A stretch of 64,000 nucleotides of DNA, taken from contig JAKSKX010000006.1 of NCBI GenBank assembly GCA_024401535.1, forward strand, positions 1 to 64,000, read 5' to 3'. Positions 1-64,000 of the stretch are shown piece by piece. Source of the stretch: Paludibacteraceae bacterium. GTDB taxonomy: Bacteria > Bacteroidota > Bacteroidia > Bacteroidales > Paludibacteraceae. The first letter of the stretch is position 1. Each line of letters opens with the position of its first letter. Both the position numbers and the translations under genes were made by a program. The notes under the pieces were generated by a model. The model was not told the origin of the DNA, did not search any database, and worked only from the letters and a program-made list of their open reading frames with translations.

Positions 1-70
1 ATAATTCACAATTCATAATTCACAATTCATAATTCACAATTCATAATTCACAATTCATAATTCACAATTT
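1..70. repeat. Tandem 14-bp repeat, five copies
   Basis: Five head-to-tail copies of ataattcacaattc fill the first 70 bases; the fifth differs only at its last base. The array starts at the window edge, so it may continue upstream. The unit resembles the AT-rich ATTCATAATT/ATGCATAATT motifs scattered through the next 4 kb. There is no coding potential and no spacer structure. Confidence 0.95.
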
Positions 71-124
71 TTCAATGCAAATTCAAAATTAAATTTTGTT
101 TCTTTGTTTCCCTGTTCCACACAC

Positions 125-147
125 AAAAAAAGGCGACCGAAGTCGCC
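125..147 (-). terminator. Rho-independent terminator of the BspA-like gene
   Basis: Read on the - strand this is a 6-bp GC stem (GGCGAC / GTCGCC) closed by a TTCG tetraloop and followed by seven T. It lies about 30 bp beyond the stop codon of the leucine-rich-repeat gene. Confidence 0.85.
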
Positions 148-176
148 CTTGTAATTAATAGTTAATTATGCAGTGA

Positions 177-1574
177 TTAGTACTTTATGATAGTGCATTC
201 ATTAGGGAATGAATAATAAATATTGTACTTGCAATTCTTTGGCACACGTGCTGTCTTTAGTTTTGAGCAATTCCAGAATGCATAATTTCCGATTTCAGTT
301 ACTGAGTTAGGGATTTCGATGCTTGTGAGGCTTTTGCAACCGGCGAATGCATCTCTTCCGATTGTAGTTACCGAGTTAGGTATTTCGATGCTTGTGAGGT
401 TTTCGCAATAAGCGAATGCTCTCTCTCCGATTTCAGTTACCGACTCAGGGATATCGATGCTTGTCAGGCTTGTGCAATTCCAGAATGCATAATTTCCGAT
501 TTCAGTTACCGAGTTAGGGATCACTGTGTTTTGACAACCTGCAACAAGTGTGTTACTTGCTGTTTCAATAATTGCGTTGCAGTTCTCACGTGAATCATAC
601 ACTTTATTGTCTTTATCTACAACGATGCTTGTCAGGCTTTCGCAACTACGGAATGCACCATATCTAATTTCAGTTACCGAGTTACCGAGTACGATGCTTG
701 TGAGGCTTTCGCTATTCTTGAATGCACTACTTCTGATTATAGTTACATCATACACCTTGCCGTCATAATATACTTGCGAAGGGATTTTCACCTCTTTTGC
801 ATCTCTATTTTCAGGATCACGCACAGTCGCAGTCATTGTTGATTTATTGTATATGAAACGCAACCCTGTTTCCTCTGCAGGGACGGCTGTTGTCTCTGCA
901 CCGCCATACCACTCGATTTCGCAAGTTGATGGGAAAGTGTATGAATCTATCTTACCCTTTAGACTTACTGGCACACGTGCTGTCTTTAGTTTCGAGCAAT
1001 CAGAGAATGCACCCATTCCGATTGTAGTTACCGAGTTAGGGATTTCGATGCTTGTGAGGCTTGTGCAACCCCAGAATGCCCACTCTCCGATTGTAGTTAC
1101 CGAGTTAGGGATTACTGTATTTTGACAACCTAAAAGAAGTGTGTTACTTGCTGTTTCAATGATTGCATTGCAATTCTCACGAGAATCATAAACTTTATTA
1201 TCTTTATCTACAACGATGCTTGTAAGGCTTGTGCAATAAGAGAATGCACCATTTCCTATATAAGTTACCGACTCAGGGATTTCGATGCTTGTAAGGCTTG
1301 TGCAATAAGAGAATGCACGATCTCCGATTTCAGTTACCGACTCAGCGATATCGATGCTTGTGATGCTTGTGCAATAAGAGAATGCACCATCTCTTATATA
1401 AGTTACCGCCTCAGGGATTTCGATACTTGCTAGGAGTGGGCAATCCTCGACCTTAATATTCGTTACCTCGTCAAGGTTGAAGACTTTCGTATCTCCGTCC
1501 TCCTTGATTCCCGTTATCGAGGTCGCAAAGGCACAAAATGGCAACATCGCAAAAAATAATAGACTTTTATGCAT
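177..1574 (-). CDS. BspA-like leucine-rich-repeat surface protein
   Basis: A secreted 465-residue protein made almost entirely of LRR_5 (BspA / Treponema pallidum type) repeats, each about 23 residues around the core SLTSIEIPNSVTEIG..AF..C. BspA-like proteins are surface adhesins binding host or bacterial ligands; the ligand here cannot be read. The chosen start (MHKSLLFF) gives a clean signal peptide ending at CAFA. The longer frame to 1649 is rejected because its extra codons cover the promoter at 1611-1618. Two blocks containing VVDKDNKVYDSREN and NTVIPNSVT are near-copies of each other at protein and DNA level, so the gene grew by internal duplication. No T9SS C-terminal domain, lipobox or membrane anchor is visible; the chain ends in an LRR cap-like segment, so its retention on the surface is unexplained. 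Confidence 0.88.
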   Translation of the reverse strand: MHKSLLFFAMLPFCAFATSITGIKEDGDTKVFNLDEVTNIKVEDCPLLASIEIPEAVTYIRDGAFSYCTSITSIDIAESVTEIGDRAFSYCTSLTSIEIPESVTYIGNGAFSYCTSLTSIVVDKDNKVYDSRENCNAIIETASNTLLLGCQNTVIPNSVTTIGEWAFWGCTSLTSIEIPNSVTTIGMGAFSDCSKLKTARVPVSLKGKIDSYTFPSTCEIEWYGGAETTAVPAEETGLRFIYNKSTMTATVRDPENRDAKEVKIPSQVYYDGKVYDVTIIRSSAFKNSESLTSIVLGNSVTEIRYGAFRSCESLTSIVVDKDNKVYDSRENCNAIIETASNTLVAGCQNTVIPNSVTEIGNYAFWNCTSLTSIDIPESVTEIGERAFAYCENLTSIEIPNSVTTIGRDAFAGCKSLTSIEIPNSVTEIGNYAFWNCSKLKTARVPKNCKYNIYYSFPNECTIIKY

Positions 1575-1610
1575 AGCCCTAAATTTTGTTAAACAATACA
1601 TTATTGTCTG

Positions 1611-1618
1611 CAAAGATA
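1611..1618 (-). promoter_or_regulatory. -7 promoter element for the BspA-like gene
   Basis: The - strand reads TATCTTTG, a perfect match to the Bacteroidetes -7 consensus TAnnTTTG, 36 bp upstream of the chosen ATG at 1574. No convincing -33 box at the right distance was found. Confidence 0.7.
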
Positions 1619-1928
1619 ACACATTTAATTCATAATGCATAATGCACAATTAATTCATAATTCATAATTAGTGGCGTGTTGTTGGTCCCGGAATTGAAAT
1701 CCTAGTTTTTGGACATAGACAAGCCACTATGTGGCTATGTGCGTCGAAATGCGCGTGTTGTGGCGAATGTGTGGCGTGTTGTGGCTTAGCGACATCTCTT
1801 TGTTCAAGACGTGGTGCTATCAAACATCAGAGAGGAGATAGGGAACCTGACTTTGAATTGCAAAGTGAAAGTGAACAGGGAAACAGCAATTTAAAATCGA
1901 GTTGCATTGTGCATTGTGAATTATTTTG
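1619..1928. other. Gene-free spacer with AT-rich motifs and repeat copy A
   Basis: The left part (about 1626-1669) is a run of overlapping ATTCATAAT / ATGCATAATG motifs like those at 1-70. The middle holds copy A of an inverted repeat element, described separately. The right part leads into the promoter of the polysaccharide-lyase-like gene. A 75-codon frame at 1729-1956 has Cys-rich low-complexity composition and no recognisable domain, so I do not call a gene. Confidence 0.6.
1686..1825 (+). repeat. Intergenic repeat element, copy A
   Basis: This segment shares an ordered set of landmarks with copy B (3061-3181, opposite orientation): a GGAA.TGAA.TCC block, an AGACAA block, the hairpin AGCCACTATGTGGCT at 1722-1736 and TAGCGACATCTC at 1787-1798. 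Divergence and indels between them are substantial. It also contains two copies of gtggcgtgttgt. There is no coding potential. The family is not one I can name. Confidence 0.5.
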
Positions 1929-1936
1929 TATCTTTA
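1907..1936 (+). promoter_or_regulatory. Promoter of the PL14-like gene
   Basis: A TTG at 1907-1909, a 19-bp spacer and TATCTTTA at 1929-1936 fit the Bacteroidetes TTG / TAnnTTTG layout, with the last base of the -7 box off consensus. The ATG at 1953 is 16 bp downstream. Confidence 0.55.
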
Positions 1937-1952
1937 CTCAAAATTTTGAAAC

Positions 1953-3056
1953 ATGAGAAACACATTCAACATCTTCATCTTCTGCACTTTGCTCGCCTCT
2001 TTCGGAGCTCCGTCAATGTTGAGCGGCGAAGTTGTTTCTTCGACTGACTTCGAGGCTGTCGAGGCAGGTGTGCCTTTGTCACGCAAAATCTTTCAGGGCG
2101 AAGGATTCACTACGGGAACTTGGGATAACGGCTTGGCGGCAAGAACTGTCATTGATACATCTGAATTTTGCTCGGGTAACAAGTCTATGCGCATAATGTA
2201 CCCGAAGGGAGGCTACGGCACTGACGAGACCGGCTGTCAAGTTCAGCTGAGGTTCGACAGGATTGACGAGGCTTTTGCTTCATACAGCCTTCGATTCTCC
2301 GAGGACTTCACTTGGGGAACAACGAGCTACGGAGGCAAACTGCCGGGCTTGGGTGGAGGCAACAACTGTTCGGGAGGTTCGAACTGCGACGGTACAAACG
2401 GCTTTTCTGCTAGGTTCATGTGGAGAGCCGGCGGCAAGGCTGTACTTTACCTCTACCACATGGACAAGCCGGCAACTTACGGCGAAGATGTGGACTTGGT
2501 CTATCCAGATGGTTCGCCCGTAGTCTTCGAGCGTGGAAAGTGGTTTCATATTGCCGAGAGGGTAAAGGTGAATTCCTCGGCAGACAGTTACGACGGCGAG
2601 GTTGAGGTATGGGTAAATGGCGAACAGGTCTTGTTCCGTGACGGCTTGCGTTTCGTGACTAACGACGACAAGGTTGACAACCTCTATATATCCACCTTTC
2701 ACGGTGGAAGCGACCGCACTTGGGCACCAACGGACACCTGCTTCACTTGGCTTGACGATATAAAAATCGGAACAACTTACGAGGATGTGGCTTTCCTAAA
2801 GTCTTCGCGAAACGAAGAGGCTTCGGCTTCGAGCGAAGAAATAAAAGTCAGTCAGCAATCTGCAAATGAGCTGAGAATTGACGGCTTGAAGGGTAGTGCT
2901 GTGGTTTCAATCTATTCAGTAACAGGTAAAAAGCTAAGGACTTGCAAGACAAAGCAGTCAAGTGCCATTATCGATATTAGCAGTTTGAAAGCCGGCAACT
3001 ACATAATTCAGGTCAAGGACGAGTCAATTCACACGAGTCAATGCATAATTAAATAG
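1953..3056 (+). CDS. Secreted polysaccharide lyase family 14-like protein with T9SS sorting domain
   Basis: A 367-residue protein with an N-terminal signal peptide (hydrophobic stretch about residues 7-20). Residues about 30-280 form a beta-jelly-roll resembling polysaccharide lyase 14 / alginate- or glucuronan-lyase proteins; visible motifs include GGKLPGLGGG, a Gly/Cys-rich loop, RGKWFHIAERV, DGEVEVWVNGEQV and TCFTWLDDIKIG. Members cleave uronic-acid polymers by beta-elimination; the substrate here is not readable. Residues about 300-367 form a type A T9SS C-terminal domain (VVSIYSVTGKKL ... LKAGNYIIQV), so the protein should cross the outer membrane through the T9SS and be anchored or released. 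It stands alone between two inverted repeat copies, with no SusC/SusD pair, so it is not part of a classical polysaccharide utilisation locus. Family assignment is by sequence impression and could be a related concanavalin-like fold. Confidence 0.75.
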   Translation: MRNTFNIFIFCTLLASFGAPSMLSGEVVSSTDFEAVEAGVPLSRKIFQGEGFTTGTWDNGLAARTVIDTSEFCSGNKSMRIMYPKGGYGTDETGCQVQLRFDRIDEAFASYSLRFSEDFTWGTTSYGGKLPGLGGGNNCSGGSNCDGTNGFSARFMWRAGGKAVLYLYHMDKPATYGEDVDLVYPDGSPVVFERGKWFHIAERVKVNSSADSYDGEVEVWVNGEQVLFRDGLRFVTNDDKVDNLYISTFHGGSDRTWAPTDTCFTWLDDIKIGTTYEDVAFLKSSRNEEASASSEEIKVSQQSANELRIDGLKGSAVVSIYSVTGKKLRTCKTKQSSAIIDISSLKAGNYIIQVKDESIHTSQCIIK

Positions 3057-3060
3057 TCGT

Positions 3061-3181
3061 GGGTTAAAACCGCACGGCTGGACAGGGAGATGTCGCTATG
3101 CGACAACGAGTCAATGATGCCCTTTCGATGTAGCCACGTAGTGGCTTTTCGTTGTCTAGTCGGGGAATTCATTTCCCGACT
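3061..3181 (-). repeat. Intergenic repeat element, copy B (inverted relative to A)
   Basis: Read on the - strand, this copy shows the same ordered landmarks as copy A. In + strand terms they are GTCGCTATGCGAC (within 3092-3104), AGCCACGTAGTGGCT (3132-3146) and the stem AGTCGGG / CCCGACT (3158-3181). The three perfect or near-perfect stems suggest a structured RNA or DNA element. The two copies flank the PL14-like gene about 1.3 kb apart in opposite orientation. Confidence 0.5.
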
Positions 3182-3328
3182 AATTGATTTCCCACCTCCG
3201 TCAAATTATGCATTATGAACGAAGTTCGACGATGCAGAGCGAATCAATTAAATTTTGTATCGTTTGCAGACGATATAAAAAGTTTAACTAACACACAAGA
3301 TCAAATGAAACACACACTTTTTGAAACG

Positions 3329-3369
3329 AAAAATGCATAATTCAACGTGAACACGCTGAATTATGCATT
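3329..3369 (-). terminator. 38-nt palindrome, probable terminator of the DUF4332 gene
   Basis: The arms AATGCATAATTCA (3332-3344) and TGAATTATGCATT (3357-3369) are perfect. The stem continues inward as CGTG/CACG with one mismatch and a 2-nt centre, giving 17 of 18 pairs. On the - strand it lies 22 bp past the DUF4332 stop and ends in TTTTT, as a terminator should. The perfect symmetry would also fit a protein-binding or mobile palindromic element. Confidence 0.6.
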
Positions 3370-3391
3370 ATGAATTCTGCATTACTTATGC

Positions 3392-3799
3392 TTAGTAAGT
3401 CATCTTTGGCTCAAGCTCTCCAGCCTGCTTAATCATGGCCTCAAGCTGACCAACTGAAGGAATACGACGAGTAAGCTTCTTCTCTGCATTTACCTCCTGC
3501 ATCTTAGCGTGAAGGTTGTCAGCCTTGCGGTGGCGGAACTCCTTCACAGTGTCAACTCCGGAAGCCTCAAGAAGCTCGGCGAACTGTCCTGCGATTCCAG
3601 TGATGCGGAACAAGTCTGCATGGTTAGTCCATTTAAGGATTAGTGCGTCAGAAATGCCAGTCTTCTCTGCCATCTCTTTTCTTCCCTTTGGAGTTGCGCA
3701 AGCCTCAAGAAGCGCCTCTGTAGTGCGAATTCCTGCAGCCTGTAGCTTCTTTGCATAAACCTCTCCTACACCCTCAATGTCAATAATACTGTGTGACAT
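3392..3799 (-). CDS. DUF4332 helix-hairpin-helix protein
   Basis: A 135-residue protein matching the DUF4332 family: two tandem helix-hairpin-helix-like units. The first begins IEGVGEVYAKKLQAAGI and the second is ITGIAGQFAELLEASGV. Such motifs bind DNA non-specifically in other proteins, but the family has no established role. It has no signal peptide or membrane segment, so it is cytoplasmic. It is monocistronic: a palindromic terminator lies downstream, and the upstream neighbour on the same strand ends 149 bp away. The Lys/Glu-rich small size and solitary position would suit an abundant accessory DNA-binding protein; that is inference. Confidence 0.8.
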   Translation of the reverse strand: MSHSIIDIEGVGEVYAKKLQAAGIRTTEALLEACATPKGRKEMAEKTGISDALILKWTNHADLFRITGIAGQFAELLEASGVDTVKEFRHRKADNLHAKMQEVNAEKKLTRRIPSVGQLEAMIKQAGELEPKMTY

Positions 3800-3947
3800 A
3801 GCAATGAAATTTTAAGTTTGTAATGTTGTTTCTTAGTCCGTTATATTAACTGCGACACTGCAAGTTTGGGCAATAAATTTTAGTAATCAAAATTTTTTCG
3901 CACATTTTTTTACCGTACATGTCGAACAACATAAATTCAATTCACAA

Positions 3948-4409
3948 TTATGCCTTGTAGTGAATCCTTTCGAGATAAGGGTCTATTCCTTCACGAAGGA
4001 AATCCATGAAATTTTCATAACTATTAAAGCAAATTCGTCCAAACACGACATTGTTTTTGATCAGGCAGAAATAGCCGAACACGTCTTTGCCTCTCCATCC
4101 TCGATGTATGTATTCAAGCCTGTAGCCGTCGAATAGATTTAAGGGAACCGTTTTTTCTTCTATTTGGCCAAAAAATCTCTTAACGTAAAGCACTCCGTTT
4201 TCATCAACGCTCATTGTTTGCGTTGTGTATAAAAGTCGGTAGATGAGCAAAAGTGTAAAAGCTATGGCAAAAAAAATGTATGTGCCGGTTACGATTGCTC
4301 CAGCGTCATCCGGTAGCAGAAAAATCACGCCAACGGCAATGAGCGGCATAAGTGCAAACAAAAAAGTGAAGTATTTGTACTTGTTTGAAAATTTTGTGCT
4401 AATCATCAT
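3948..4409 (-). CDS. Small two-helix membrane protein of unknown function
   Basis: A 153-residue protein (start MMISTKF; MISTKF at 4406 is equally possible). It has two adjacent transmembrane helices (about residues 13-32 and 39-61) followed by a cytoplasmic soluble domain of about 90 residues with beta-rich character (SVDENGVLYVKRFFG, VFGRICF). This layout recalls YcxB-like or bacterial PH-domain membrane proteins, but I see no diagnostic motif. The frame stays open upstream to 4670, but that extension runs antisense through the HAD hydrolase gene and across a -7 box at 4433-4440, so I reject it. The gene is divergent from the HAD gene, with only 109 bp between starts. Confidence 0.72.
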   Translation of the reverse strand: MMISTKFSNKYKYFTFLFALMPLIAVGVIFLLPDDAGAIVTGTYIFFAIAFTLLLIYRLLYTTQTMSVDENGVLYVKRFFGQIEEKTVPLNLFDGYRLEYIHRGWRGKDVFGYFCLIKNNVVFGRICFNSYENFMDFLREGIDPYLERIHYKA

Positions 4410-4432
4410 TGCTAGTTTTTTTATTTTGCGGT

Positions 4433-4440
4433 CAAATTTA
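4433..4440 (-). promoter_or_regulatory. -7 element for the small membrane protein
   Basis: The - strand reads TAAATTTG, matching TAnnTTTG, 23 bp upstream of the ATG at 4409. A TTTG sits only about 11 bp further upstream, too close for a standard -33 box. Confidence 0.5.
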
Positions 4441-4518
4441 GATATTTTTCGCAAATAGTTATGAAATCTCGTGAAAGTTTTGCAAATTTGCTCCCGACTT
4501 TTTGATTTTTTTTGAGCA

Positions 4519-5238
4519 ATGGATGGTGATTTAAGAAAAAAGGTAAGTGATTTGAATCTCAAGGCGGTGTTGTTTGACATGGATGGAGTTATTTTCAATT
4601 CTATGCCGTTCCACGCAAAGGCTTGGGTTGAAGCTTTCGCCAGTGTAGGCATCGAGTTTGACGAGTACAACGCCTACTTGCGCGAGGGAATGACTGGCTA
4701 TGCAACAATTCACGAAATGTTCATTGCTCAGAAGGGAAGAATGGCCACTGAGGCAGAGTGCAAGAAAATCTATGCTTACAAGTGCAAGGTTTTCGACAGC
4801 TTTGGTCCAGCAGAGCCAATCGAGGGTATTCGCAATGTACTGAAGACAGTTAAGGACGCAGGACTTGAAATTTTCATTGTTACTGGAAGCGGTCAGCAAA
4901 GCCTGTTCGACAAGCTCGAGCATTACTTCCCAGGTGTGTTCAGTGAGGACAGGATGGTTACAGCCCACGATGTCAAGAAGGGCAAGCCAGATCCGGAGCC
5001 GTACTTGATGGCTTTGGCGAAGGGCGGACTTCTGTTTGATGAGGCGATAGTGGTCGAGAACGCTCCGCAAGGTGTAACAGCTGGTGTTTCTGCTGGAATT
5101 CTTACAGTTGCTGTTAATACGGGTATATTGAAACCGGAAGATTTGCTTGAGAAAGGTGCAGATGTTCTTTATAATGACATGTTCGAGTTCAACGAGGCTT
5201 TGAGTGACTTCATTGAGCTTGGAGTGAAGAAAATGTAG
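4519..5238 (+). CDS. HAD-superfamily hydrolase, beta-phosphoglucomutase-like
   Basis: A 239-residue cytoplasmic phosphatase/phosphomutase of HAD subfamily IA. Motif I is LFDMDGV near residue 20 (nucleophile Asp and acid/base Asp), motif II is IVTGSG (about 120), the motif III lysine is in KKGKPDPEPY (about 155) and the motif IV acidic residue is in VVENAPQGV (about 175). An alpha-helical cap lies between motifs I and II. The FNSMPFHAKAW segment after motif I is typical of sugar-phosphate phosphatases and beta-phosphoglucomutase relatives, but the substrate cannot be told. It is the first gene of a closely spaced run (gaps of about 18 bp) continuing through the hybrid kinase, porZ, argB and the prenyltransferase. 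Confidence 0.88.
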   Translation: MDGDLRKKVSDLNLKAVLFDMDGVIFNSMPFHAKAWVEAFASVGIEFDEYNAYLREGMTGYATIHEMFIAQKGRMATEAECKKIYAYKCKVFDSFGPAEPIEGIRNVLKTVKDAGLEIFIVTGSGQQSLFDKLEHYFPGVFSEDRMVTAHDVKKGKPDPEPYLMALAKGGLLFDEAIVVENAPQGVTAGVSAGILTVAVNTGILKPEDLLEKGADVLYNDMFEFNEALSDFIELGVKKM

Positions 5239-5256
5239 TATAAATTAGGATTGCCT

Positions 5257-8200
5257 ATGAAGAAGGTGTACAGACTATATCTGTGTTTGATATCTTTGCT
5301 TTTTGGCTTTGTATCTAACATTTCAGCAACGGGAGATCTGAACTCTCGTTTTGACAACTATACAATAAGGGAAGGACTCTCGAACAATATTGTTCAGTGC
5401 ATTACGCAGGACTCGTACGGCTACATTTGGGTAGGAACATCACAAGGAGTGAACAGGTTTGACGGCTATGGCTTCACTACTTTTCGCTCGCTTGAATATG
5501 CAAAGAAGCGAATAAAGGGTGTGTTGATCCGCTGTATATTCGAGGATTCAAGGAAACAGCTTTGGATTGGAACGGAAAACGGCGGTCTCTTCAAGTTCAA
5601 TAGAGACAAAGAGACTTTTCAGTACATCGAGCTGATGAACGAGAATGACGGACGATACTCTGCTAACACCATAATTGAGGACAAAAACGGGAAAATTTGG
5701 GTTGGAACGAACGAAGGTTTGGCGTTCTTGAACAAGTCTGATGAACTTGAGTACTATCATTTCAAGTCTGACGACTTCAAAGGACTAGTGCAGCTAAAGA
5801 AGTGCTGCCTTGATTCCCTAAATCGAATGTGGATAGGCACTGGCGAGGACGGAGTGTTCATATTTGACATAGAAGACGAAGACTTAACAAAGGTTAAGTT
5901 TGAAGGTCTTGAAAATGACGCTGAAGTTCGTGCAATTTATCATTCAAGGGACAATATCCTATGGATTGGTACGTACGAGAACGGAGTTTACACACTTGAT
6001 ACACGAAAATCTACTAATATTCTTGCTAAGCAGTTCACCGACCTGCCAACAACAGGTGGTTTGGCTACAATCAAGGCTTTAACTGAGGACAAATACGGAC
6101 ATCTTTGGGTTGGAACTCGCGAAGGACTTATTTGTTATGACAAAGTGAGCAGAAAGTACAATATTAGTACTCATGATGTGCATAACAACATCAGCCTTGC
6201 ACAGAATTCTGTAATTGACTTGTTTGTGGACAACCACAGTGACCTTTGGGTTGGAACAAGAGGCGGCTTGAGCTACAGAAACAAGGAAAAGCAAAACTTT
6301 CTGTTGTTGCAAGAGTCGAAGAACGACAACAAGTATTTGAACTGTGCCCAAGTGTACGCTTTCTATGAGGCTTCACCTAACGAAGTTTGGATTGGAACTG
6401 AGAGCGGAGGAATAAACATCTATAACTCAGATACAAAGACATTTACATATATGACTAAAGAGAACAGCGGCCTTTCAACCAACTGTATCAAGTCAATGGT
6501 AGAGGTCGATGGAAAACTGCTCGTAGGTACATATATGGGTGGACTTAATGTTATTGATGTCAAGAGTCGCAGTGTCATCGCAAAATACAAGCATGACGCC
6601 AAAAACAATTGTTCAATCGCAGACAACAACGTATGGAACATATGCATTACCAAAGACAAGTCAGTTCTTCTAGCCACATCAAATGGAATCGATAAATTTG
6701 ATGTTAAGAGGGGAACATTCTCTCATATCGACAAACTGGCATACAAAAAGGAAGTCTATTACTTGTTCGAGGATAAAGATGAGGATTTGTGGGTGTTTAC
6801 ACCTGATGAAATAATTGTAAGGCAAGTTGAGGAAAATCGCACTTTGAACTACATCGAAAAGTCAAGAAGCGTAGTGCAGGGTAACAACAACATCTACTAT
6901 GTAGGAAGCAATGAAAGAGGTATTCTGCTCTATAGCAAGTATAATGGCTATATATCATCTATAGACGAGAGTAATGGCTTGTGCAACAACAATGTCGTGT
7001 CTATGGTTATTCAGGATGGCAAGATATATGCTGGAACTACCGGAGGTTTGAGTATTATTGACATTTCTTCTGATTCTGTCAGCATCACTAACTTTGACGA
7101 GAGAGACGGACTTCAGGGAAACCAGTTTCATTATGGTGCCATGTCATTGAAGAAGAATGGTGAAGTCATGTTAGGAGGTAGTGCCGGAGCAAACATATTC
7201 GACGCAAGACTAATCAAGGCGAATGATTTTGTCCCTCCTGTTCTTATCAGCGAGGTAAAAGTCTTTAACCAAATATTGCCAAATGACGAGATAAAGGAGG
7301 AAAACGGAAGAAAGCATATTTCTGTTGACTATGACAAGAATATGATTTCGTTCAAATTTGCTGCTCTGTCCTATAGTAAGAGCATAAAGAACGAGTATAG
7401 GTACAGACTAAAAGGTGGAAATTGGATTGAAGCCGGAACAGAAAACAAATGTACTTTTACCAACCTTGCTCCCGGCGACTATACCTTTCAGGTGATGGGC
7501 TCCAATTGTGACGGTGTTTGGAACGAAAAATGTGAAGAGATTGACATAACGGTTCTACCTCCTTTTTGGAATACTTGGTGGTTCAGACTTCTGCTATTGG
7601 TTGCTATATGCACCGCTGCTTTTATAGGTGTCTCTCAGTATTTAAGGAGAATCAAGCTGAAGACAGAGCTTGATTTGGAGAAGAAGAAAGCAGATGAAAT
7701 GGCCAAGGTTGAGAAACTGAAGATTGATTTCTTTACAAATATTTCTCATGAACTAAGAACACCAATTACCCTAATAATAGGTCCTTTGTCCAAGATTTTG
7801 AGTGATGAAAGCACTTCTTCAGAAACAAGACAGATGGCAGAACTGGCACAAAAGAATGCCAATCAGCTCTTGGTTTTGGTGAACCAGGTTCTTGACTTCC
7901 GCAAGATTGAGAGCGGAACACTTTCTGTGGTTATGAAGGAGGGGGATTTGGTGGCGTTCATTCAGTTTATATTCCGTTCCTTCTTGCCAAATGCGGAAAG
8001 CAGAAATATTAGCATGGAATATGTGCTTGATACTGAACAGACAGAAGTTTTGAAGAGCGTTCAATTTGACGGTGACAAACTAGAAAAGATACTGAATAAC
8101 TTGCTGTCTAATAGTTTGAAGTTCACACCTCAGGGAGGTTGTGTTTCCGTTTCGTTGTTGTCATTTGTACAGCATAAGTTCAATAATGGTTCTGTATGCA

Positions 8201-9252
8201 ATGCCTACCAAATCAGAGTTAAGGATTCAGGTAGGGGAATAAGCGATGAAGACCAGAAGCACATCTTTGAAAGATTCTATCAAAGCAAGGGAGTCGATGC
8301 GCACATCGGTACAGGAATCGGATTGAGCCTTGTTAATGACTTTGTGCAGATGATGAGTGGAGACATTGAGATTGTTAGCCAGGAAGGTCACGGCTCTGAG
8401 TTTATCATAACTCTTCCTGCTTATTCCAGCAAGTCTCTTGAAGCTCAGTCTGAAGTTGTCGAGTCTATTATAGAAAAGAGCTTCTCTTCTAATACGCAGG
8501 ATGAAGAAAAACCGATACTTTTGATTGTTGAAGATAATGATGAGCTTCGTAAGTTCTGTGTCTCTCATTTCTCTCGCAAGTTTGATGTGCTAGAGGCTAC
8601 AAATGGTGTTGAGGCTATGAAACTGGCTGAGGAGAATGTTCCAGATATTATAGTTACAGACCTTCTCATGCCACAGATGTGCGGTGACGAGCTATGTAAA
8701 AAGATTAAGCAGGACGAGAGAACTTCACATATCCCATTGATTCTGCTTACTGCAATTCATAGCAAGGAGACTGAATACGATGCTTTGAAGTGTGGTGCAG
8801 ATGACTTTGTAACAAAGCCGTTTGACATTGATATTCTTCAGCAGAAGATGGAAAACATCATCGCATTGAAGGCAAGCATAAAGAAAAAGTTCAGAATTGA
8901 GCAAATCTCTGAACCTAAGAAAGTGGAAACTCAAAGCCCCGATGAAAAGTTTATGTTAAAGGCTATGCAAGTGATAGAAAAGAATATCAGTGAGCCTGAT
9001 TTTGATATTGAACAGCTTGCTTTGGAAACAGGAGTGTCTCGTATGCAGCTTTATAGAAAGATGAATGCCTTGACTGGAATGACTGTTAAGGAGTTTATCC
9101 GCAATGTGCGTATTAAAAGAGCAAAACAGTTGCTTGAACAGGGTACTTTGACTGTGTCCGAAATTGCTTACGAGGTTGGTTTCAAGGATATAGCTTATTT
9201 CCGTAAATGCTTCAAGGCTCATTTCGGAGTTAATCCAAGTGAAGTGAAATAG
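5257..9252 (+). CDS. Hybrid two-component system sensor/regulator (HTCS)
   Basis: A 1,331-residue one-protein phosphorelay spanning the inner membrane. In order: signal peptide; about 14 periplasmic Reg_prop beta-propeller strands (recurring WVGT/WIGT..G; residues about 30-660); Y_Y_Y domain (about 690-768); one transmembrane helix (about 770-795); HisKA with phospho-acceptor His831 in ISHELRTP; HATPase with N-box ILNNLLSNSLKF and G boxes DSGRGIS and GTGIGLSL; receiver with phospho-acceptor Asp1135 in IIVTDLLMP; and a C-terminal AraC-type helix-turn-helix (about 1235-1331). All catalytic residues are intact. HTCS proteins usually sense oligosaccharides and control adjacent polysaccharide-utilisation genes, but no SusC/SusD genes are nearby; the next gene, 18 bp away, is porZ. 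I start at ATG 5257, not the in-frame TTG at 5251, because ATTAGGA lies just upstream. Confidence 0.95.
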   Translation: MKKVYRLYLCLISLLFGFVSNISATGDLNSRFDNYTIREGLSNNIVQCITQDSYGYIWVGTSQGVNRFDGYGFTTFRSLEYAKKRIKGVLIRCIFEDSRKQLWIGTENGGLFKFNRDKETFQYIELMNENDGRYSANTIIEDKNGKIWVGTNEGLAFLNKSDELEYYHFKSDDFKGLVQLKKCCLDSLNRMWIGTGEDGVFIFDIEDEDLTKVKFEGLENDAEVRAIYHSRDNILWIGTYENGVYTLDTRKSTNILAKQFTDLPTTGGLATIKALTEDKYGHLWVGTREGLICYDKVSRKYNISTHDVHNNISLAQNSVIDLFVDNHSDLWVGTRGGLSYRNKEKQNFLLLQESKNDNKYLNCAQVYAFYEASPNEVWIGTESGGINIYNSDTKTFTYMTKENSGLSTNCIKSMVEVDGKLLVGTYMGGLNVIDVKSRSVIAKYKHDAKNNCSIADNNVWNICITKDKSVLLATSNGIDKFDVKRGTFSHIDKLAYKKEVYYLFEDKDEDLWVFTPDEIIVRQVEENRTLNYIEKSRSVVQGNNNIYYVGSNERGILLYSKYNGYISSIDESNGLCNNNVVSMVIQDGKIYAGTTGGLSIIDISSDSVSITNFDERDGLQGNQFHYGAMSLKKNGEVMLGGSAGANIFDARLIKANDFVPPVLISEVKVFNQILPNDEIKEENGRKHISVDYDKNMISFKFAALSYSKSIKNEYRYRLKGGNWIEAGTENKCTFTNLAPGDYTFQVMGSNCDGVWNEKCEEIDITVLPPFWNTWWFRLLLLVAICTAAFIGVSQYLRRIKLKTELDLEKKKADEMAKVEKLKIDFFTNISHELRTPITLIIGPLSKILSDESTSSETRQMAELAQKNANQLLVLVNQVLDFRKIESGTLSVVMKEGDLVAFIQFIFRSFLPNAESRNISMEYVLDTEQTEVLKSVQFDGDKLEKILNNLLSNSLKFTPQGGCVSVSLLSFVQHKFNNGSVCNAYQIRVKDSGRGISDEDQKHIFERFYQSKGVDAHIGTGIGLSLVNDFVQMMSGDIEIVSQEGHGSEFIITLPAYSSKSLEAQSEVVESIIEKSFSSNTQDEEKPILLIVEDNDELRKFCVSHFSRKFDVLEATNGVEAMKLAEENVPDIIVTDLLMPQMCGDELCKKIKQDERTSHIPLILLTAIHSKETEYDALKCGADDFVTKPFDIDILQQKMENIIALKASIKKKFRIEQISEPKKVETQSPDEKFMLKAMQVIEKNISEPDFDIEQLALETGVSRMQLYRKMNALTGMTVKEFIRNVRIKRAKQLLEQGTLTVSEIAYEVGFKDIAYFRKCFKAHFGVNPSEVK

Positions 9253-9270
9253 AATAATTCATAGATAGTT

Positions 9271-11604
9271 ATGCAACGATTTCTTATTACAATAGCATTG
9301 TTCCTTAGTTCTTTGATGTCAGCATTGGCTACTGATGTCAAGGTCGCTCCTGGAGAGTGGAAGACTATGTTTTCCTACAATAACGCGAGTGATATTGAGG
9401 TGTCTTCTCAATATGTGTTTTTGTTGTCTTCTCCTCAATTGTCATATTTTGACAAGAAGTATCAGGAGATAAATACCATCGACAAGTATGATGCTGGATT
9501 GTATTACGGAACAATAGCGAAGATCAAATGTCTGGACAAGCTTAATCTTTTAATGATTTGTTATACAGATTTGACAATTGACTTCTATGACTATTCAAAG
9601 GGGAAAGTAGTATTTACGGATTATTCCATCTGCAAGAAAGATATTGTAGGAAAGACTATAAATAGCATCGAAGCCACAGAAGATGGCTCTGTTGTTTATC
9701 TTTCCACAGATTTTGGAATTGTAAAGTACAATGTAAATAAGAAAGAGGTTTCTGAGTCATATTATATTGGAGAGGAAGGAACTTACCTTTCAGTCAAGTC
9801 AGTAGTGTTGCTCAAAGATTCAATTTTTGCGCTTACTGCCGAGGGTAAAATTCTTTGTGCAAGTGCCAAGAACAACATGCTTGTAAATTATAAAAGTTGG
9901 GAGGAATTACCTCTTCCTGCTTCTCCCATAAATTATTTGTATGCCCATGCAGGGAATTTGGTGGCTGGTACTGGCGCAGAATTGGCATGCTATAGTAATT
10001 CCAAGTGGAATAATATAACTCCGGCAATGGGAAGACCTAGAGAGATGTATTCTTACAATGGAAGTCTTTTGTGTAAGAGAGGAGAGTTCTTCACTGTTTA
10101 TAAGCAGAATTCTTTTGACGAGGTGCGTTTCTCTGTTGAGAATGACATTTACAGTTGTTTTGAATATGATGAGAGTTGCAATACGCTTTGGTGCTTAGCA
10201 AATAATAAATTATACGCTCTTGTTGACGGAAAAGTTTCAAACGAATATTCAATGATTGAAGGTCCATACCAGAACACATACTTCAAGGTTGTCAAAGAAG
10301 ACGACCGTTTGATTCTAGTAGGAAATGAAGGTTATTCCTCTCCTGCAATTATTTCTATATTAGAGAATGGCACATGGACAAACATAACTCCAAGCGTATT
10401 GGGAAATGATTATAATGCAGTGAATGATTTCTATTCTTGTGTTGACATTGTAGCAGATCCCAAAGATAAGTCTAAATACTATGTGCCTACATGGCGTGGA
10501 GTATTTGTTATTAAGGACGGTAAGGTTGTTGAGAAGTATAATCAAGACAATTCCACACTTTTGGTTTATTCCGGTGGAGGTGGAGATAATAAGACGCTTG
10601 TCGATTGTGCCTGGATGGACGAAAAGGGTAACTTGTTTGTAGCAAATATCCAGGCTTCCGAGTTGATTCATGTGCTTTCTCCTGATGGAAAGTGGACTGC
10701 CTTGAAACACAATTCTTTTTTGTCAATTCGTGCAGCTCGCAGGCATCTTCGCACAAAGAAAGGTTTTGATGTGATAACCTGTACTCCTGACCAAAAGTAT
10801 CTTTTGTTCTTGGACACAAAGGGTACACCGACAAATTCTTATGATGACAAGGCTGTGAAAATGAGCAACCTGACTTATAGCGATGGTGTATCTTCCAATA
10901 CCATTATTCCTGCAGCCTATTACGATGTGGTAGAGGATTTGAACGGAGACATTTGGTTGGGAATTGACCAAGGTGTTGTATATTTCAAAAGCAAGACTGT
11001 TTCTGCAGTTTCAGAAACAATGAACGAAGTTGTTCGCCCAAAGATAACTCGTGAAGACGATAACAGATTTGCTGACTATTTGTTATCTACAGATCATGTT
11101 ATATCAATTGCTGTGGACGGCCAGAATAGAAAGTGGTTGGGTACTAAGGACAATGGTTTGTATTTAGTTGCACCAGATGGAACTGAAATCCTTGAGCATT
11201 TCACATCCCAAAATTCTAGACTTCCTTCAAATACAATCAATTCATTGTCCTATGACGGCAAGTCAGGTGCTTTGTATGTTATGACTAATAGGGGCCTTTG
11301 CGTTTATGGAACAGATGCTTCAGAAGGAATGGATGACTATGATGAGGTAACGGTGTTTCCTAATCCGGTGAGACCAGAATATGACGGTCAAGTCGTTATT
11401 CAGGGGTTGATGGAGGACAGCAATGTTAAAATTACAGATTCAAAGGGAAATATGATCGAGAATGGAATGAGTAATGGTGGCACCTATTGCTGGAGCGCAA
11501 GAAGAAATAACGGCTCTAGAGTCGCTACAGGAGTATATAACATTTTCGTTTCGACACAGGACGGTATGTCTTACAAACATTTGAAGGTTGCAGTAGTGAA
11601 GTAA
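9271..11604 (+). CDS. porZ: Type IX secretion system component PorZ
   Basis: A 777-residue secreted protein, essentially the length I recall for Porphyromonas gingivalis PorZ (776). A signal peptide ends near LMSALA. The chain then has two N-terminal beta-propeller domains; conserved PorZ features include GEWKTMFSYNNA, YLSTDFGIVKYNV and late Reg_prop strands WLGIDQGVVYF and WLGTKDNGLYLV. A C-terminal beta-sandwich T9SS domain begins at VTVFPNPVRP (about residue 690) and ends KHLKVAVVK. In P. gingivalis PorZ is a cell-surface part of the attachment complex that presents A-LPS to the sortase-like PorU. The gene is flanked by a sensor whose periplasmic part is also a propeller (18 bp upstream) and argB (19 bp downstream). 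A generic two-component-propeller label is the main alternative. Confidence 0.85.
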   Translation: MQRFLITIALFLSSLMSALATDVKVAPGEWKTMFSYNNASDIEVSSQYVFLLSSPQLSYFDKKYQEINTIDKYDAGLYYGTIAKIKCLDKLNLLMICYTDLTIDFYDYSKGKVVFTDYSICKKDIVGKTINSIEATEDGSVVYLSTDFGIVKYNVNKKEVSESYYIGEEGTYLSVKSVVLLKDSIFALTAEGKILCASAKNNMLVNYKSWEELPLPASPINYLYAHAGNLVAGTGAELACYSNSKWNNITPAMGRPREMYSYNGSLLCKRGEFFTVYKQNSFDEVRFSVENDIYSCFEYDESCNTLWCLANNKLYALVDGKVSNEYSMIEGPYQNTYFKVVKEDDRLILVGNEGYSSPAIISILENGTWTNITPSVLGNDYNAVNDFYSCVDIVADPKDKSKYYVPTWRGVFVIKDGKVVEKYNQDNSTLLVYSGGGGDNKTLVDCAWMDEKGNLFVANIQASELIHVLSPDGKWTALKHNSFLSIRAARRHLRTKKGFDVITCTPDQKYLLFLDTKGTPTNSYDDKAVKMSNLTYSDGVSSNTIIPAAYYDVVEDLNGDIWLGIDQGVVYFKSKTVSAVSETMNEVVRPKITREDDNRFADYLLSTDHVISIAVDGQNRKWLGTKDNGLYLVAPDGTEILEHFTSQNSRLPSNTINSLSYDGKSGALYVMTNRGLCVYGTDASEGMDDYDEVTVFPNPVRPEYDGQVVIQGLMEDSNVKITDSKGNMIENGMSNGGTYCWSARRNNGSRVATGVYNIFVSTQDGMSYKHLKVAVVK

Positions 11605-11623
11605 TATATAAAATTTAGATATA

Positions 11624-12397
11624 ATGGAAAAACTAACAGTTATCAAGGTTGGTGGTAAGATAGTAGAGGAAGAAGCAACATTGAAGGCGTTGTTGTCGGA
11701 TTTCTCAAAGGTTGAAGGCCGTAAGGTTTTGGTTCACGGAGGTGGCCGTTCCGCTACAGCTATGGCAACAAGACTCGGAATAGAGAGCCAGATGATAGAT
11801 GGAAGAAGAGTTACTGATGCAGAAACTCTAAAGGTAGTAACTATGGTTTATGCCGGACTTGTGAACAAGAACATCGTTGCTTCACTTCAGGCCTTGGGTG
11901 TTAATGCGCTTGGACTTACAGGTGCTGACCTTGGTTATATGTTATCTGCGAAGAGGCCTATTAAGAATGGCATTGACTATGGATTCGTCGGTGATGTGAA
12001 GAGTGTCAATTCTGATCTTTTGGCAAAACTAATTGCAGACGGAGTTGTTCCTATCCTTGCGCCATTGACTCATGATGGTAAAGGCTCTATGTTAAATACA
12101 AATGCTGATACCATTGCTGGTGAGGCTGCTAAGGCCCTTTCTAAGCATTTTGATGTTACTCTTGTATATTGTTTTGAGAAGAAGGGTGTACTACGTGATG
12201 AGAATGACGATGATAGTGTTATTTCAGAGATAAACGAAGCTGATTTCAAGAAGTATGTTGCAGATGGAACCATTCAAGGTGGTATGATCCCTAAGCTTGA
12301 GAATGCTTTTGCAGCTATTTCTGCCGGCGTTTCAAAGGTTGTAATTACAAAGGCGGATCAGCTTGGAAAGGTTGGCGGTACTACTATTGTAAGGTAA
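11624..12397 (+). CDS. argB: Acetylglutamate kinase (possibly N-succinylglutamate kinase)
   Basis: A 257-residue amino-acid kinase-fold enzyme that phosphorylates the gamma-carboxylate of N-acylglutamate in arginine biosynthesis. The N-terminal KVGGKIV phosphate-binding loop, the substrate loop VHGGGRSAT, GRRVTDAETL, the NTNADTIAGEAAKAL segment and the C-terminal GGMIPKLENA are all present. Some Bacteroides use N-succinyl rather than N-acetyl intermediates in this pathway, so the acyl group cannot be assigned from sequence. It has no arginine-gene neighbours; it lies 19 bp after porZ and 18 bp before the prenyltransferase. No N-terminal arginine-inhibition helix is seen, so feedback control of the long-form type is unlikely. 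Confidence 0.93.
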   Translation: MEKLTVIKVGGKIVEEEATLKALLSDFSKVEGRKVLVHGGGRSATAMATRLGIESQMIDGRRVTDAETLKVVTMVYAGLVNKNIVASLQALGVNALGLTGADLGYMLSAKRPIKNGIDYGFVGDVKSVNSDLLAKLIADGVVPILAPLTHDGKGSMLNTNADTIAGEAAKALSKHFDVTLVYCFEKKGVLRDENDDDSVISEINEADFKKYVADGTIQGGMIPKLENAFAAISAGVSKVVITKADQLGKVGGTTIVR

Positions 12398-12415
12398 TAA
12401 GTTTCTTCCTTTCCT

Positions 12416-13375
12416 ATGAATAAGTTTGATTATTATAAGGATATTTTGAAATTATTGCGTTTGCCTCAGCTGTGTGCTGTGGCAATTGCTCAGTTGGTCT
12501 TGCATTTCTATTATTTCGAACCGGCTATGGCGTACTATGGAGGAGAGGCAAAAATGGAAGCTTTGCCTTTGACTTTGTGTGTACTTGCCACTGTTTGCAC
12601 TGCGGCAAGCGGGTTCCTTGCAAATGATTATTTCGACACGAGAATAGATAAAGTCAACAGACCGTTAACAAGAATCGTAGATGCTTCGGTGTCGCGTGAT
12701 ACGGCTTTTTATCTTTGTATGGGAGCTACTGCTATAGCATTGGTAGTTTCCGCTTTCCTTGCTTATCTTGCCAGTAATTCGACTTACTTTTTTGTTTTTG
12801 CAGGTGTTGTTGGTCTTGTGTGGTTTTATTCTGCAAGCTATAAGAGGATTATGCTGCTTGGAAATGTGATGTTCGGACTTGCTTTTGCAATGATTCCTTT
12901 TACCGTGTTGCTTTTCGATATCTGGTTTGCAAATATGACTTATGGTGCGTTTTCTAAGGCGGACGCAATCTTTACAAAGATATTGAATCAGAGTCTGTTG
13001 ATATCTTTCTTTGTTTTTGGCTATATGTTTGTTTATGACATCGTTAGAGGAATGGAGGAGGAAAAAGGTGAGCGAGAGCTTGAATGCCGTTCACTTTGCA
13101 TAGTCTGTGGTAAAAAGGTAGCAAAAGCGGTGATTATTGTAGTTACAATAATAGTTGGTTTGGCACTTGTCTCGTGTTGCATTGCTTCCAAGAAATTCAC
13201 CGGGCAGATAGGTATCTATATAGCATTTTTTGTTATTTCATTGACTATCGCCCTTTCTGTTCAGATTGTTAAATCAAAAGTTCGTTTTGATTATTTAATC
13301 ATTTACGGATTGATTTACATTCTGATGGCTGTAGCTTTAGGTTTAATGTCTATTTATGCCTATTATTTGGAGTAG
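12416..13375 (+). CDS. UbiA-family prenyltransferase
   Basis: A 319-residue integral inner-membrane protein with about eight or nine transmembrane helices. The first Asp-rich motif NDYFDTRIDKVNRP (about residue 70) is the Mg-diphosphate site of UbiA-type aromatic or glycerol-phosphate prenyltransferases. The second appears as YDIVRGMEEEKGERELECRS (about 205), which keeps acidic residues but is not the textbook menA/ubiA form. Bacteroidetes relatives are often labelled geranylgeranylglycerol-phosphate geranylgeranyltransferase-like; the acceptor is not determinable here. It is the last gene of the HAD-to-prenyltransferase run, and no clear hairpin terminator follows before the next promoter at 13479. 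Confidence 0.85.
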   Translation: MNKFDYYKDILKLLRLPQLCAVAIAQLVLHFYYFEPAMAYYGGEAKMEALPLTLCVLATVCTAASGFLANDYFDTRIDKVNRPLTRIVDASVSRDTAFYLCMGATAIALVVSAFLAYLASNSTYFFVFAGVVGLVWFYSASYKRIMLLGNVMFGLAFAMIPFTVLLFDIWFANMTYGAFSKADAIFTKILNQSLLISFFVFGYMFVYDIVRGMEEEKGERELECRSLCIVCGKKVAKAVIIVVTIIVGLALVSCCIASKKFTGQIGIYIAFFVISLTIALSVQIVKSKVRFDYLIIYGLIYILMAVALGLMSIYAYYLE

Positions 13376-13478
13376 TGTTTTGGACAAAATTGTTTAATTT
13401 TAAAACGATTTATGTTTAATTTTCATGTTTTTCGATATCTTTTTGCAAAAGTTTCGATGAAATAACAAAAAATATTGA

Positions 13479-13486
13479 TATTTTTG
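13479..13486 (+). promoter_or_regulatory. -7 element for the beta-helix gene
   Basis: TATTTTTG is a perfect TAnnTTTG match. A TTTCGA about 20 bp upstream (13452-13457) is a weak -33 candidate. The ATG is at 13568, giving a leader of about 75 nt. Confidence 0.7.
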
Positions 13487-13567
13487 CACTTTGTAAATAG
13501 TAGGGCTTAAAAAGGTAGCTACTAGTTTTGAGTGAATTAACTGTATTTAGAAAAGTTCTTTTGTTAA

Positions 13568-14527
13568 ATGGGAAGAATACTAACATTAATTTTTGCAGCG
13601 TTGATGCTGTCTTTCTCGGCAAATGCGCGTATCAAGAGAGTAAATAACTCTCCTGAGTCTAATGCACAATACGCTTCATTAGAGAATGCTTTGATTGATT
13701 GTGCAGCTGGCGATACTATTTTACTTGAAGGCTCGTCTAAAGCATACGGTCCAGGCGATGCGTATGGCTATGATCCAATTAGAATTACTAAGCCTGTAAC
13801 AATAATTGGTATCGGACATTCATACAAAGAAAACGAAATTGTTGCATATCCTATAGGAGAGTCTTATATCGGCAGTACGCTTAAGATTGTAAGTCCTAGG
13901 GTTAATATAATCGGATGTATCCTTCCAAGTATAGAGATTTATTCCAACGAGTGCCAGGTTGTTAGATGCCAGGTTTTGGCAGGTAGTCAGAACGCTATAG
14001 AGGTGGCTGATACAGTTAACGGATGTATTATTCGTCAAAGTTTCTTGGTTGGTAATGTGCAGGGTAACGGTTACCCTCAGAACGTCAATGTTTTGAACAA
14101 TATCATTTGTGGAAATGTAAGTCAGTTTGAGCGCTCTCGTATAGAGCGCAATACTTTCGGTAAGTATAATCGATTCGGAGGTATTCGTAACTTGCGTTTT
14201 TGCTCTGTGATTGAAAATGTGTTCAATCAGAACCTAAAGAACAGCCAGACTAATACATGCTCAATGCTTAATAACTATATCGGTGATTTCACTCGTGACA
14301 TAGAGAGTGACGATTTCTCTTTGGACAGAAATTATCGAATAAAGGTTGAAAGCCCTCTTTACAACAAGGCTTCGGATGGTGACCAGCTTGGTGCTTTTGG
14401 CGGCCCTCTCCCTTATGTTGTATCTGGTCTTTCTGATGCTCCTATTATTAAGTCATACTCTGCTCCGTCCGAGGTTAACTCAAGAACTGGACTAGAGGTT
14501 ACAATTACTTACAAACTAGATAGATAA
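13568..14527 (+). CDS. Secreted right-handed beta-helix protein
   Basis: A 319-residue exported protein with a signal peptide ending SANA. The body (about residues 25-265) has the pectate-lyase-like pattern: YASLENALIDCAAGDTILL, then VTIIGIGHSY and many short Ile/Val/Asn coils (CQVVRCQV, NVLNNIICGN, CSVIENVF). It lacks clear catalytic residues of a known lyase, so it may bind rather than cut. The tail from about 280 (APIIKSYSAP onward) looks like a small beta domain. No T9SS signal or lipobox is seen, so the periplasm is the default location. It is followed after 5 bp by the DPGxG-repeat T9SS substrate, so the two are almost certainly made together. Confidence 0.72.
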   Translation: MGRILTLIFAALMLSFSANARIKRVNNSPESNAQYASLENALIDCAAGDTILLEGSSKAYGPGDAYGYDPIRITKPVTIIGIGHSYKENEIVAYPIGESYIGSTLKIVSPRVNIIGCILPSIEIYSNECQVVRCQVLAGSQNAIEVADTVNGCIIRQSFLVGNVQGNGYPQNVNVLNNIICGNVSQFERSRIERNTFGKYNRFGGIRNLRFCSVIENVFNQNLKNSQTNTCSMLNNYIGDFTRDIESDDFSLDRNYRIKVESPLYNKASDGDQLGAFGGPLPYVVSGLSDAPIIKSYSAPSEVNSRTGLEVTITYKLDR

Positions 14528-14532
14528 TCGAC

Positions 14533-15498
14533 ATGAAAAAGATATTTGCGACTCTTTCTGCTCTTGCTCTTTCTGCAACTGCTTTGCTAGCTCAGGTTAC
14601 TCAGACTGAGTATTTCTTTGATGAGGATCCAGGTTTTGGAAAGGGTATAAAGGCTGGTGTTGCTACAGGTTCGACAATCAAGTTCAAGGCTAATATCCGT
14701 GGTTTGAAAAATGGATTCCATACTTTGTATGTTCGTGGCAGAAACTATGAGGGATGGGGACATTGTGTTGCAATCCCTGTTACTGTTTATGAGCGTTCTG
14801 CAGATATAGTTGGTTCAGAATACTATTTCGATAAGGATCCAGGTGAAGGAAAGGGTAAGTTTTTGGAGAATACAGCTGATGGAGCTGCTATCAATGTGAT
14901 TTCTTCGGATGTTCTTAATAAAGTTGATTATGGTTTCCATACTCTTTATTCTAGAGCTTTGTCCAATGACAATTCTTGGACAAATCCTTTTGGAGTTCCG
15001 TTTGTTTATCTTTCTCTTGTTTCCCCTGTCACTCGTTCTGAGTTTTATGTTGACAAGGATCCAGGTGAGGGTAACGGCAAGGTTGCAACTATAGAGAATG
15101 GTGCTGTTTATTTCCAGATGAAGACAGACAATTTGAAAAGTGGCAAGCATACACTTTATGTACGTAGTCAGGATGCTTCTGGATATTGGACTGTTGAGTA
15201 CGCTATTCCATTCAATTATAATATTAATTCAGAGGTTGTAACATGGAATGACTTTGTTAGCGTTAGTCCTAATCCGACAATGTTTAATTTTGATTTGTCA
15301 ATTAACTCTGCTGACGAGACTTCCAATACTAGTGTTGCTATTCTTTCTCAGTCTGGTAAGGTTCTTTTTGATAAGCAGTACCCAGCTTCTGAAAAGAAGA
15401 TCAACTTTAATGTTAAGGAGTTTGCTCCAGGTTCTTATCAAGTAGTTGTTGATAGGGGTGGTATTATTGCAATCCGAAAGTTAGTTATTAAGAGATAA
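14533..15498 (+). CDS. Secreted DPGxG-repeat protein with type A T9SS sorting domain
   Basis: A 321-residue protein: a signal peptide (cut near LLAQ), then three repeats of about 75-85 residues. Each opens with an aromatic-Asp/Glu-Asp-Pro-Gly signature (FFDEDPGFGKG, YFDKDPGEGKG, YVDKDPGEGNG) and continues to a G.HTLY.R strand. From about residue 238 (VSVSPNPTMFNFDL) to the end is a type A T9SS C-terminal domain finishing SYQVVVDRGG...LVIKR. Acidic DxDPGxG loops suggest metal binding, but that is inference. The repeat is common in Bacteroidetes secreted proteins of unknown role. It is co-transcribed with the beta-helix gene and followed by a terminator at 15544. Confidence 0.85.
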   Translation: MKKIFATLSALALSATALLAQVTQTEYFFDEDPGFGKGIKAGVATGSTIKFKANIRGLKNGFHTLYVRGRNYEGWGHCVAIPVTVYERSADIVGSEYYFDKDPGEGKGKFLENTADGAAINVISSDVLNKVDYGFHTLYSRALSNDNSWTNPFGVPFVYLSLVSPVTRSEFYVDKDPGEGNGKVATIENGAVYFQMKTDNLKSGKHTLYVRSQDASGYWTVEYAIPFNYNINSEVVTWNDFVSVSPNPTMFNFDLSINSADETSNTSVAILSQSGKVLFDKQYPASEKKINFNVKEFAPGSYQVVVDRGGIIAIRKLVIKR

Positions 15499-15543
15499 AT
15501 TTGTATTTTTCTCGAGGTGACATTACTATAAGAGTTCAAATCA

Positions 15544-15576
15544 AAGGGTAGGCTTCGAGAGTCTATCCTTTTTTTA
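15544..15576 (+). terminator. Rho-independent terminator after the DPGxG-repeat gene
   Basis: An 11-bp stem (AAGGGTAGGCT with AGTCTATCCTT, two G-U pairs) with a 5-nt loop is followed directly by seven T. Confidence 0.85.
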
Positions 15577-15582
15577 TTTTTG
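15575..15582 (+). promoter_or_regulatory. Possible -7 element giving a leaderless transcript
   Basis: TATTTTTG matches the Bacteroidetes -7 box and ends 5 nt before the ATG at 15588. It overlaps the T-tract of the preceding terminator, so the match may be chance. If real, transcription would start at or just beside the start codon. Confidence 0.4.
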
Positions 15583-15587
15583 TTACT

Positions 15588-16403
15588 ATGATTAAAAGAC
15601 TTATTTGTTTTTTCGTATATGTCTCTTTGTACGTTTTTTCATTTGCTTTAGATAGAGCTGCAATTCAAAAGCAGTTTGAAATACTAAAAGATGAGAATGT
15701 TTCGGACGAAGTAAAACTTAAGGTTAACAGTCAAATTGAAGACTCCCTTTACGCCCTTATTTCAAAGGAAACAAAGGTCATAGGACGTATTTATTCTGAG
15801 TTTCCTAATCTTGGACGAGTAATGTCTGATGACGGTAAGTTGTGTGTTTATAGCTGGGGTTTCGCTCTAAGTGACAAGACTTACTATTACGGAAGTATTG
15901 TTCAGTCAAAGAAAAGAAAACAAGTCAAGACTTCGTTGCTAAAGATGAAGAATGGACCTTATATTCCCAGGGATGATGTCCGTATTACTCATGATAATTG
16001 GTATGGCTCTCTATACTATTCTCTAGTACATGTAAAGTTTAAAAGAGACGAATACTATACATTGATTGGTTGGTCGGCAAATGCTAAGGATTCACATTTC
16101 AAGGTGTTGGATGCTGCGCGTTTGGACTCAAAAGGTCGTTTGAATTTCGGTAAGATGGCTTTCAAACAAAAAGGCAAGCCTGCTCGTTACCGTTATCTTC
16201 TGCAGTATGACGCCAACGGTAAAATTGCTGTGAACTATGATGCGAGCCAAAAATCGATAGTTTTTGACCATTTGGCTCCTGAGAGCGTGATGTTTACGGA
16301 TTTGTATTCGTACTATGGTCCAGACTTTACATATGATGCGTTTCAGCTAGTCGATGGAAAATGGTTTCTCCGAGAGAATGTTGACGCAAAAAATAAGGAA
16401 TAA
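15588..16403 (+). CDS. Exported hypothetical protein
   Basis: A 271-residue protein with a typical signal peptide (MIKRLICFF...VFSFA). I do not recognise a family. The mature part is rich in aromatic and basic residues, with motifs GRVMSDDGKLCVYSWGF, WYGSLYYSLVHVKF, YYTLIGWSANAKDSHFKVLD and ARYRYLLQYD suggesting a beta-sheet fold. No lipobox, T9SS signal or catalytic signature is visible. It ends 14 bp before the dipeptidyl peptidase III gene, so the two are probably co-transcribed; a shared role in the periplasm is possible. Confidence 0.75.
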   Translation: MIKRLICFFVYVSLYVFSFALDRAAIQKQFEILKDENVSDEVKLKVNSQIEDSLYALISKETKVIGRIYSEFPNLGRVMSDDGKLCVYSWGFALSDKTYYYGSIVQSKKRKQVKTSLLKMKNGPYIPRDDVRITHDNWYGSLYYSLVHVKFKRDEYYTLIGWSANAKDSHFKVLDAARLDSKGRLNFGKMAFKQKGKPARYRYLLQYDANGKIAVNYDASQKSIVFDHLAPESVMFTDLYSYYGPDFTYDAFQLVDGKWFLRENVDAKNKE

Positions 16404-16417
16404 AACTTAATTATATA

Positions 16418-18433
16418 ATGAATAAAACTTTAGGAGCATTCACAATGGCTATTACTCTTTCTGGTTGTGCAGGCACCGTTGCAGTCGATAACGAGAGCAA
16501 ATCTGTTCAGGATTCTGCTGTCTTCGACTATCATGTTGACAGTTTTTATGATGTCGAAGTTTTGCGCTATAAAGTGCCAGGTTTCGAGAACCTTTCTCTT
16601 AATCAAAAGCTTTTGATCTATAATCTGTCAAAGGCGGCTGAGCAAGGTCGTGATATTCTTTTTGACCAAAACTGTGCTTATAATCTTAGAATCAAAGATG
16701 TTCTTGAGTACATCTATATCAAGCAAATTGGTGCTGACGATGAGAAGAACTTCGCAGCTTTAGAGCTGTATTTAAAGCGTTTTTGGTTCTCGAATGGTAT
16801 TCATCACCATTATTCTACTGACAAGTTCTATCCAGAGTTTTCTAAGGAGTGGTTTTCTGCTTGTTATGATAAATTTGAAGAGCCAGTTGTACTTTCAAAG
16901 GACGAGGCCATAAAAGTTTTGTTTGATACTACATTTTTAACTAAGCGTGTTAATCAAGCTGACGGAGAGGATTTGATTGCTACTTCTGCAAACAATTATT
17001 ATGAAGGTGTTTCTCAGAAGGAGGCTGAAGATTACTACAACTCTATGCGTGATTCTTCGGACAAAACTCCTATTTCGTATGGCTTAAATTCAAAGCTCTA
17101 CAAAGACAAGGACGGCGTTATCAAGGAAGATGTTTGGTATTTGAATGGCAAGTATGCAGAGCGAATCAGAAGTATTGTTTACTGGCTTGAAGAAGCTTTG
17201 CCTTATGCCGAGAATGACCAGCAAAAAGAGACTATCAATCTTTTAATTGAGTTCTATACGACAGGTGACCTCAAAAAGTTTGACGAGTACAGCATAAGTT
17301 GGGTTAAGGATACTCTTAGCCGTGTCGATTTTGTTAACGGTTTCATAGAGACTTACGGAGACCCTCTTGGCATAAAGGCAAGTTGGGAGTCTATCGTTAA
17401 TTTTAAGGACATTGAGGCTACTCGCCGTTCTGATGTCTTGTGCGAGAATGCTCAGTGGTTTGAAGATAATTCACCGGTTGCTCCCGAGTTCAAGAAAAAG
17501 AAGTGCAAGGGTGTGACAGCCAAGGTTATCAATGCCGCTTTCTTGGCCGGAGACTGCTACCCGGCAACACCTATTGGAATTAACCTTCCAAATGCTAACT
17601 GGATTAGAGAGGTTCACGGCTCTAAGTCAGTTACCATTGAGAATATCACTCGTGCATATCATGAGGCAGCTAAAGGTAACGGTTTCCATGATGAATTTGT
17701 TTATTCTGATGCAGAGCGTGAATTGATTGCAAAGTATGGTTTTCAGTCTGATAATATTCACACAGATTTGCACGAATGTCTTGGTCACGGAAGCGGTAGA
17801 TTGGCCGACGGTGTGACTGGTGACGAGCTTGGTGTTTATGGAGCAACTATAGAGGAAGCTCGTGCTGATTTGTTCGGCCTTTACTATGCTGCTGACCCGA
17901 AAATGGTCGAGCTTGGTCTTCTTCCAAGTGCCGATGCCTACAAGTCGGAGTACTATACGTACATGATGAACGGTCTTTTGACTCAGCTTGTCCGTATAAA
18001 CTTGGGTGATAATATTGAGGAGGCACACATGCGTAATCGTGCATTGATTGCTCGTTGGGCATTGGAGAAAGGTGCTTCTGACAATGTTGTAGAGCTGACT
18101 AAAGTCAATGGCAAGACATACGTCAAAATCAACGACTATACGAAGCTTCGTTCCTTGTTCGGAAATCTGCTTACAGAGATTCAGAGAATCAAGTCAACAG
18201 GCGACTTTAATGCTGCTCGCAATTTGGTCGAGACTTATTCGGTAAAGATTGATTTGGAACTTCACAAGGAGATAAAGGAGCGTTACTCCAACTTGAACAT
18301 CAAGCCTTACAAGGGCTTCATAAACCCTACTTATAAGCTCGTTAAGGATGGTAGCAAGGTTGTTGATGTAGAAGTATCTTATGATGACACATTTGCTGGT
18401 CAAATGCTATCTTTCCCGATGTCGGAGAAATAG
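16418..18433 (+). CDS. Dipeptidyl peptidase III, predicted lipoprotein
   Basis: A 671-residue zinc peptidase of family M49, which removes dipeptides from peptide N-termini. The zinc motif HEXXGH appears as HECLGH (His452-His457), the Cys-bearing form I recall from B. thetaiotaomicron DPP III (about 675 residues). The second motif EEARADLFGLY supplies the third zinc ligand (about residue 480). The N-terminus MNKTLGAFTMAITLSGC has a lipobox (LSGC, Cys18), so the mature enzyme should be lipidated and sit in the periplasm or on the outer membrane, unlike the cytoplasmic eukaryotic enzyme. Upstream is an exported hypothetical protein; downstream is a strong terminator. Confidence 0.93.
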   Translation: MNKTLGAFTMAITLSGCAGTVAVDNESKSVQDSAVFDYHVDSFYDVEVLRYKVPGFENLSLNQKLLIYNLSKAAEQGRDILFDQNCAYNLRIKDVLEYIYIKQIGADDEKNFAALELYLKRFWFSNGIHHHYSTDKFYPEFSKEWFSACYDKFEEPVVLSKDEAIKVLFDTTFLTKRVNQADGEDLIATSANNYYEGVSQKEAEDYYNSMRDSSDKTPISYGLNSKLYKDKDGVIKEDVWYLNGKYAERIRSIVYWLEEALPYAENDQQKETINLLIEFYTTGDLKKFDEYSISWVKDTLSRVDFVNGFIETYGDPLGIKASWESIVNFKDIEATRRSDVLCENAQWFEDNSPVAPEFKKKKCKGVTAKVINAAFLAGDCYPATPIGINLPNANWIREVHGSKSVTIENITRAYHEAAKGNGFHDEFVYSDAERELIAKYGFQSDNIHTDLHECLGHGSGRLADGVTGDELGVYGATIEEARADLFGLYYAADPKMVELGLLPSADAYKSEYYTYMMNGLLTQLVRINLGDNIEEAHMRNRALIARWALEKGASDNVVELTKVNGKTYVKINDYTKLRSLFGNLLTEIQRIKSTGDFNAARNLVETYSVKIDLELHKEIKERYSNLNIKPYKGFINPTYKLVKDGSKVVDVEVSYDDTFAGQMLSFPMSEK

Positions 18434-18460
18434 TTGGAACTAACAAAGGCAAATTAAATA

Positions 18461-18490
18461 AAAGGCGTGCATTATAGCACGCCTTTTATT
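18461..18490 (+). terminator. Rho-independent terminator after DPP III
   Basis: The stem GGCGTGC / GCACGCC with a 6-nt loop is preceded by AAA and followed by TTTTATT, 28 bp past the stop codon. Confidence 0.9.
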
Positions 18491-18532
18491 GTAAATTAAG
18501 CCTTAAAAGGATTATTCATAATTTTAATTTTT

Positions 18533-18559
18533 ATAACGGCATAATTGTTTTGCCGTTAT
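18533..18559. repeat. Perfect 9-bp inverted repeat in a convergent spacer
   Basis: ATAACGGCA and TGCCGTTAT are separated by 9 nt between the convergent ends of the DPP III gene and folP. Neither strand has a T-tract directly after the stem, so it is not a textbook terminator; it may still end folP-operon transcription or be a binding site. The rest of 18491-18697 is AT-rich with no gene seen. Confidence 0.5.
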
Positions 18560-18697
18560 GAAAATTTTATGCTAAAAAAAGCAACAAAAACATTTTATAG
18601 CACTTAATTATTTTTGTAATAGTTCTGGTCAACTTTTTTTGTGTCAAATTGCACGCATAATATTGTCACAAAATCAAACTACAATATAATTTGACGG

Positions 18698-19552
18698 TTA
18701 TAATCCTGTTTTATTGTACATTTCTACAATTTTGACGGTTTCGACAGCTTCTTTCACGTCATGCACCCTCAAAATCATAGGCAGACCGCTCGAAAGTGCA
18801 AGCGTATGAAGTGCTGTAGTTGCGTTAAGACTTTCCTCGATGGTTGTCTCCGCAACCTGCCATGCCATACGTTTTCTAGAGACTCCGACAAGCAGAGGAC
18901 ACCCTTCGAAATTTCTGAATTCGCCCAAATGGGACAGCAGTTGATAGTTCTGCTCCATAGTCTTTGAGAAGCCAAAGCCAGGGTCAAGTATGACGTCGCT
19001 TATGCCTAAAAGTCTGCATTCGTCAAGCTTACGTGCAAAGAACTTGAAGATGTCATCAAGAAAACTGCCGTATTTGGCGCTTTCCTGCTGTTCTGCGACG
19101 CTCTTGCCTATGCTGTGCATAAGAATATAGGGAACGTGCAGTTTGGCCACTGTGGGGAGCATTTCTTTGTCAATCTCTCCAGCTGAAATATCGTTGATGA
19201 TGTCGGCACCGCAACTGTTTACCGACACCTCTGCCACTTTTGAGCGGAACGTGTCTATCGAGATAATGATTTCGGGAAAGGCACTTCGTACAATTTCTGT
19301 TGCATTGCACACGCGGTCAAGTTCCTCCTGTTCGCTAACTTCTGCCGCTCCGGGTCTGGAACTGTAGCCACCAATGTCAATTATTTCCGCGCCTTCAGAG
19401 ATTAGCTTTTCTGCTCTCTTTTGTATTGCATCATTGTCTTTTTCGACTCGACTGCCAGAATAGAACGAGTCCGGTGTGGCATTGAGAATGCCCATAATTA
19501 TGTTGCGGTCGAAGTCAATTAGACCGCGATTCTTGATGTTTATCATAGTCAT
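18698..19552 (-). CDS. folP: Dihydropteroate synthase
   Basis: A 284-residue cytoplasmic enzyme joining p-aminobenzoate to hydroxymethyl-dihydropterin diphosphate in folate synthesis; it is the sulfonamide target. The TIM-barrel signatures are intact: MGILNATPDSFYSGSR (with Ala in the usual Val place), IIDIGGYSSRPGA, ISIDTFRSKVAE, INDISAG, DPGFGFSKT, VGVSRKRM and RVHDVKEAV. Length is normal. It is the last gene of the eight-gene - strand operon and starts 3 bp after the ispG stop, so translation is probably coupled. A second ATG two codons downstream is an alternative start. Confidence 0.95.
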   Translation of the reverse strand: MTMINIKNRGLIDFDRNIIMGILNATPDSFYSGSRVEKDNDAIQKRAEKLISEGAEIIDIGGYSSRPGAAEVSEQEELDRVCNATEIVRSAFPEIIISIDTFRSKVAEVSVNSCGADIINDISAGEIDKEMLPTVAKLHVPYILMHSIGKSVAEQQESAKYGSFLDDIFKFFARKLDECRLLGISDVILDPGFGFSKTMEQNYQLLSHLGEFRNFEGCPLLVGVSRKRMAWQVAETTIEESLNATTALHTLALSSGLPMILRVHDVKEAVETVKIVEMYNKTGL

Positions 19553-19555
19553 GAG

Positions 19556-21265
19556 CTATTTGTCGATCCAATCTCCGTTATCCTTGATAAGCTGAATTAG
19601 TTTGTCAACAGCGTCATCCTCTGGCACCATTTTTTCTACGCAGTTTTTGCCTTTGTATAGGTTCACTTTTCCACGTCCTGAACCGACATAGCCGTAGTCT
19701 GCGTCAGCCATTTCTCCCGGTCCATTTACAATACAACCCATGACACCAATCTTCAATCCTTTAAGGTGTGAAAGAGCAGATTTAACCTTGGCAAGAGTAT
19801 TCTGCATGTCATAGAGAGTACGGCCGCAGCTTGGACAGCTGATGAATTCAGTCTTGAATATTCTGCGTCGAGTTGCCTGAAGAATGCCGTGGCAAACGGT
19901 AGCAGACTCTTCCAAGTCACTAATAAGGCAAATGCCGTCAATAAGCCTGTCGATGAGCAATGCACCCATATCCGCCGCTGTGAAAAGTTGAAGTTCGTCC
20001 AAATTTTCCGCAGGCGAATCGACTAGAGCAACTACTGGATTTTGCTTGCCAGCCTTAATAAGCTGGCTTACAAGCGCTCTTATTTCGCCTACAATATGGC
20101 GTCCGCAAGGACGGGCAAGAATCACTGTGTCCTCTGGTAAAGATGTTGCCAGTTCGATGTCCGAACAGTCAACAACCTGGAATTTCTTGTCGCTGTCGAT
20201 TGAAATTGAGTCTGTTGTATAGCTCTTTACCAAATAGTCTGGCTGTGCGTTTTCATTGTTGCCTTTCTGCTTTGTGATGACTACAGGGACGTTGTCGCCG
20301 CCGATATTTCCTACAGCTTTCGATGTTCTTCCCTTGCCCGAGCGAATGGCCTCGTCTATGCACTTGTCACCCATAACAAGAGCGTGTCTTGAGCGTCTCT
20401 GGACATAGTCGGCAAGCATCTTTGCAACGGGAATTTCAGCTTCTGGGTCTTCTGACAGAGAAACTCGTATTGTGTCTCCAATTCCGTCAAGCAGAAGTGC
20501 CGTAATACCAGCTGCACTCTTGATTCTTCCGTCCTCTCCTTCGCCAGCCTCAGTCACGCCAAGATGGATAGGGTAGTTAAGTCCTTCCTCGTCCATTTTC
20601 TCTGCCAAAAGACGCACAGTACGTACCATAATGACGACGTTTGAAGCCTTGATAGAGACCACCACGTTAAGGAAATCTTGGCTCTTGCAGATGCGAAGAA
20701 ACTCAAGGCAAGACTCAACCATACCTTCTGAAGTGTCTCCGTATCGGGACAAAATTCTGTCGGAAAGAGAGCCGTGGTTGACGCCTATTCTTACGGCTGT
20801 ATTGTTCTGCTTACAGAGGTCAAGGAACGGGATAAGTTTCTCCTTGATTTTTTCTATTTCCTGAGCATACTCTTCGTCAGTATATTGAAAAGTCTTTTGT
20901 GTATGTGTTGAGTCAACATAGTTGCCTGGGTTGATTCTAACTTTCTCGACATTAGTAGCGGCTGCCATGGCTGCTGCCGGGTTGAAGTGTATGTCTGCAA
21001 CCAAAGGGACATTGCAGCCTCTTTTCCTAAGCTCGTTTCTAACAAGCCCTAAGTTGTTGGCTTCCTTGATTCCCTGAGCTGTAAAGCGGACGATTTCTCC
21101 GCCAGCCTGAGCGATTCTTTCAGCCTGAGACACAGAGGCCTCTATGTCGTTTGTATCAGTGTTTCCCATGCTTTGAACACGGATGGGAAAGTTCCCTCCC
21201 AAAGAAAGGTCTGCAATCTTAACGTCGATTGTCGCTCTCTTGTTATAGTTAAACCAGTCTCTCAT
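19556..21265 (-). CDS. ispG: 4-hydroxy-3-methylbut-2-enyl-diphosphate synthase, long form
   Basis: A 569-residue [4Fe-4S] enzyme of the MEP isoprenoid pathway converting MEcPP to HMBPP. The N-terminal TIM barrel starts at RVQSMGNTDTNDIEA. The cluster-binding C-terminal domain has CPSCGRTL (about residue 475) and MGCIVNGPGEM (about 511), giving three Cys ligands plus a Glu. The extra central domain (roughly residues 290-440) marks the long form known in Bacteroidetes, chlamydiae and plants; E. coli IspG is about 370 residues. The gene lies 11 bp after the TPR gene and 3 bp before folP, in an operon whose first members include a SufT-like Fe-S assembly factor. Confidence 0.95.
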   Translation of the reverse strand: MRDWFNYNKRATIDVKIADLSLGGNFPIRVQSMGNTDTNDIEASVSQAERIAQAGGEIVRFTAQGIKEANNLGLVRNELRKRGCNVPLVADIHFNPAAAMAAATNVEKVRINPGNYVDSTHTQKTFQYTDEEYAQEIEKIKEKLIPFLDLCKQNNTAVRIGVNHGSLSDRILSRYGDTSEGMVESCLEFLRICKSQDFLNVVVSIKASNVVIMVRTVRLLAEKMDEEGLNYPIHLGVTEAGEGEDGRIKSAAGITALLLDGIGDTIRVSLSEDPEAEIPVAKMLADYVQRRSRHALVMGDKCIDEAIRSGKGRTSKAVGNIGGDNVPVVITKQKGNNENAQPDYLVKSYTTDSISIDSDKKFQVVDCSDIELATSLPEDTVILARPCGRHIVGEIRALVSQLIKAGKQNPVVALVDSPAENLDELQLFTAADMGALLIDRLIDGICLISDLEESATVCHGILQATRRRIFKTEFISCPSCGRTLYDMQNTLAKVKSALSHLKGLKIGVMGCIVNGPGEMADADYGYVGSGRGKVNLYKGKNCVEKMVPEDDAVDKLIQLIKDNGDWIDK

Positions 21266-21276
21266 ATCAAAATATG

Positions 21277-22788
21277 TTAAAATGGAAGTTCTGTTATCAT
21301 GTTTTGAAATACTATGTCCGTCTTTGCTTCAGGACAGTAGCTGTTGAAGTTCTCTTTTGCAAGAGGGTCAATTTTAAAGGCTGTGTTAAGGTTGTTGGCT
21401 GCGGCATTCTTGTCACCGGTTTTGTAGTCAACAACAGCTTCGTACATCAGTGCGTTGTGCAGTTCTTTGGTAAAGCATAACAGCATGTTGATATAGAAGC
21501 GTGCCAGTATGTAAGTTTTATGTTTGAGCTGAAATTCAATTAGTTCCGTCAATGTGAATGCGTCAAACTCGTTATTGTTTGCCATCTCCATAAGGTAAGA
21601 TTCAGCCTCGTCCTGCTTGCCAAGAGCCAGTAGAATTTGGGCTTTTAGGCTTGACCAAATGCCCATATCTATTTTGTTTTCGCTGTCCACTCTGTTGTAT
21701 TCTGCTTCAGCTTCCTTTGCTCTACCTAGTTTGATCAGGCAAATTAACTTCATTACAAACTCTTGGCTTATGCCAAAGCTATTCATGATTCCGTTCGAGT
21801 TCAGTGACTTGTCATAGTATTCAATAGCCTCATCGAACTGCCCAATGTTCATATAGCAGTTTCCTATGCGGTCATAAACCTCATACATTCTGTTCTCTTT
21901 AGGGAAACCGTCGTATTTAAGGAAGTATTCAAGTGCATTTGCATAGTTACCGTTGTCGTAATATGTTTCAGCTATTTGGTATGGATATCTTGAATCCTTT
22001 TTGTTTATTATTTCAGCCTTTTTGTAGGCGTTCATTTCTTCCTCATAGTTCCTTAGTTCGTGATAAAGCTCACCTATCTCGAACCAAGCTTTGTCATTAT
22101 AGGCGTTTCTGTCGAGAACATTGTTAAGTAACTTTTCTGCTTTACCCAATGATTCTTTTGTGCCTATTCTTATTAGTGTTTGCGCTGCATATACGTATAA
22201 CTCTTCGTCATTCTTTTCGACCTTTGCCGCATCACGCAAGATGTCAAGTACAAGCTTCGGGTAAAGATTGTGGAATTTGTTGAAAAAGGCTTTATAGTAT
22301 GGAATGGAAGGAAGAATATCTGCCATGCAGTTGAATTTGCTTTTAAGATTCAGTCTTAGCATTCTTTCCACCTCGCTAACTTCAAATTCTTTCAGTTGGG
22401 ATATCTCCTCAGTATAGAGTATATATCTGTGAATCAAGTATAGAGGTGTTTCCATTCCTTGGACTACTATGCCCGAATCTCTTTGTTTAAGGTCATTCAG
22501 CAAATCTTCGTAAACATATATCCTGTCTCTCAATTCTTTGGCAAATGAACAAAGAAACAAACCTCTGCAAATCAAGGCAAACTTGTTCCTGTTTGAGTTG
22601 TTAGGGTTGCTAATGTTGTAGAACAGGCACCTTTCAGCTTCAATATATTTGCCATTTTCCATGAGAAAATCAACACCGCACTTTACGACTGAGAAGTCGA
22701 GTTTTCCCACTTCTGCAGTCGTATCCTTGATAAGTTGCTCTGCATATTTGCTGAACATTTCCTTGTTGTCAGAGTTGTATTGTCTCAT
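21277..22788 (-). CDS. TPR-repeat protein of unknown role
   Basis: A 503-residue, helix-rich protein without signal peptide or membrane segment. From about residue 185 onward it shows tetratricopeptide-like helical pairs: AWFEIGELYHELRNYEEEMNA, PYQIAETYYDNGNYANALEYF, YDRIGNCYMNIGQFDEAIEYY, LKAQILLALGKQDEAESYL and a last incomplete unit. The N-terminal part is helical and less regular. TPR scaffolds bind partner proteins; none is indicated except operon neighbours LpxH (upstream) and IspG (downstream). Two-residue variations make the exact repeat count uncertain. Confidence 0.8.
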   Translation of the reverse strand: MRQYNSDNKEMFSKYAEQLIKDTTAEVGKLDFSVVKCGVDFLMENGKYIEAERCLFYNISNPNNSNRNKFALICRGLFLCSFAKELRDRIYVYEDLLNDLKQRDSGIVVQGMETPLYLIHRYILYTEEISQLKEFEVSEVERMLRLNLKSKFNCMADILPSIPYYKAFFNKFHNLYPKLVLDILRDAAKVEKNDEELYVYAAQTLIRIGTKESLGKAEKLLNNVLDRNAYNDKAWFEIGELYHELRNYEEEMNAYKKAEIINKKDSRYPYQIAETYYDNGNYANALEYFLKYDGFPKENRMYEVYDRIGNCYMNIGQFDEAIEYYDKSLNSNGIMNSFGISQEFVMKLICLIKLGRAKEAEAEYNRVDSENKIDMGIWSSLKAQILLALGKQDEAESYLMEMANNNEFDAFTLTELIEFQLKHKTYILARFYINMLLCFTKELHNALMYEAVVDYKTGDKNAAANNLNTAFKIDPLAKENFNSYCPEAKTDIVFQNMITELPF

Positions 22789-22803
22789 CTTATTGTTGTT
22801 CGT

Positions 22804-23598
22804 TTAGCATACATCGGACAAATCGCAGCAACTAGCTCTATCCACCTGGTCTATATAGTTGTCAAGGTAAAACGAGCCGTCCTCCGGATTTAGTACGCCG
22901 AATGTGAAGTTTCTAATCCAGTCGCCAATAATCACCACTCTTGAATCCTTCTTAATCATTAAGTCAAGTTCTATGTGTCTGTGGCCATAGATGTAGAAGT
23001 CGTGATGATTATTCATCTCTGTTTCCTTAGAATATTTTACAAGGTATTCACTATCTTCTCCAAGATAGTTTTCTGCTCTATTCCCCTTTTTCTTCATGCG
23101 GTTGTAGCGGCTCCACCAATGGCCGAAAGGCATGGTTACGTCAGGGTGAATCCACTTGTACATCCACTGACAAGCCTTGTTCCTGAAGAAGGAGCGTACG
23201 AAACGGAATGAGCGGCTTGGGTCTCCTAAACCATCTCCGTGTCCCATAAAGAATTTTTTTCCGGCTATCTCAATTTCGGTTTCTTTATGTATTACTTTTA
23301 TCCCTATTTCCTGCTCCATATAGCCGAACATCCAGATGTCATGGTTTCCTGTGAACAGTGTGACAGGTATGTCTGAATCTGTGTATTCTGCGAGCTTGCC
23401 AAGTACACGAACAAAACCTTTCGGAACTACTTCGTTGTATTCGAACCAATAGTCGAATACATCACCAAGAAGATATAGCTCGGCACAGCTGTCCTTTATT
23501 TCAGTTAGCCATTTGACGAACCTTTGTTCACGTTCCCTTGACGGAATGTCGTAGTCGAGTCCGAAATGAAAGTCCGATGCGAAATAAATCTTCTTCAT
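22804..23598 (-). CDS. lpxH: UDP-2,3-diacylglucosamine diphosphatase-like metallophosphoesterase
   Basis: A 264-residue calcineurin-fold phosphoesterase of the LpxH family, which cleaves UDP-2,3-diacylglucosamine to lipid X in lipid A synthesis at the cytoplasmic membrane face. Metal-binding motifs in order: SDFHFG (residues 8-13; SDLHLG in E. coli), GDVFDYWFE, GNHDIWMFG, GHGDGLGD and GHRHIE. The C-terminal tail DRASCCDLSDVC has three Cys and is longer than in E. coli LpxH (about 240 residues). It is in the middle of the - strand operon, 12 bp from its neighbour. Confidence 0.88.
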   Translation of the reverse strand: MKKIYFASDFHFGLDYDIPSREREQRFVKWLTEIKDSCAELYLLGDVFDYWFEYNEVVPKGFVRVLGKLAEYTDSDIPVTLFTGNHDIWMFGYMEQEIGIKVIHKETEIEIAGKKFFMGHGDGLGDPSRSFRFVRSFFRNKACQWMYKWIHPDVTMPFGHWWSRYNRMKKKGNRAENYLGEDSEYLVKYSKETEMNNHHDFYIYGHRHIELDLMIKKDSRVVIIGDWIRNFTFGVLNPEDGSFYLDNYIDQVDRASCCDLSDVC

Positions 23599-23610
23599 TT
23601 TTGTGAGTTT

Positions 23611-24201
23611 TTAGTAGTAAATGTAGCCGAAAGCTCCACAGAGAATTATTAGGTAAATTGGATTCAGACTGAAAAAATATGTCATGACAAACACGACTGC
23701 GCAAATAATGACGCTCACCCAGTCTATGAAGTTTTCTCCGTTCATCATCAGCACTCCTGCCGAGAATATCAATCCTACGACAACCGGCTTCAGCGATGAA
23801 AGGGCATGCTTGACATATTTGTTGTCACGGTTTTTGAACAGCCACAGGATTACGCCTATCATCAAAAGAATAGTAGGCAAACACAATGCGAATGTTGCAA
23901 AGCAGGAGCCTAGTATTCCTGCCCAAGTAGGATCCATAAAACCGCCAGTCTCTGGATTTGTGGCAAGTGTGTGGCTCGCTGTGTAGCCTACGTATGTGGC
24001 GCAGTTGATAGAGATGGGACCTGGTGTCATTTGCGAGACTGCAAGAATGTCTGCAAACTCTGTGCTTGTCATCCATTTCCGGCTGTCAACAACGTCGAAC
24101 TGAATCATGCTTATCATTCCGTACCCACCTCCGAAACCGAATGTTCCAATCTTGAAGAAGGTTATGAAAAGTTTTCCCAAAAGTAGCAAGAACTCACTCA
24201 T
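23611..24201 (-). CDS. Half-size chromate transporter-family protein (second subunit)
   Basis: A 196-residue membrane protein of the CHR (ChrA) family, single-domain form. The signature FFKIGTFGFGGGYGMISM near the N-terminus and MTPGPISINCATYVGY (about residue 58) are characteristic, followed by four or five transmembrane helices. Short CHR proteins work as pairs, and its partner overlaps it by 8 bp upstream. ChrA proteins export chromate by proton antiport, but many Bacteroidetes pairs have no tested substrate and no metal-resistance neighbours are present, so the label is a family name only. Confidence 0.88.
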   Translation of the reverse strand: MSEFLLLLGKLFITFFKIGTFGFGGGYGMISMIQFDVVDSRKWMTSTEFADILAVSQMTPGPISINCATYVGYTASHTLATNPETGGFMDPTWAGILGSCFATFALCLPTILLMIGVILWLFKNRDNKYVKHALSSLKPVVVGLIFSAGVLMMNGENFIDWVSVIICAVVFVMTYFFSLNPIYLIILCGAFGYIYY

Positions 24202-24772
24202 TGTCCACCTCCTCTGACTCTGACTTCTTTTTGTCGTTATATATTCCTATTGACATGCCTCCTATGAGCGCCACTGCAATTATATATATTGGCGAAACCT
24301 TGGCAAAGACAATCAAGGCACATGCAATAATTGGTACGGGCAAATGCTTCCAAGTTAGCTTTGACTTGAAGAACATGCGTATTGATGGCGCAAGAATCAA
24401 GGCTACAACACAAGGACGTATGCCTTTGAATATGCGGACAACTGTTTCATTCTCCCTCTCGTTCATAAAGAATGTGCTTATTACGCCTATTATGATAAGA
24501 GAGGGTAGTACAGCGCCCATGAACGCAGCAAATGCTCCGCTCTTGCCGCAGATCTTGTAGCCTACATAAAGGGCTGTGTTGATTGCAAAGACTCCCGGCA
24601 GCGATTGGACTATGGTAATCATATCCCAAAACTCGTCCTCCTTGAGCCATTTCTTTGATTTGGTGACTTCCCTTTCGACCAGTGCCAGCATCGCATATCC
24701 GCCGCCTAAAGTGAAGCCTCCTATCTTAAAGAATTTTATGAATAATTCTATGCAAGTTTTTAGTTTTGACAT
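24194..24772 (-). CDS. Half-size chromate transporter-family protein (first subunit)
   Basis: A 192-residue CHR-family membrane protein with FFKIGGFTLGGGYAMLALVE at the N-terminus and QSLPGVFAINTALYVGY (about residue 55). It is homologous to the next gene but clearly diverged (SLPGVFAIN versus MTPGPISIN), as expected for heteromeric subunits inserted with opposite topology. Its stop overlaps the start of the second subunit by 8 bp, implying coupled translation. The C-terminus is charged (KKSESEEVDNE). Confidence 0.88.
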   Translation of the reverse strand: MSKLKTCIELFIKFFKIGGFTLGGGYAMLALVEREVTKSKKWLKEDEFWDMITIVQSLPGVFAINTALYVGYKICGKSGAFAAFMGAVLPSLIIIGVISTFFMNERENETVVRIFKGIRPCVVALILAPSIRMFFKSKLTWKHLPVPIIACALIVFAKVSPIYIIAVALIGGMSIGIYNDKKKSESEEVDNE

Positions 24773-24783
24773 CGTTCTGTTTC

Positions 24784-25098
24784 TTATAGAAACCCTAATT
24801 CAAGTTTTGCCTCTTCACTCATCATGTCCTGCGTCCATTCCGGCTCAAATACTATTTCCACATCGCATGACTCTACGCCGTCAATGCCTTCAACCTTCTG
24901 CTTGACATCTTCAACGATGAAGTCTCCGGCAGGGCATGAAGGGGCAGTTAGAGTCATCTTTATGCTGACGTGCTTGTCGTTGACCTCTATGCCATAGACA
25001 AGTCCGAGTTCATATACGTCTATTGGAATTTCCGGGTCGTAAACTGTCTTTAGGACACTAACAACTTTTTCCTCAATCTCTAGAAATTCGTTTTCCAT
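24784..25098 (-). CDS. DUF59 / MIP18-family Fe-S assembly factor (SufT-like)
   Basis: A 104-residue cytoplasmic protein of the DUF59 (MIP18/SufT) family, which helps mature Fe-S proteins. Conserved features are the VYDPEIPIDVYELGLVYG stretch and the invariant Cys in TAPSCPAGDFI, followed by EPEWTQDMMSEEAKLELGFL-like C-terminal residues typical of SufT. The other suf genes are not in this window. Two operon members downstream, IspG and perhaps others, need Fe-S clusters, making functional grouping plausible. Confidence 0.88.
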   Translation of the reverse strand: MENEFLEIEEKVVSVLKTVYDPEIPIDVYELGLVYGIEVNDKHVSIKMTLTAPSCPAGDFIVEDVKQKVEGIDGVESCDVEIVFEPEWTQDMMSEEAKLELGFL

Positions 25099-25110
25099 TA
25101 TATCGTGCTA

Positions 25111-26175
25111 TTATGATTCTGTTTCAAAAAATAGTTTGTAGTAGAACATGCCTTTCTCTCGGTCGAAGCCTCTCTCCACCAACTCTCTGTTTCCGTGTAC
25201 GTACAGGTGGAAGTTCTTGTCAAGTTTTATGACGCTTTTGAAACCTGACTGGCTCTTTTTTACAACATCAGGGTTAATTGCGAATTCAGGCTCAAGTATG
25301 CAGTCGTGAGTCTCCTCGAACCTTGCCTTGTGTTCGTTGAACGCTTCGCAAAGGTCCTCGTTGTTGCCAAGTACGTCCTCCTTGAATCGGTCCTCGTTGA
25401 ACATCTTGTTCTCTTTGAAGTATGCTATCTGTCGGTTAAGCATGTCGCTCTGGTCTGGCTTCTCGATGTCCGGATTTTCCTCGCTAGGGTGGAATACGTC
25501 CTGCACAAAACTCTTGCATAGGTTCAAGTACTCCTTTGTCTGGAAATTGTTGTCGTTTCGGACTTCTAGCCCAAGGAAGTTGTTCTTCCAGAAGTTCTGT
25601 TCACTCTTTCCCGAAGTCTTGTCGAGCAGTGCGACTACATAGCCGTTCTCTGACTCAATGTCAAAGATAACGCAACCCTTGTCAAGCTTCTTGAGGTCGA
25701 AGCCTTCATCATAGCCCACGTTGATGTCCTCGTTTTCACTATATACTTTAAGGAAAGTGTCCTTGTGTTCGCTCTTGAAGATTCCTAGCGCACGTACATC
25801 TGTGTCGAATATCTTCACATCTTTGAACAGTGTGACGTAAAGTTCGCCGCTCTTTATGCTAGGGTGTGTGCTGTTGTTGTATAGATGGTCTGCTATCAGT
25901 CTTGAGTTTTCATAGAAAAGGTTAGTGTCCTCGAAAATGCTTTTTGTAAACTCATACACACGGTTGTCCGATAGGGTAGCGGTTCCAACAAAGTTGTATA
26001 GGCATGGCTGACCGAATGAAGCAAAGAAATACTGCTTTAAAAGGTCCGGCATTTCGCTGTCATTGCCAAATCTAACAACATTCTTTGAGTAGCTGTTGTC
26101 CTCTCCCTCGTTCCAGTTACCTATGTGGTGAATTACAAGGTTTTCAAGACTTGCGTTTATAATATCGAATAGCAT
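25111..26175 (-). CDS. NdpA-type nucleoid-associated protein
   Basis: A 354-residue protein of the 37-kDa nucleoid-associated (NdpA/YejK, PF04245) family. Visible features are LENLVIHHIGN at the N-terminus, the aromatic mid-section (PCLYNFVGTATL, ALGIFKSEHKDTFLKV, VALLDKTSGKSEQNFWKNNFLG) and a C-terminal FKSVIKLDKNFHLYVHG. The family binds the chromosome, but its exact role in Bacteroidetes is unknown. The frame stays open to a TTG at 26217, but that TTG is the last three bases of the -7 promoter box. ATG 26175 is preceded by AAGGA and is chosen instead. First gene of the eight-gene operon running to folP. Confidence 0.88.
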   Translation of the reverse strand: MLFDIINASLENLVIHHIGNWNEGEDNSYSKNVVRFGNDSEMPDLLKQYFFASFGQPCLYNFVGTATLSDNRVYEFTKSIFEDTNLFYENSRLIADHLYNNSTHPSIKSGELYVTLFKDVKIFDTDVRALGIFKSEHKDTFLKVYSENEDINVGYDEGFDLKKLDKGCVIFDIESENGYVVALLDKTSGKSEQNFWKNNFLGLEVRNDNNFQTKEYLNLCKSFVQDVFHPSEENPDIEKPDQSDMLNRQIAYFKENKMFNEDRFKEDVLGNNEDLCEAFNEHKARFEETHDCILEPEFAINPDVVKKSQSGFKSVIKLDKNFHLYVHGNRELVERGFDREKGMFYYKLFFETES

Positions 26176-26214
26176 ATCCTTATGGTTTGTAGATACAATT
26201 ATCTTAATTTCGGA

Positions 26215-26246
26215 CAAAGGTAGTCATAATAGGTGTGGTGGCAAAA
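26215..26246 (-). promoter_or_regulatory. Promoter of the ndpA-to-folP operon
   Basis: On the - strand TTTTGC (26241-26246), an 18-bp spacer and TACCTTTG (26215-26222) form a complete Bacteroidetes promoter. The -7 box overlaps the TTG that opens the longest possible ndpA frame, showing that the shorter ATG start is right. Confidence 0.8.
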
Positions 26247-26882
26247 TTATTTTATGTAAAGAAATCAACAATCGCAATCAAATCTTTCTTGAGTTGCCTT
26301 TGTCATTTGTGCAATCGTCTTTGACTATGATTTATATAGTGCTTGAATGTTGTTTTTTCCTTTCTAGTTTACAGTTGGGTATTACTATTTTCCCGTTGCT
26401 TCATACTTGTCTTTTCAAGAAATCAAATGTTTTTTGCGGCGTCTCTTTAAGACAGACTGGCAATCGGATTTTCTTTTTTCCTTTTTAGGTTTCATTATTA
26501 TGATTCTGAAAATGTTATTTGTGTTCAGCTTCGTAATCTTTCTGGTATTAAATTTCTGCAAATGTTCGGATTTTTTGGATGAAAAATTTGATGAATAGTT
26601 CACATCATATATTTTCAGTCTTCATATTTTTATGTTTGTCAGCATAAAAATAGTTGTTTTTTGTCTTAAAAAATTGGCAAATTGTGTAGGTAGATATAAA
26701 AAGATTTTTTATTTTTGCACTCGTGTATAGGTGTATTATGCCCTTATTGCACGTGCTTTTAATATGAATTTGAATATAATAATTAGGTCAAACGATTTGA
26801 TTATCTGATATTTGTGTGGACTATTTCGGGGGACTGATATTGGGTATTTTATCGCTTTAGGACTAGGTGTAAATAGAAAAAA
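26247..26882. other. Divergent spacer and leader of the giant adhesin gene
   Basis: This AT-rich region separates the - strand operon from the giant gene. Short open frames exist (for example 26407-26598) but have low-complexity hydrophobic content and no start signals, so no gene is called. The adhesin -7 box is at 26710-26717, leaving a leader of about 160 nt before ATG 26883. I found no riboswitch or clear hairpin in the leader. Confidence 0.6.
26710..26717 (+). promoter_or_regulatory. -7 element for the giant adhesin operon
   Basis: TATTTTTG is a perfect TAnnTTTG match followed by CAC. The nearest upstream TTG ends 25 bp away (26682-26684), longer than the usual spacer, so the -33 part is weak. 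Confidence 0.6.
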
Positions 26883-29800
26883 ATGAATATAAAAAATAAA
26901 CTAATTGTTATCATGAACGAATTTTTACGAAAATTCTTGGATTGGATAACTATGCTTTTGCGTTGGCTATATGCTGCGCCTGGGGCAGTTGTCCAATGGC
27001 TGCATGATACCGGTACGGAAGATTCCGTTGGTATGGATGCAAGTCATGAGAGTGGAGGAGGCATTGCCTCCGGGTTGGTGAAGGGCCGGAGGCTCTTTGC
27101 CGAGTGTGTCACATCTGTCCGACAGAGGCTGAAATATGCTGCTGTTGGCTTGCTGCTGTTTGGTGCGGCGGGAACTGCTAGTGCGCAGACAGAGAACAAC
27201 CTTGATTTCCATAATAATTTGGAAGGTTGGCACATCTATATGGGTGCTGTCGAGTTCAAGGGTAAAACTGCTGCTAGTGATGCTCAAGGATGTGATACAT
27301 ACAATAAAGATCAGCTAGGTACCTCTACAACAAAGACTGGTGCTACAAAATCTTTCTATTTTCCTACAAATTTAAACAATAATTACTATTACTATCAATT
27401 AGGAACATCTACTATGACATTTAGCGATAAGGCTAGATGTAATTTACATTCTGCTCCTGGTGGTGTTACTTACAAGTCAGATACTGATAGAGATCGTGTT
27501 TATCTTTACGGAAAGATAGATAAAAATGATAACGCCACAGCAGGTTGGTGGAAATATTATGATAGTTATATAGCATGGGATAATAAGACGAGTAAATATC
27601 ACAGACCAGCTACTGTAACTTCTACCTCTTATCCTAGAGCTTATCCTCTTATGAAGGGTGATGCAAAATCATGTAGATTGGGTGCTGCTTCACATCATAA
27701 TGGATGGTCAAATGAGTTTCAAAATTCTAATAATACTGGACAGAATATTAAACACCGAGCTGCTGCAGAAAGGATGTCTTATGAGTTCGAGAAGCAGCCT
27801 GGTCAAACAACGGTTTTGATTCACTACCTTGGAGCTGCTATTTCTCCTGGTGGTTCACATTACTGTACTGGACCTAATGGTTTTGATATCTTTGGATGTT
27901 ATACTACTGCATCAAAGGCATCAAAGAGTATTGATGATGTTGATGAAGCAAAATCTGGAGAGAAGACAGTTGAAGATGGCTGGGTTCAAATTAACCAAGG
28001 TTGTGGATCAACTGCATCTTTTTCACCTTTTGATATGGTTTGTGCTTTTGATCACACTTCTTGTACTCATAGGCATAATTCGCAAACTACATGTACTTCA
28101 ACTGGTGTTCTAGACAATAATAATAATTCTGTTATTTTTTCTACTTCAACAAGTACTGGTCGTGCAACTTCCAAGAAAGGTTGGTCCACCTTGGAATTTG
28201 ATATTAGATCAATTCCAGAAGGTGCGCGTGTAGCTTTTGCATTTACAACTAATGACTGTAACTGGGGTGTAGGTGCCTCTGATGCAGGAGGACATTCCGC
28301 ATGGATGTATTTTACTGGTGAAGTGTTGGAGTCTTATTTGAATGTTAATTATTGTGGTGAGAATTTAACCGCAGAGGCTCCTGATGGCTATGCTGAATAT
28401 AGATGGTATAAGGAAGGAAGTAATAATCCAATTGTTACCACTATCTATGATGATGATGTTACTAGAGAAGGTCTTCAGTCTGATGGAAAATATCACTCTG
28501 GCAGAGCATACGAATTGCCCGCAGATTTTCGAGGAAGTTCTGTTTGGGGAAGTCAAGGTAAGATTATATGCAGAATGTACACTTCTGTCGAAAATCAAAC
28601 ATGTTATAATGAACTTGATAAACCATACGTTCAGAATGACATTTACATGAAGATTGACGCAGAGTATGCCTGTATAGACGAACCTCTTACTTTGATGATT
28701 TCTCCTAATAAGGAAAAGGGAAGTATCAATACATCAGAGAAGTTCAAGTATGTGTACATCAAGCTAAATGATGATCCTGCTGGTTTCTCTAGAAAGGATT
28801 GTAATAATGCTGGAGAACTTACTTATGTAATCCCTAAATTCGATAAAACATACAAGGTTGAATTGTATGCAGAAACGGACAATGGTTGTAGGTCAAATGT
28901 GCTTACTGAAACATTCATTCCTATGCCAAGGCCGGAAATAGCTTTGACAGCTAATCCTGTTTGTAAGTTCTCTGATGTTAAGGGTCTAATTACTATCAAT
29001 AATCATTCTGATGCATCTTTGTATAAAGATAATTCAAACGGTTATTTCTATAGCCATGGTTATGGTAGTGTTGTGAATTACACAATGAGCGTTAATGCTC
29101 TAGGTTTTGGTCAGACCTCAGATGTAAATTCAAATGTTAAGACTAGTTTTGAAGAAGGAGAGTTTAATGCTAATCGTCAGAACCAGTTTAATCTTGGTAT
29201 TTCCTATGACTATGATAACTCTAATCCTGACATAAATGTTACTGTTACAAGTACTAGAGGATGTGTTACTAAAAAGTCTGTACCTTTCGCATTTGATGCT
29301 ACACCAAAGCTTTCTGTGTTTGGTATGTTGGAAAGATATTCTACTCCGGGAGACAAGAATATCTCGCTAACATTATGTCCTAATGAGCAAATTTCGGGTG
29401 AGTTCTATTCTAATGAGCCTGGATGGTTTGTAGTTCAAAGAAAGAAAACAAACGATACAGACAAGAAAACGTGGATAATTCCTACTAAGTCAACATTTAC
29501 AACTTCTAGTTCAGGTGAAAAACGTTATTTCCCTAACTTTGCAAGTTCCAATGTTCCTGTAACTATGCTAGAGGATGGCTTTGCGATGATTGGAGACAAT
29601 GATTATATGTACGAGATTCGTGTATATAGTCAAGACCCTGCCATTGTTGATGTAGAAAACCAGTGTAGTGACTATTACTATATATATATAGGTCAACATC
29701 CTTCTAAGATTACAGTCACAACAGGTCCTGAGGTTTGTCCTGGTTCAAGTACTTGGTTGGAAATAAACAATGTGAAGGCTGGTACTCAAAAGCCATTGTT

Positions 29801-32800
29801 CCACCAGATTACTCCAGCAACATTAACTACACCGCTTGTTGATAATATTCTAGGTAATTATGATGTAACTGCAGTGAGTGGTTTCGACAATCGTTATACT
29901 ATTCCTGCAGTTAAGAGCCCTTCATATTATGAGGTAGAGGCTACGAATGAATTTGGATGCAAGGAGCGTGTGCCTGTTTCAAACTGGGGTTCACTTCCTG
30001 TTCCAGTTCTTTCGTATTCTGCTGTATTTGAAGGTACATCGACAAACGTAAATTATGTTTTTGTTCCAAATGCTGATGGTTCGCACACAGTTACGTTAGA
30101 TCCTCAGTGTGCTGGCAAAACTATTACTGTAAATATCAAGAATGACGGTAATTCTTTAGTTGCATTCGAAGTTTTTGATAATGGTAATCTTTACAAGTCA
30201 GGAGATGCTCAGTCTGGTAACTCTTTCAGCTTTGACTATACAATTCCTGAAACTACTTCGGAAGGATCGAGAACTTTCGATGTAAAGGTTTCTTCTACAG
30301 AAAGTGGAAAGGCTCTATGTGGATTTACTGATAAAGTAATTTTCAAGAGTTTGCCGACTACAACAATTAATTTTGTTGCAACTCCAAACACAGGCTTGAC
30401 TACTAATACAGTAGGTTTCCCTGAAAGTGAGGTCTCTTTGAACAAGTATTGTTCTGAACAAGAGTATTACATATATGCTCAGGCAAAGTATAATGTAAAG
30501 AATTCGGTTACTTTGGTTGATGAGCCTGTTCTTATTGCTGCGGACAAGATTTCGATGACTATCAACGGAGTTTCGGATAATGTTCACTCAACTACCCACA
30601 AGCAGGTTTATGAAAAGGCCAACAATTGGGATTCAAATGAAAGTCTATACTACATTAAGTATAACTTCAGGATTACTCCTTCTTCTTCAGATAAATTCTG
30701 TCCTGCTACTCGCGAAGAGAAAGTTTATATCTTGGAGAAACCTAAGGCTTCTTTCGCAAAACCTCTTTATGAGGCTTGTACAGGAAAAGATGTAGATGTA
30801 GTTCTAAACACTACAAGTACATTGCGTAATCTTGACTTCTCAATTGTTAAGGTTGACGGTAGTGATGTAGAAACTAAGGTTAATGATGTTAATACTGACA
30901 TTGTTCCTTCGTCTTCTTCTATTACTCAGAATGTCTCTATTCCAGATTTGTCTGACAATAGTTATAAATACTATGTAAAGGCAGAGTTTACAAATAATGG
31001 AGGATGTGCAAGTTCAGCTCTTACACAGTTAGGTGAGTTTGACACTCCTACATTTACTATCGTGCCTAAATTCGCAGAAGGTATTTATAAGGACAATGAG
31101 ATACCTACATTTGTTTCTGGTGCATCTAAATATTATATAGTATGTCCAGGTACAAAGTACTATCTTGATATTGAGAATACTTCTGCCGCTGGTGTTTCTT
31201 TAACTAATATTGAAGTTACTGACGGTACTGTAACAAATAGTACTAATGACATCGCGTCTGGCGGTCATGTTAAGAGTTCTGTTTATACTTCAGGTTCAAG
31301 CGAGAACGATCAGATAAATATTGAGGTTTCAGCTAAGTCTAATAAGGGTTGTCTTGCTGAGTCTCAGTCTGCAGTTATTCGCAGCGCATCTAAGCCAATG
31401 ATTACTTTGGCAGTAGAACCAGATCCTCAGTGTAAGACTGATGTAACGCCTACAGTTAACGCTTCTGTTGCTGTAACTCAGGATAACAAGTCTTACGCTG
31501 CTACTTATTCGGATTTGAATAGTGCGGTTAGCTTCGCTCCTAAAATCGAGTTGAACTCGCTAGCAAAGCCAATGCCTACTCCAACTTCAAATAACATTTA
31601 TGTTTTCAATAACGAGAGCATGAATGTTGGAACAAATCAAAGTATTACAGAGGAGAACAAGTTCTCTGCTAAGTATATTGATGCTTTGGGTTGTGAGAGT
31701 GACGTTGTATTTACAACTGCGACTGCTATAGGTACTCCTAACCACACAGTTTCTGTTGATAAGAACGTAGTTTGTGAGGGTGAGTCTAACAGTATTTATG
31801 TAACTGCATTCGGCGAATATGACTTTACACTTTATCGTGTTCTTGAGGGTTCCGAGACTTCTACTTCAGCCATTGACTATAATGGTGAGAAGCTTGTAGT
31901 ATTCAATGGAGCTACAAGAAAAGAGACTGCTTACTCAACTACAACAAAGCAGGCTGCATGTGAATTCGCTGATATCACATTCGCTTCAAATGGAAAGAAG
32001 AAGTTCTATGTTATGGCTTCTACTAAGGGTTCTTTGAAGTGTGATGTTTACAAGGAAGTTTCTTACGATGTAATTCCTGCTCCTACAGTTGATATCAAGG
32101 TTGTACGTGAGGATGGAGTTACAACTCTTGCTTCGGGAGAGTCGGTTTGTCCTGGTGAGAAATTGAAATTGTTTGTAAAGAATACTACTAATTACTCAGA
32201 TGGTACAGGTTTCATTACAACTTATACTATTGATGGTAATAAGTCAACAAATTCTGTTGATGACAACGAAAGTGTGAATGGTGTCACTATCATAGCACCT
32301 AATGCTGCAGGTAGTGTTACAATTCCAGTTGTTGCTACAAGAGAGAATACTTCTTGTTCATCTTCTGAATCATTCATGTTCCGTGTCGCTTCAACTCCTA
32401 GTCTAGAGATTAAATCTACTGCTTACTCGGAGAAGGAGGGCAAGACTATTATTTGTAAGGAAGATGACTCGAAAAGCACTTCAGCCCGTTGGGATGCTAC
32501 AGAAAGAGGTGCTACTTTGAGTGTTCCTTTCATGACTGGTTATACATACACATGGAGTACAAGTGATGTTAACGCTGTACTTGAGCCTTCTGCTACAAAT
32601 CCTAATGAGGCAAAGGTATATGCGTCAACTGGTACATGGTATGATGAGTACGAGGCTATAGTAACTTTGACTGTAAAGTCTAATGTCGGATGTTCGGTAT
32701 CTCTTGATCATAATGTTGTGACTCGCGACATTGTTAAGTTCAATTTCGAAGCGGTACCAAGTGAGGGTTGTGTAGGTGACAACATGATTAAGAGAATCAC

Positions 32801-35800
32801 TTTGCTGTCATCTCGTTCAGATAGCAAGTATTCTGCTGATAATAACGTCAATACTTCTTCTGTTCGTCCTCATGTTATCGGTGACAACACGATGATTGCT
32901 GAGGCTAGTTGGGATTCCTATTCTGCAAGAATTTACGAAACTTTCACTTCTGGTAAAGTTTGTAGAAAAGGAAATCCAAATATCAATGTTTATGTATATC
33001 CAGCTCCTACACTAGAGGTTTCAATGCTTGATATAGAGGGTCGCAGTGTAGATGCTGTTTGTCCTAATAACGAGTATTACCTAAATGTTAAGGTTGCTGA
33101 TTCTGATTTTACTACTAAGAAGTCTGGTTTCAAGAGAACATTGAAAGAGACTCAGTTCTTCAATATTACAATCGGAGGAGAGACTAAGCAGACTCAAGGC
33201 AAGAATGCTGTTAAGTTCGGACCATTCAAATCAACATCTGCAGTTAACCATGAGGTAACAGGTGCGTTGGTTCTAAATGGTGGAGCTAATCAGGGTTGTG
33301 CTTCTACTGTATATAAGGTTGCTAATGTTTATCAGATTCCAACTGTTAGATTGCAGGTTGCTGAGAACGCTACTGCTGATGGATACGGTAAGGGCGCTTA
33401 CTTATGTGTCGGTGATGGTCCAGAGGGTGAGACAAACGGTAAAGCTGTAATCAAGACTAGCTATACTTTTGATACGCAGATTAATGCTGCTAATAATATC
33501 AAGAGCATTATTTTCAACAACTTTACTCCAGTTTCTGCAGAAGCTTCTGCTTTGGATAATTTCACTGTCGAAGTTCAAGCTCGTGAGCAGAAGATTTCTG
33601 CTACTGTTATTGATAATAACGGATGTCAGTCGGAGGTGTCAAACGAGGTTTCAATTCTACCTTGTTTGCGTCCAGTTCCAAGTTTGTCTGATTTGAAGGC
33701 TTCTTGTGGAGATGCGGAAACAGAGATTCGTCTTAAGGATAATAATTCTGACAGACAGACTGTTGTTGATATGATGAACAACGCTGCTGTTTCTTATACT
33801 GTTTCTTATGAGAACATTTACGGTTCAAAGACAACCGTGTCTCGTTCAGGTGAGGATGTTAAGCAGGGTGATACATACAATCCTTACTTCCTATTGAAGT
33901 TGTCTAATGTTAAGGACCTTCCTGCAGGAACTCCTGAGTTTACTGCTGATGCCGTTAACAGATGTGCATCAGAGAATGGATTCTTTATTCCTGCAAATGG
34001 ATGTCGCGCTAAGGATAAGGCAACATACGAGTTCACTTCTTCTGTAGCTCCTGATATTGAGATATCTTTTGCCGATTATAACGGAGATCCTATTACTACT
34101 GTATGTCCTAACACATTCTTCAGAGTTATGTTGACTGATAAGAATGCTGTTGCTGGAAACGTATATAATAGTAACGAGGAGAAAGACGTAACATGTAAGG
34201 TGTCTTGGAATATTTCAGGTGTTGGACATGACGCTACTCTAGGTATCAATTCTATTGGAGGTCAGGTTACTAATTCATTTGATGTTCCTAATGGTTCGCC
34301 ATACAGCTCTTCTGCAAGTGAGATAGAGTTTAGTGTAGTGGCTGAAAATGCTTTAGGTTGTAGTAAGTTCTTCACAAAGAAACTTACAATTACTCCTACT
34401 CCTGTACTTGCAATTACTGGTGAGGGTACAAGATATGATGAGTCAACCAAGACAGTTTACATCTGTAACGGCGTAGATGCTAAGTTGAAGGTTACTTCTT
34501 ATTCACAGATTGCCAAGTACACTTGGTATGATGCATCTAATACTCCTTTGGTAACTGGTGCTGGTGCTAATGTTGAAGGAACAATTACTGAGTCAATAAA
34601 TGCAAATACTACAACTCTTCAATCAGAGTTTAAGGGTGCCCCTATCGGTGCATATACAGTTGATGCGGTTGATGTTAACGGATGTACTTCTGATCCAATT
34701 GGTATTTCAGTTGAGAATATTCAGATGCCTTCGTTCGTGGCAGTTACAGATCCTGCTATGGTATGTGGAGCCGAGCCTTCAAATGTCAAGATTGAAAGTG
34801 TTGGAGGAAGCTATGATCCTGCAGATATTGCAAAATACAATTATTTCTTGATCAGTAAGTTTGAAGCTCCTAGTGAGGGTGAAATTGTTTCCGATGGAGT
34901 TAAGAACATCAAGGACAATATCAAGTTCCGTACAAATTCTGATGGTGAGTATTATAAGCCAATACCTAACTATGAGGAAGGTCAACCTTACGGTGTTGAG
35001 TTGAGAGATAATTACGGCTGTGTAAGCTATGCAAATATCTCTGTTACTCCTGTTGACGGACCACTTATTGAGTGGGCTTTGTATAATGCTTCTACTAGTA
35101 AGTATGTTGCAGCTCATATTTATGAGAAGGAGTCTGACCTAGTTACTGTGAAGGTAGATGCAGCTCATAATCCTGTATTGATTGAAAATCCAACTCCTCA
35201 GGATTTGATGAAATATGGTCTTCCTGTAGGAAGTAAGGCTAATTTCTTCTATGATGACAAGGATAAGGATCAGGATTATCCTCAGTGGGGTTGGTTCTGT
35301 CCTGGAAATGTTTACTATATCTATGCTCGTAATGCAAGAGGTGGTGTGTACAATAATGGTGTATTATTGCAAAATTCTTCACCTCGTGATACTTTCTTCT
35401 GCTCAGTTGGTGGTGTGACTAAGGTAAGTGGTATCACTTATTCTTCTAAGTTGACAGAAGGAAACGGCCTTTATGATTACAACAAGGGAACAGGAACAAG
35501 ATGGTGTCGTTTGGATCATGGAATGGGACCTACTAAGAATACGCATTTCCCTGCTCCTAAGGGTGCTATTACAATCTCTGTTATAGATACTTCTTATTTC
35601 CCAGATCCGTCTTCGCCTACAGGATTTAGAAAGTGTATTTCATCTGAACCTATCGTAATTGATAGGCTTAGAACAGCACCAACAATTAAGGTTAGCAATT
35701 TGAACTACATCTGTGAGGGTGATTACGTTGAAATTTCTTTTGTTGGTAAGGCACCTTCAGGAACTCGTCTTGTTCCTATTGCCGGTGATGCTTGGGATAA

Positions 35801-38800
35801 TGGTAATGTTCATTATCCAGTAGAGTACGAAGCTATAGGAAATGAGGTTTATTCTGCAGCAGAACTTGCAACTAAGTATGACCAATCTCATAACAATGAT
35901 TCCTACAGATTTACAGTTCATCAGAAGACTGCATCTGGAGAGATTGATAAATCTGAGAAGGGTACTAGGTTCTACTTGACAACAAATACTTACTTTACAG
36001 GTTATGTAAAAGACGAGTATGGTTGTGCTGTTTCTGCTAATGGTGGATGGATTTATCCTTATGACAAACCTGAGTTTAAGTCTGGACACGAAAAGGCATG
36101 TGAAGAATCTGAAATCAGGATTACAGTTCAGGATGGTAGTACAGCTTGTAACAAGTGGTCCGGCTACCATTGGGACGAGTATTTGTGGGATGGTACAAAT
36201 AGAATTGATAAGAACGGAAACATTGTTAATGAACACGGTAAGGTTGTAGATGCGTCAGGCAATATTCTATATAAGTCGAAAGTTGACGGCACTGCCATTA
36301 CTGATGTTGCTAATGCTGAGTTGGATGCAAATGGAGACCCTGTTGAGTTCCCTAAAAATCCATTAAAGGAAGGTTACCAGTCTGGTTCATTTACTGGTGA
36401 CATCAATGGAGTAGCTCATACGTTCAAATATTTTAATTCATCTAAGTTCCCTCATGATCAAACTCGTATCTATGATGTTTATTCATGGATCTCAAAGAAA
36501 AACAATGTTGACGGATCTACAGTAACATGTTATTCTGATACACTTCAGGAACTTGTTCATCCAGATGAATTGCCTGATATTGAGTGCTATTTTGCAAAGA
36601 AGTCGGATCCGTCTACAAAGGTTACCGGTTTCTGTATGAACGAGGAGGTTGTCCTTGTAACTAAGCTTAAGAATGCTTCATTCTTTGCTTCTGATGCAGA
36701 TATGAAGGAGCATACAGTTGTATTCTCAGCTAATGACAAGAACAAACATTTGAATTTCGAAAAGTCTATTGACGCTACTGCTACTACTGCAGATAATATT
36801 GATTATGCTCAATATACTTTTGTAGCTCCTGATTCTGCTGGTCAGTACATTGTTAGTGTACGTGATTTCGTAACAAACACTAACTTGAGTTGTCCACGTG
36901 AAATAGCTGTTCAGTTTACAGTATATGGCAAGCCAACTGTAGATATTGATGCTGTTGATGGTAATAAAGATCCTGATCAGCCTAATGTAGTATATCTATG
37001 TGATGGTGATAAGGTAAATCTTCGTGCTAATACTGCAAAGACAGATGTAGAGTTCCACTGGTATGATGGAAATAGAGTTGAGGACATAGTTGATGCTCCT
37101 GACTATAAGTTGAATATTGTAGAGATTACTTCTCCTACTTCTCGTCTTGCAAAGGTAAAGGATAAGGGTACAGGTTGTTGGTCTGACTATTCTAATCAGA
37201 TTGACATCAAACTTGCTCCAGTTCCTGCTTTCGAATTCTTGGGTAATCAGGCATTCGTTTGCGAAGACAAGAGTACTGTAACTCTTGAGATAAGTGCAAT
37301 GAAGGATGGCAAGTATTCATTCAGTGAGGTTAACGACCAAAAGGTTCAGATTAACAACATTGGTGAGTCAGCCAAGTCCATTACTTATACTAAGAGCTTG
37401 TCATCGTTCGATGCTAGTGGAATTAGTCCAGTTTACGTAGCAGTAATGAATACTGACGTAAATAGCATAAGTTACGGATGTAAGTCTTACGGTAGATATG
37501 ACTATGCTAAGGCTACTAGTCCTGTTCTTGATGTTAAGCAATTTGTATATAAAGATAACCAATATGTGGAGAAGGTACCTTGCGAGGGTGAGCAATTCTA
37601 CTTTGGTGTTCACGATGATGTAGCAAATTACAGTTCTGGTACTGTTAGATTGTCTCGTCAGGCTGGTTCTTCAAATGGTTATTTGGATGTTTCTCTTGCA
37701 CCTCAGAATAGAACATATAAGTTGACTACTTCTGATGGTACAACAGTTAACTCTACAATCTCTTCTACTACTAGAAATATTGCTACTGTAGAGGGTAAGA
37801 CATATTACATTACAAGCGAATCTTACGAGGCTGTAAATTCAGGATATAATGTGAATGTTGATGGTGAGGCTGTTTATTCAGATGCAACATGTGAGAGCTC
37901 TACAACTTGGTTGTCATCAACTAAGCGTCGTCCAACTCCTTCTTTGGGAGCAGACAGGGCTACTTATATTTGTGGAAAGAACAACGGTACTGTTATTGGA
38001 GACAATCAGTCAGAGGTTAAGTTGCTTGCTAATGCTACCGTAGATGCTTCTAACGGTAACTATGCAAAGAAGTATATCTTTACAAATAAGTACACTAATG
38101 TAGCAGAGACTAAGACATTAGCCGATGCTACAGCGGCAATCGGCGGTGCTGAGTTTGTTGTCAGCAACATTTTGTCTGATGTAACTTATACTGTAAAGGT
38201 TGAGGATGCAAATGGTTGTCAGAGTGAGGAAAGTGATCCAATCACTATAAGCTATGTTGCATTGCCTACATTTATTGCTACTGGAAATACATTGTGTGAG
38301 GGTAAGAGCGAGGTTAAGTTAACAATAGCTCCTACTGCTGGTACTGTAGATGAATTCAATTACGCTATGGGTGCTTATGCTGGAGCAAGTGTTGACAAGT
38401 CAAATATCTCTGCCGGTGTATGGCCAACAAATGAAACTAACAAGGATGAGCTTACATGGGTTAATTCATCATTCCTAACTGCTGATCAGATTGGATCTGC
38501 TTCTGCTCTTACTTATCAGTTTGCAGGTTTGGTTGCAGGTAAAAATGACAAGATAGCCGCTTGTGCTCAGCTTAAGACTCCTTCTATCGGTCAGTTCGCT
38601 GGCTGTAAGGGTGAGATTAAGTGTGTTGATGTAAATGTAAACAACAAGCCAGAGATTAAGGCTGTTGTTAAGCAGAACAACAGAGATGTTACAAATTCAG
38701 CTGTATGTCCTAATACTGACTATATAATCGAAGTATCGAACGTCGCTGACTTTGGAACTTGTTCTCAGGAGACAATCTATTTGTTGAATCTTGATGGAAC

Positions 38801-41800
38801 TGTTAAGGCAAGCCAAATCGTTAATGCTGGAGTGCCTGCTCAGTTTGTTATGACATCTAATACTTCTGCTGAGCAGTTCAGAACTAAGATTGTTACTTCT
38901 TGCGGTTGTGAAATTGAAGGTTCTGTTCTTGTAAACGTCTTTGCTAATCCGACAGCAAGTTTGACATACAACAACACTTTGATTGGCGCTAATTTCGGTG
39001 ATATCGAAATTTGTAGCAATGCTCAGGCAGAGTTGGGTGTTTCTGCAACTGCTAGTCAGATTCATAATGCTGCTAATAAGATTGCTAAGATCTATTGGTA
39101 TGTAGGTGGCGTTCAGGATTCTTACAATCAGGATTTGACAGATCCTTCAAACATCAAGAGATCTGGTCTAACTGATGGTGAATACTATGTAATTGCCGAG
39201 GATGCTAATGGATGTAAGTCTGCTCCTTCAGAGAAGGCTGTAATCAAGGTTCTTCCTGAGCCTGCAGTTGACTTTACTGTCGCTGACAACTTCTGTTCAG
39301 GAAGTGATGTTGAAGTCGAGATTGTTTCTCCTCAGGCAGACTATACTTATCAGTTGTCTTACAATGATGGAACAAATGATGTGACTTTTGCTTTCGTTGA
39401 TGGCAAATCAACAATCAGAAAGTTCAAGAAAGCCGGTACTACAACATTGAATGTTGTTGCGAAGGACAAGAAGTTATGTTCTTCTGCTGTTTCAACTTAT
39501 GACATCCATGTATATGAAAAGCCGGATATGACTGTCAAGTTCTTCAGAAACAGCGAGGAGCTAACAAGAAATTCTGCTGTATGTAATGGTGAGGAGTTGA
39601 CTTATACTATTACGAAGAATGCCGGTGGTACAGTTAATGTTATCATTGGTTCTACTCCTGGTGGTGATGTAGATATTCACGATGCCGGTATGAGTGGAAA
39701 TGTAGTAATGGGTAGCTCAAATCAGACATTCAACTTTAAGTTCTCTAACGACGAAGTTGCAATGTGTGAGTCATCATTCGATTTCCCTGTAAGAATCGCA
39801 GAGGCACCTTCGTTCCAGTTGACTTCTAGTGCAATGAAGGATCCTAACGGTTATTCAGTTCTTTGTACAAATGCCACTGAAAACATAAAGATTTCAGCTC
39901 CTGTTGGAATTGTTGTGACAGATTGGGGTAATTTGGCGACTACAGAAACAACTGTTCAAACAGAAGCAGAGACTAACCGTCAGTTTATTGAGGTTAAGCC
40001 TGCTGCTGGTCACTACATTGTTAAGGGTAAGAATACTTCTGGATGTGTTGGTACTGCAGAGTTTGATGTAGTTAATGCAGCTGTTCCTGAGGTTTCTGAG
40101 GTTAGAATGTATGACTATTCTGACAATACTAAGGAAATTGTTGGTGGTGTAGTTTGTGATGGTACTCAGGTCACTATTACAGCTAATGCTAACATCGGTA
40201 CTCCTTCTGTAAGTGACGATGATATTCGCTCTTACGAGTGGACAGGTACTTCCGCTAATCAGCCAAGCTTTAATACACAGTTGGTAAACGACAATGTTGA
40301 GAAGTCAGTTGGCGGATATGATTCAAAGGTTTATAACTTCGGTGTTTCAGTTACTTCTAAGTATGGATGTAAGTCTGCAAGCTTCCCATACAATGTAACT
40401 GTAGATAAGATGCCAGACATTAAGTTCTCTGGTGCTGTTGGAAATGAGTATTCTGCTTGTTTCGGAACTCCAATCGTTGTTGAACCTAATGTCGGTACTG
40501 TGGGATTCGTATTTGACTTTACTAATCCTTCTGGTTCTGAGGTTTATGAGAGTGGTGTTACTAAGATTACTAGAAACTTGTCTCAGGCTGGTGCTTCTGA
40601 GGTGGTTCGTGTAGTTGCCAAGGGTAATGTATGTACAAAGGTAGGTACTGTTAACTTGAAGGTTAAGGCACTTCCAACTATTACATTGACTGATCCAACT
40701 ACTGGTAATGTTGGTCTTGTAACATGTGCTCCTACTACTTCTGAGAGAGGTTCAGGAAATGATAAGTTCAAGTTTGAGGCAAGAGTCGATGGTCATAAGG
40801 CCGTAGAGTCTATCATTGATCCTAACGATGCCACAAATACTATCAACTTCCCAGAAACTGTTAATCAGTCTTCTGCAACAATTAACAGAGGAGATGCTTC
40901 ACAGGATTATTCAATAATTACTGCTTCTAAGCCAGATGTAACTACTACTTACAGATATACTGCAAGTAATGGTGAGTGTTCTGCTTCTAAGGAGTTTACT
41001 GTAACTATCCAGCCAAAACCAGAGATGAGCACTCCAATGCTTTATCGTAAGGCCGAGGATGGTAGTCTTCAGCTTGTAACTGACAAGACATTCTGTGAGG
41101 GTGATGAGGTTACTGCGGTAGTTTCTGCACAGGTAGATGGCGGAAACGGTACAGTAAAGAACATTTCGTTCGGCTCTGCTTCTACAGATCCAAATGCTCA
41201 TGTTCAGTATCCTTCTGCAAGTGTTGCGAATGACCAGGCTAACTTCTCATTCGTTGCTACTCCTAGAACAGGAACTCAGGAGAATGTGATTTCGTTCTCT
41301 TCATCTTCTGTAGATGGAAATTGCGAGAGTGATCGTCAGGATATTACAATTGTAGTAAATCCTAAGGAGCCGCTTACAATCGAGGGTGGAAATGGCCATA
41401 TAGTTTACCACTGTGGTGGCGCTGAGTACGAGTTGTCTGCTACAGAAGGATTCAAGGATTACGTATGGTATGATTCTGACCATTCTACAATCTTGCCTTC
41501 TGACGGATACAAGTGTAAAGTTGTTCCTCCTGTAACAGGAATGAAGAAGATCTTCTGTGTTGCATCAGAGGGATCAACTGGTTGTAAGACTGAGGCTTCT
41601 GTAGATATTGCTGCTATTACAGTTCCTACAGTTCGTCTATCAATAGAGAACTCTCTAACTAACAAGTCTGTATCTGGTTATGGCGAGAGTGTTGAGTTGG
41701 TAGCTTGTGCTCAGGTTGATGGAAATGGAAACACTGTTTCTGTAGAAAACCAGAAAATTACTCTAACAGCTACAGCAACTTCAAACACTGTAGATATCAA

Positions 41801-44800
41801 GGGTTACAAGTGGGGTGATGAGACAATGGGATCAAGTAATTCTCTTGTGTTCGAAAATCCTGCTATCGGTGATCAGACAAAGACGGTGACTGTTATCTAC
41901 ACATTCAATGGAAGTGAAGAGTGTAAGGCAGAGAAGAAGTTCAAGATTTATGGTTCTCCTATGCCAACAGTTCCTACTTTCTCAGCACAGTTATCTGATG
42001 GTACAGGTGGTTGGAGCAATGTTTCTTCTATTTGTGAAAATACTCCTATCAGATTGTCTGCTAATTCTGATGTGAATGGTGGAACAAGAGGTGAGGATGT
42101 TTCATACTCATGGGATCCAACAGGTTCTCAGCAGGAGTATATAAATGTCAATGCACACGATGGAGATGAGTACACAGTTACTGTAACAACTAACAACGGC
42201 TGTTCGGTTTCTAATACTTACTTGATCGAGACTGCAACTTCAAAGTTCACAGTTAATAATCTTGACATTTGTGCCGGTTCAGAGGCTGAGATTAAGCCAA
42301 TGAAGGCTGCTGGTGACGTAATTACATTTGACTATTATGTAGGAAACGATCACAAGCACACTGGTGAATCTTACAAAGACATATTTGGAGCAACAACAAG
42401 AGTTAAGGTAGTTGGTACAAACGCTATCGGAGGTTGTGAGTCTGTCAAGTATGTTACCGTAAACACTTATGGAGTTCCTACAGTAGGAGTTTCTGATAAT
42501 GTTGAGGGTTGTGAGGGTGCTCCTGTTAATCTTAATGCAGTTAAGCAGGAAGGTGTAACTTATATATGGCAGGGTGCATTTACAGGTGATTCTTATGAGG
42601 TTCCTGCTTCTTTGGATGTAGTTGATGTTCAGGCCAAGAAGAGCTACACTGTAGGTGGTGTTACTGATGCTGTAGTTTGTTTCAGTCCAATCAAGACTGT
42701 TGCTATCAACCGTACTTCAACTCCTACTGTAAACATTATAGCTTCTACTGATAATGTTTGTGAGGGTGAGGAAACTAGATTCACTGCTACCGGTGGAAAT
42801 GCTACCAGCTTCAACTGGAGATATGGATATTTGAATACTATCGACGATACTATTTCTTATACCAATATCAAGACAACAACAACAGATGCCAATAATCCTG
42901 ATTTGATTATTCCTAAGTCAGAGTTTGTAGGCGTAGGTCAGTTGTATGTTAAGGCTGTAGCAAAGGGTACTAAGTGTAGTGCTGAAGGATATAGAGTTAT
43001 CTCAGTTTCTAAGAAGCCAGTTATTAAGCTAGCAAGTTATACAAGGGCTTCTATGACTAGTCCTATAACTCCAACTGAGGAGGAAGGTGCATTCGTTGCT
43101 AAGACTTGTTCCGATGAGGAAATTAATTTGATCTTCGACGGTGCAAAGACTTATGAAATTGATGGTGTTCCTTACAATGGTACTTGGTCTAACACAACAA
43201 CAGTAAATGGCCCAATCGACAATAATTTGTTGAAGGTTTCAGGTAAGGATGTTTATGGATGTCCAGCTAAGGATATTTTGGTTAAGGTTGTTACATACCC
43301 TCAGCCAACACTTGTGGATGTTCCTACTAACTTGACATTCTGTGAACTTGATAACTCGCCAATCAACATTTCAGCTAAGGCTGTTGATAAGGCTGGTTCT
43401 AAGTTTACAATTAGCTACTCAACAGCTTCTAATCCAGATGCTGTTAAGTGTACTGATGTAAACGAGTGTGAGATTGGAGGTTCTACTTCAAATATTATCA
43501 CACCAAATTCTGCTGATGGTAAGATTATTGTTGCTGCGATTTCTCCTGCAGGATGTACAGTTTCTCAGGACGTAGTTATCGATGTTGTTCCTCAGCCAGT
43601 TGCTTTGGTTGATCAGAACATGAAGGTTTGTCCTAACACTGAGTTCGAATTGAAGACAACTCATGAGAATGGCGTTCCTGATGCTGATGTATATGCAAAG
43701 GAGTGGTACCGCGTTAACGCTGACAATACTACTTCATTTATAGGAGCAGGTCAGAATGTTAAGCAGTCTATCACAGAGAGGACTCATTATCAGTTGAAGT
43801 ACAAGAGAAGCACATACCCTATGTGTGAGGCTACTCCAATCGACTTCTATGTTGATGTATTTGGTGATGTTGTACTTTCTGATGCAAGTGTAGATGCTTC
43901 TGGAACTCCATTCCAGAGAGAAATCTGTACTTCTAGTGGTCCAACTCCACTTTCTATTGGTGCTTCAGGTATTAACCTTGAGACTATCAAGTGGTATCTT
44001 GGTGCAAATAATCAGGGAACTGAAATTGAGCCTGATGCTGCGTCAAGAAATACTATCAATGTCGAACCTAAGACTAAGTCTTGGTACTATGTGGAGGCAA
44101 AGACAGTTTCCGGATGTACTGTAGGTCATGAGTTTACTGTTGATGTAGCAGAGGCTCCTCAGATTGTTCTATATGCTACTAAGGCTGATGGAACTTCTCT
44201 TATTGGAGGAAAGATTTGTAGAGGTGAGAATATTATTATCAAGACAAATCTTTTGAGTGCAGTTGAACCTGATAATTACTATTGGTTTGGCGCTGCTGCT
44301 ACTTCTCAGGATTATCACGTTATCGGCAATGTTGACAATAGAGTTGATGTAGTTCTAGAGGCTGACAAGGGTAATTGTCGTACAAAGGTAGAGCAGTCTT
44401 TCGATGTTGTTGAGCGTCCTATTATTTCACTAGAGTCCGACAACAGTACTTACTGTGAGGGTGAATCGGTAGAATTTAGGGCTAACACTAATGATGACGG
44501 TGTTACAATTGACGATTATCGTATCAATTGGTTCGCTTCAGAGCAGGATGCTAATAACAAGAAGAATGTCATAAGCACATTCAATACTTTGACTCAGGTT
44601 GTCAAGGGTGATGCAACAGGTAATTACGAATTGTTCGCTACAGTTTATGATCCTCGTTACGGATGTTATGCTGAGAATCCTGCTAGTATCAGTGTCAAGT
44701 CAGTAAATGTAGGTGAGCCTGCTTTGACTTATCTTGGTCGCGTATGTAATGGTGCTAGCGCTGAAATCAAACTTGCTACAATAGACAAGAGCAATGAGTT

Positions 44801-47800
44801 CAGCAGCACTGAGTACAAGATGTTCATCAAGCCTAACACTCCAGGTTCTGCAGAGAGTACAGTAACTTCTGCAACAGGTACAGGTTGGGGTTATCCAATT
44901 TCTGCTGTTACAGACAATACTCGTTACGATTACTACTTGTCTAGAGTAGTTGATGGTAAGGAGTGTAAGAGCAAGACTTACTCTGCAACAATCTTGACTG
45001 AGGCTAAGCCTTCTATCAACGTATTGCTTGATGGTACACTATGTGCCGGTAATACAGTTAAATTGACAGCTTCTTCAAATGGAGTTCCTAATGAGAAGGT
45101 TAAGTGGGTTGCTAACGGTAAAAATGTATATGAGTATGATCTTCCAGGTTCTAACAATGTAGAGAATAGATCTCTTGATGTAGAGGCAGAGAAGTCATTC
45201 GACTATACTTTGTACGAGCAGGGCCAGGCTAAGCCTATGACTGATGGTGTATGTAAGAATACTTATACATACAAGATGACAGTAAATCCAAAACCTGTTA
45301 TTACAATTGTTGAAGATGAGAATAACAATCGTAAGTGTCCTGGTGATGAGATCGCATTCGATGTGAAAACTCAGACCGAGGGCGTTACTAAGGTGGATTG
45401 GATTGGTGCTACTCCAAAGGCTTATGATGCCGCAAATGATAAATTCATTAACGAGCATTCTACTGTGGTTATACCTCAGGCTGGAGGAAACTTCACTATT
45501 TCAGCAGTTGCCACAAATGGTGTTTGTTCTTCTGATCTGGCTAGCTTCATTGTTGAGTCTGGTGTTACTCCAACAATCACATTGAAGACAAAGGCTGATG
45601 ATGATAAGAATATTGCTGCTGTAGATGTTAAGCCAGGTAGTACATTCTACTTCTGTGAGGATGATTCGCGTGATTTGGTTGCTTCAACAGAGCCATCTAA
45701 TTCATTGGTAACTGTTAAGGGTGCAGGTATTCCTGAAACCGGAATGGGAACAAATGATGGTGTATTCCCTGTTTCAGCTGAAGGTCTATATGAAGTTATA
45801 GCAACTACAGCAGGTCAGTGTTCAAGTTCGATGAATTTCATCGTATCTCATAAGAAGAAGCCAGAGATTATTTCTCAGATTGGTTCTGCTGCATGGCAGG
45901 TTCTTCCTAATGGTCAGACTCACTATTGTTGGGATGAAAATAATCCTGACGATATCACAATCACTGTAGGTCAGGATCCTAACGCATTCTATGCATTCAA
46001 GTCTGCAGGTCAGCCTGATCCTACTAGTGATAAATATAAGCAGGAGTCTAATCAGTTGAAATTGTATGGTCATCCAGGAGCTGAGCAGATGGATGTTCCT
46101 AATCAGACGGTTGACTACACAATCTTGGCTTATAAAACTTATACTATCGATGGAAGTGACTTGACTTGTTACAACGAGACAGTAGTTCCAATCCCAGTAA
46201 AGGTTTCTCCAAGTGTTTTGATTGATGGTAAGAATGTGTTCTGTGCCGGAACTCAGAATAAGGTTACATTGACAGCAAAGCTTGGTAGTGATGTTGGTGA
46301 TGTTTCTTACAAATGGTCTGGATTCTGGGAGGTTAACAACAAGAATACTGAGGTTGTTGATTTCAATATGGTAAGAACAGGTGATCAAACAGCTACAGTT
46401 ACAGTAACTGATGAAAACCAGTGTTCAGGAAAGGCTTCAAAGACTATTACTATTCTTCCTGCCCCAGTATTGCAGATCAAGAATGCTAAGTCTAATTTCT
46501 GTGAGGGTACGACTCAGGAATTTGTTGCTGAATGTAAGAACTGTTCTGATACTTATGGAATCACTAAGTATTACTGGCAGGATTCTGAAGGAAACTTGAT
46601 TAATGGTGAAGACGGTAAGTCTGATGGTAGCGTTCTATTGTCTAAGTCCGACGTTTACTCTTATTTGGCATATATCCTTTTGCCAGATCTAGACGAGGAC
46701 GGAAATGAGCGTTTGTGTTGGTCTTCAACATATACACAGGCTGTCCAGACAACACCAAAACCTCACTTCTCGATTACAGGAGACACAGCTATCTGTCCTA
46801 GTGATGGTGCTGTATTCAGAGCTTCTGGTGACGCTGGTTATTCATTCACATGGACTATGAATGATAACTTGATCAGGAAAGATGAGAATACAAATACTTC
46901 ATCTATTAGTGAGGCTATCAATGCTTCCAACACAATGACTCCAATCAAGTTGTTGGTTGAGAATTCTTCAGGATGTCAGTCTGATACAACATTGAAGGTT
47001 ATAAATAAGGGAGTTCCTTACCCAGATGTTGTTTATGACCAGGAAGCTTGTGAGAATGGTATTTCATCATTCAAGATCGTAGATGCAGCTGCTTATACAA
47101 ATATAGTATGGCAGTGTGGTAGCCAGGTTGGTGTAGGTTCTAAGTTTGACTGCAGTGTAGGTTCTTCCGATGTAAAGGTAACCTTGACTGTTCAGTCTGC
47201 GGATCCAGCCAACGCATGTACTAATCAACTTGAGTATCCTGTTCGTGTAATCAAGCATCAGCAGCTTCAGTATGAAGGAAGCAAGGTTGCTTGTGAGGGC
47301 GAGCCTGTTGAGTTGGTTGTTAATCGTGCTGATTTACCTGGTGTTGCTGCAACCGGTGATAATTTCCGTTGGTTTACTCCAAATGGAGATACTCTAAAGA
47401 GTGGAAATCAAAACCACGCTACTTACAAACCTACAGTTTCTGGTCAGTACAGTGTTGTATTCCAGAATGGTGTTTGTGAGGAGAAGATGAACTTTGATCT
47501 ACAGATTAAGAATAAGCCAGTTATTTATTTGTCATACAAAGATACAATCTGTGCTAATTCCCCTGTCGTGATTATCGCTAATGTTCCAAGTGCTACTCCT
47601 TCAAATCCTGTAGAGTATTACTGGCAGAGTGATTACAATACTCAGAATCAGTCAAATTCATTCACGGATTCTCCAATGATGGATTCTAAGTATCAGTTGC
47701 GTGTTGTTGATGTAAACACTGAGTGTTATACTGATACAACAGGAATTATGGTTGCTATTCGTCCTAATCCGTCTGTAAGAATTGATATGGACAAGAGCGA

Positions 47801-50800
47801 GAATAAGCCATGTGTTAACACTAATGCTTACTTGGTCGCTACTGGTGCTGTTAGATATTCTTGGGATGGCGGTAATGGAAACGGTGAGGTTTATCAGCCA
47901 CTTGTTGAAGATACACCTTTCGACGTTACTGTAATTGGTTACGATAACTTAGGATGTTCTAATACAGCAAAGGTTACAGTAACTCCTACTACATTGCCAG
48001 AGTTCGAGGTTCAGAATGATGGAGAAACAATCTGTGAGGGTACAGGAATTGATTTGTACGGTAAGTCTAAGTTGTCAAATGAAGCTTATGATTTCAACTG
48101 GTTTGATCCAGTTCAGAATATCGAGGTTCTTGGTACTAATAGATTTAATACTCAGCCAGTTGTTTCTACAACTTACGAGGTGACTGCAATAAAGACTACA
48201 GCTCATGGTACTAAGTGTACTTCTAAGTTGTATCCAATTGTAAATGTTAATAAGATTCCTAAATTGATCATCCACGGTAGTTCTGAGGTTTGTGACGGTG
48301 GCACATACACATTTACTGTCGAGGGTGGTATGGATGGAAGCTATGTATGGGATAATGATAGAGACAAGAGTTCAACTACTTATTCCAAGACATTCAATTA
48401 CACTGGAAGTCCAGCTTATGTTCAGGTTCAGGGCTTTGATGGATTATGTGAGTCAGAGTCTGTTCGTAAGGAGATCTTAGTTCGTAAGAAACCAGATATC
48501 AAGCTTGATTACATGAATCAGGTTTGTGGTAATACGCCAGCCCATATCGAGGCTTCTTCTTCAACTCCTAATGTAACATTCTTGTGGAAGGAGCAGAATA
48601 TCAATGGTCCAATATTTGAACCTGTTGTTCAGCCTGCATATCAGTTGTTCCATGTAGTGGCAACAGATAACATTGGTTGTACTAACATTGATTCTGCAAG
48701 AATCGAGGTTGTTTCGGCTCCTAAGTTGTATTTGAGCGCTCAGCGTTCAGGTAAGCCTAGAGTTAACATTCCATTCGACTCTGTTTCTAAGAAGTTTATA
48801 GTTGATGTTTGTGAGGGCGAGGATTTGAACTTGAAGATGTCAGGAGCTTCTAACTATAAGTTTACTTCTGTTCCAGGCGATGTCCTTTCTGAAACTGATG
48901 AATACAACTATCATCCTCTAGGAAACGAGGGATTGGTTGTGACAGGATTCTTGACTGGTTGTAATAAGGAGGCTGATATCCTAATCAACCACAACAATGT
49001 TCCGACTCTATTCCTTGTAGGTGATACAACATCTTGTAAGGGTGACGATGTTGAATTCAAGGCAGCTGCTTCGGTTGCAACAAATGACCTTGAGTACAAC
49101 TGGACACTTCCTGAGTTCGTTGATATGTACGGTGTTGACTCGTTCATCGTTGATAACGAGATCGAGGTTATGGCGATGTATCCAATCGAGCAGTCTGACA
49201 AGAACTTGTACACTGTTACTGCAAGATCTAAGTCAACTGGATGTGAGACTAGTCAGGACTTCCATTTTGGATATGTTCCTTCTCCTGAGTTTGAGCCAAC
49301 TTATGAGTCTCGCGTTTGTGCTAATGCAGACGTAGAGTTCTATGTTACACCAAACGATCCTGATGCTACATACAAGTATCAGTGGAGAACAGGTAAGACA
49401 AGCCAGTTGAGAGACACATTCAAGACTCAGTTCCGTACACCAGGTTCGGAGAGAGTGATGGTAACTGCTACTGATGGAAGCTGTACAGTTTCTAAGCAGT
49501 TCGAGATTGATGTCATTCCTGCTCCTCAGCTTAAGGTCACAGCTCCTGCTGGACTTTCAAGAATCGGAGATACAGGTGCTTCATACATGTTGGAGATTTG
49601 TGAGAATGACCGCTTCTCGTTCGCAGTGTCTGATACGACAAGTTTCCCTAACTATGGTGGTACATTCGATTATACTTTGGTAGCTCCTGAGGAAATTGAA
49701 GGAATCAATTCAATCAATAGTATCGCAACTAAGGATGTAACTTATAAGTTCAAGGCTGTTAATGCTGATGGATGTTCAAGCCAGGCTTTGGTTTCATTGG
49801 CAATTAACAAGGCTCCTATCGCATCTAATACAGGTGGTGATACAACAACTATTTGTTACGGTGATTCTGTTATCTTCAATATTGTTGGTACTAACATCAA
49901 GTCTTATGAGTGGTTGCCAACATCTAAGGGAGATACAAATGCTACTAAGATTGTTAAGCCAAGTCAGTCAACAGACTACTATGTAAATGTAACTGGCTTC
50001 AACGGATGTCGTTCACAGAAGCAGTTGAGAGTTAAGGTTAACTCAATACCTCAGATGGCATTCGCTCTTGATAACCATGTTCCTACTAGTGATGACATGG
50101 TATGTTATGGAAATGACTTCACTTTGAATGTTAAACCAGCTAAGGCTGAGGATAGCTACTCATTCCGTTGGGATAACATGTCAACTGACAGTTACATCAG
50201 TCAGAGAGCTCAGGCTGAGAAGAAGTTCTATGTAACAGCTCTTGATTCTAACAACTGTTCTAATAGAGATTCGTTCACAGTTAGAGTTCAGCCATTGCCA
50301 GTTCTTTCTTATGACGGAGAAACTTCGGTATGTAGGGGTTCTGCTTTGGTTCTAACAGGAGCTAATGCTTCTAACTACTGGTGGACTCGTAGTCAGGATA
50401 CACTTTCTGATAAGCCTCGCGTAAGAGTTGATGCTCTTGAATCATCTGGTACATTGACATTGTACGGTGAGCAGAACGGTTGTATCGGCAAGTTGGATGT
50501 TGATGTAGATGTTAAGGAAACTCCTGATATGTACGTTAACTCTGCTTCAGCAGGTACAGTGTTCAAGGATACAGTGAAGCTTTGTGAGGGTGCTGAGAAC
50601 TTGTCTATCGAGGTTCTTACAATCAATGGTACAAATGGTCTTGAGTATTCTTGGGATAATGGTACTATTGGTAATACATTGACTATTGACAATGTAACTC
50701 GTAACAAGGATTACATAGTAACTGTTCATGATCCATCAGGAGCATTCGTTTGTGATGGTCACTTGAAGGTTCCAGTTCGCGTGTTGCCTAAGCCAGCCAT

Positions 50801-53687
50801 CTTCATCGATGGTCCTAAGGAGCAGTGTGCTGATGCTTATGCTACTCTTGTACCTCATGGATTGAAGCCTTCTGACTTCGACAACTACCAGTGGAAGGAT
50901 TACGGTAATAACGATACTCTTCGCGCTCTAATTACAGAGACAGAGACATTCGAGGTTACTGGTAGCAATTCACTTACTGGTTGTGAGGCTAAAACAACTT
51001 GGACTGTAACAAAGATCAATCCTCCTCTAGTTGAGATTGAAATTGACGGTGACAATGGCGAGGGTGCTGTTTGTGAGGGTAACCAGTTTACTCTAAAGGC
51101 TAAGAACGCTTATACTTACGTATGGAATGATTCACTTCAGACTAAGGAGCAGAATCTAGGTCAGATTGCTAATACAGCAACTTGGTACTCAGTTGAGGGT
51201 ACTGATTCTAGAGGATGTAAGGGTACTGCTACAATATTTGTAGATGTACTTCCTAAGCCAGTTCTTTGGACATATGGTAACAGACCTATCTGTCTTGGTG
51301 ATACTCTATCTCTAGAGGCTGTAGGTGCTGACAAGTACGAGTGGACAATGGGAGTTGTATCTGGTGACAAGAACCAGTACATGACAGCTGTTCCTAAGTA
51401 CAGCACAGACTTCTATTTGACAGGTTATGACAAGAACGGATGTTCTAATGTAATCAAGGTTGAGACTACAGTACGTGATACTCCGAATGTAGTTATTACT
51501 TCGCCTGACAATACACAGTATGTATGTGAGGGTGATGTTGCCAAGTTGAAGGCTTCTGGTGCTGAGAACTATAAGTGGATCGAGGGTACTCAGAGCCAGA
51601 GTGATGAGATCACTCAGTTGATTGACAAGGACAATACAGTCTTCGTAGTCGAGGGTACTGATGCTAACAGATGTAAGGGTAGAGCTTCTTACAAGGTTAA
51701 GATGCAGGCAGCTCCTGTATTGACAATTACAGGTAAGACTGATATTTGCGAGGGTGATAACGTTCAGCTTTCAGTAGCTGGTGTTGGTGCCAAGACATTC
51801 GAGTGGGGTGACCCTCATTCATCTGTACCAACTAAGCCAGGAACTAAGATGATCGACAAACCTAAGCATGATACTCTATATTATGTATCTGGAACTTCAA
51901 TGTACGGATGTAAGACTACAGAGACTATTCCAGTCATAGTTAATTCGGTTCCTTCAATCAACATCTACGGTCCTGACACTATTTGTCAGGGTGGTGTTGC
52001 TCTTCTTGAGGTTAGCGGTGCTAAGACTTACGAGTGGAGTACTGGTGAGACAACTACTTCTATCGAGGTTAACCCTCGTAACAAGGCTACTTACCAGGTT
52101 ACAGGTACTGACGAGAACGGATGTTCAAGTATTGATCAGATTAGCATTCAGGTTATCGAGAAGCCAGAGGTATTTATCGAGGCTTCAAGCATGACAGTTT
52201 GTGAAGGTTCTTCTGTAGAGTTGAAGGCTAAGTACGATGAAAGTGCTCAGTTCAAGTCATTCAACTGGAAGTCTAATTCAGGTAATGCAGGTCAGGGCGA
52301 GATTATCACTCCTTCTATTTCGAAGGCTGATACATTCTACTTGATTGCTAAGAATGCTATCTGTACAGCCGAGTACTCAATTCCAATCGGAGTTTATCCA
52401 ACTCCAGTGCTTTCATTCACTGGAAATGACGTGGTTTGTCAGGATACTGCACACGCTTCACTTCAGTTGATTGCTCAGGGTGCAAGTACTTATGAGTGGA
52501 TTACTGAGGCTAACGATACAATCCGCAGCCCATTCTTCACAGCGGTTCCTAAGGAGCCTACTACAATGTACTTGAGCCTACATGGTATGGCTAACGGATG
52601 TGACGCTCAGATTACTGTTCCTGTCATAGTTAACCCTTCTCCTTCTCTTGTTACTAAGATTGTTGGTGGCGAGGGTACAGACGCCACAAACGGTTATGTA
52701 TGTGTCGGAAGCGATTACGAGGTAGTTGCAAGCGGTGCTGACACTTACGTTTGGACACGCGGTAACGGTATCGATACAGTAAGCTACACAAGTGTAATTA
52801 CTGGTGAGAACATGACTACTCCATTGACATTCCAGGTTATTGGTACAAATGCTATGGGATGTACTTCAGTGAAGTCAGTTAACATTCCTCTTCAGAGATT
52901 GCCTAAGCTAAAGATCGAGACAAGCCGCAAGTCAGTTTGTCCTGAGCAGGGTGATTCTATCGAATTCACAGTTAGCGGTGCCAAGACTTACGATTGGACT
53001 TCTTATCCAGCTGTAAGCGACATCGATAACGAGCCTAACAGAGATAACTTCAAGGCTCAGATCTTCGACGAGACTGTAGTTTACGTCTCAGGTAAGGATG
53101 AGTACGGATGTATCTCTAGCGATTCGGTTAAGATTACTAACTATGTCCTTGATTCAATCAAGTATGTAATCAATCCAACTCTAATTGATGATGATTACCG
53201 TAAGGTTAGCTTCTCTGGTCGTGTGCCAAGCAGCGAGATTTACGATGTTGATTGGACATGGGAGATTTCTGATGGTGGTGTAGAGAAGGGCAAGTCCGCT
53301 ACTCATACATTCCAGGTTCTTGAGGATTCATTCCTTGTAACAGTTAAGGCTGTTGACTGGAACGGATGTAAGTATGAGGATCAGACTCATATCTACAAGT
53401 GGAAGAAGGCTTGGGTTCCAGATGCATTTACTCCAGACGAGAACGGTTTGAACGATAAGTTCAAGTTCGAGGGTGGTGATTGGATCTCAGAGTTCCACTT
53501 CATAATCTACAACCGTCTAGGTGAAATCGTATTCGAGGGTAACAGCCTTCGTGACGCTTGGGATGGAACATTCAACGGTAAGCCTTGTCCTGCAGGTGTT
53601 TACGGTTGGTCAAGTTCATACAAGTCAACTGTAGGTGATTACACTAAGAGCGGTGAGGAAAAAGGTAAAGTTACACTTATTAGATAA
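26883..53687 (+). CDS. Giant SprB-like T9SS-secreted surface adhesin, 8,934 residues
   Basis: One unbroken frame of 26.8 kb. The N-terminus is unusual: residues 1-84 (aromatic amphipathic stretch LDWITMLLRWLY, then a Gly/Ser-rich linker and basic KGRR...VRQRLK) precede a signal-peptide core (85-98) with a cut predicted after Ala101 (TASAQ). Residues about 103-480 form a His/Cys-rich domain with lectin-like strands (WSTLEFDIRSIPEG, HSAWMYFTGEV). From about 485 to 8,830 runs an array of Ig/PKD-like modules, each with a C-x-G motif (CEGE, CPGS, CQGG), a Y.W strand and a second Cys in a NGC-type turn. The last 95 residues are a type B T9SS sorting domain: WVPDAFTPDENGLNDKF, YNRLGEIVFEG, WDGTFNGKPCPAGVYGW. 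This matches SprB-type adhesins that move on or decorate Flavobacteriia cells; SprB itself is about 6,500 residues. The PorP/SprF partner follows 16 bp later. The ligand is unknown. Confidence 0.9.
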   Translation: MNIKNKLIVIMNEFLRKFLDWITMLLRWLYAAPGAVVQWLHDTGTEDSVGMDASHESGGGIASGLVKGRRLFAECVTSVRQRLKYAAVGLLLFGAAGTASAQTENNLDFHNNLEGWHIYMGAVEFKGKTAASDAQGCDTYNKDQLGTSTTKTGATKSFYFPTNLNNNYYYYQLGTSTMTFSDKARCNLHSAPGGVTYKSDTDRDRVYLYGKIDKNDNATAGWWKYYDSYIAWDNKTSKYHRPATVTSTSYPRAYPLMKGDAKSCRLGAASHHNGWSNEFQNSNNTGQNIKHRAAAERMSYEFEKQPGQTTVLIHYLGAAISPGGSHYCTGPNGFDIFGCYTTASKASKSIDDVDEAKSGEKTVEDGWVQINQGCGSTASFSPFDMVCAFDHTSCTHRHNSQTTCTSTGVLDNNNNSVIFSTSTSTGRATSKKGWSTLEFDIRSIPEGARVAFAFTTNDCNWGVGASDAGGHSAWMYFTGEVLESYLNVNYCGENLTAEAPDGYAEYRWYKEGSNNPIVTTIYDDDVTREGLQSDGKYHSGRAYELPADFRGSSVWGSQGKIICRMYTSVENQTCYNELDKPYVQNDIYMKIDAEYACIDEPLTLMISPNKEKGSINTSEKFKYVYIKLNDDPAGFSRKDCNNAGELTYVIPKFDKTYKVELYAETDNGCRSNVLTETFIPMPRPEIALTANPVCKFSDVKGLITINNHSDASLYKDNSNGYFYSHGYGSVVNYTMSVNALGFGQTSDVNSNVKTSFEEGEFNANRQNQFNLGISYDYDNSNPDINVTVTSTRGCVTKKSVPFAFDATPKLSVFGMLERYSTPGDKNISLTLCPNEQISGEFYSNEPGWFVVQRKKTNDTDKKTWIIPTKSTFTTSSSGEKRYFPNFASSNVPVTMLEDGFAMIGDNDYMYEIRVYSQDPAIVDVENQCSDYYYIYIGQHPSKITVTTGPEVCPGSSTWLEINNVKAGTQKPLFHQITPATLTTPLVDNILGNYDVTAVSGFDNRYTIPAVKSPSYYEVEATNEFGCKERVPVSNWGSLPVPVLSYSAVFEGTSTNVNYVFVPNADGSHTVTLDPQCAGKTITVNIKNDGNSLVAFEVFDNGNLYKSGDAQSGNSFSFDYTIPETTSEGSRTFDVKVSSTESGKALCGFTDKVIFKSLPTTTINFVATPNTGLTTNTVGFPESEVSLNKYCSEQEYYIYAQAKYNVKNSVTLVDEPVLIAADKISMTINGVSDNVHSTTHKQVYEKANNWDSNESLYYIKYNFRITPSSSDKFCPATREEKVYILEKPKASFAKPLYEACTGKDVDVVLNTTSTLRNLDFSIVKVDGSDVETKVNDVNTDIVPSSSSITQNVSIPDLSDNSYKYYVKAEFTNNGGCASSALTQLGEFDTPTFTIVPKFAEGIYKDNEIPTFVSGASKYYIVCPGTKYYLDIENTSAAGVSLTNIEVTDGTVTNSTNDIASGGHVKSSVYTSGSSENDQINIEVSAKSNKGCLAESQSAVIRSASKPMITLAVEPDPQCKTDVTPTVNASVAVTQDNKSYAATYSDLNSAVSFAPKIELNSLAKPMPTPTSNNIYVFNNESMNVGTNQSITEENKFSAKYIDALGCESDVVFTTATAIGTPNHTVSVDKNVVCEGESNSIYVTAFGEYDFTLYRVLEGSETSTSAIDYNGEKLVVFNGATRKETAYSTTTKQAACEFADITFASNGKKKFYVMASTKGSLKCDVYKEVSYDVIPAPTVDIKVVREDGVTTLASGESVCPGEKLKLFVKNTTNYSDGTGFITTYTIDGNKSTNSVDDNESVNGVTIIAPNAAGSVTIPVVATRENTSCSSSESFMFRVASTPSLEIKSTAYSEKEGKTIICKEDDSKSTSARWDATERGATLSVPFMTGYTYTWSTSDVNAVLEPSATNPNEAKVYASTGTWYDEYEAIVTLTVKSNVGCSVSLDHNVVTRDIVKFNFEAVPSEGCVGDNMIKRITLLSSRSDSKYSADNNVNTSSVRPHVIGDNTMIAEASWDSYSARIYETFTSGKVCRKGNPNINVYVYPAPTLEVSMLDIEGRSVDAVCPNNEYYLNVKVADSDFTTKKSGFKRTLKETQFFNITIGGETKQTQGKNAVKFGPFKSTSAVNHEVTGALVLNGGANQGCASTVYKVANVYQIPTVRLQVAENATADGYGKGAYLCVGDGPEGETNGKAVIKTSYTFDTQINAANNIKSIIFNNFTPVSAEASALDNFTVEVQAREQKISATVIDNNGCQSEVSNEVSILPCLRPVPSLSDLKASCGDAETEIRLKDNNSDRQTVVDMMNNAAVSYTVSYENIYGSKTTVSRSGEDVKQGDTYNPYFLLKLSNVKDLPAGTPEFTADAVNRCASENGFFIPANGCRAKDKATYEFTSSVAPDIEISFADYNGDPITTVCPNTFFRVMLTDKNAVAGNVYNSNEEKDVTCKVSWNISGVGHDATLGINSIGGQVTNSFDVPNGSPYSSSASEIEFSVVAENALGCSKFFTKKLTITPTPVLAITGEGTRYDESTKTVYICNGVDAKLKVTSYSQIAKYTWYDASNTPLVTGAGANVEGTITESINANTTTLQSEFKGAPIGAYTVDAVDVNGCTSDPIGISVENIQMPSFVAVTDPAMVCGAEPSNVKIESVGGSYDPADIAKYNYFLISKFEAPSEGEIVSDGVKNIKDNIKFRTNSDGEYYKPIPNYEEGQPYGVELRDNYGCVSYANISVTPVDGPLIEWALYNASTSKYVAAHIYEKESDLVTVKVDAAHNPVLIENPTPQDLMKYGLPVGSKANFFYDDKDKDQDYPQWGWFCPGNVYYIYARNARGGVYNNGVLLQNSSPRDTFFCSVGGVTKVSGITYSSKLTEGNGLYDYNKGTGTRWCRLDHGMGPTKNTHFPAPKGAITISVIDTSYFPDPSSPTGFRKCISSEPIVIDRLRTAPTIKVSNLNYICEGDYVEISFVGKAPSGTRLVPIAGDAWDNGNVHYPVEYEAIGNEVYSAAELATKYDQSHNNDSYRFTVHQKTASGEIDKSEKGTRFYLTTNTYFTGYVKDEYGCAVSANGGWIYPYDKPEFKSGHEKACEESEIRITVQDGSTACNKWSGYHWDEYLWDGTNRIDKNGNIVNEHGKVVDASGNILYKSKVDGTAITDVANAELDANGDPVEFPKNPLKEGYQSGSFTGDINGVAHTFKYFNSSKFPHDQTRIYDVYSWISKKNNVDGSTVTCYSDTLQELVHPDELPDIECYFAKKSDPSTKVTGFCMNEEVVLVTKLKNASFFASDADMKEHTVVFSANDKNKHLNFEKSIDATATTADNIDYAQYTFVAPDSAGQYIVSVRDFVTNTNLSCPREIAVQFTVYGKPTVDIDAVDGNKDPDQPNVVYLCDGDKVNLRANTAKTDVEFHWYDGNRVEDIVDAPDYKLNIVEITSPTSRLAKVKDKGTGCWSDYSNQIDIKLAPVPAFEFLGNQAFVCEDKSTVTLEISAMKDGKYSFSEVNDQKVQINNIGESAKSITYTKSLSSFDASGISPVYVAVMNTDVNSISYGCKSYGRYDYAKATSPVLDVKQFVYKDNQYVEKVPCEGEQFYFGVHDDVANYSSGTVRLSRQAGSSNGYLDVSLAPQNRTYKLTTSDGTTVNSTISSTTRNIATVEGKTYYITSESYEAVNSGYNVNVDGEAVYSDATCESSTTWLSSTKRRPTPSLGADRATYICGKNNGTVIGDNQSEVKLLANATVDASNGNYAKKYIFTNKYTNVAETKTLADATAAIGGAEFVVSNILSDVTYTVKVEDANGCQSEESDPITISYVALPTFIATGNTLCEGKSEVKLTIAPTAGTVDEFNYAMGAYAGASVDKSNISAGVWPTNETNKDELTWVNSSFLTADQIGSASALTYQFAGLVAGKNDKIAACAQLKTPSIGQFAGCKGEIKCVDVNVNNKPEIKAVVKQNNRDVTNSAVCPNTDYIIEVSNVADFGTCSQETIYLLNLDGTVKASQIVNAGVPAQFVMTSNTSAEQFRTKIVTSCGCEIEGSVLVNVFANPTASLTYNNTLIGANFGDIEICSNAQAELGVSATASQIHNAANKIAKIYWYVGGVQDSYNQDLTDPSNIKRSGLTDGEYYVIAEDANGCKSAPSEKAVIKVLPEPAVDFTVADNFCSGSDVEVEIVSPQADYTYQLSYNDGTNDVTFAFVDGKSTIRKFKKAGTTTLNVVAKDKKLCSSAVSTYDIHVYEKPDMTVKFFRNSEELTRNSAVCNGEELTYTITKNAGGTVNVIIGSTPGGDVDIHDAGMSGNVVMGSSNQTFNFKFSNDEVAMCESSFDFPVRIAEAPSFQLTSSAMKDPNGYSVLCTNATENIKISAPVGIVVTDWGNLATTETTVQTEAETNRQFIEVKPAAGHYIVKGKNTSGCVGTAEFDVVNAAVPEVSEVRMYDYSDNTKEIVGGVVCDGTQVTITANANIGTPSVSDDDIRSYEWTGTSANQPSFNTQLVNDNVEKSVGGYDSKVYNFGVSVTSKYGCKSASFPYNVTVDKMPDIKFSGAVGNEYSACFGTPIVVEPNVGTVGFVFDFTNPSGSEVYESGVTKITRNLSQAGASEVVRVVAKGNVCTKVGTVNLKVKALPTITLTDPTTGNVGLVTCAPTTSERGSGNDKFKFEARVDGHKAVESIIDPNDATNTINFPETVNQSSATINRGDASQDYSIITASKPDVTTTYRYTASNGECSASKEFTVTIQPKPEMSTPMLYRKAEDGSLQLVTDKTFCEGDEVTAVVSAQVDGGNGTVKNISFGSASTDPNAHVQYPSASVANDQANFSFVATPRTGTQENVISFSSSSVDGNCESDRQDITIVVNPKEPLTIEGGNGHIVYHCGGAEYELSATEGFKDYVWYDSDHSTILPSDGYKCKVVPPVTGMKKIFCVASEGSTGCKTEASVDIAAITVPTVRLSIENSLTNKSVSGYGESVELVACAQVDGNGNTVSVENQKITLTATATSNTVDIKGYKWGDETMGSSNSLVFENPAIGDQTKTVTVIYTFNGSEECKAEKKFKIYGSPMPTVPTFSAQLSDGTGGWSNVSSICENTPIRLSANSDVNGGTRGEDVSYSWDPTGSQQEYINVNAHDGDEYTVTVTTNNGCSVSNTYLIETATSKFTVNNLDICAGSEAEIKPMKAAGDVITFDYYVGNDHKHTGESYKDIFGATTRVKVVGTNAIGGCESVKYVTVNTYGVPTVGVSDNVEGCEGAPVNLNAVKQEGVTYIWQGAFTGDSYEVPASLDVVDVQAKKSYTVGGVTDAVVCFSPIKTVAINRTSTPTVNIIASTDNVCEGEETRFTATGGNATSFNWRYGYLNTIDDTISYTNIKTTTTDANNPDLIIPKSEFVGVGQLYVKAVAKGTKCSAEGYRVISVSKKPVIKLASYTRASMTSPITPTEEEGAFVAKTCSDEEINLIFDGAKTYEIDGVPYNGTWSNTTTVNGPIDNNLLKVSGKDVYGCPAKDILVKVVTYPQPTLVDVPTNLTFCELDNSPINISAKAVDKAGSKFTISYSTASNPDAVKCTDVNECEIGGSTSNIITPNSADGKIIVAAISPAGCTVSQDVVIDVVPQPVALVDQNMKVCPNTEFELKTTHENGVPDADVYAKEWYRVNADNTTSFIGAGQNVKQSITERTHYQLKYKRSTYPMCEATPIDFYVDVFGDVVLSDASVDASGTPFQREICTSSGPTPLSIGASGINLETIKWYLGANNQGTEIEPDAASRNTINVEPKTKSWYYVEAKTVSGCTVGHEFTVDVAEAPQIVLYATKADGTSLIGGKICRGENIIIKTNLLSAVEPDNYYWFGAAATSQDYHVIGNVDNRVDVVLEADKGNCRTKVEQSFDVVERPIISLESDNSTYCEGESVEFRANTNDDGVTIDDYRINWFASEQDANNKKNVISTFNTLTQVVKGDATGNYELFATVYDPRYGCYAENPASISVKSVNVGEPALTYLGRVCNGASAEIKLATIDKSNEFSSTEYKMFIKPNTPGSAESTVTSATGTGWGYPISAVTDNTRYDYYLSRVVDGKECKSKTYSATILTEAKPSINVLLDGTLCAGNTVKLTASSNGVPNEKVKWVANGKNVYEYDLPGSNNVENRSLDVEAEKSFDYTLYEQGQAKPMTDGVCKNTYTYKMTVNPKPVITIVEDENNNRKCPGDEIAFDVKTQTEGVTKVDWIGATPKAYDAANDKFINEHSTVVIPQAGGNFTISAVATNGVCSSDLASFIVESGVTPTITLKTKADDDKNIAAVDVKPGSTFYFCEDDSRDLVASTEPSNSLVTVKGAGIPETGMGTNDGVFPVSAEGLYEVIATTAGQCSSSMNFIVSHKKKPEIISQIGSAAWQVLPNGQTHYCWDENNPDDITITVGQDPNAFYAFKSAGQPDPTSDKYKQESNQLKLYGHPGAEQMDVPNQTVDYTILAYKTYTIDGSDLTCYNETVVPIPVKVSPSVLIDGKNVFCAGTQNKVTLTAKLGSDVGDVSYKWSGFWEVNNKNTEVVDFNMVRTGDQTATVTVTDENQCSGKASKTITILPAPVLQIKNAKSNFCEGTTQEFVAECKNCSDTYGITKYYWQDSEGNLINGEDGKSDGSVLLSKSDVYSYLAYILLPDLDEDGNERLCWSSTYTQAVQTTPKPHFSITGDTAICPSDGAVFRASGDAGYSFTWTMNDNLIRKDENTNTSSISEAINASNTMTPIKLLVENSSGCQSDTTLKVINKGVPYPDVVYDQEACENGISSFKIVDAAAYTNIVWQCGSQVGVGSKFDCSVGSSDVKVTLTVQSADPANACTNQLEYPVRVIKHQQLQYEGSKVACEGEPVELVVNRADLPGVAATGDNFRWFTPNGDTLKSGNQNHATYKPTVSGQYSVVFQNGVCEEKMNFDLQIKNKPVIYLSYKDTICANSPVVIIANVPSATPSNPVEYYWQSDYNTQNQSNSFTDSPMMDSKYQLRVVDVNTECYTDTTGIMVAIRPNPSVRIDMDKSENKPCVNTNAYLVATGAVRYSWDGGNGNGEVYQPLVEDTPFDVTVIGYDNLGCSNTAKVTVTPTTLPEFEVQNDGETICEGTGIDLYGKSKLSNEAYDFNWFDPVQNIEVLGTNRFNTQPVVSTTYEVTAIKTTAHGTKCTSKLYPIVNVNKIPKLIIHGSSEVCDGGTYTFTVEGGMDGSYVWDNDRDKSSTTYSKTFNYTGSPAYVQVQGFDGLCESESVRKEILVRKKPDIKLDYMNQVCGNTPAHIEASSSTPNVTFLWKEQNINGPIFEPVVQPAYQLFHVVATDNIGCTNIDSARIEVVSAPKLYLSAQRSGKPRVNIPFDSVSKKFIVDVCEGEDLNLKMSGASNYKFTSVPGDVLSETDEYNYHPLGNEGLVVTGFLTGCNKEADILINHNNVPTLFLVGDTTSCKGDDVEFKAAASVATNDLEYNWTLPEFVDMYGVDSFIVDNEIEVMAMYPIEQSDKNLYTVTARSKSTGCETSQDFHFGYVPSPEFEPTYESRVCANADVEFYVTPNDPDATYKYQWRTGKTSQLRDTFKTQFRTPGSERVMVTATDGSCTVSKQFEIDVIPAPQLKVTAPAGLSRIGDTGASYMLEICENDRFSFAVSDTTSFPNYGGTFDYTLVAPEEIEGINSINSIATKDVTYKFKAVNADGCSSQALVSLAINKAPIASNTGGDTTTICYGDSVIFNIVGTNIKSYEWLPTSKGDTNATKIVKPSQSTDYYVNVTGFNGCRSQKQLRVKVNSIPQMAFALDNHVPTSDDMVCYGNDFTLNVKPAKAEDSYSFRWDNMSTDSYISQRAQAEKKFYVTALDSNNCSNRDSFTVRVQPLPVLSYDGETSVCRGSALVLTGANASNYWWTRSQDTLSDKPRVRVDALESSGTLTLYGEQNGCIGKLDVDVDVKETPDMYVNSASAGTVFKDTVKLCEGAENLSIEVLTINGTNGLEYSWDNGTIGNTLTIDNVTRNKDYIVTVHDPSGAFVCDGHLKVPVRVLPKPAIFIDGPKEQCADAYATLVPHGLKPSDFDNYQWKDYGNNDTLRALITETETFEVTGSNSLTGCEAKTTWTVTKINPPLVEIEIDGDNGEGAVCEGNQFTLKAKNAYTYVWNDSLQTKEQNLGQIANTATWYSVEGTDSRGCKGTATIFVDVLPKPVLWTYGNRPICLGDTLSLEAVGADKYEWTMGVVSGDKNQYMTAVPKYSTDFYLTGYDKNGCSNVIKVETTVRDTPNVVITSPDNTQYVCEGDVAKLKASGAENYKWIEGTQSQSDEITQLIDKDNTVFVVEGTDANRCKGRASYKVKMQAAPVLTITGKTDICEGDNVQLSVAGVGAKTFEWGDPHSSVPTKPGTKMIDKPKHDTLYYVSGTSMYGCKTTETIPVIVNSVPSINIYGPDTICQGGVALLEVSGAKTYEWSTGETTTSIEVNPRNKATYQVTGTDENGCSSIDQISIQVIEKPEVFIEASSMTVCEGSSVELKAKYDESAQFKSFNWKSNSGNAGQGEIITPSISKADTFYLIAKNAICTAEYSIPIGVYPTPVLSFTGNDVVCQDTAHASLQLIAQGASTYEWITEANDTIRSPFFTAVPKEPTTMYLSLHGMANGCDAQITVPVIVNPSPSLVTKIVGGEGTDATNGYVCVGSDYEVVASGADTYVWTRGNGIDTVSYTSVITGENMTTPLTFQVIGTNAMGCTSVKSVNIPLQRLPKLKIETSRKSVCPEQGDSIEFTVSGAKTYDWTSYPAVSDIDNEPNRDNFKAQIFDETVVYVSGKDEYGCISSDSVKITNYVLDSIKYVINPTLIDDDYRKVSFSGRVPSSEIYDVDWTWEISDGGVEKGKSATHTFQVLEDSFLVTVKAVDWNGCKYEDQTHIYKWKKAWVPDAFTPDENGLNDKFKFEGGDWISEFHFIIYNRLGEIVFEGNSLRDAWDGTFNGKPCPAGVYGWSSSYKSTVGDYTKSGEEKGKVTLIR
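28335..53400 (+). repeat. Array of Cys-containing Ig/PKD-like modules inside the adhesin
   Basis: Module spacing was measured between the Cys codons of successive C-x-G-type motifs. Near the N-terminus the codons at 29376, 29736 and 30108 are 120 and 124 codons apart, and 31773 to 32148 is 125. Near the C-terminus the codons at 51525, 51747, 51984, 52200 and 52437 are 74, 79, 72 and 79 apart. The modules are therefore longer and more varied at the start and short and regular at the end. They are diverged in DNA sequence; I saw no long exact nucleotide repeats. A total of roughly 80-100 modules is an estimate from length. Confidence 0.7.
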
Positions 53688-53703
53688 TGGAGGGTAAATA
53701 AGA

Positions 53704-54696
53704 ATGAAAAAGTTAAGTGCATTTCTAATGGCTGCGTCTATGTCTTTCGTGGCTGCGGCTCAGGATATTGACTATCAGTTGACAGGTCATTCCACTTCTC
53801 CATTTGCATTAAATCCAAGTTCTGTAGGCGAGGCAAACGCCTACAGAGTTGGACTTAACTATCGCATGCAGTGGCCTACACTTAAGAATGAGTATAGGAC
53901 ATTCCGTGCGTCTTATGACCAGAATTTCTTCAAGCTTGTCAGCTCAATCGGTGCGCATTATGTGTACGATGGACAGGCAAAGGATTTCAAGAGCCATGAG
54001 ATTGGAGTAACTTATGCGCACAATGTTCGTGTGGTTGATGGACATTATGTTAGACTAGGACTTACCGCTGCCATGTTCGTCAAGAAACTAGGCGAGGATA
54101 TCGTTTTCGGAGATCAGTGGCAGAATGGTTCTATTGCTGACAACAGCCTTGAGCAGGATAATATGCAGGATACTCAGGTGTTCCCTGATTTCTCTTTCGG
54201 CGCACAGTATGTGTGGGAAAACCGATTGAGCGCAGGTGCCGCTATCTATCATATTGCTGCTCCAACATACGGATTTGTTGATGACGATGCTAATCAGCTT
54301 AACAGACGATATTCGTTCCATGTGCGTTATCTTCACAACCTTGAGTCTTCAGCCGGTCTTTGGGGAAACAGAGGAAAGGTTGAGAATTATGTGATGGGAA
54401 CTTTGGCATACCAACATCAGGGAGAGTACAACGTGGCAAATGTCAATGTCGGTGCGTTTGTCTCTCATTTGATGCTAGGAGTTGCATATCGCCATGACTT
54501 CCGCAGAGAGGTTATTGGTAAGCTTAACACAGTGTCTTTCATGATCGGAGGTAACTATAAGGGACTTCAGGCATACTATACTTACGACTTGTTTACTTCA
54601 CAGAAGTCAAATGGTTCGTGGTCGCATGAATTCTCGATTGTTTACGTGTTCGTCAAGAAGCACTTCCGTTATTCATGTCCTATTGTTTACTGGTAA
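53704..54696 (+). CDS. PorP/SprF-family outer-membrane protein
   Basis: A 330-residue outer-membrane beta-barrel protein with a signal peptide (MKKLSAFLMAASMSFVAAA). The start of the mature part, DIDYQLTGHSTSPFALNPSSVGEANAY-like, with NP(S/A).VG, is the PorP/SprF hallmark (about residues 20-45). Alternating strands follow, ending in an aromatic C-terminus (SCPIVYW). SprF proteins are specifically needed to secrete or anchor the SprB-type adhesin encoded beside them, through the type B sorting domain. The gene begins 16 bp after the adhesin stop with GGAGGG upstream, and a strong terminator follows, so the two form one transcription unit. Confidence 0.9.
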   Translation: MKKLSAFLMAASMSFVAAAQDIDYQLTGHSTSPFALNPSSVGEANAYRVGLNYRMQWPTLKNEYRTFRASYDQNFFKLVSSIGAHYVYDGQAKDFKSHEIGVTYAHNVRVVDGHYVRLGLTAAMFVKKLGEDIVFGDQWQNGSIADNSLEQDNMQDTQVFPDFSFGAQYVWENRLSAGAAIYHIAAPTYGFVDDDANQLNRRYSFHVRYLHNLESSAGLWGNRGKVENYVMGTLAYQHQGEYNVANVNVGAFVSHLMLGVAYRHDFRREVIGKLNTVSFMIGGNYKGLQAYYTYDLFTSQKSNGSWSHEFSIVYVFVKKHFRYSCPIVYW

Positions 54697-54735
54697 TCAG
54701 AGGCAGGGCATAATATAACGATGCTTGATAAAAAG

Positions 54736-54771
54736 GAGACACAGCTCGGTTTCGAGTTGTGTCTCTTTTTT
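54736..54771 (+). terminator. Rho-independent terminator of the adhesin operon
   Basis: A 12-bp stem (GAGACACAGCTC / GAGTTGTGTCTC, one G-U pair) with a 6-nt loop is followed by TTTTTT. Confidence 0.92.
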
Positions 54772-55141
54772 GTGTTTTTGTGATAATAGAAACATTTAAA
54801 AGGGAATGTTGTTTGTCTTTTTGCTTTTAATCGTGATTATGTCTGCAATGTCTTTTGATTTTTAAAGGTATATCCCAATAAATTTCTAAAGTTGATTTTA
54901 ACATGGTTATCCAAGAATGCTTGCGCCTATGAGATAGTTTCGCAAATTAAGCTTTGTTGTTTTGGGAATGTCTATGTTGCTTTTCTTTTCGTTTTACATT
55001 GCTCAATGTAAGGTTTTGCATTTTTGTTACGCTGTTGTTTCCTTCTTTCTATTTCAATAGAATAAAACATCGAAAAAACGAATTTGTTGTTGTGCCAGTA
55101 AATCGGTTGGCTAAATAGTAACATGTGTTATATTCTTTTAC
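54772..55141. other. Gene-free AT-rich spacer
   Basis: About 370 bp between the adhesin-operon terminator and the MATE promoter. No open frame of interest, repeat or structured RNA was recognised. Confidence 0.6.
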
Positions 55142-55149
55142 TAATTTTG
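55142..55149 (+). promoter_or_regulatory. -7 element very close to the MATE start codon
   Basis: TAATTTTG matches TAnnTTTG and ends 8 nt before ATG 55158, so the transcript should have almost no leader. It lies inside the frame's longer GTG-initiated version (from 55125), which is therefore not translated. Confidence 0.65.
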
Positions 55150-55157
55150 CATTCATT

Positions 55158-56519
55158 ATGTATAAATTTAGTGAATATAAGCCATTTTATATCCGCAACC
55201 TTAAGGTTGCAATTCCAATAATGTTGTCTCAGTTGGGCGGAGCAATCGTTCAGCTGGTAGATATGAAGATGGTTACCTCTTTGGGAACGACCCAACTGGC
55301 TAGCGTAAGTTTTGCCGGTCAGGTGTTCATGATAGGTTTTGTGCTTGCGGTTACAATTCTCCAGAGTGTAACTCCATTGGTGGGATATAAGTATGTAGTT
55401 GGTGATGACAAGAACGTCTGCAGTTATTTCCTGACCTCTATTGTTCAGTCGTTGGTTACATCCGTCTTGATAGTTTGTGTCATGTTGTTTGTCTCTACAA
55501 AAATGAACTGTATGGGGCAGGACCCAGATGTAGCTGTCATGGCTGTTCCCTATTTCAAGTATGTTGTATGGAGTCTCCCTGCATATATGCTGTTTGAGAC
55601 TTTGCGACTTTTCCTTGCCGGGTTGGGTAACACATCGGCCGCCATGATAATAACGCTAATCTCTAACTTGATAAATATCCTGTTCAACTATTTGTTGATT
55701 TATGGAGAGTATGGTTTCCCTGAGATGGGAGTGGCTGGAGCAGGTTGCTCGACTATGATTTCAAGACTCGTAATGCCAATAATGCTGGTTGTGGTCATAC
55801 TTTTCGAGAAAAAGTGGAGCCACTATATTACCAGCATGTCCCTTTCATGTTTTTCAAAGGAGAAATTCAAGGAACTGTTTGTCGTAGGTGTTCCTATATC
55901 GCTTAGAAGTGTTTGCGAGGTTGCTGCTTTTGCCCTTTGTGGAGTTATGGTCGGATGGCTAGGTAAGGAGTCTTCGGCAGCAAATCAAATTGCCAATAGT
56001 ATGGGACACATGGCTTTTATGATGGTGCTAGGTATAGGAGCGGCAACAACAATTCGTGTGAGCCATCAGTTTGGAAGGAAAGACTTGTATGCTGTTCGTA
56101 TGGCAGGTAGGGCTTCGGTACATTTGTCCATAGTAAACAATTCTTTCTTCGGCCTGCTGATGATTCTGTTCAGGACGCAGATCTCTTCATTCTTTTCTGA
56201 TGACCCTGTTGTTGTCGATATAGCTTCCACTTTGTTGGTTTTTGCGGGTATATACCAAATTTCTGATGGCTTGCAATGTGTGGGAGTTGGAATTTTGAAT
56301 GGCCTTGCCGATGTCAGGTATTCCATGATTAGTGCGTTTCTCTGCTATGTTTTGGTAAATCTTCCAGTTAGTTATTTCCTAGGTTTCGAGCTAGGCCTCG
56401 GAGCACCCGGAATATGGACAGGATTCATAGTCAGTCTGTCTCTTGCGGCAGTGCTTTTTCATTCAAGAGTGAATGTTCTGCTCAGAAGATATGACATGAC
56501 CGAGAAGGTTCCCAATTGA
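55158..56519 (+). CDS. MATE-family multidrug/Na+ efflux transporter
   Basis: A 453-residue inner-membrane antiporter with about twelve transmembrane helices. The N-terminal LKVAIPIMLSQLGGAIVQLVDMKMV is the usual MATE entry helix, with the homologous second-half helix at VGVPISLRSVCEVAAFALCGVMVG (shown here only by its first residues VGVPISLRS). The mid-protein GLGNTSAAMII and second-half VGILNGLADVRY loops are typical of the NorM/DinF group. Substrate is not predictable. The start was chosen by the -7 box at 55142 and the match to family N-termini. A terminator follows at 56535. Confidence 0.92.
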   Translation: MYKFSEYKPFYIRNLKVAIPIMLSQLGGAIVQLVDMKMVTSLGTTQLASVSFAGQVFMIGFVLAVTILQSVTPLVGYKYVVGDDKNVCSYFLTSIVQSLVTSVLIVCVMLFVSTKMNCMGQDPDVAVMAVPYFKYVVWSLPAYMLFETLRLFLAGLGNTSAAMIITLISNLINILFNYLLIYGEYGFPEMGVAGAGCSTMISRLVMPIMLVVVILFEKKWSHYITSMSLSCFSKEKFKELFVVGVPISLRSVCEVAAFALCGVMVGWLGKESSAANQIANSMGHMAFMMVLGIGAATTIRVSHQFGRKDLYAVRMAGRASVHLSIVNNSFFGLLMILFRTQISSFFSDDPVVVDIASTLLVFAGIYQISDGLQCVGVGILNGLADVRYSMISAFLCYVLVNLPVSYFLGFELGLGAPGIWTGFIVSLSLAAVLFHSRVNVLLRRYDMTEKVPN

Positions 56520-56534
56520 TTTTTATATTGTGAA

Positions 56535-56559
56535 AGGCAGTCTTTGGACTGTCTTTTTT
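56535..56559 (+). terminator. Rho-independent terminator after the MATE gene
   Basis: The stem AGGCAGTC / GACTGTCT with a 4-nt TTTG loop is followed by TTTTT, 15 bp past the stop codon. Confidence 0.85.
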
Positions 56560-56631
56560 CTATTATGTAGAAATCTAAATAAAAACACAATTAAAACTTA
56601 GATTAAATTATGAAATAACGAATATTTGTTC

Positions 56632-56639
56632 TAATTTTG
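56632..56639 (+). promoter_or_regulatory. -7 element for the LysM/binding-protein operon
   Basis: TAATTTTG followed by CACC is a perfect TAnnTTTG box, 58 bp upstream of ATG 56698. The -33 region is AT-rich without a clear TTTG. Confidence 0.6.
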
Positions 56640-56697
56640 CACCAGCTATTGTATAAATTGGTTCAATAGTATTCCTATATTTCTGATTTTGAAGAAT

Positions 56698-58926
56698 ATG
56701 TTCTGGAACGATTTTAAGAAGGCTTTGTCAATATTCATGGTTTCGTCCATTTCGGGTGTGCTCTTTGCAGGAGAGTATCCTACAAAGGTTGTGGATGGAA
56801 AGTCATATTATGAGTATTCTGTAGAGAAAAGTGAGGGCTTTTACTCTATTTCGAAAAAGTTCGGTGTTACTCAGGATGAGATTCGTGCCGCAAATCCTCA
56901 AACTGTAAACGGTTTGAAAGAAGGCGAGCATTTGCTTATACCTAAAAAGAACACTCAGTCCTTGACTCATAAGGTTGCCAAGGGCGAAACATTATTCTCT
57001 TTGAAGCAAAAGTATGGTTTGACTTATGACGATTTATATGAGGCAAATCCAACTTTAAAGACTCGTGGCTTGGTTGAGGGTACAGGCATCACTATCCCTA
57101 AAAAAGGTGCGGTTCTTGAGGCAAGACGAAACAAGAAGGAGGAAAGAGAGGATGACGTTCAGGCAGTTCCTTCAAAAACAACACCAGCTCCTGCCGCCCA
57201 GACATCTTCTTTGCCAGAGCCAAATCAGCAGTCAGTAAAACCTAATTTCTCTGCGCATGAGGTTAAGAAGGGGGAGACATTGTTCAGCATAAGCAAGTCT
57301 TACAATATCTCTACTGATGAGATAGTTCGCCTAAATCCAGATGCAAAAGAGGGTATTAAGGTAGGTCAGATTTTGATTATTCCTCCTGTTCATCGCGCTA
57401 CAGCTCCGGAGCCAGATCCTTCGTCCAAGAAGGCTGACTTGAAGCTTCATGTTGTTAAGAAGGGAGAGACAGTTTACAGTATATCAAAGTCTTATGGTGT
57501 TAGTCAGGATGCCTTGATTGCTCGTAATCCTGGTATAGATGTTGAGCTTCCAGAAGGAAAGATGCTAATTGTTCCACCTGTATTCAAGAATAATGAGTTC
57601 GTTGATACAGATGCTCAGCAGCCTACTTACAAAATACATATTGTAAAGAAGCAGGAAACAATATTTGGATTGAGCAAGTTGTATTCTGTCTCTCAGGACG
57701 ACTTGATGAAGATGAATCCGGAATTGGAGAAAGGATTGAGGGATGGCATGGTCTTGAGAATACCATTGTCAGCATCAGAAACTGAAGCTGTAGATGCAGC
57801 TGACTCCATAAATTCTGCTGTAGGTCAAACATTCAGCGTAGAACCAAAAAATACTGTTGATTTGGGACTTGCGTTGCCTTGGAATTTCGCTAAAGTTACT
57901 GAAACAAGCAGTATTGATGCGACAACTTCAAAGTTCATTGAGTTCTATAATGGTATGTTGATTGCAATGGATACTTTGCGACAGACCGGTTTGAACATCA
58001 ATCTTCATGTTTATGATTCTGGCAAGAGCGAGGCAGAGGCAAAAAGTATGCTCTCATATCCTGAATTGAAGAATCTAGACTTTATTGTTGGTCCGGCTTT
58101 CCAGTCGCAAGTAAAGGCTATGTCTGACTTTGCTTTGGCTTATAATGTTAAGTTGGTGATACCTTTCTCTTCTAAAAGTGATGAGGTAAAGTACAATGGG
58201 AATATATTCCAGATAAATGCCGCACAGTCTATTTCTGCCGCAAACGTAGCTCATCAGATTGCTACTAAGTTCATGGATAGAAATATTATACTTCTAACAT
58301 TCTCAGATCCAAAGGAGAACGATCGTCAGGTTTGGGCAGATACTTTGAAATTCACTCTTGACGCAATGGGTGTCAAGAATACATCTATGGTATTTTCTAA
58401 TTTGAATGAAATCCGTAAGGTTCTTGACAAAAAGAAGGTTAACCTAGTATTCCCTGTGACTACTAACCAGGTTGCTTTGAATAAGGTTTTGCCTATTGTG
58501 AATATGCTTAAGACTAAGGACAATGAGATTGAGATATTTGGTTTCAGCGAATGGCAGAACTACTCAAGTATAAGCAAGGAGCTGTTCAAGTTGAACACAT
58601 ATTTCACATCTCCATTCTATATTGACTTTAAGAGTCAGCAGATGCGTTCGTTCTTGATGAAGTATCGTAAGTATAATAGTGCTGAGCCTGCTAATACTCA
58701 GCCAATGTATGCCTTGCTTGGTTACGACATTATGATGTATTTTGCAGAGGCTATCTCTCATTATGGACATGATTTCGAATGGGCTATAGATAAGATGAAT
58801 AATCCTTCTACTCTTCAGACTGGATTCAAGTTTGAAAGAGTTAATGAGGATGGTGGATTTGTCAATGCCCGTCACTATATAATTGAGAACAACGCAGAAG
58901 TTGGAACAAAATTGTATGCAAAATAA
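56698..58926 (+). CDS. Five-LysM protein fused to a periplasmic-binding-protein domain
   Basis: A 742-residue exported protein. After a signal segment (ALSIFMVSSISGVLFA) come five LysM peptidoglycan-binding domains, at about residues 27-82, 87-135, 182-228, 241-287 and 303-350 (cores EGFYSISKKFGV, GETLFSLKQKYGL, GETLFSISKSYNI, GETVYSISKSYGV, QETIFGLSKLYSV), with a Pro/Ala/Gln linker after the second. Residues about 385-740 are a type I periplasmic-binding fold (LGLALPWNF, FYNGMLIAMDTLRQ, DFIVGPAFQSQ, FAEAISHYG). Such proteins dock to peptidoglycan and may sense or hold a ligand; no transporter genes are adjacent. An upstream in-frame TTG at 56689 is an alternative start. The stop overlaps the next gene by 11 bp. 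Confidence 0.85.
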   Translation: MFWNDFKKALSIFMVSSISGVLFAGEYPTKVVDGKSYYEYSVEKSEGFYSISKKFGVTQDEIRAANPQTVNGLKEGEHLLIPKKNTQSLTHKVAKGETLFSLKQKYGLTYDDLYEANPTLKTRGLVEGTGITIPKKGAVLEARRNKKEEREDDVQAVPSKTTPAPAAQTSSLPEPNQQSVKPNFSAHEVKKGETLFSISKSYNISTDEIVRLNPDAKEGIKVGQILIIPPVHRATAPEPDPSSKKADLKLHVVKKGETVYSISKSYGVSQDALIARNPGIDVELPEGKMLIVPPVFKNNEFVDTDAQQPTYKIHIVKKQETIFGLSKLYSVSQDDLMKMNPELEKGLRDGMVLRIPLSASETEAVDAADSINSAVGQTFSVEPKNTVDLGLALPWNFAKVTETSSIDATTSKFIEFYNGMLIAMDTLRQTGLNINLHVYDSGKSEAEAKSMLSYPELKNLDFIVGPAFQSQVKAMSDFALAYNVKLVIPFSSKSDEVKYNGNIFQINAAQSISAANVAHQIATKFMDRNIILLTFSDPKENDRQVWADTLKFTLDAMGVKNTSMVFSNLNEIRKVLDKKKVNLVFPVTTNQVALNKVLPIVNMLKTKDNEIEIFGFSEWQNYSSISKELFKLNTYFTSPFYIDFKSQQMRSFLMKYRKYNSAEPANTQPMYALLGYDIMMYFAEAISHYGHDFEWAIDKMNNPSTLQTGFKFERVNEDGGFVNARHYIIENNAEVGTKLYAK

Positions 58927-59695
58927 GTTAGGCTTCATATTCAAGGTTGTCTTTATTTGGCTGTTGTGTATTTCTTCAGCTTCAGCTCAGGCTCGTAGAA
59001 ACTTTCTTCAAGAGGTTAGTGTCGGAGCTTTTGGCGGTGTGAATATGAGTCAGGTGCGTTTTTTGCATAACAGTACTGCTTATTCTACGATGATTGGAGA
59101 CCAGTCTCTATTCAATAAGAGAGGGGGTACTTTCGGAGTTTCTGCAAGATATATAGCTCAAGAACATTTCGGAGTTATCCTTGATTTGAGCTACACTTCA
59201 AAAGGTTATTGTGAAATATTTCGTCCCAGAAATGGCGAAGATGTTCGTTTAGTGGGCTTGAAAGATAAGAGGGTTGACTTTAACGGAGTGGATTTGGATA
59301 GAACGATTTCCTATTTGGATATTCCTATTCTTGCTCATATCTACTTTGGAAGTAAGTCGAGATTTTTTTTGAACATAGGACCTCAGATGAGTTTTAAATT
59401 GTCCGAAAAGGATAATTCAATTATAAATGAAGTTCAAAAAGAGATTCTTACTTTTTCAGATCCTCGTATCAATCGTTCTATAGCCACAGACAAAATGGAT
59501 TTCTCTTTGCATGCGGCTTTAGGTTATGACTTGCATTTGGATAAAGTAAGCGCTATGTTAGAATTAAGATGGGCTTATGGTGTTCATGATCTTTATCCTC
59601 ATAGCAAGGCGGACTGGTTCCAGAGATCTAACACTCAGAATCTTGGTCTTGTACTTAGGGCATATGTTCCGGTAAAGAAATTTCATGGAAATTAG
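58916..59695 (+). CDS. Outer-membrane beta-barrel protein (PorT-like family)
   Basis: A 259-residue exported protein: signal peptide [21 protein letters not shown], then a small beta-barrel pattern typical of the OMP_b-brl_2 family ([75 protein letters not shown]). Databases often call this PorT family, but that does not mean the T9SS PorT. The ATG lies inside the last codons of the LysM gene (11-bp overlap), so translation is coupled and the two proteins probably act together across peptidoglycan and outer membrane. A longer frame from 58883 is buried in the upstream gene and would spoil the signal peptide. Confidence 0.83.
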
Positions 59696-59718
59696 AAGAA
59701 AATAAAAAATTAAGATAT

Positions 59719-61215
59719 ATGGCAATTTTTGTAAACGAAGTCAGTAGAACATTTGGAGAGTATCTCCTTATTCCTGGGCTTACCACTAAGGCATGCCTTC
59801 CTACAAATGTTTCTTTGAAGACACCTTTAGTAAAGTTTAGAAAAGGTGAGCAGTCAGCAATCAATCTAAACATTCCTTTTGTCTCTGCCATAATGCAGGC
59901 AGTTTCTGATTCAGGACTTGCCATAGAGTTGGCGCATAACGGAGGACTTTCATTTATCTTCGGATCTCAACCTATCGCATCTCAGGCTGATATGGTTCGT
60001 AAGGTTAAAAATTTCAAGGCTGGATTCGTAGTAAGTGATTCCAATCTTAGACCAGATAGCACTCTAGCTGATGCACTTGCTCTAATTGAGGCAACAGGTC
60101 ACTCTACAATCGGTGTGACAAGCGATGGTACTCCTAATGGAAAACTTGAGGGAATTCTAACTAGTCGTGATTACCGTGCTGATAAAGAAGATCTTTCTCG
60201 TCAGGTTAAAGATTTCATGACTCCATCTAGCAAGCTTGTTACTGGTCAGCTAGGTATTACTCTTTCTGAGGCTAACAAAATTATTTGGGAGAACAAGCTA
60301 AATACACTACCAATTATTGACAAGGACCAGAAGTTGATGTATTTCGTATTCCGCAAAGATTACGATTCTCATCGCGAGAATCCTAATGAATTGTCGGATG
60401 CAGACAAGAAGCTTCTTGTTGGTGCTGGAATCAATTCTCGTGACTACGAGCAGAGAGTTCCTGCTTTGGTAGAGGCTGGTGCTGACGTTCTTTGTATCGA
60501 CTCTTCGGATGGTTTCTCTGAGTGGCAGAAGGATACTCTTGCTTGGATTAAGGGTAAGTATGGTGACAAGGTAAAGGTTGGTGCTGGTAATGTTGTTGAT
60601 GCAGAGGGATTCCGTTATTTGGTAGAAGCTGGTGCAGACTTTATTAAAGTTGGTATCGGTGGTGGTTCTATCTGTATCACTCGCGAGCAGAAGGGTATCG
60701 GTCGTGGTCAGGCTACAGCTCTTATTGATGTTTGTCGTGCCCGTGATGAGTACTATAAAGAGACTGGTATTTATGTTCCAGTATGTTCCGATGGTGGACT
60801 AGTTCAGGATTATCACATGGTTCTTGCTCTTGCTATGGGTGCTGACTTCTTGATGATGGGTCGTTATTTTGCTCGTTTTGATGAGTCTCCTACTAAGAAG
60901 CTTACTATCGGTAATCGTATTGTAAAGGAGTACTGGGGTGAGGGTTCTAATCGTGCAAAGAACTGGCAGAGATATGATATGGGTGGCGCAGCTGCTCTTA
61001 AGTTTGAAGAGGGTGTTGACAGCTATGTTCCTTACGCTGGTAAAATGAAGGACAACCTTCGTTTGACTCTTGGTAAGATCATCGCTACTATGTGTTCTTG
61101 TGGTGCTATCTCAATTCCTGAGTTGCAGAAGAATGCCAAGATTACTCTTGTGTCTTCAACTTCTATTATCGAGGGTGGAGCTCATGACGTAATTCTAAAA
61201 GAGACTCAGCAGTAA
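59719..61215 (+). CDS. guaB: IMP dehydrogenase, Tritrichomonas-like clade
   Basis: A 498-residue cytoplasmic enzyme converting IMP to XMP, the committed step of GMP synthesis. TIM barrel with a CBS pair inserted at about 105-215. The catalytic Cys is residue 319 in [18 protein letters not shown]; the flap has Arg418-Tyr419 in NWQRYD. These numbers coincide with Cys319 and Arg418/Tyr419 of Tritrichomonas foetus IMPDH (503 residues). Many segments ([44 protein letters not shown]) match what I recall of that protein and differ from the common bacterial form (DVLLVPA, SAAMDTVT). It lies 23 bp after the beta-barrel gene and ends at a terminator (61241). Confidence 0.95.
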
Positions 61216-61240
61216 TAGTTGATTCAAATATCTATATAGA

Positions 61241-61272
61241 GGGAACATCTTTTTTGAGGTGTTCCCTTTTTT
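61241..61272 (+). terminator. Rho-independent terminator after guaB
   Basis: The stem GGGAACA / TGTTCCC around a partly paired loop of about 12 nt is followed by TTTTTT. Confidence 0.85.
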
Positions 61273-61317
61273 GTGTGATAAAGTGTCATGTTTGCTTTGA
61301 ATAGTTGCTTCTATTGA

Positions 61318-61347
61318 TTGTTTTGATTGCTAAAATGACTAACTTTG
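61318..61347 (+). promoter_or_regulatory. Promoter of the BASS-like transporter gene
   Basis: TTG (61318-61320), a 19-bp spacer and TAACTTTG (61340-61347) followed by CAC make a complete Bacteroidetes promoter. The ATG is at 61372. A TTG at 61345, which opens the longer frame, is part of the -7 box. Confidence 0.8.
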
Positions 61348-61371
61348 CACAGTTTTTTGAAAGTCTTAGAA

Positions 61372-62334
61372 ATGAATAAACTTATACAGTTTTTTAGAGA
61401 TTGGACTCTCCCTATTTCTATGCTAGTGGGAGCCTCTGCCTATATGATTTGGCATCAGTTCGATTTGTCTGTAGAAACACATAAGATTGCAAGGACTATT
61501 GTTTCTATAGCTCAGCCGTTGATGATTTTTATGATGCTTTTTATTTCCTTCTGCAAAGTTGACCCCAAAGACTTTAGATTGATCAAGTGGCATCAAAAAG
61601 GACTGCTGATACAGGTTCTCTCTTTTGTTGTCGGAGCATTGGTTTTGATTTTATTTCCTGTAGTAAAAGAGAATTGTTGCGCTGTTGTCGAGGCCGCTAT
61701 GATTTGCATGATTTGTCCAACAGCAACAGCTGCTGCAGTTGTGACGCAGAAATTAAACGGTAATGCCACTACACTTGTTTCCTATACAACACTGATAAAT
61801 ATTGCAAATGCAGTAGTTGTTTCTGCTTTTGTTCCCTTGATTCATCCGGAAAGTGGGGTGAGCTTTTCTATTGCATTCTTCAAGATCATGGCTAAAGTTT
61901 TTCCAATGCTAATATGTCCTTTGTTTTTAGCTGCTGCAGTCAGGTACTTTTTCCCTAAGTTCCATTCCTTGATGTTGAAGTCCAAGGATTTGGCTTTCTA
62001 TATTTGGGTTGTTTCCTTGGCGCTTGCTATTGCTGTCACTGCTAAAGGCTTTGTTCATAGCGATGTTAGTGTTTGGGTTATGGTTGGTATTGCTGTTGTC
62101 TCGTTAATATCATGTATTGTGCAATTTGTTGTTGGTAAAGTCATAGGAAGGAGTGATGATGATACAATTAGCGGAGGTCAGGCTTTAGGCCAAAAAAATA
62201 CAGTATTTGCTATTTGGATGGGCGACACATTCTTTACTCCGATAACATCACTTGCTGGCGGATTCTATAGTTTGTGGCATAATGCCTTCAATTCCTGGCA
62301 GCTTTACCAGGTAAGGCATAAAGGCAAGTTGTAA
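61372..62334 (+). CDS. BASS-like (bile acid:sodium symporter superfamily) transporter
   Basis: A 320-residue inner-membrane protein with nine or ten transmembrane helices, of a type common in Bacteroidetes and distantly related to bile-acid:sodium symporters. Recognisable segments are RDWTLPISMLVGAS, IAQPLMIFMMLFISFCKV, MICPTATAAAVVTQKL, GQALGQKNTVFAIWMGDTF and the C-terminal AGGFYSLWHNAFNSWQLYQ. The polar GQALGQKNT unwound segment fits the BASS substrate and ion site. The transported compound is unknown. The start was moved from TTG 61345 to ATG 61372 because the TTG lies in the promoter. Flanked by terminators, so monocistronic. Confidence 0.82.
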   Translation: MNKLIQFFRDWTLPISMLVGASAYMIWHQFDLSVETHKIARTIVSIAQPLMIFMMLFISFCKVDPKDFRLIKWHQKGLLIQVLSFVVGALVLILFPVVKENCCAVVEAAMICMICPTATAAAVVTQKLNGNATTLVSYTTLINIANAVVVSAFVPLIHPESGVSFSIAFFKIMAKVFPMLICPLFLAAAVRYFFPKFHSLMLKSKDLAFYIWVVSLALAIAVTAKGFVHSDVSVWVMVGIAVVSLISCIVQFVVGKVIGRSDDDTISGGQALGQKNTVFAIWMGDTFFTPITSLAGGFYSLWHNAFNSWQLYQVRHKGKL

Positions 62335-62344
62335 ATGAAATGAG

Positions 62345-62367
62345 ACGCTCTTCGGAGCGTTTTTTTG
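62345..62367 (+). terminator. Rho-independent terminator with UUCG loop
   Basis: The stem ACGCTC / GAGCGT closed by TTCG is followed by seven T, 10 bp after the transporter stop. Confidence 0.9.
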
Positions 62368-62396
62368 TTTTGCTTAAACTATAATTTCGCTATTAG

Positions 62397-62428
62397 TTTG
62401 TATTTTGTCGATAAGTTATTTAATTTTG
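62397..62428 (+). promoter_or_regulatory. Promoter of the alpha-amylase gene
   Basis: TTTG (62397-62400), a 20-bp spacer and TAATTTTG (62421-62428) fit the Bacteroidetes promoter; the ATG is 18 bp downstream. Confidence 0.75.
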
Positions 62429-62446
62429 CAGAAAAATTAGACTACG

Positions 62447-64000
62447 ATGGCAAATAAAGGAAAGATGGTGATATACCAGGTCCTACCAAGACTTTATGGT
62501 AATCTCGCTAAAAAGACTAAATTTGATGGTAGCATCAAGGATAATGGATGCGGAAAGTTTGCTGATTTCACAGACGAACGATTGAAACAGATTGTGGATT
62601 TGGGCGCCACACATATTTGGTACACCGGTGTGCTTGAGCATGCGACTCAGACTGAGTATAATGGTATTCCAAAGGACCATCCTGCAGTAGTTAAGGGTAA
62701 GGCAGGAAGTCCATATGCAGTAAAAGACTATTACGATGTAGATCCGGATTTGGCTGTGGATGTTGACAACAGAATGGCTGAGTACGAGGATTTGCTTTCA
62801 CGCTCGCATAAGGCTGGCTTGAAGGTTGTGATGGATTTTATTCCTAATCACGTTGCCAGACATTATGTGTCTGATGCAAAGCCTAGAGGTGTCAAGGATC
62901 TTGGTGCCGATGATATTACTGATGTAAGATTCTTTCGTGACAATAATTTCTATTACCTTCCTAATGAGAATTTTGCTGGTCAGGGAGAACTTTCAGAGAT
63001 AAAGAATTCTGATGGAGAGCTTTATAAAGAGTTCCCTTGTAAGGTTACTGGTGATGATTATTATGCTAATAATCCTGGTAAGTACCAGTGGTATGAGACT
63101 GTAAAACTTAATTATGGTAAGGACTATACTCGTGGTAATTATCTTGATATAAATCCAGTTCCGAACACGTGGGAAAAGATGCTTCAGATCCTTCTTTTTT
63201 GGGCCAAGAAGAAGGTTGATGCGTTCCGTTGTGACATGGCGGAGATGGTTCCTCTTGAGTTTTGGGAGTGGGCTATAAAGCAGGTCAAGGCAAAATACCC
63301 TAAGATTCTGTTTATTGCTGAAACTTATAATCCGGCTCAATATGGAGACTTTATTCATCGTGGTGGTTTTGACTATCTATACGACAAGGTTGGTCTTTAC
63401 GATACATTGAGATCTATTGCAGAATGCAGAGAGAGTGCAAGTGCTATTTCTAATAACTGGAAGAGTCTTAATGGTTTAGCTCCTCATATGCTTACTTTTA
63501 TGGAGAATCATGATGAGCAGCGCCTACCTAGTCCTCACGTGTTGAATAGTGCTGTCAAGGCACGCCCTTGTATGTTTGTTGCCGCAACGGTTTCTACTGC
63601 TCCTACAATGTTGTATTTCGGACAGGAGTTCGGAGAGCCTGCCCTTGAAGCAAAAGGCTTTAGCGGAGATGACGGTCGTACAACTATTTTTGACTATTCT
63701 TTTGTGCCTTCTATACAAAGAAAGTTGAATGGAAAGCTAACTAAGGATGAGTTGAAGCTAGAGAAGTTCTATTCTTCTTTGTTGAACGCGGTTCGCGAGC
63801 ATGAGGTGTTCTCTCAAGGTGTCTTTTATGACTTGATGTATGTGAATTACAACAACCCTAACTTTGACCATCATCGCGCTTATGCTTATTTGAGAAAGAG
63901 TGACAAGGAACTTTGTGTTTTTGTGGCTAACTTCAAGGACGAGACAACTGAGTTTTCGGTTAATATTCCGCCTCATGCATTCGAGTTCTTGGGTGTTGCA
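62447..64000 (+). CDS. GH13-family alpha-amylase, 3' end beyond the window
   Basis: The frame stays open from ATG 62447 to the window edge (518 codons, no stop). It starts MANKGKMVIYQVLPRLYGN with no signal peptide, so the enzyme is cytoplasmic and acts on internal glycogen or imported malto-oligosaccharides. GH13 regions are in order: I MDFIPNHV, II VDAFRCDMAE (nucleophile Asp), III FIAETYNP (acid/base Glu), IV MENHDEQRL (transition-state Asp). The (beta/alpha)8 barrel is complete; the missing part is the rest of the C-terminal beta domain. Similar Bacteroides proteins are about 580 residues. It has its own promoter. Confidence 0.92.
   Translation, partial: MANKGKMVIYQVLPRLYGNLAKKTKFDGSIKDNGCGKFADFTDERLKQIVDLGATHIWYTGVLEHATQTEYNGIPKDHPAVVKGKAGSPYAVKDYYDVDPDLAVDVDNRMAEYEDLLSRSHKAGLKVVMDFIPNHVARHYVSDAKPRGVKDLGADDITDVRFFRDNNFYYLPNENFAGQGELSEIKNSDGELYKEFPCKVTGDDYYANNPGKYQWYETVKLNYGKDYTRGNYLDINPVPNTWEKMLQILLFWAKKKVDAFRCDMAEMVPLEFWEWAIKQVKAKYPKILFIAETYNPAQYGDFIHRGGFDYLYDKVGLYDTLRSIAECRESASAISNNWKSLNGLAPHMLTFMENHDEQRLPSPHVLNSAVKARPCMFVAATVSTAPTMLYFGQEFGEPALEAKGFSGDDGRTTIFDYSFVPSIQRKLNGKLTKDELKLEKFYSSLLNAVREHEVFSQGVFYDLMYVNYNNPNFDHHRAYAYLRKSDKELCVFVANFKDETTEFSVNIPPHAFEFLGVA

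Follow-up and report, generated by a model that had tools for sequence, protein, structure and literature searches.

The window analyzed in this study is a stretch of 64,000 nucleotides from a Paludibacteraceae bacterium. A single open reading frame of 8,934 codons was found there, running without interruption and without any N, and a PorP/SprF carrier gene starts 16 bases after its stop codon with no gene between. The features are as follows.

9271..11604, forward strand: PorZ, a T9SS component inside the window (NF052228, 501 bits; cut-off 260)
26883..53687, forward strand: giant type B T9SS substrate of 8,934 aa (ATG start, one open frame)
26883..27119, forward strand: translated extension preceding the signal peptide, residues 1-79 (seven-species alignment, codon analysis)
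26916..27008, forward strand: amphipathic-helix segment, conserved within the extension, residues 12-42 (dN/dS, hydrophobic moment)
27120..27185, forward strand: Sec signal peptide, residues about 80-101 (by inspection)
27186..28661, forward strand: N-terminal domain, fold without match, residues 102-593 (expected distal end)
28662..53390, forward strand: Ig-like module array, about 75 modules, residues 594-8836 (home-made HMM, Ig_7, fold match)
30483..33182, forward strand: most variable stretch in two of three close pairs, residues 1201-2100 (windowed identity)
53205..53375, forward strand: PKD-like domain adjoining the sorting domain, residues 8775-8831 (PF18911, 32.5 bits; cut-off 27)
53415..53684, forward strand: T9SS type B C-terminal sorting domain (TIGR04131, PF13585)
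53704..54696, forward strand: PorP/SprF carrier of the giant (TIGR03519, 144.2 bits; cut-off 90.55; also PF11751)
54670..54696, forward strand: carrier C-tail motif Y-S-C-P-I-V-Y-W-stop, which holds the only cysteine of this carrier

The mass of the giant without residues 1-102 is about 0.96 MDa. Its codon usage correlates with that of eight neighboring genes (r = 0.88). TRF reported zero tandem DNA repeats for the gene, and thus there is no sign of a recent repeat expansion. The source assembly comprises 69 contigs totaling 2.96 Mb, with a completeness of 91.5%. The initial annotation had described one uninterrupted frame for a protein longer than SprB, with a very long module array, a type B sorting domain, and a PorP/SprF partner, and all of these were borne out. 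Other genes in the window encode a BspA-type leucine-rich repeat protein (177-1649), a protein combining a polysaccharide lyase family 14 domain with a T9SS sorting tail of type A (1953-3056), a hybrid two-component sensor-regulator of 1,333 aa immediately upstream of PorZ (5251-9252), and, downstream of the carrier, a protein in which four LysM stretches accompany a periplasmic binding-protein-like domain (56689-58926).

Is the giant conserved in related species? I searched 150 Paludibacteraceae genomes with the first 700 residues of the giant as a query. Five complete open frames of 9,021, 8,867, 8,878, 8,877, and 8,872 codons were found in the same genus, Ca. Scybalocola (UBA1723 in GTDB), which has been described from diverse mammalian guts. 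Counted from the start codon, these sister giants have 9,016, 8,862, 8,873, 8,872, and 8,867 residues, so that homologues above 5,000 residues do occur in related genomes. In a sixth relative (G117), the frame leaves the contig end after 2,160 aa, and this sequence was omitted from every full-length comparison. All named relatives of the giant come from metagenome-assembled genomes. In each of the five sister loci, the carrier gene lies directly downstream, and the upstream neighbors are unlike those in the window. The window's giant shares 35% identity with the five sisters, which share 77-87% among themselves. In three close pairs, dN/dS is 0.01-0.49 in each 300-residue window. Since the five sister frames are complete and dN/dS stays below 0.5 throughout, the whole length is maintained by selection. 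An assembly or frameshift artefact was thus ruled out by five more complete frames and by purifying selection in three pairs. The giant is real and well conserved.

The conservation is uneven along the protein. The last 1,134 residues are the best conserved part in the comparisons with G048 and G068 (46-68% identity per window; at most 41% elsewhere), as expected of an anchored end. Residues 1201-2100 are the most variable stretch in two of the three close pairs, with 54-65% identity for G068/G085 and 51-66% for G019/G048, while other windows reach 99-100%. In the third pair, G048/G099, the same stretch is 82-95% identical and not unusually variable. Diversifying selection in this stretch was considered and is unsupported, as dN/dS stays below 0.5 while dS in one close pair ranges between 0.06 and 1.44 over the length of the gene. 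This variation points to alleles that are mosaics generated by recombination.

The home-made module HMM gave 72-77 matches per giant at a domain E value of 0.05, whereas six reversed sequences gave 0-2 matches and six shuffled ones gave none. At an E value of 1, the real giants gave 77-80, the reversed sequences 6-10, and the shuffled sequences 0-1 matches, and thus the weakest modules are uncertain. Among Ig and PKD families, Ig_7 (PF19081) was detected in the C-terminal part and the PKD-like PF18911 over its cut-off. In a Pfam scan of the first 3,000 residues, only Ago_hook was listed, below its cut-off. The 75 window modules share two cysteine columns, in which cysteine occupies 66 of 67 and 70 of 70 filled cells, and exactly two cysteines are present in 57 of the 75. 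Despite the 35% identity to the other five sequences, 174 of the 201 cysteines of the window's giant are invariant across the six. The cysteine pair of each module may form a disulfide.

Reciprocal best module pairs revealed that giants of the genus have almost the same order of modules. The comparison of the window's giant (75 modules at a domain E value of 0.5) with that of G048 (78 modules) gave 54 such pairs, 52 of which are collinear, a number reached by none of 5,000 shuffles. The 46 pairs that lie beyond about residue 3064 all share one offset up to the C-terminus, indicating no net gain or loss over 59 modules; a difference of three detected modules lies in the N-terminal third. The collinear pairs number 47 of 50 against G019 and 48 of 52 against G068, and the sisters G048 and G099 have 77 collinear pairs among 78 modules. 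A 9,000-residue protein has thus kept its module order and number nearly fixed while its identity dropped to 35%. Collinearity with giants of three other genera was also tried and is weak: 9-10 of 18-19 reciprocal best pairs are collinear, the shuffle mean is about 6, and 15-98 of 5,000 shuffles reach the same chain.

The fold of the array was assessed with residues 1280-1840. The AlphaFold model has a pLDDT of 61 overall and mostly 70-88 in the first 230 residues. The top 50 Foldseek rows contain complement components, cobra venom factor, and macroglobulin-like proteins with an rmsd near 50 A, which suggests a generic chain of Ig-like domains; GhpA is absent from these 50 rows. By VIA-align 2, fragments of GhpA rank first, within the tie range of other Ig-like chains.

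At the other end of the protein, the n-, h-, and c-regions of a Sec signal peptide are discernible by inspection at residues 80-101 in all seven rows of the alignment, after 79 residues, and cleavage is expected before Q102. Thus, the signal peptide named in the initial annotation is present by inspection, but it sits at about residues 80-101 rather than at the very start of the protein, and the preceding extension had been overlooked. Seven species share 46 invariant positions in their first 123 residues. Residues 12-29 have a hydrophobic moment of 0.65-0.72 in six of six sequences, and the linker at residues 43-64 varies (dN/dS 0.29-1.47). The extension is present in 7/9 genomes of the genus and was not found by an N-terminal search of the other two, G110 (78% complete) and G125 (64% complete). 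Among 393 genomes drawn from the order, it was found in one, the window's own, and when the named species collection was scanned with a pattern, six loci turned up, each belonging to one of these genus genomes. In the window's own genome, no second gene was matched in the extension when the first 700 residues served as a query. It could be argued that the extension is untranslated and that the true start is the TTG codon 65, which lies in frame in seven of seven species and would leave an ordinary signal peptide of 37 residues. However, the ATG codons 1, 11, and 24 are likewise present in seven of seven, codons 12-42 are under selection (dN/dS 0.16-0.25 in all six pairs computed), and the sole length change inside residues 1-102 is one whole codon in one species. 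A start at codon 65 is therefore quite improbable.

In its position, the extension resembles the ESPR of type V secretion, a conserved segment of some 25 residues that precedes the ordinary Sec signal of very large surface proteins and has been proposed to slow or route Sec export. The extension of the giant is about 80 residues long and belongs to a T9SS substrate. No title among the literature matches listed deals with an extension before the signal peptide of T9SS proteins; here, a very large T9SS cargo has a conserved one. The N-terminal domain that follows (residues 102-593) has no significant Pfam, NCBIfam, or PDB sequence match, and its AlphaFold model (pLDDT 37) was too poor for a fold search. 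No ligand-binding domain was recognized in the giant.

The last 90 residues scored 39.9 bits against TIGR04131 in a scan of the last third and 47.8 bits in the genome search (cut-off 35), and the CHU_C family PF13585 scored 49.9 bits (cut-off 27). The carrier gene lies directly after eight of nine giants of at least 6,000 aa whose downstream region was examined (the window's own, the five sisters, G005, and G063). The exception is the 8,338-aa giant of G074, which is followed by a MutS2-like gene and has no adjoining carrier. In G074, two giants of 8,338 and 3,362 aa lie in a row, with the MutS2-like gene after the first (C8:37328-72917; L051, L052), and the larger has 93 modules by the window's HMM.

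It was revealed that these carriers share a characteristic tail. The motif YSCP[IV][VI]YW ends all seven aligned giant carriers and that of G063, and the tail cysteine is present in eight of eight giant carriers read; the five sister carriers have one further cysteine near the N-terminus. At the DNA level, 35 sites encoding Y[SP]CP[IMV][IMV]YW-stop lie in 26/150 family genomes, which belong to 5/33 genera, and the backward pattern has no match. By codon, nine of these carriers have YSCP and 26 have YPCP. All eight YSCP carriers whose neighbors were read adjoin a giant; the ninth is that of G037. The four YPCP carriers read (the window genome's own on C43, and those of G005, G063, and G074) follow proteins of 1,318-1,630 aa, and thus the tail cysteine is not special to giants. 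In a phylogenetic tree, 12 tail-motif carriers group together in a single clade that excludes the six remaining PorPs of the window's genome, with a support of 100/99 and a warning of long branches from the tree program. The carrier has no relative among PDB sequences (best E value 0.11). Both C43 of the window's genome (5485-10444; L098) and G063 (C19:27918-33453; L096) encode another type B-like protein, in the size range of 1,318-1,630 aa, that has a YPCP carrier to itself; in G063, this gene starts about 2 kb past the giant's carrier. Another PorP of the window's genome, ending in FCKTQHFCR (C23:48758-49741; L009), has two cysteines among the last eight residues and is possibly a further tail-linked carrier.

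The initial annotation had suggested a non-gliding organism, which is unproven: the genome encodes SprA (2272.8 bits), GldK (576 bits), and GldL, with PorP, GldK, and GldL in one cluster, and a GldJ homologue scoring below its curated cut-off (401.3 bits, 397.3 in a second search; cut-off 458.2). In F. johnsoniae, a tail cysteine of SprF, the SprB carrier, is reported to be disulfide-bonded to GldK Cys343, changing either of the two SprF tail cysteines abolished gliding, and Cys356 of P. gingivalis PorK is given as the residue interacting or bonding with PorG (PMC12635249). Counted on the printed alignment, Cys349 of the window genome's GldK aligns with PorK Cys356. This cysteine, in the sequence GCFL, is present in seven of seven loci examined, and no GldK over the cut-off was found in the other two genus genomes.

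The GldJ homologue is the top family match and spans positions 19-552 of the 559 positions of the model, leaving 553-559 without a counterpart; the tails seen in relatives end alike. According to PMC12239597, losing the last 8 GldJ residues stops swarming in F. johnsoniae. A GldJ match at an E value of 1e-50 or better was found in 135/150 family genomes, none above the cut-off, and in 0/14 controls. Matches reaching model position 550 score 339-419 bits, and those stopping at 331-438 score 203-332 bits; the latter may be other relatives rather than GldJ. Since the homologue is near full length and absent from the controls, the track protein is probably present. GldB (below its cut-off) was matched in 8/9 and GldH in 9/9, which proves nothing on gliding because Bacteroides ihuae matches both; they were rejected as gliding markers. 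A tie between the tail motif and GldJ was also rejected, as full-length GldJ occurs in the motif-free genera g3, g16, g22, g23, and g29.

Taken with the reported need of type B substrates for PorP/SprF carriers in secretion, and with the finding of SprB and PG1035 each bound to its own carrier (PMC9143113; PMC12618676), the giant is probably a T9SS type B adhesive fibre that is secreted and stays anchored to the cell by its carrier. Its adhesive role is suggested by class and build. The N-terminal extension, with its amphipathic helix and loose linker, might tune the targeting or the pace of the Sec export of the 0.96-MDa chain. After signal cleavage, the chain would pass the outer membrane via SprA/Sov, and the type B C-terminal domain would be recognized. 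The fibre would then form by the folding of about 75 Ig-like modules, a single disulfide closing most of these. As an Ig-like module is some 4 nm long, 75 modules would give about 0.3 micrometre, and scaling from SprB (669 kDa, PMC9143113; about 200 nm, PMC12635249) would give about 0.29 micrometre. The C-terminal domain would remain bound to the neighboring carrier, and with the C-terminus anchored, the N-terminal domain and the outer modules would point outward as the binding end. Coupling of the fibre to the T9SS motor through the carrier is a testable possibility: the carrier tail cysteine could pair with the conserved GldK cysteine, and the motor could pull or move the fibre. It is rather unlikely that every part of this proposal holds jointly, that is, that one-cysteine YSCP/YPCP..YW carriers of Paludibacteraceae are disulfide-locked to GldK, that the motor drives a fibre of about 0.3 micrometre with about 75 cysteine-paired modules of a number nearly fixed in the genus, and that a new amphipathic-helix extended signal of about 80 residues serves its Sec export.

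What would such a fibre do on the cell? There is an even chance that it is a static attachment fibre, anchored by the carrier only and binding plant particles, mucus, or other microbes. The mammalian gut habitat of the genus agrees with this, and in a Bacteroidales ectosymbiont of a termite flagellate, itself presumed to be non-motile, T9SS proteins with Ig domains have been regarded as adhesins, according to PMC12483993. However, a static fibre leaves no role for the conserved tail cysteine of the carrier or for the GldJ homologue. The giant could instead be a moving gliding adhesin, with the carrier disulfide-bonded to the GldJ-GldK-GldN track and the fibre carried along the cell like SprB. 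The near-full-length GldJ homologue and the conserved cysteines of GldK and the carrier tail speak for this, as does the restriction of GldJ to three genera of the oral microbiota, against seven with the T9SS core, reported in PMC11705866; the GldJ matches listed for the five tail-motif genera are all full length, with 385-419 bits. Against it, the carrier has a single tail cysteine and not Cys-X-Cys, GldJ is under its cut-off and short at the C-terminal end, full-length GldJ also occurs without the tail motif, GldB and GldH are uninformative, and no report on gliding of this genus is among the literature matches listed. A gliding role is thus unlikely, if slightly less so than the joint proposal above.

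A fibre working as a grappling hook, holding prey or partner cells like GhpA of Aureispira sp. CCB-QB1 (5,898 aa; PDB 9flp and fragments), is most improbable. Aureispira belongs to a different class of Bacteroidota. Among solved structures, GhpA gives the best sequence match to the last 1,434 residues, with a weak match also at the sorting-domain end (GhpA residues 5816-5880, 20 bits), and the two proteins share a long array of Ig-like modules, the fold of residues 1280-1840 lying within the tie range of other Ig-like chains. In contrast, the giant is 50% longer, its N-terminal part appears unrelated by sequence, with no phmmer match for residues 1-1400, and of the two proteins hooks are known only for GhpA.

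The anchored type B fibre shares with F. johnsoniae SprB/SprF the type B sorting domain, the cognate PorP/SprF carrier, and the build of a giant modular fibre. The name SprB-like in the initial annotation does not hold in a narrow sense, since the giant lacks the SprB repeat PF13573 and its carrier has one tail cysteine in place of the Cys-X-Cys of SprF; membership in SprB was ruled out on these grounds. Three PF13573 matches at an E value of 0.01 or better exist in the window's genome, all in an 11,291-codon open frame on contig C12. The long extension ahead of the signal peptide is a possible further difference. The loci also differ, as no gene intervenes between the giant and its carrier, while sprC and sprD presumably sit between sprB and the carrier gene in F. 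johnsoniae; that these two genes share an operon with those of the adhesin and the carrier is indicated by a title cited in PMC12635249. In P. gingivalis PG1035-PorP-PorE, a PorP protein likewise holds a type B substrate (PMC9143113). The disulfide of a carrier to the moving track was found for SprF with its Cys-X-Cys tail (PMC12635249). The one-tail-cysteine clade, in genomes that keep the GldK partner cysteine and a GldJ homologue, offers concrete residues for testing. The class of T9SS giant adhesins now extends to a family of mammalian gut Bacteroidales.

The giant is one of several in this family, as judged from frames of 11,269 and 3,980 codons in the same genome and from giants of 8,338, 8,090, and 6,028 aa in other Paludibacteraceae genera. 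A record length was considered and rejected on the basis of the 11,269-aa frame and of reports that proteins above 5,000 aa occur in many bacteria (PMC11573180). That longer frame lies on C12 of the window's genome (112496-146305; L055, L056) and has a weak type B end (27.8 bits), an HYR domain, and the PF13573 repeats named above, which no other frame of the genome carries. The 3,980-aa protein, likewise an HYR-domain protein, starts 0.7 kb beyond the window (C56:64724-76666; L053). No PorP match was found beside it, and its type B end scored 38.3 bits in the genome search and 31.9 bits by hmmscan (cut-off 35).
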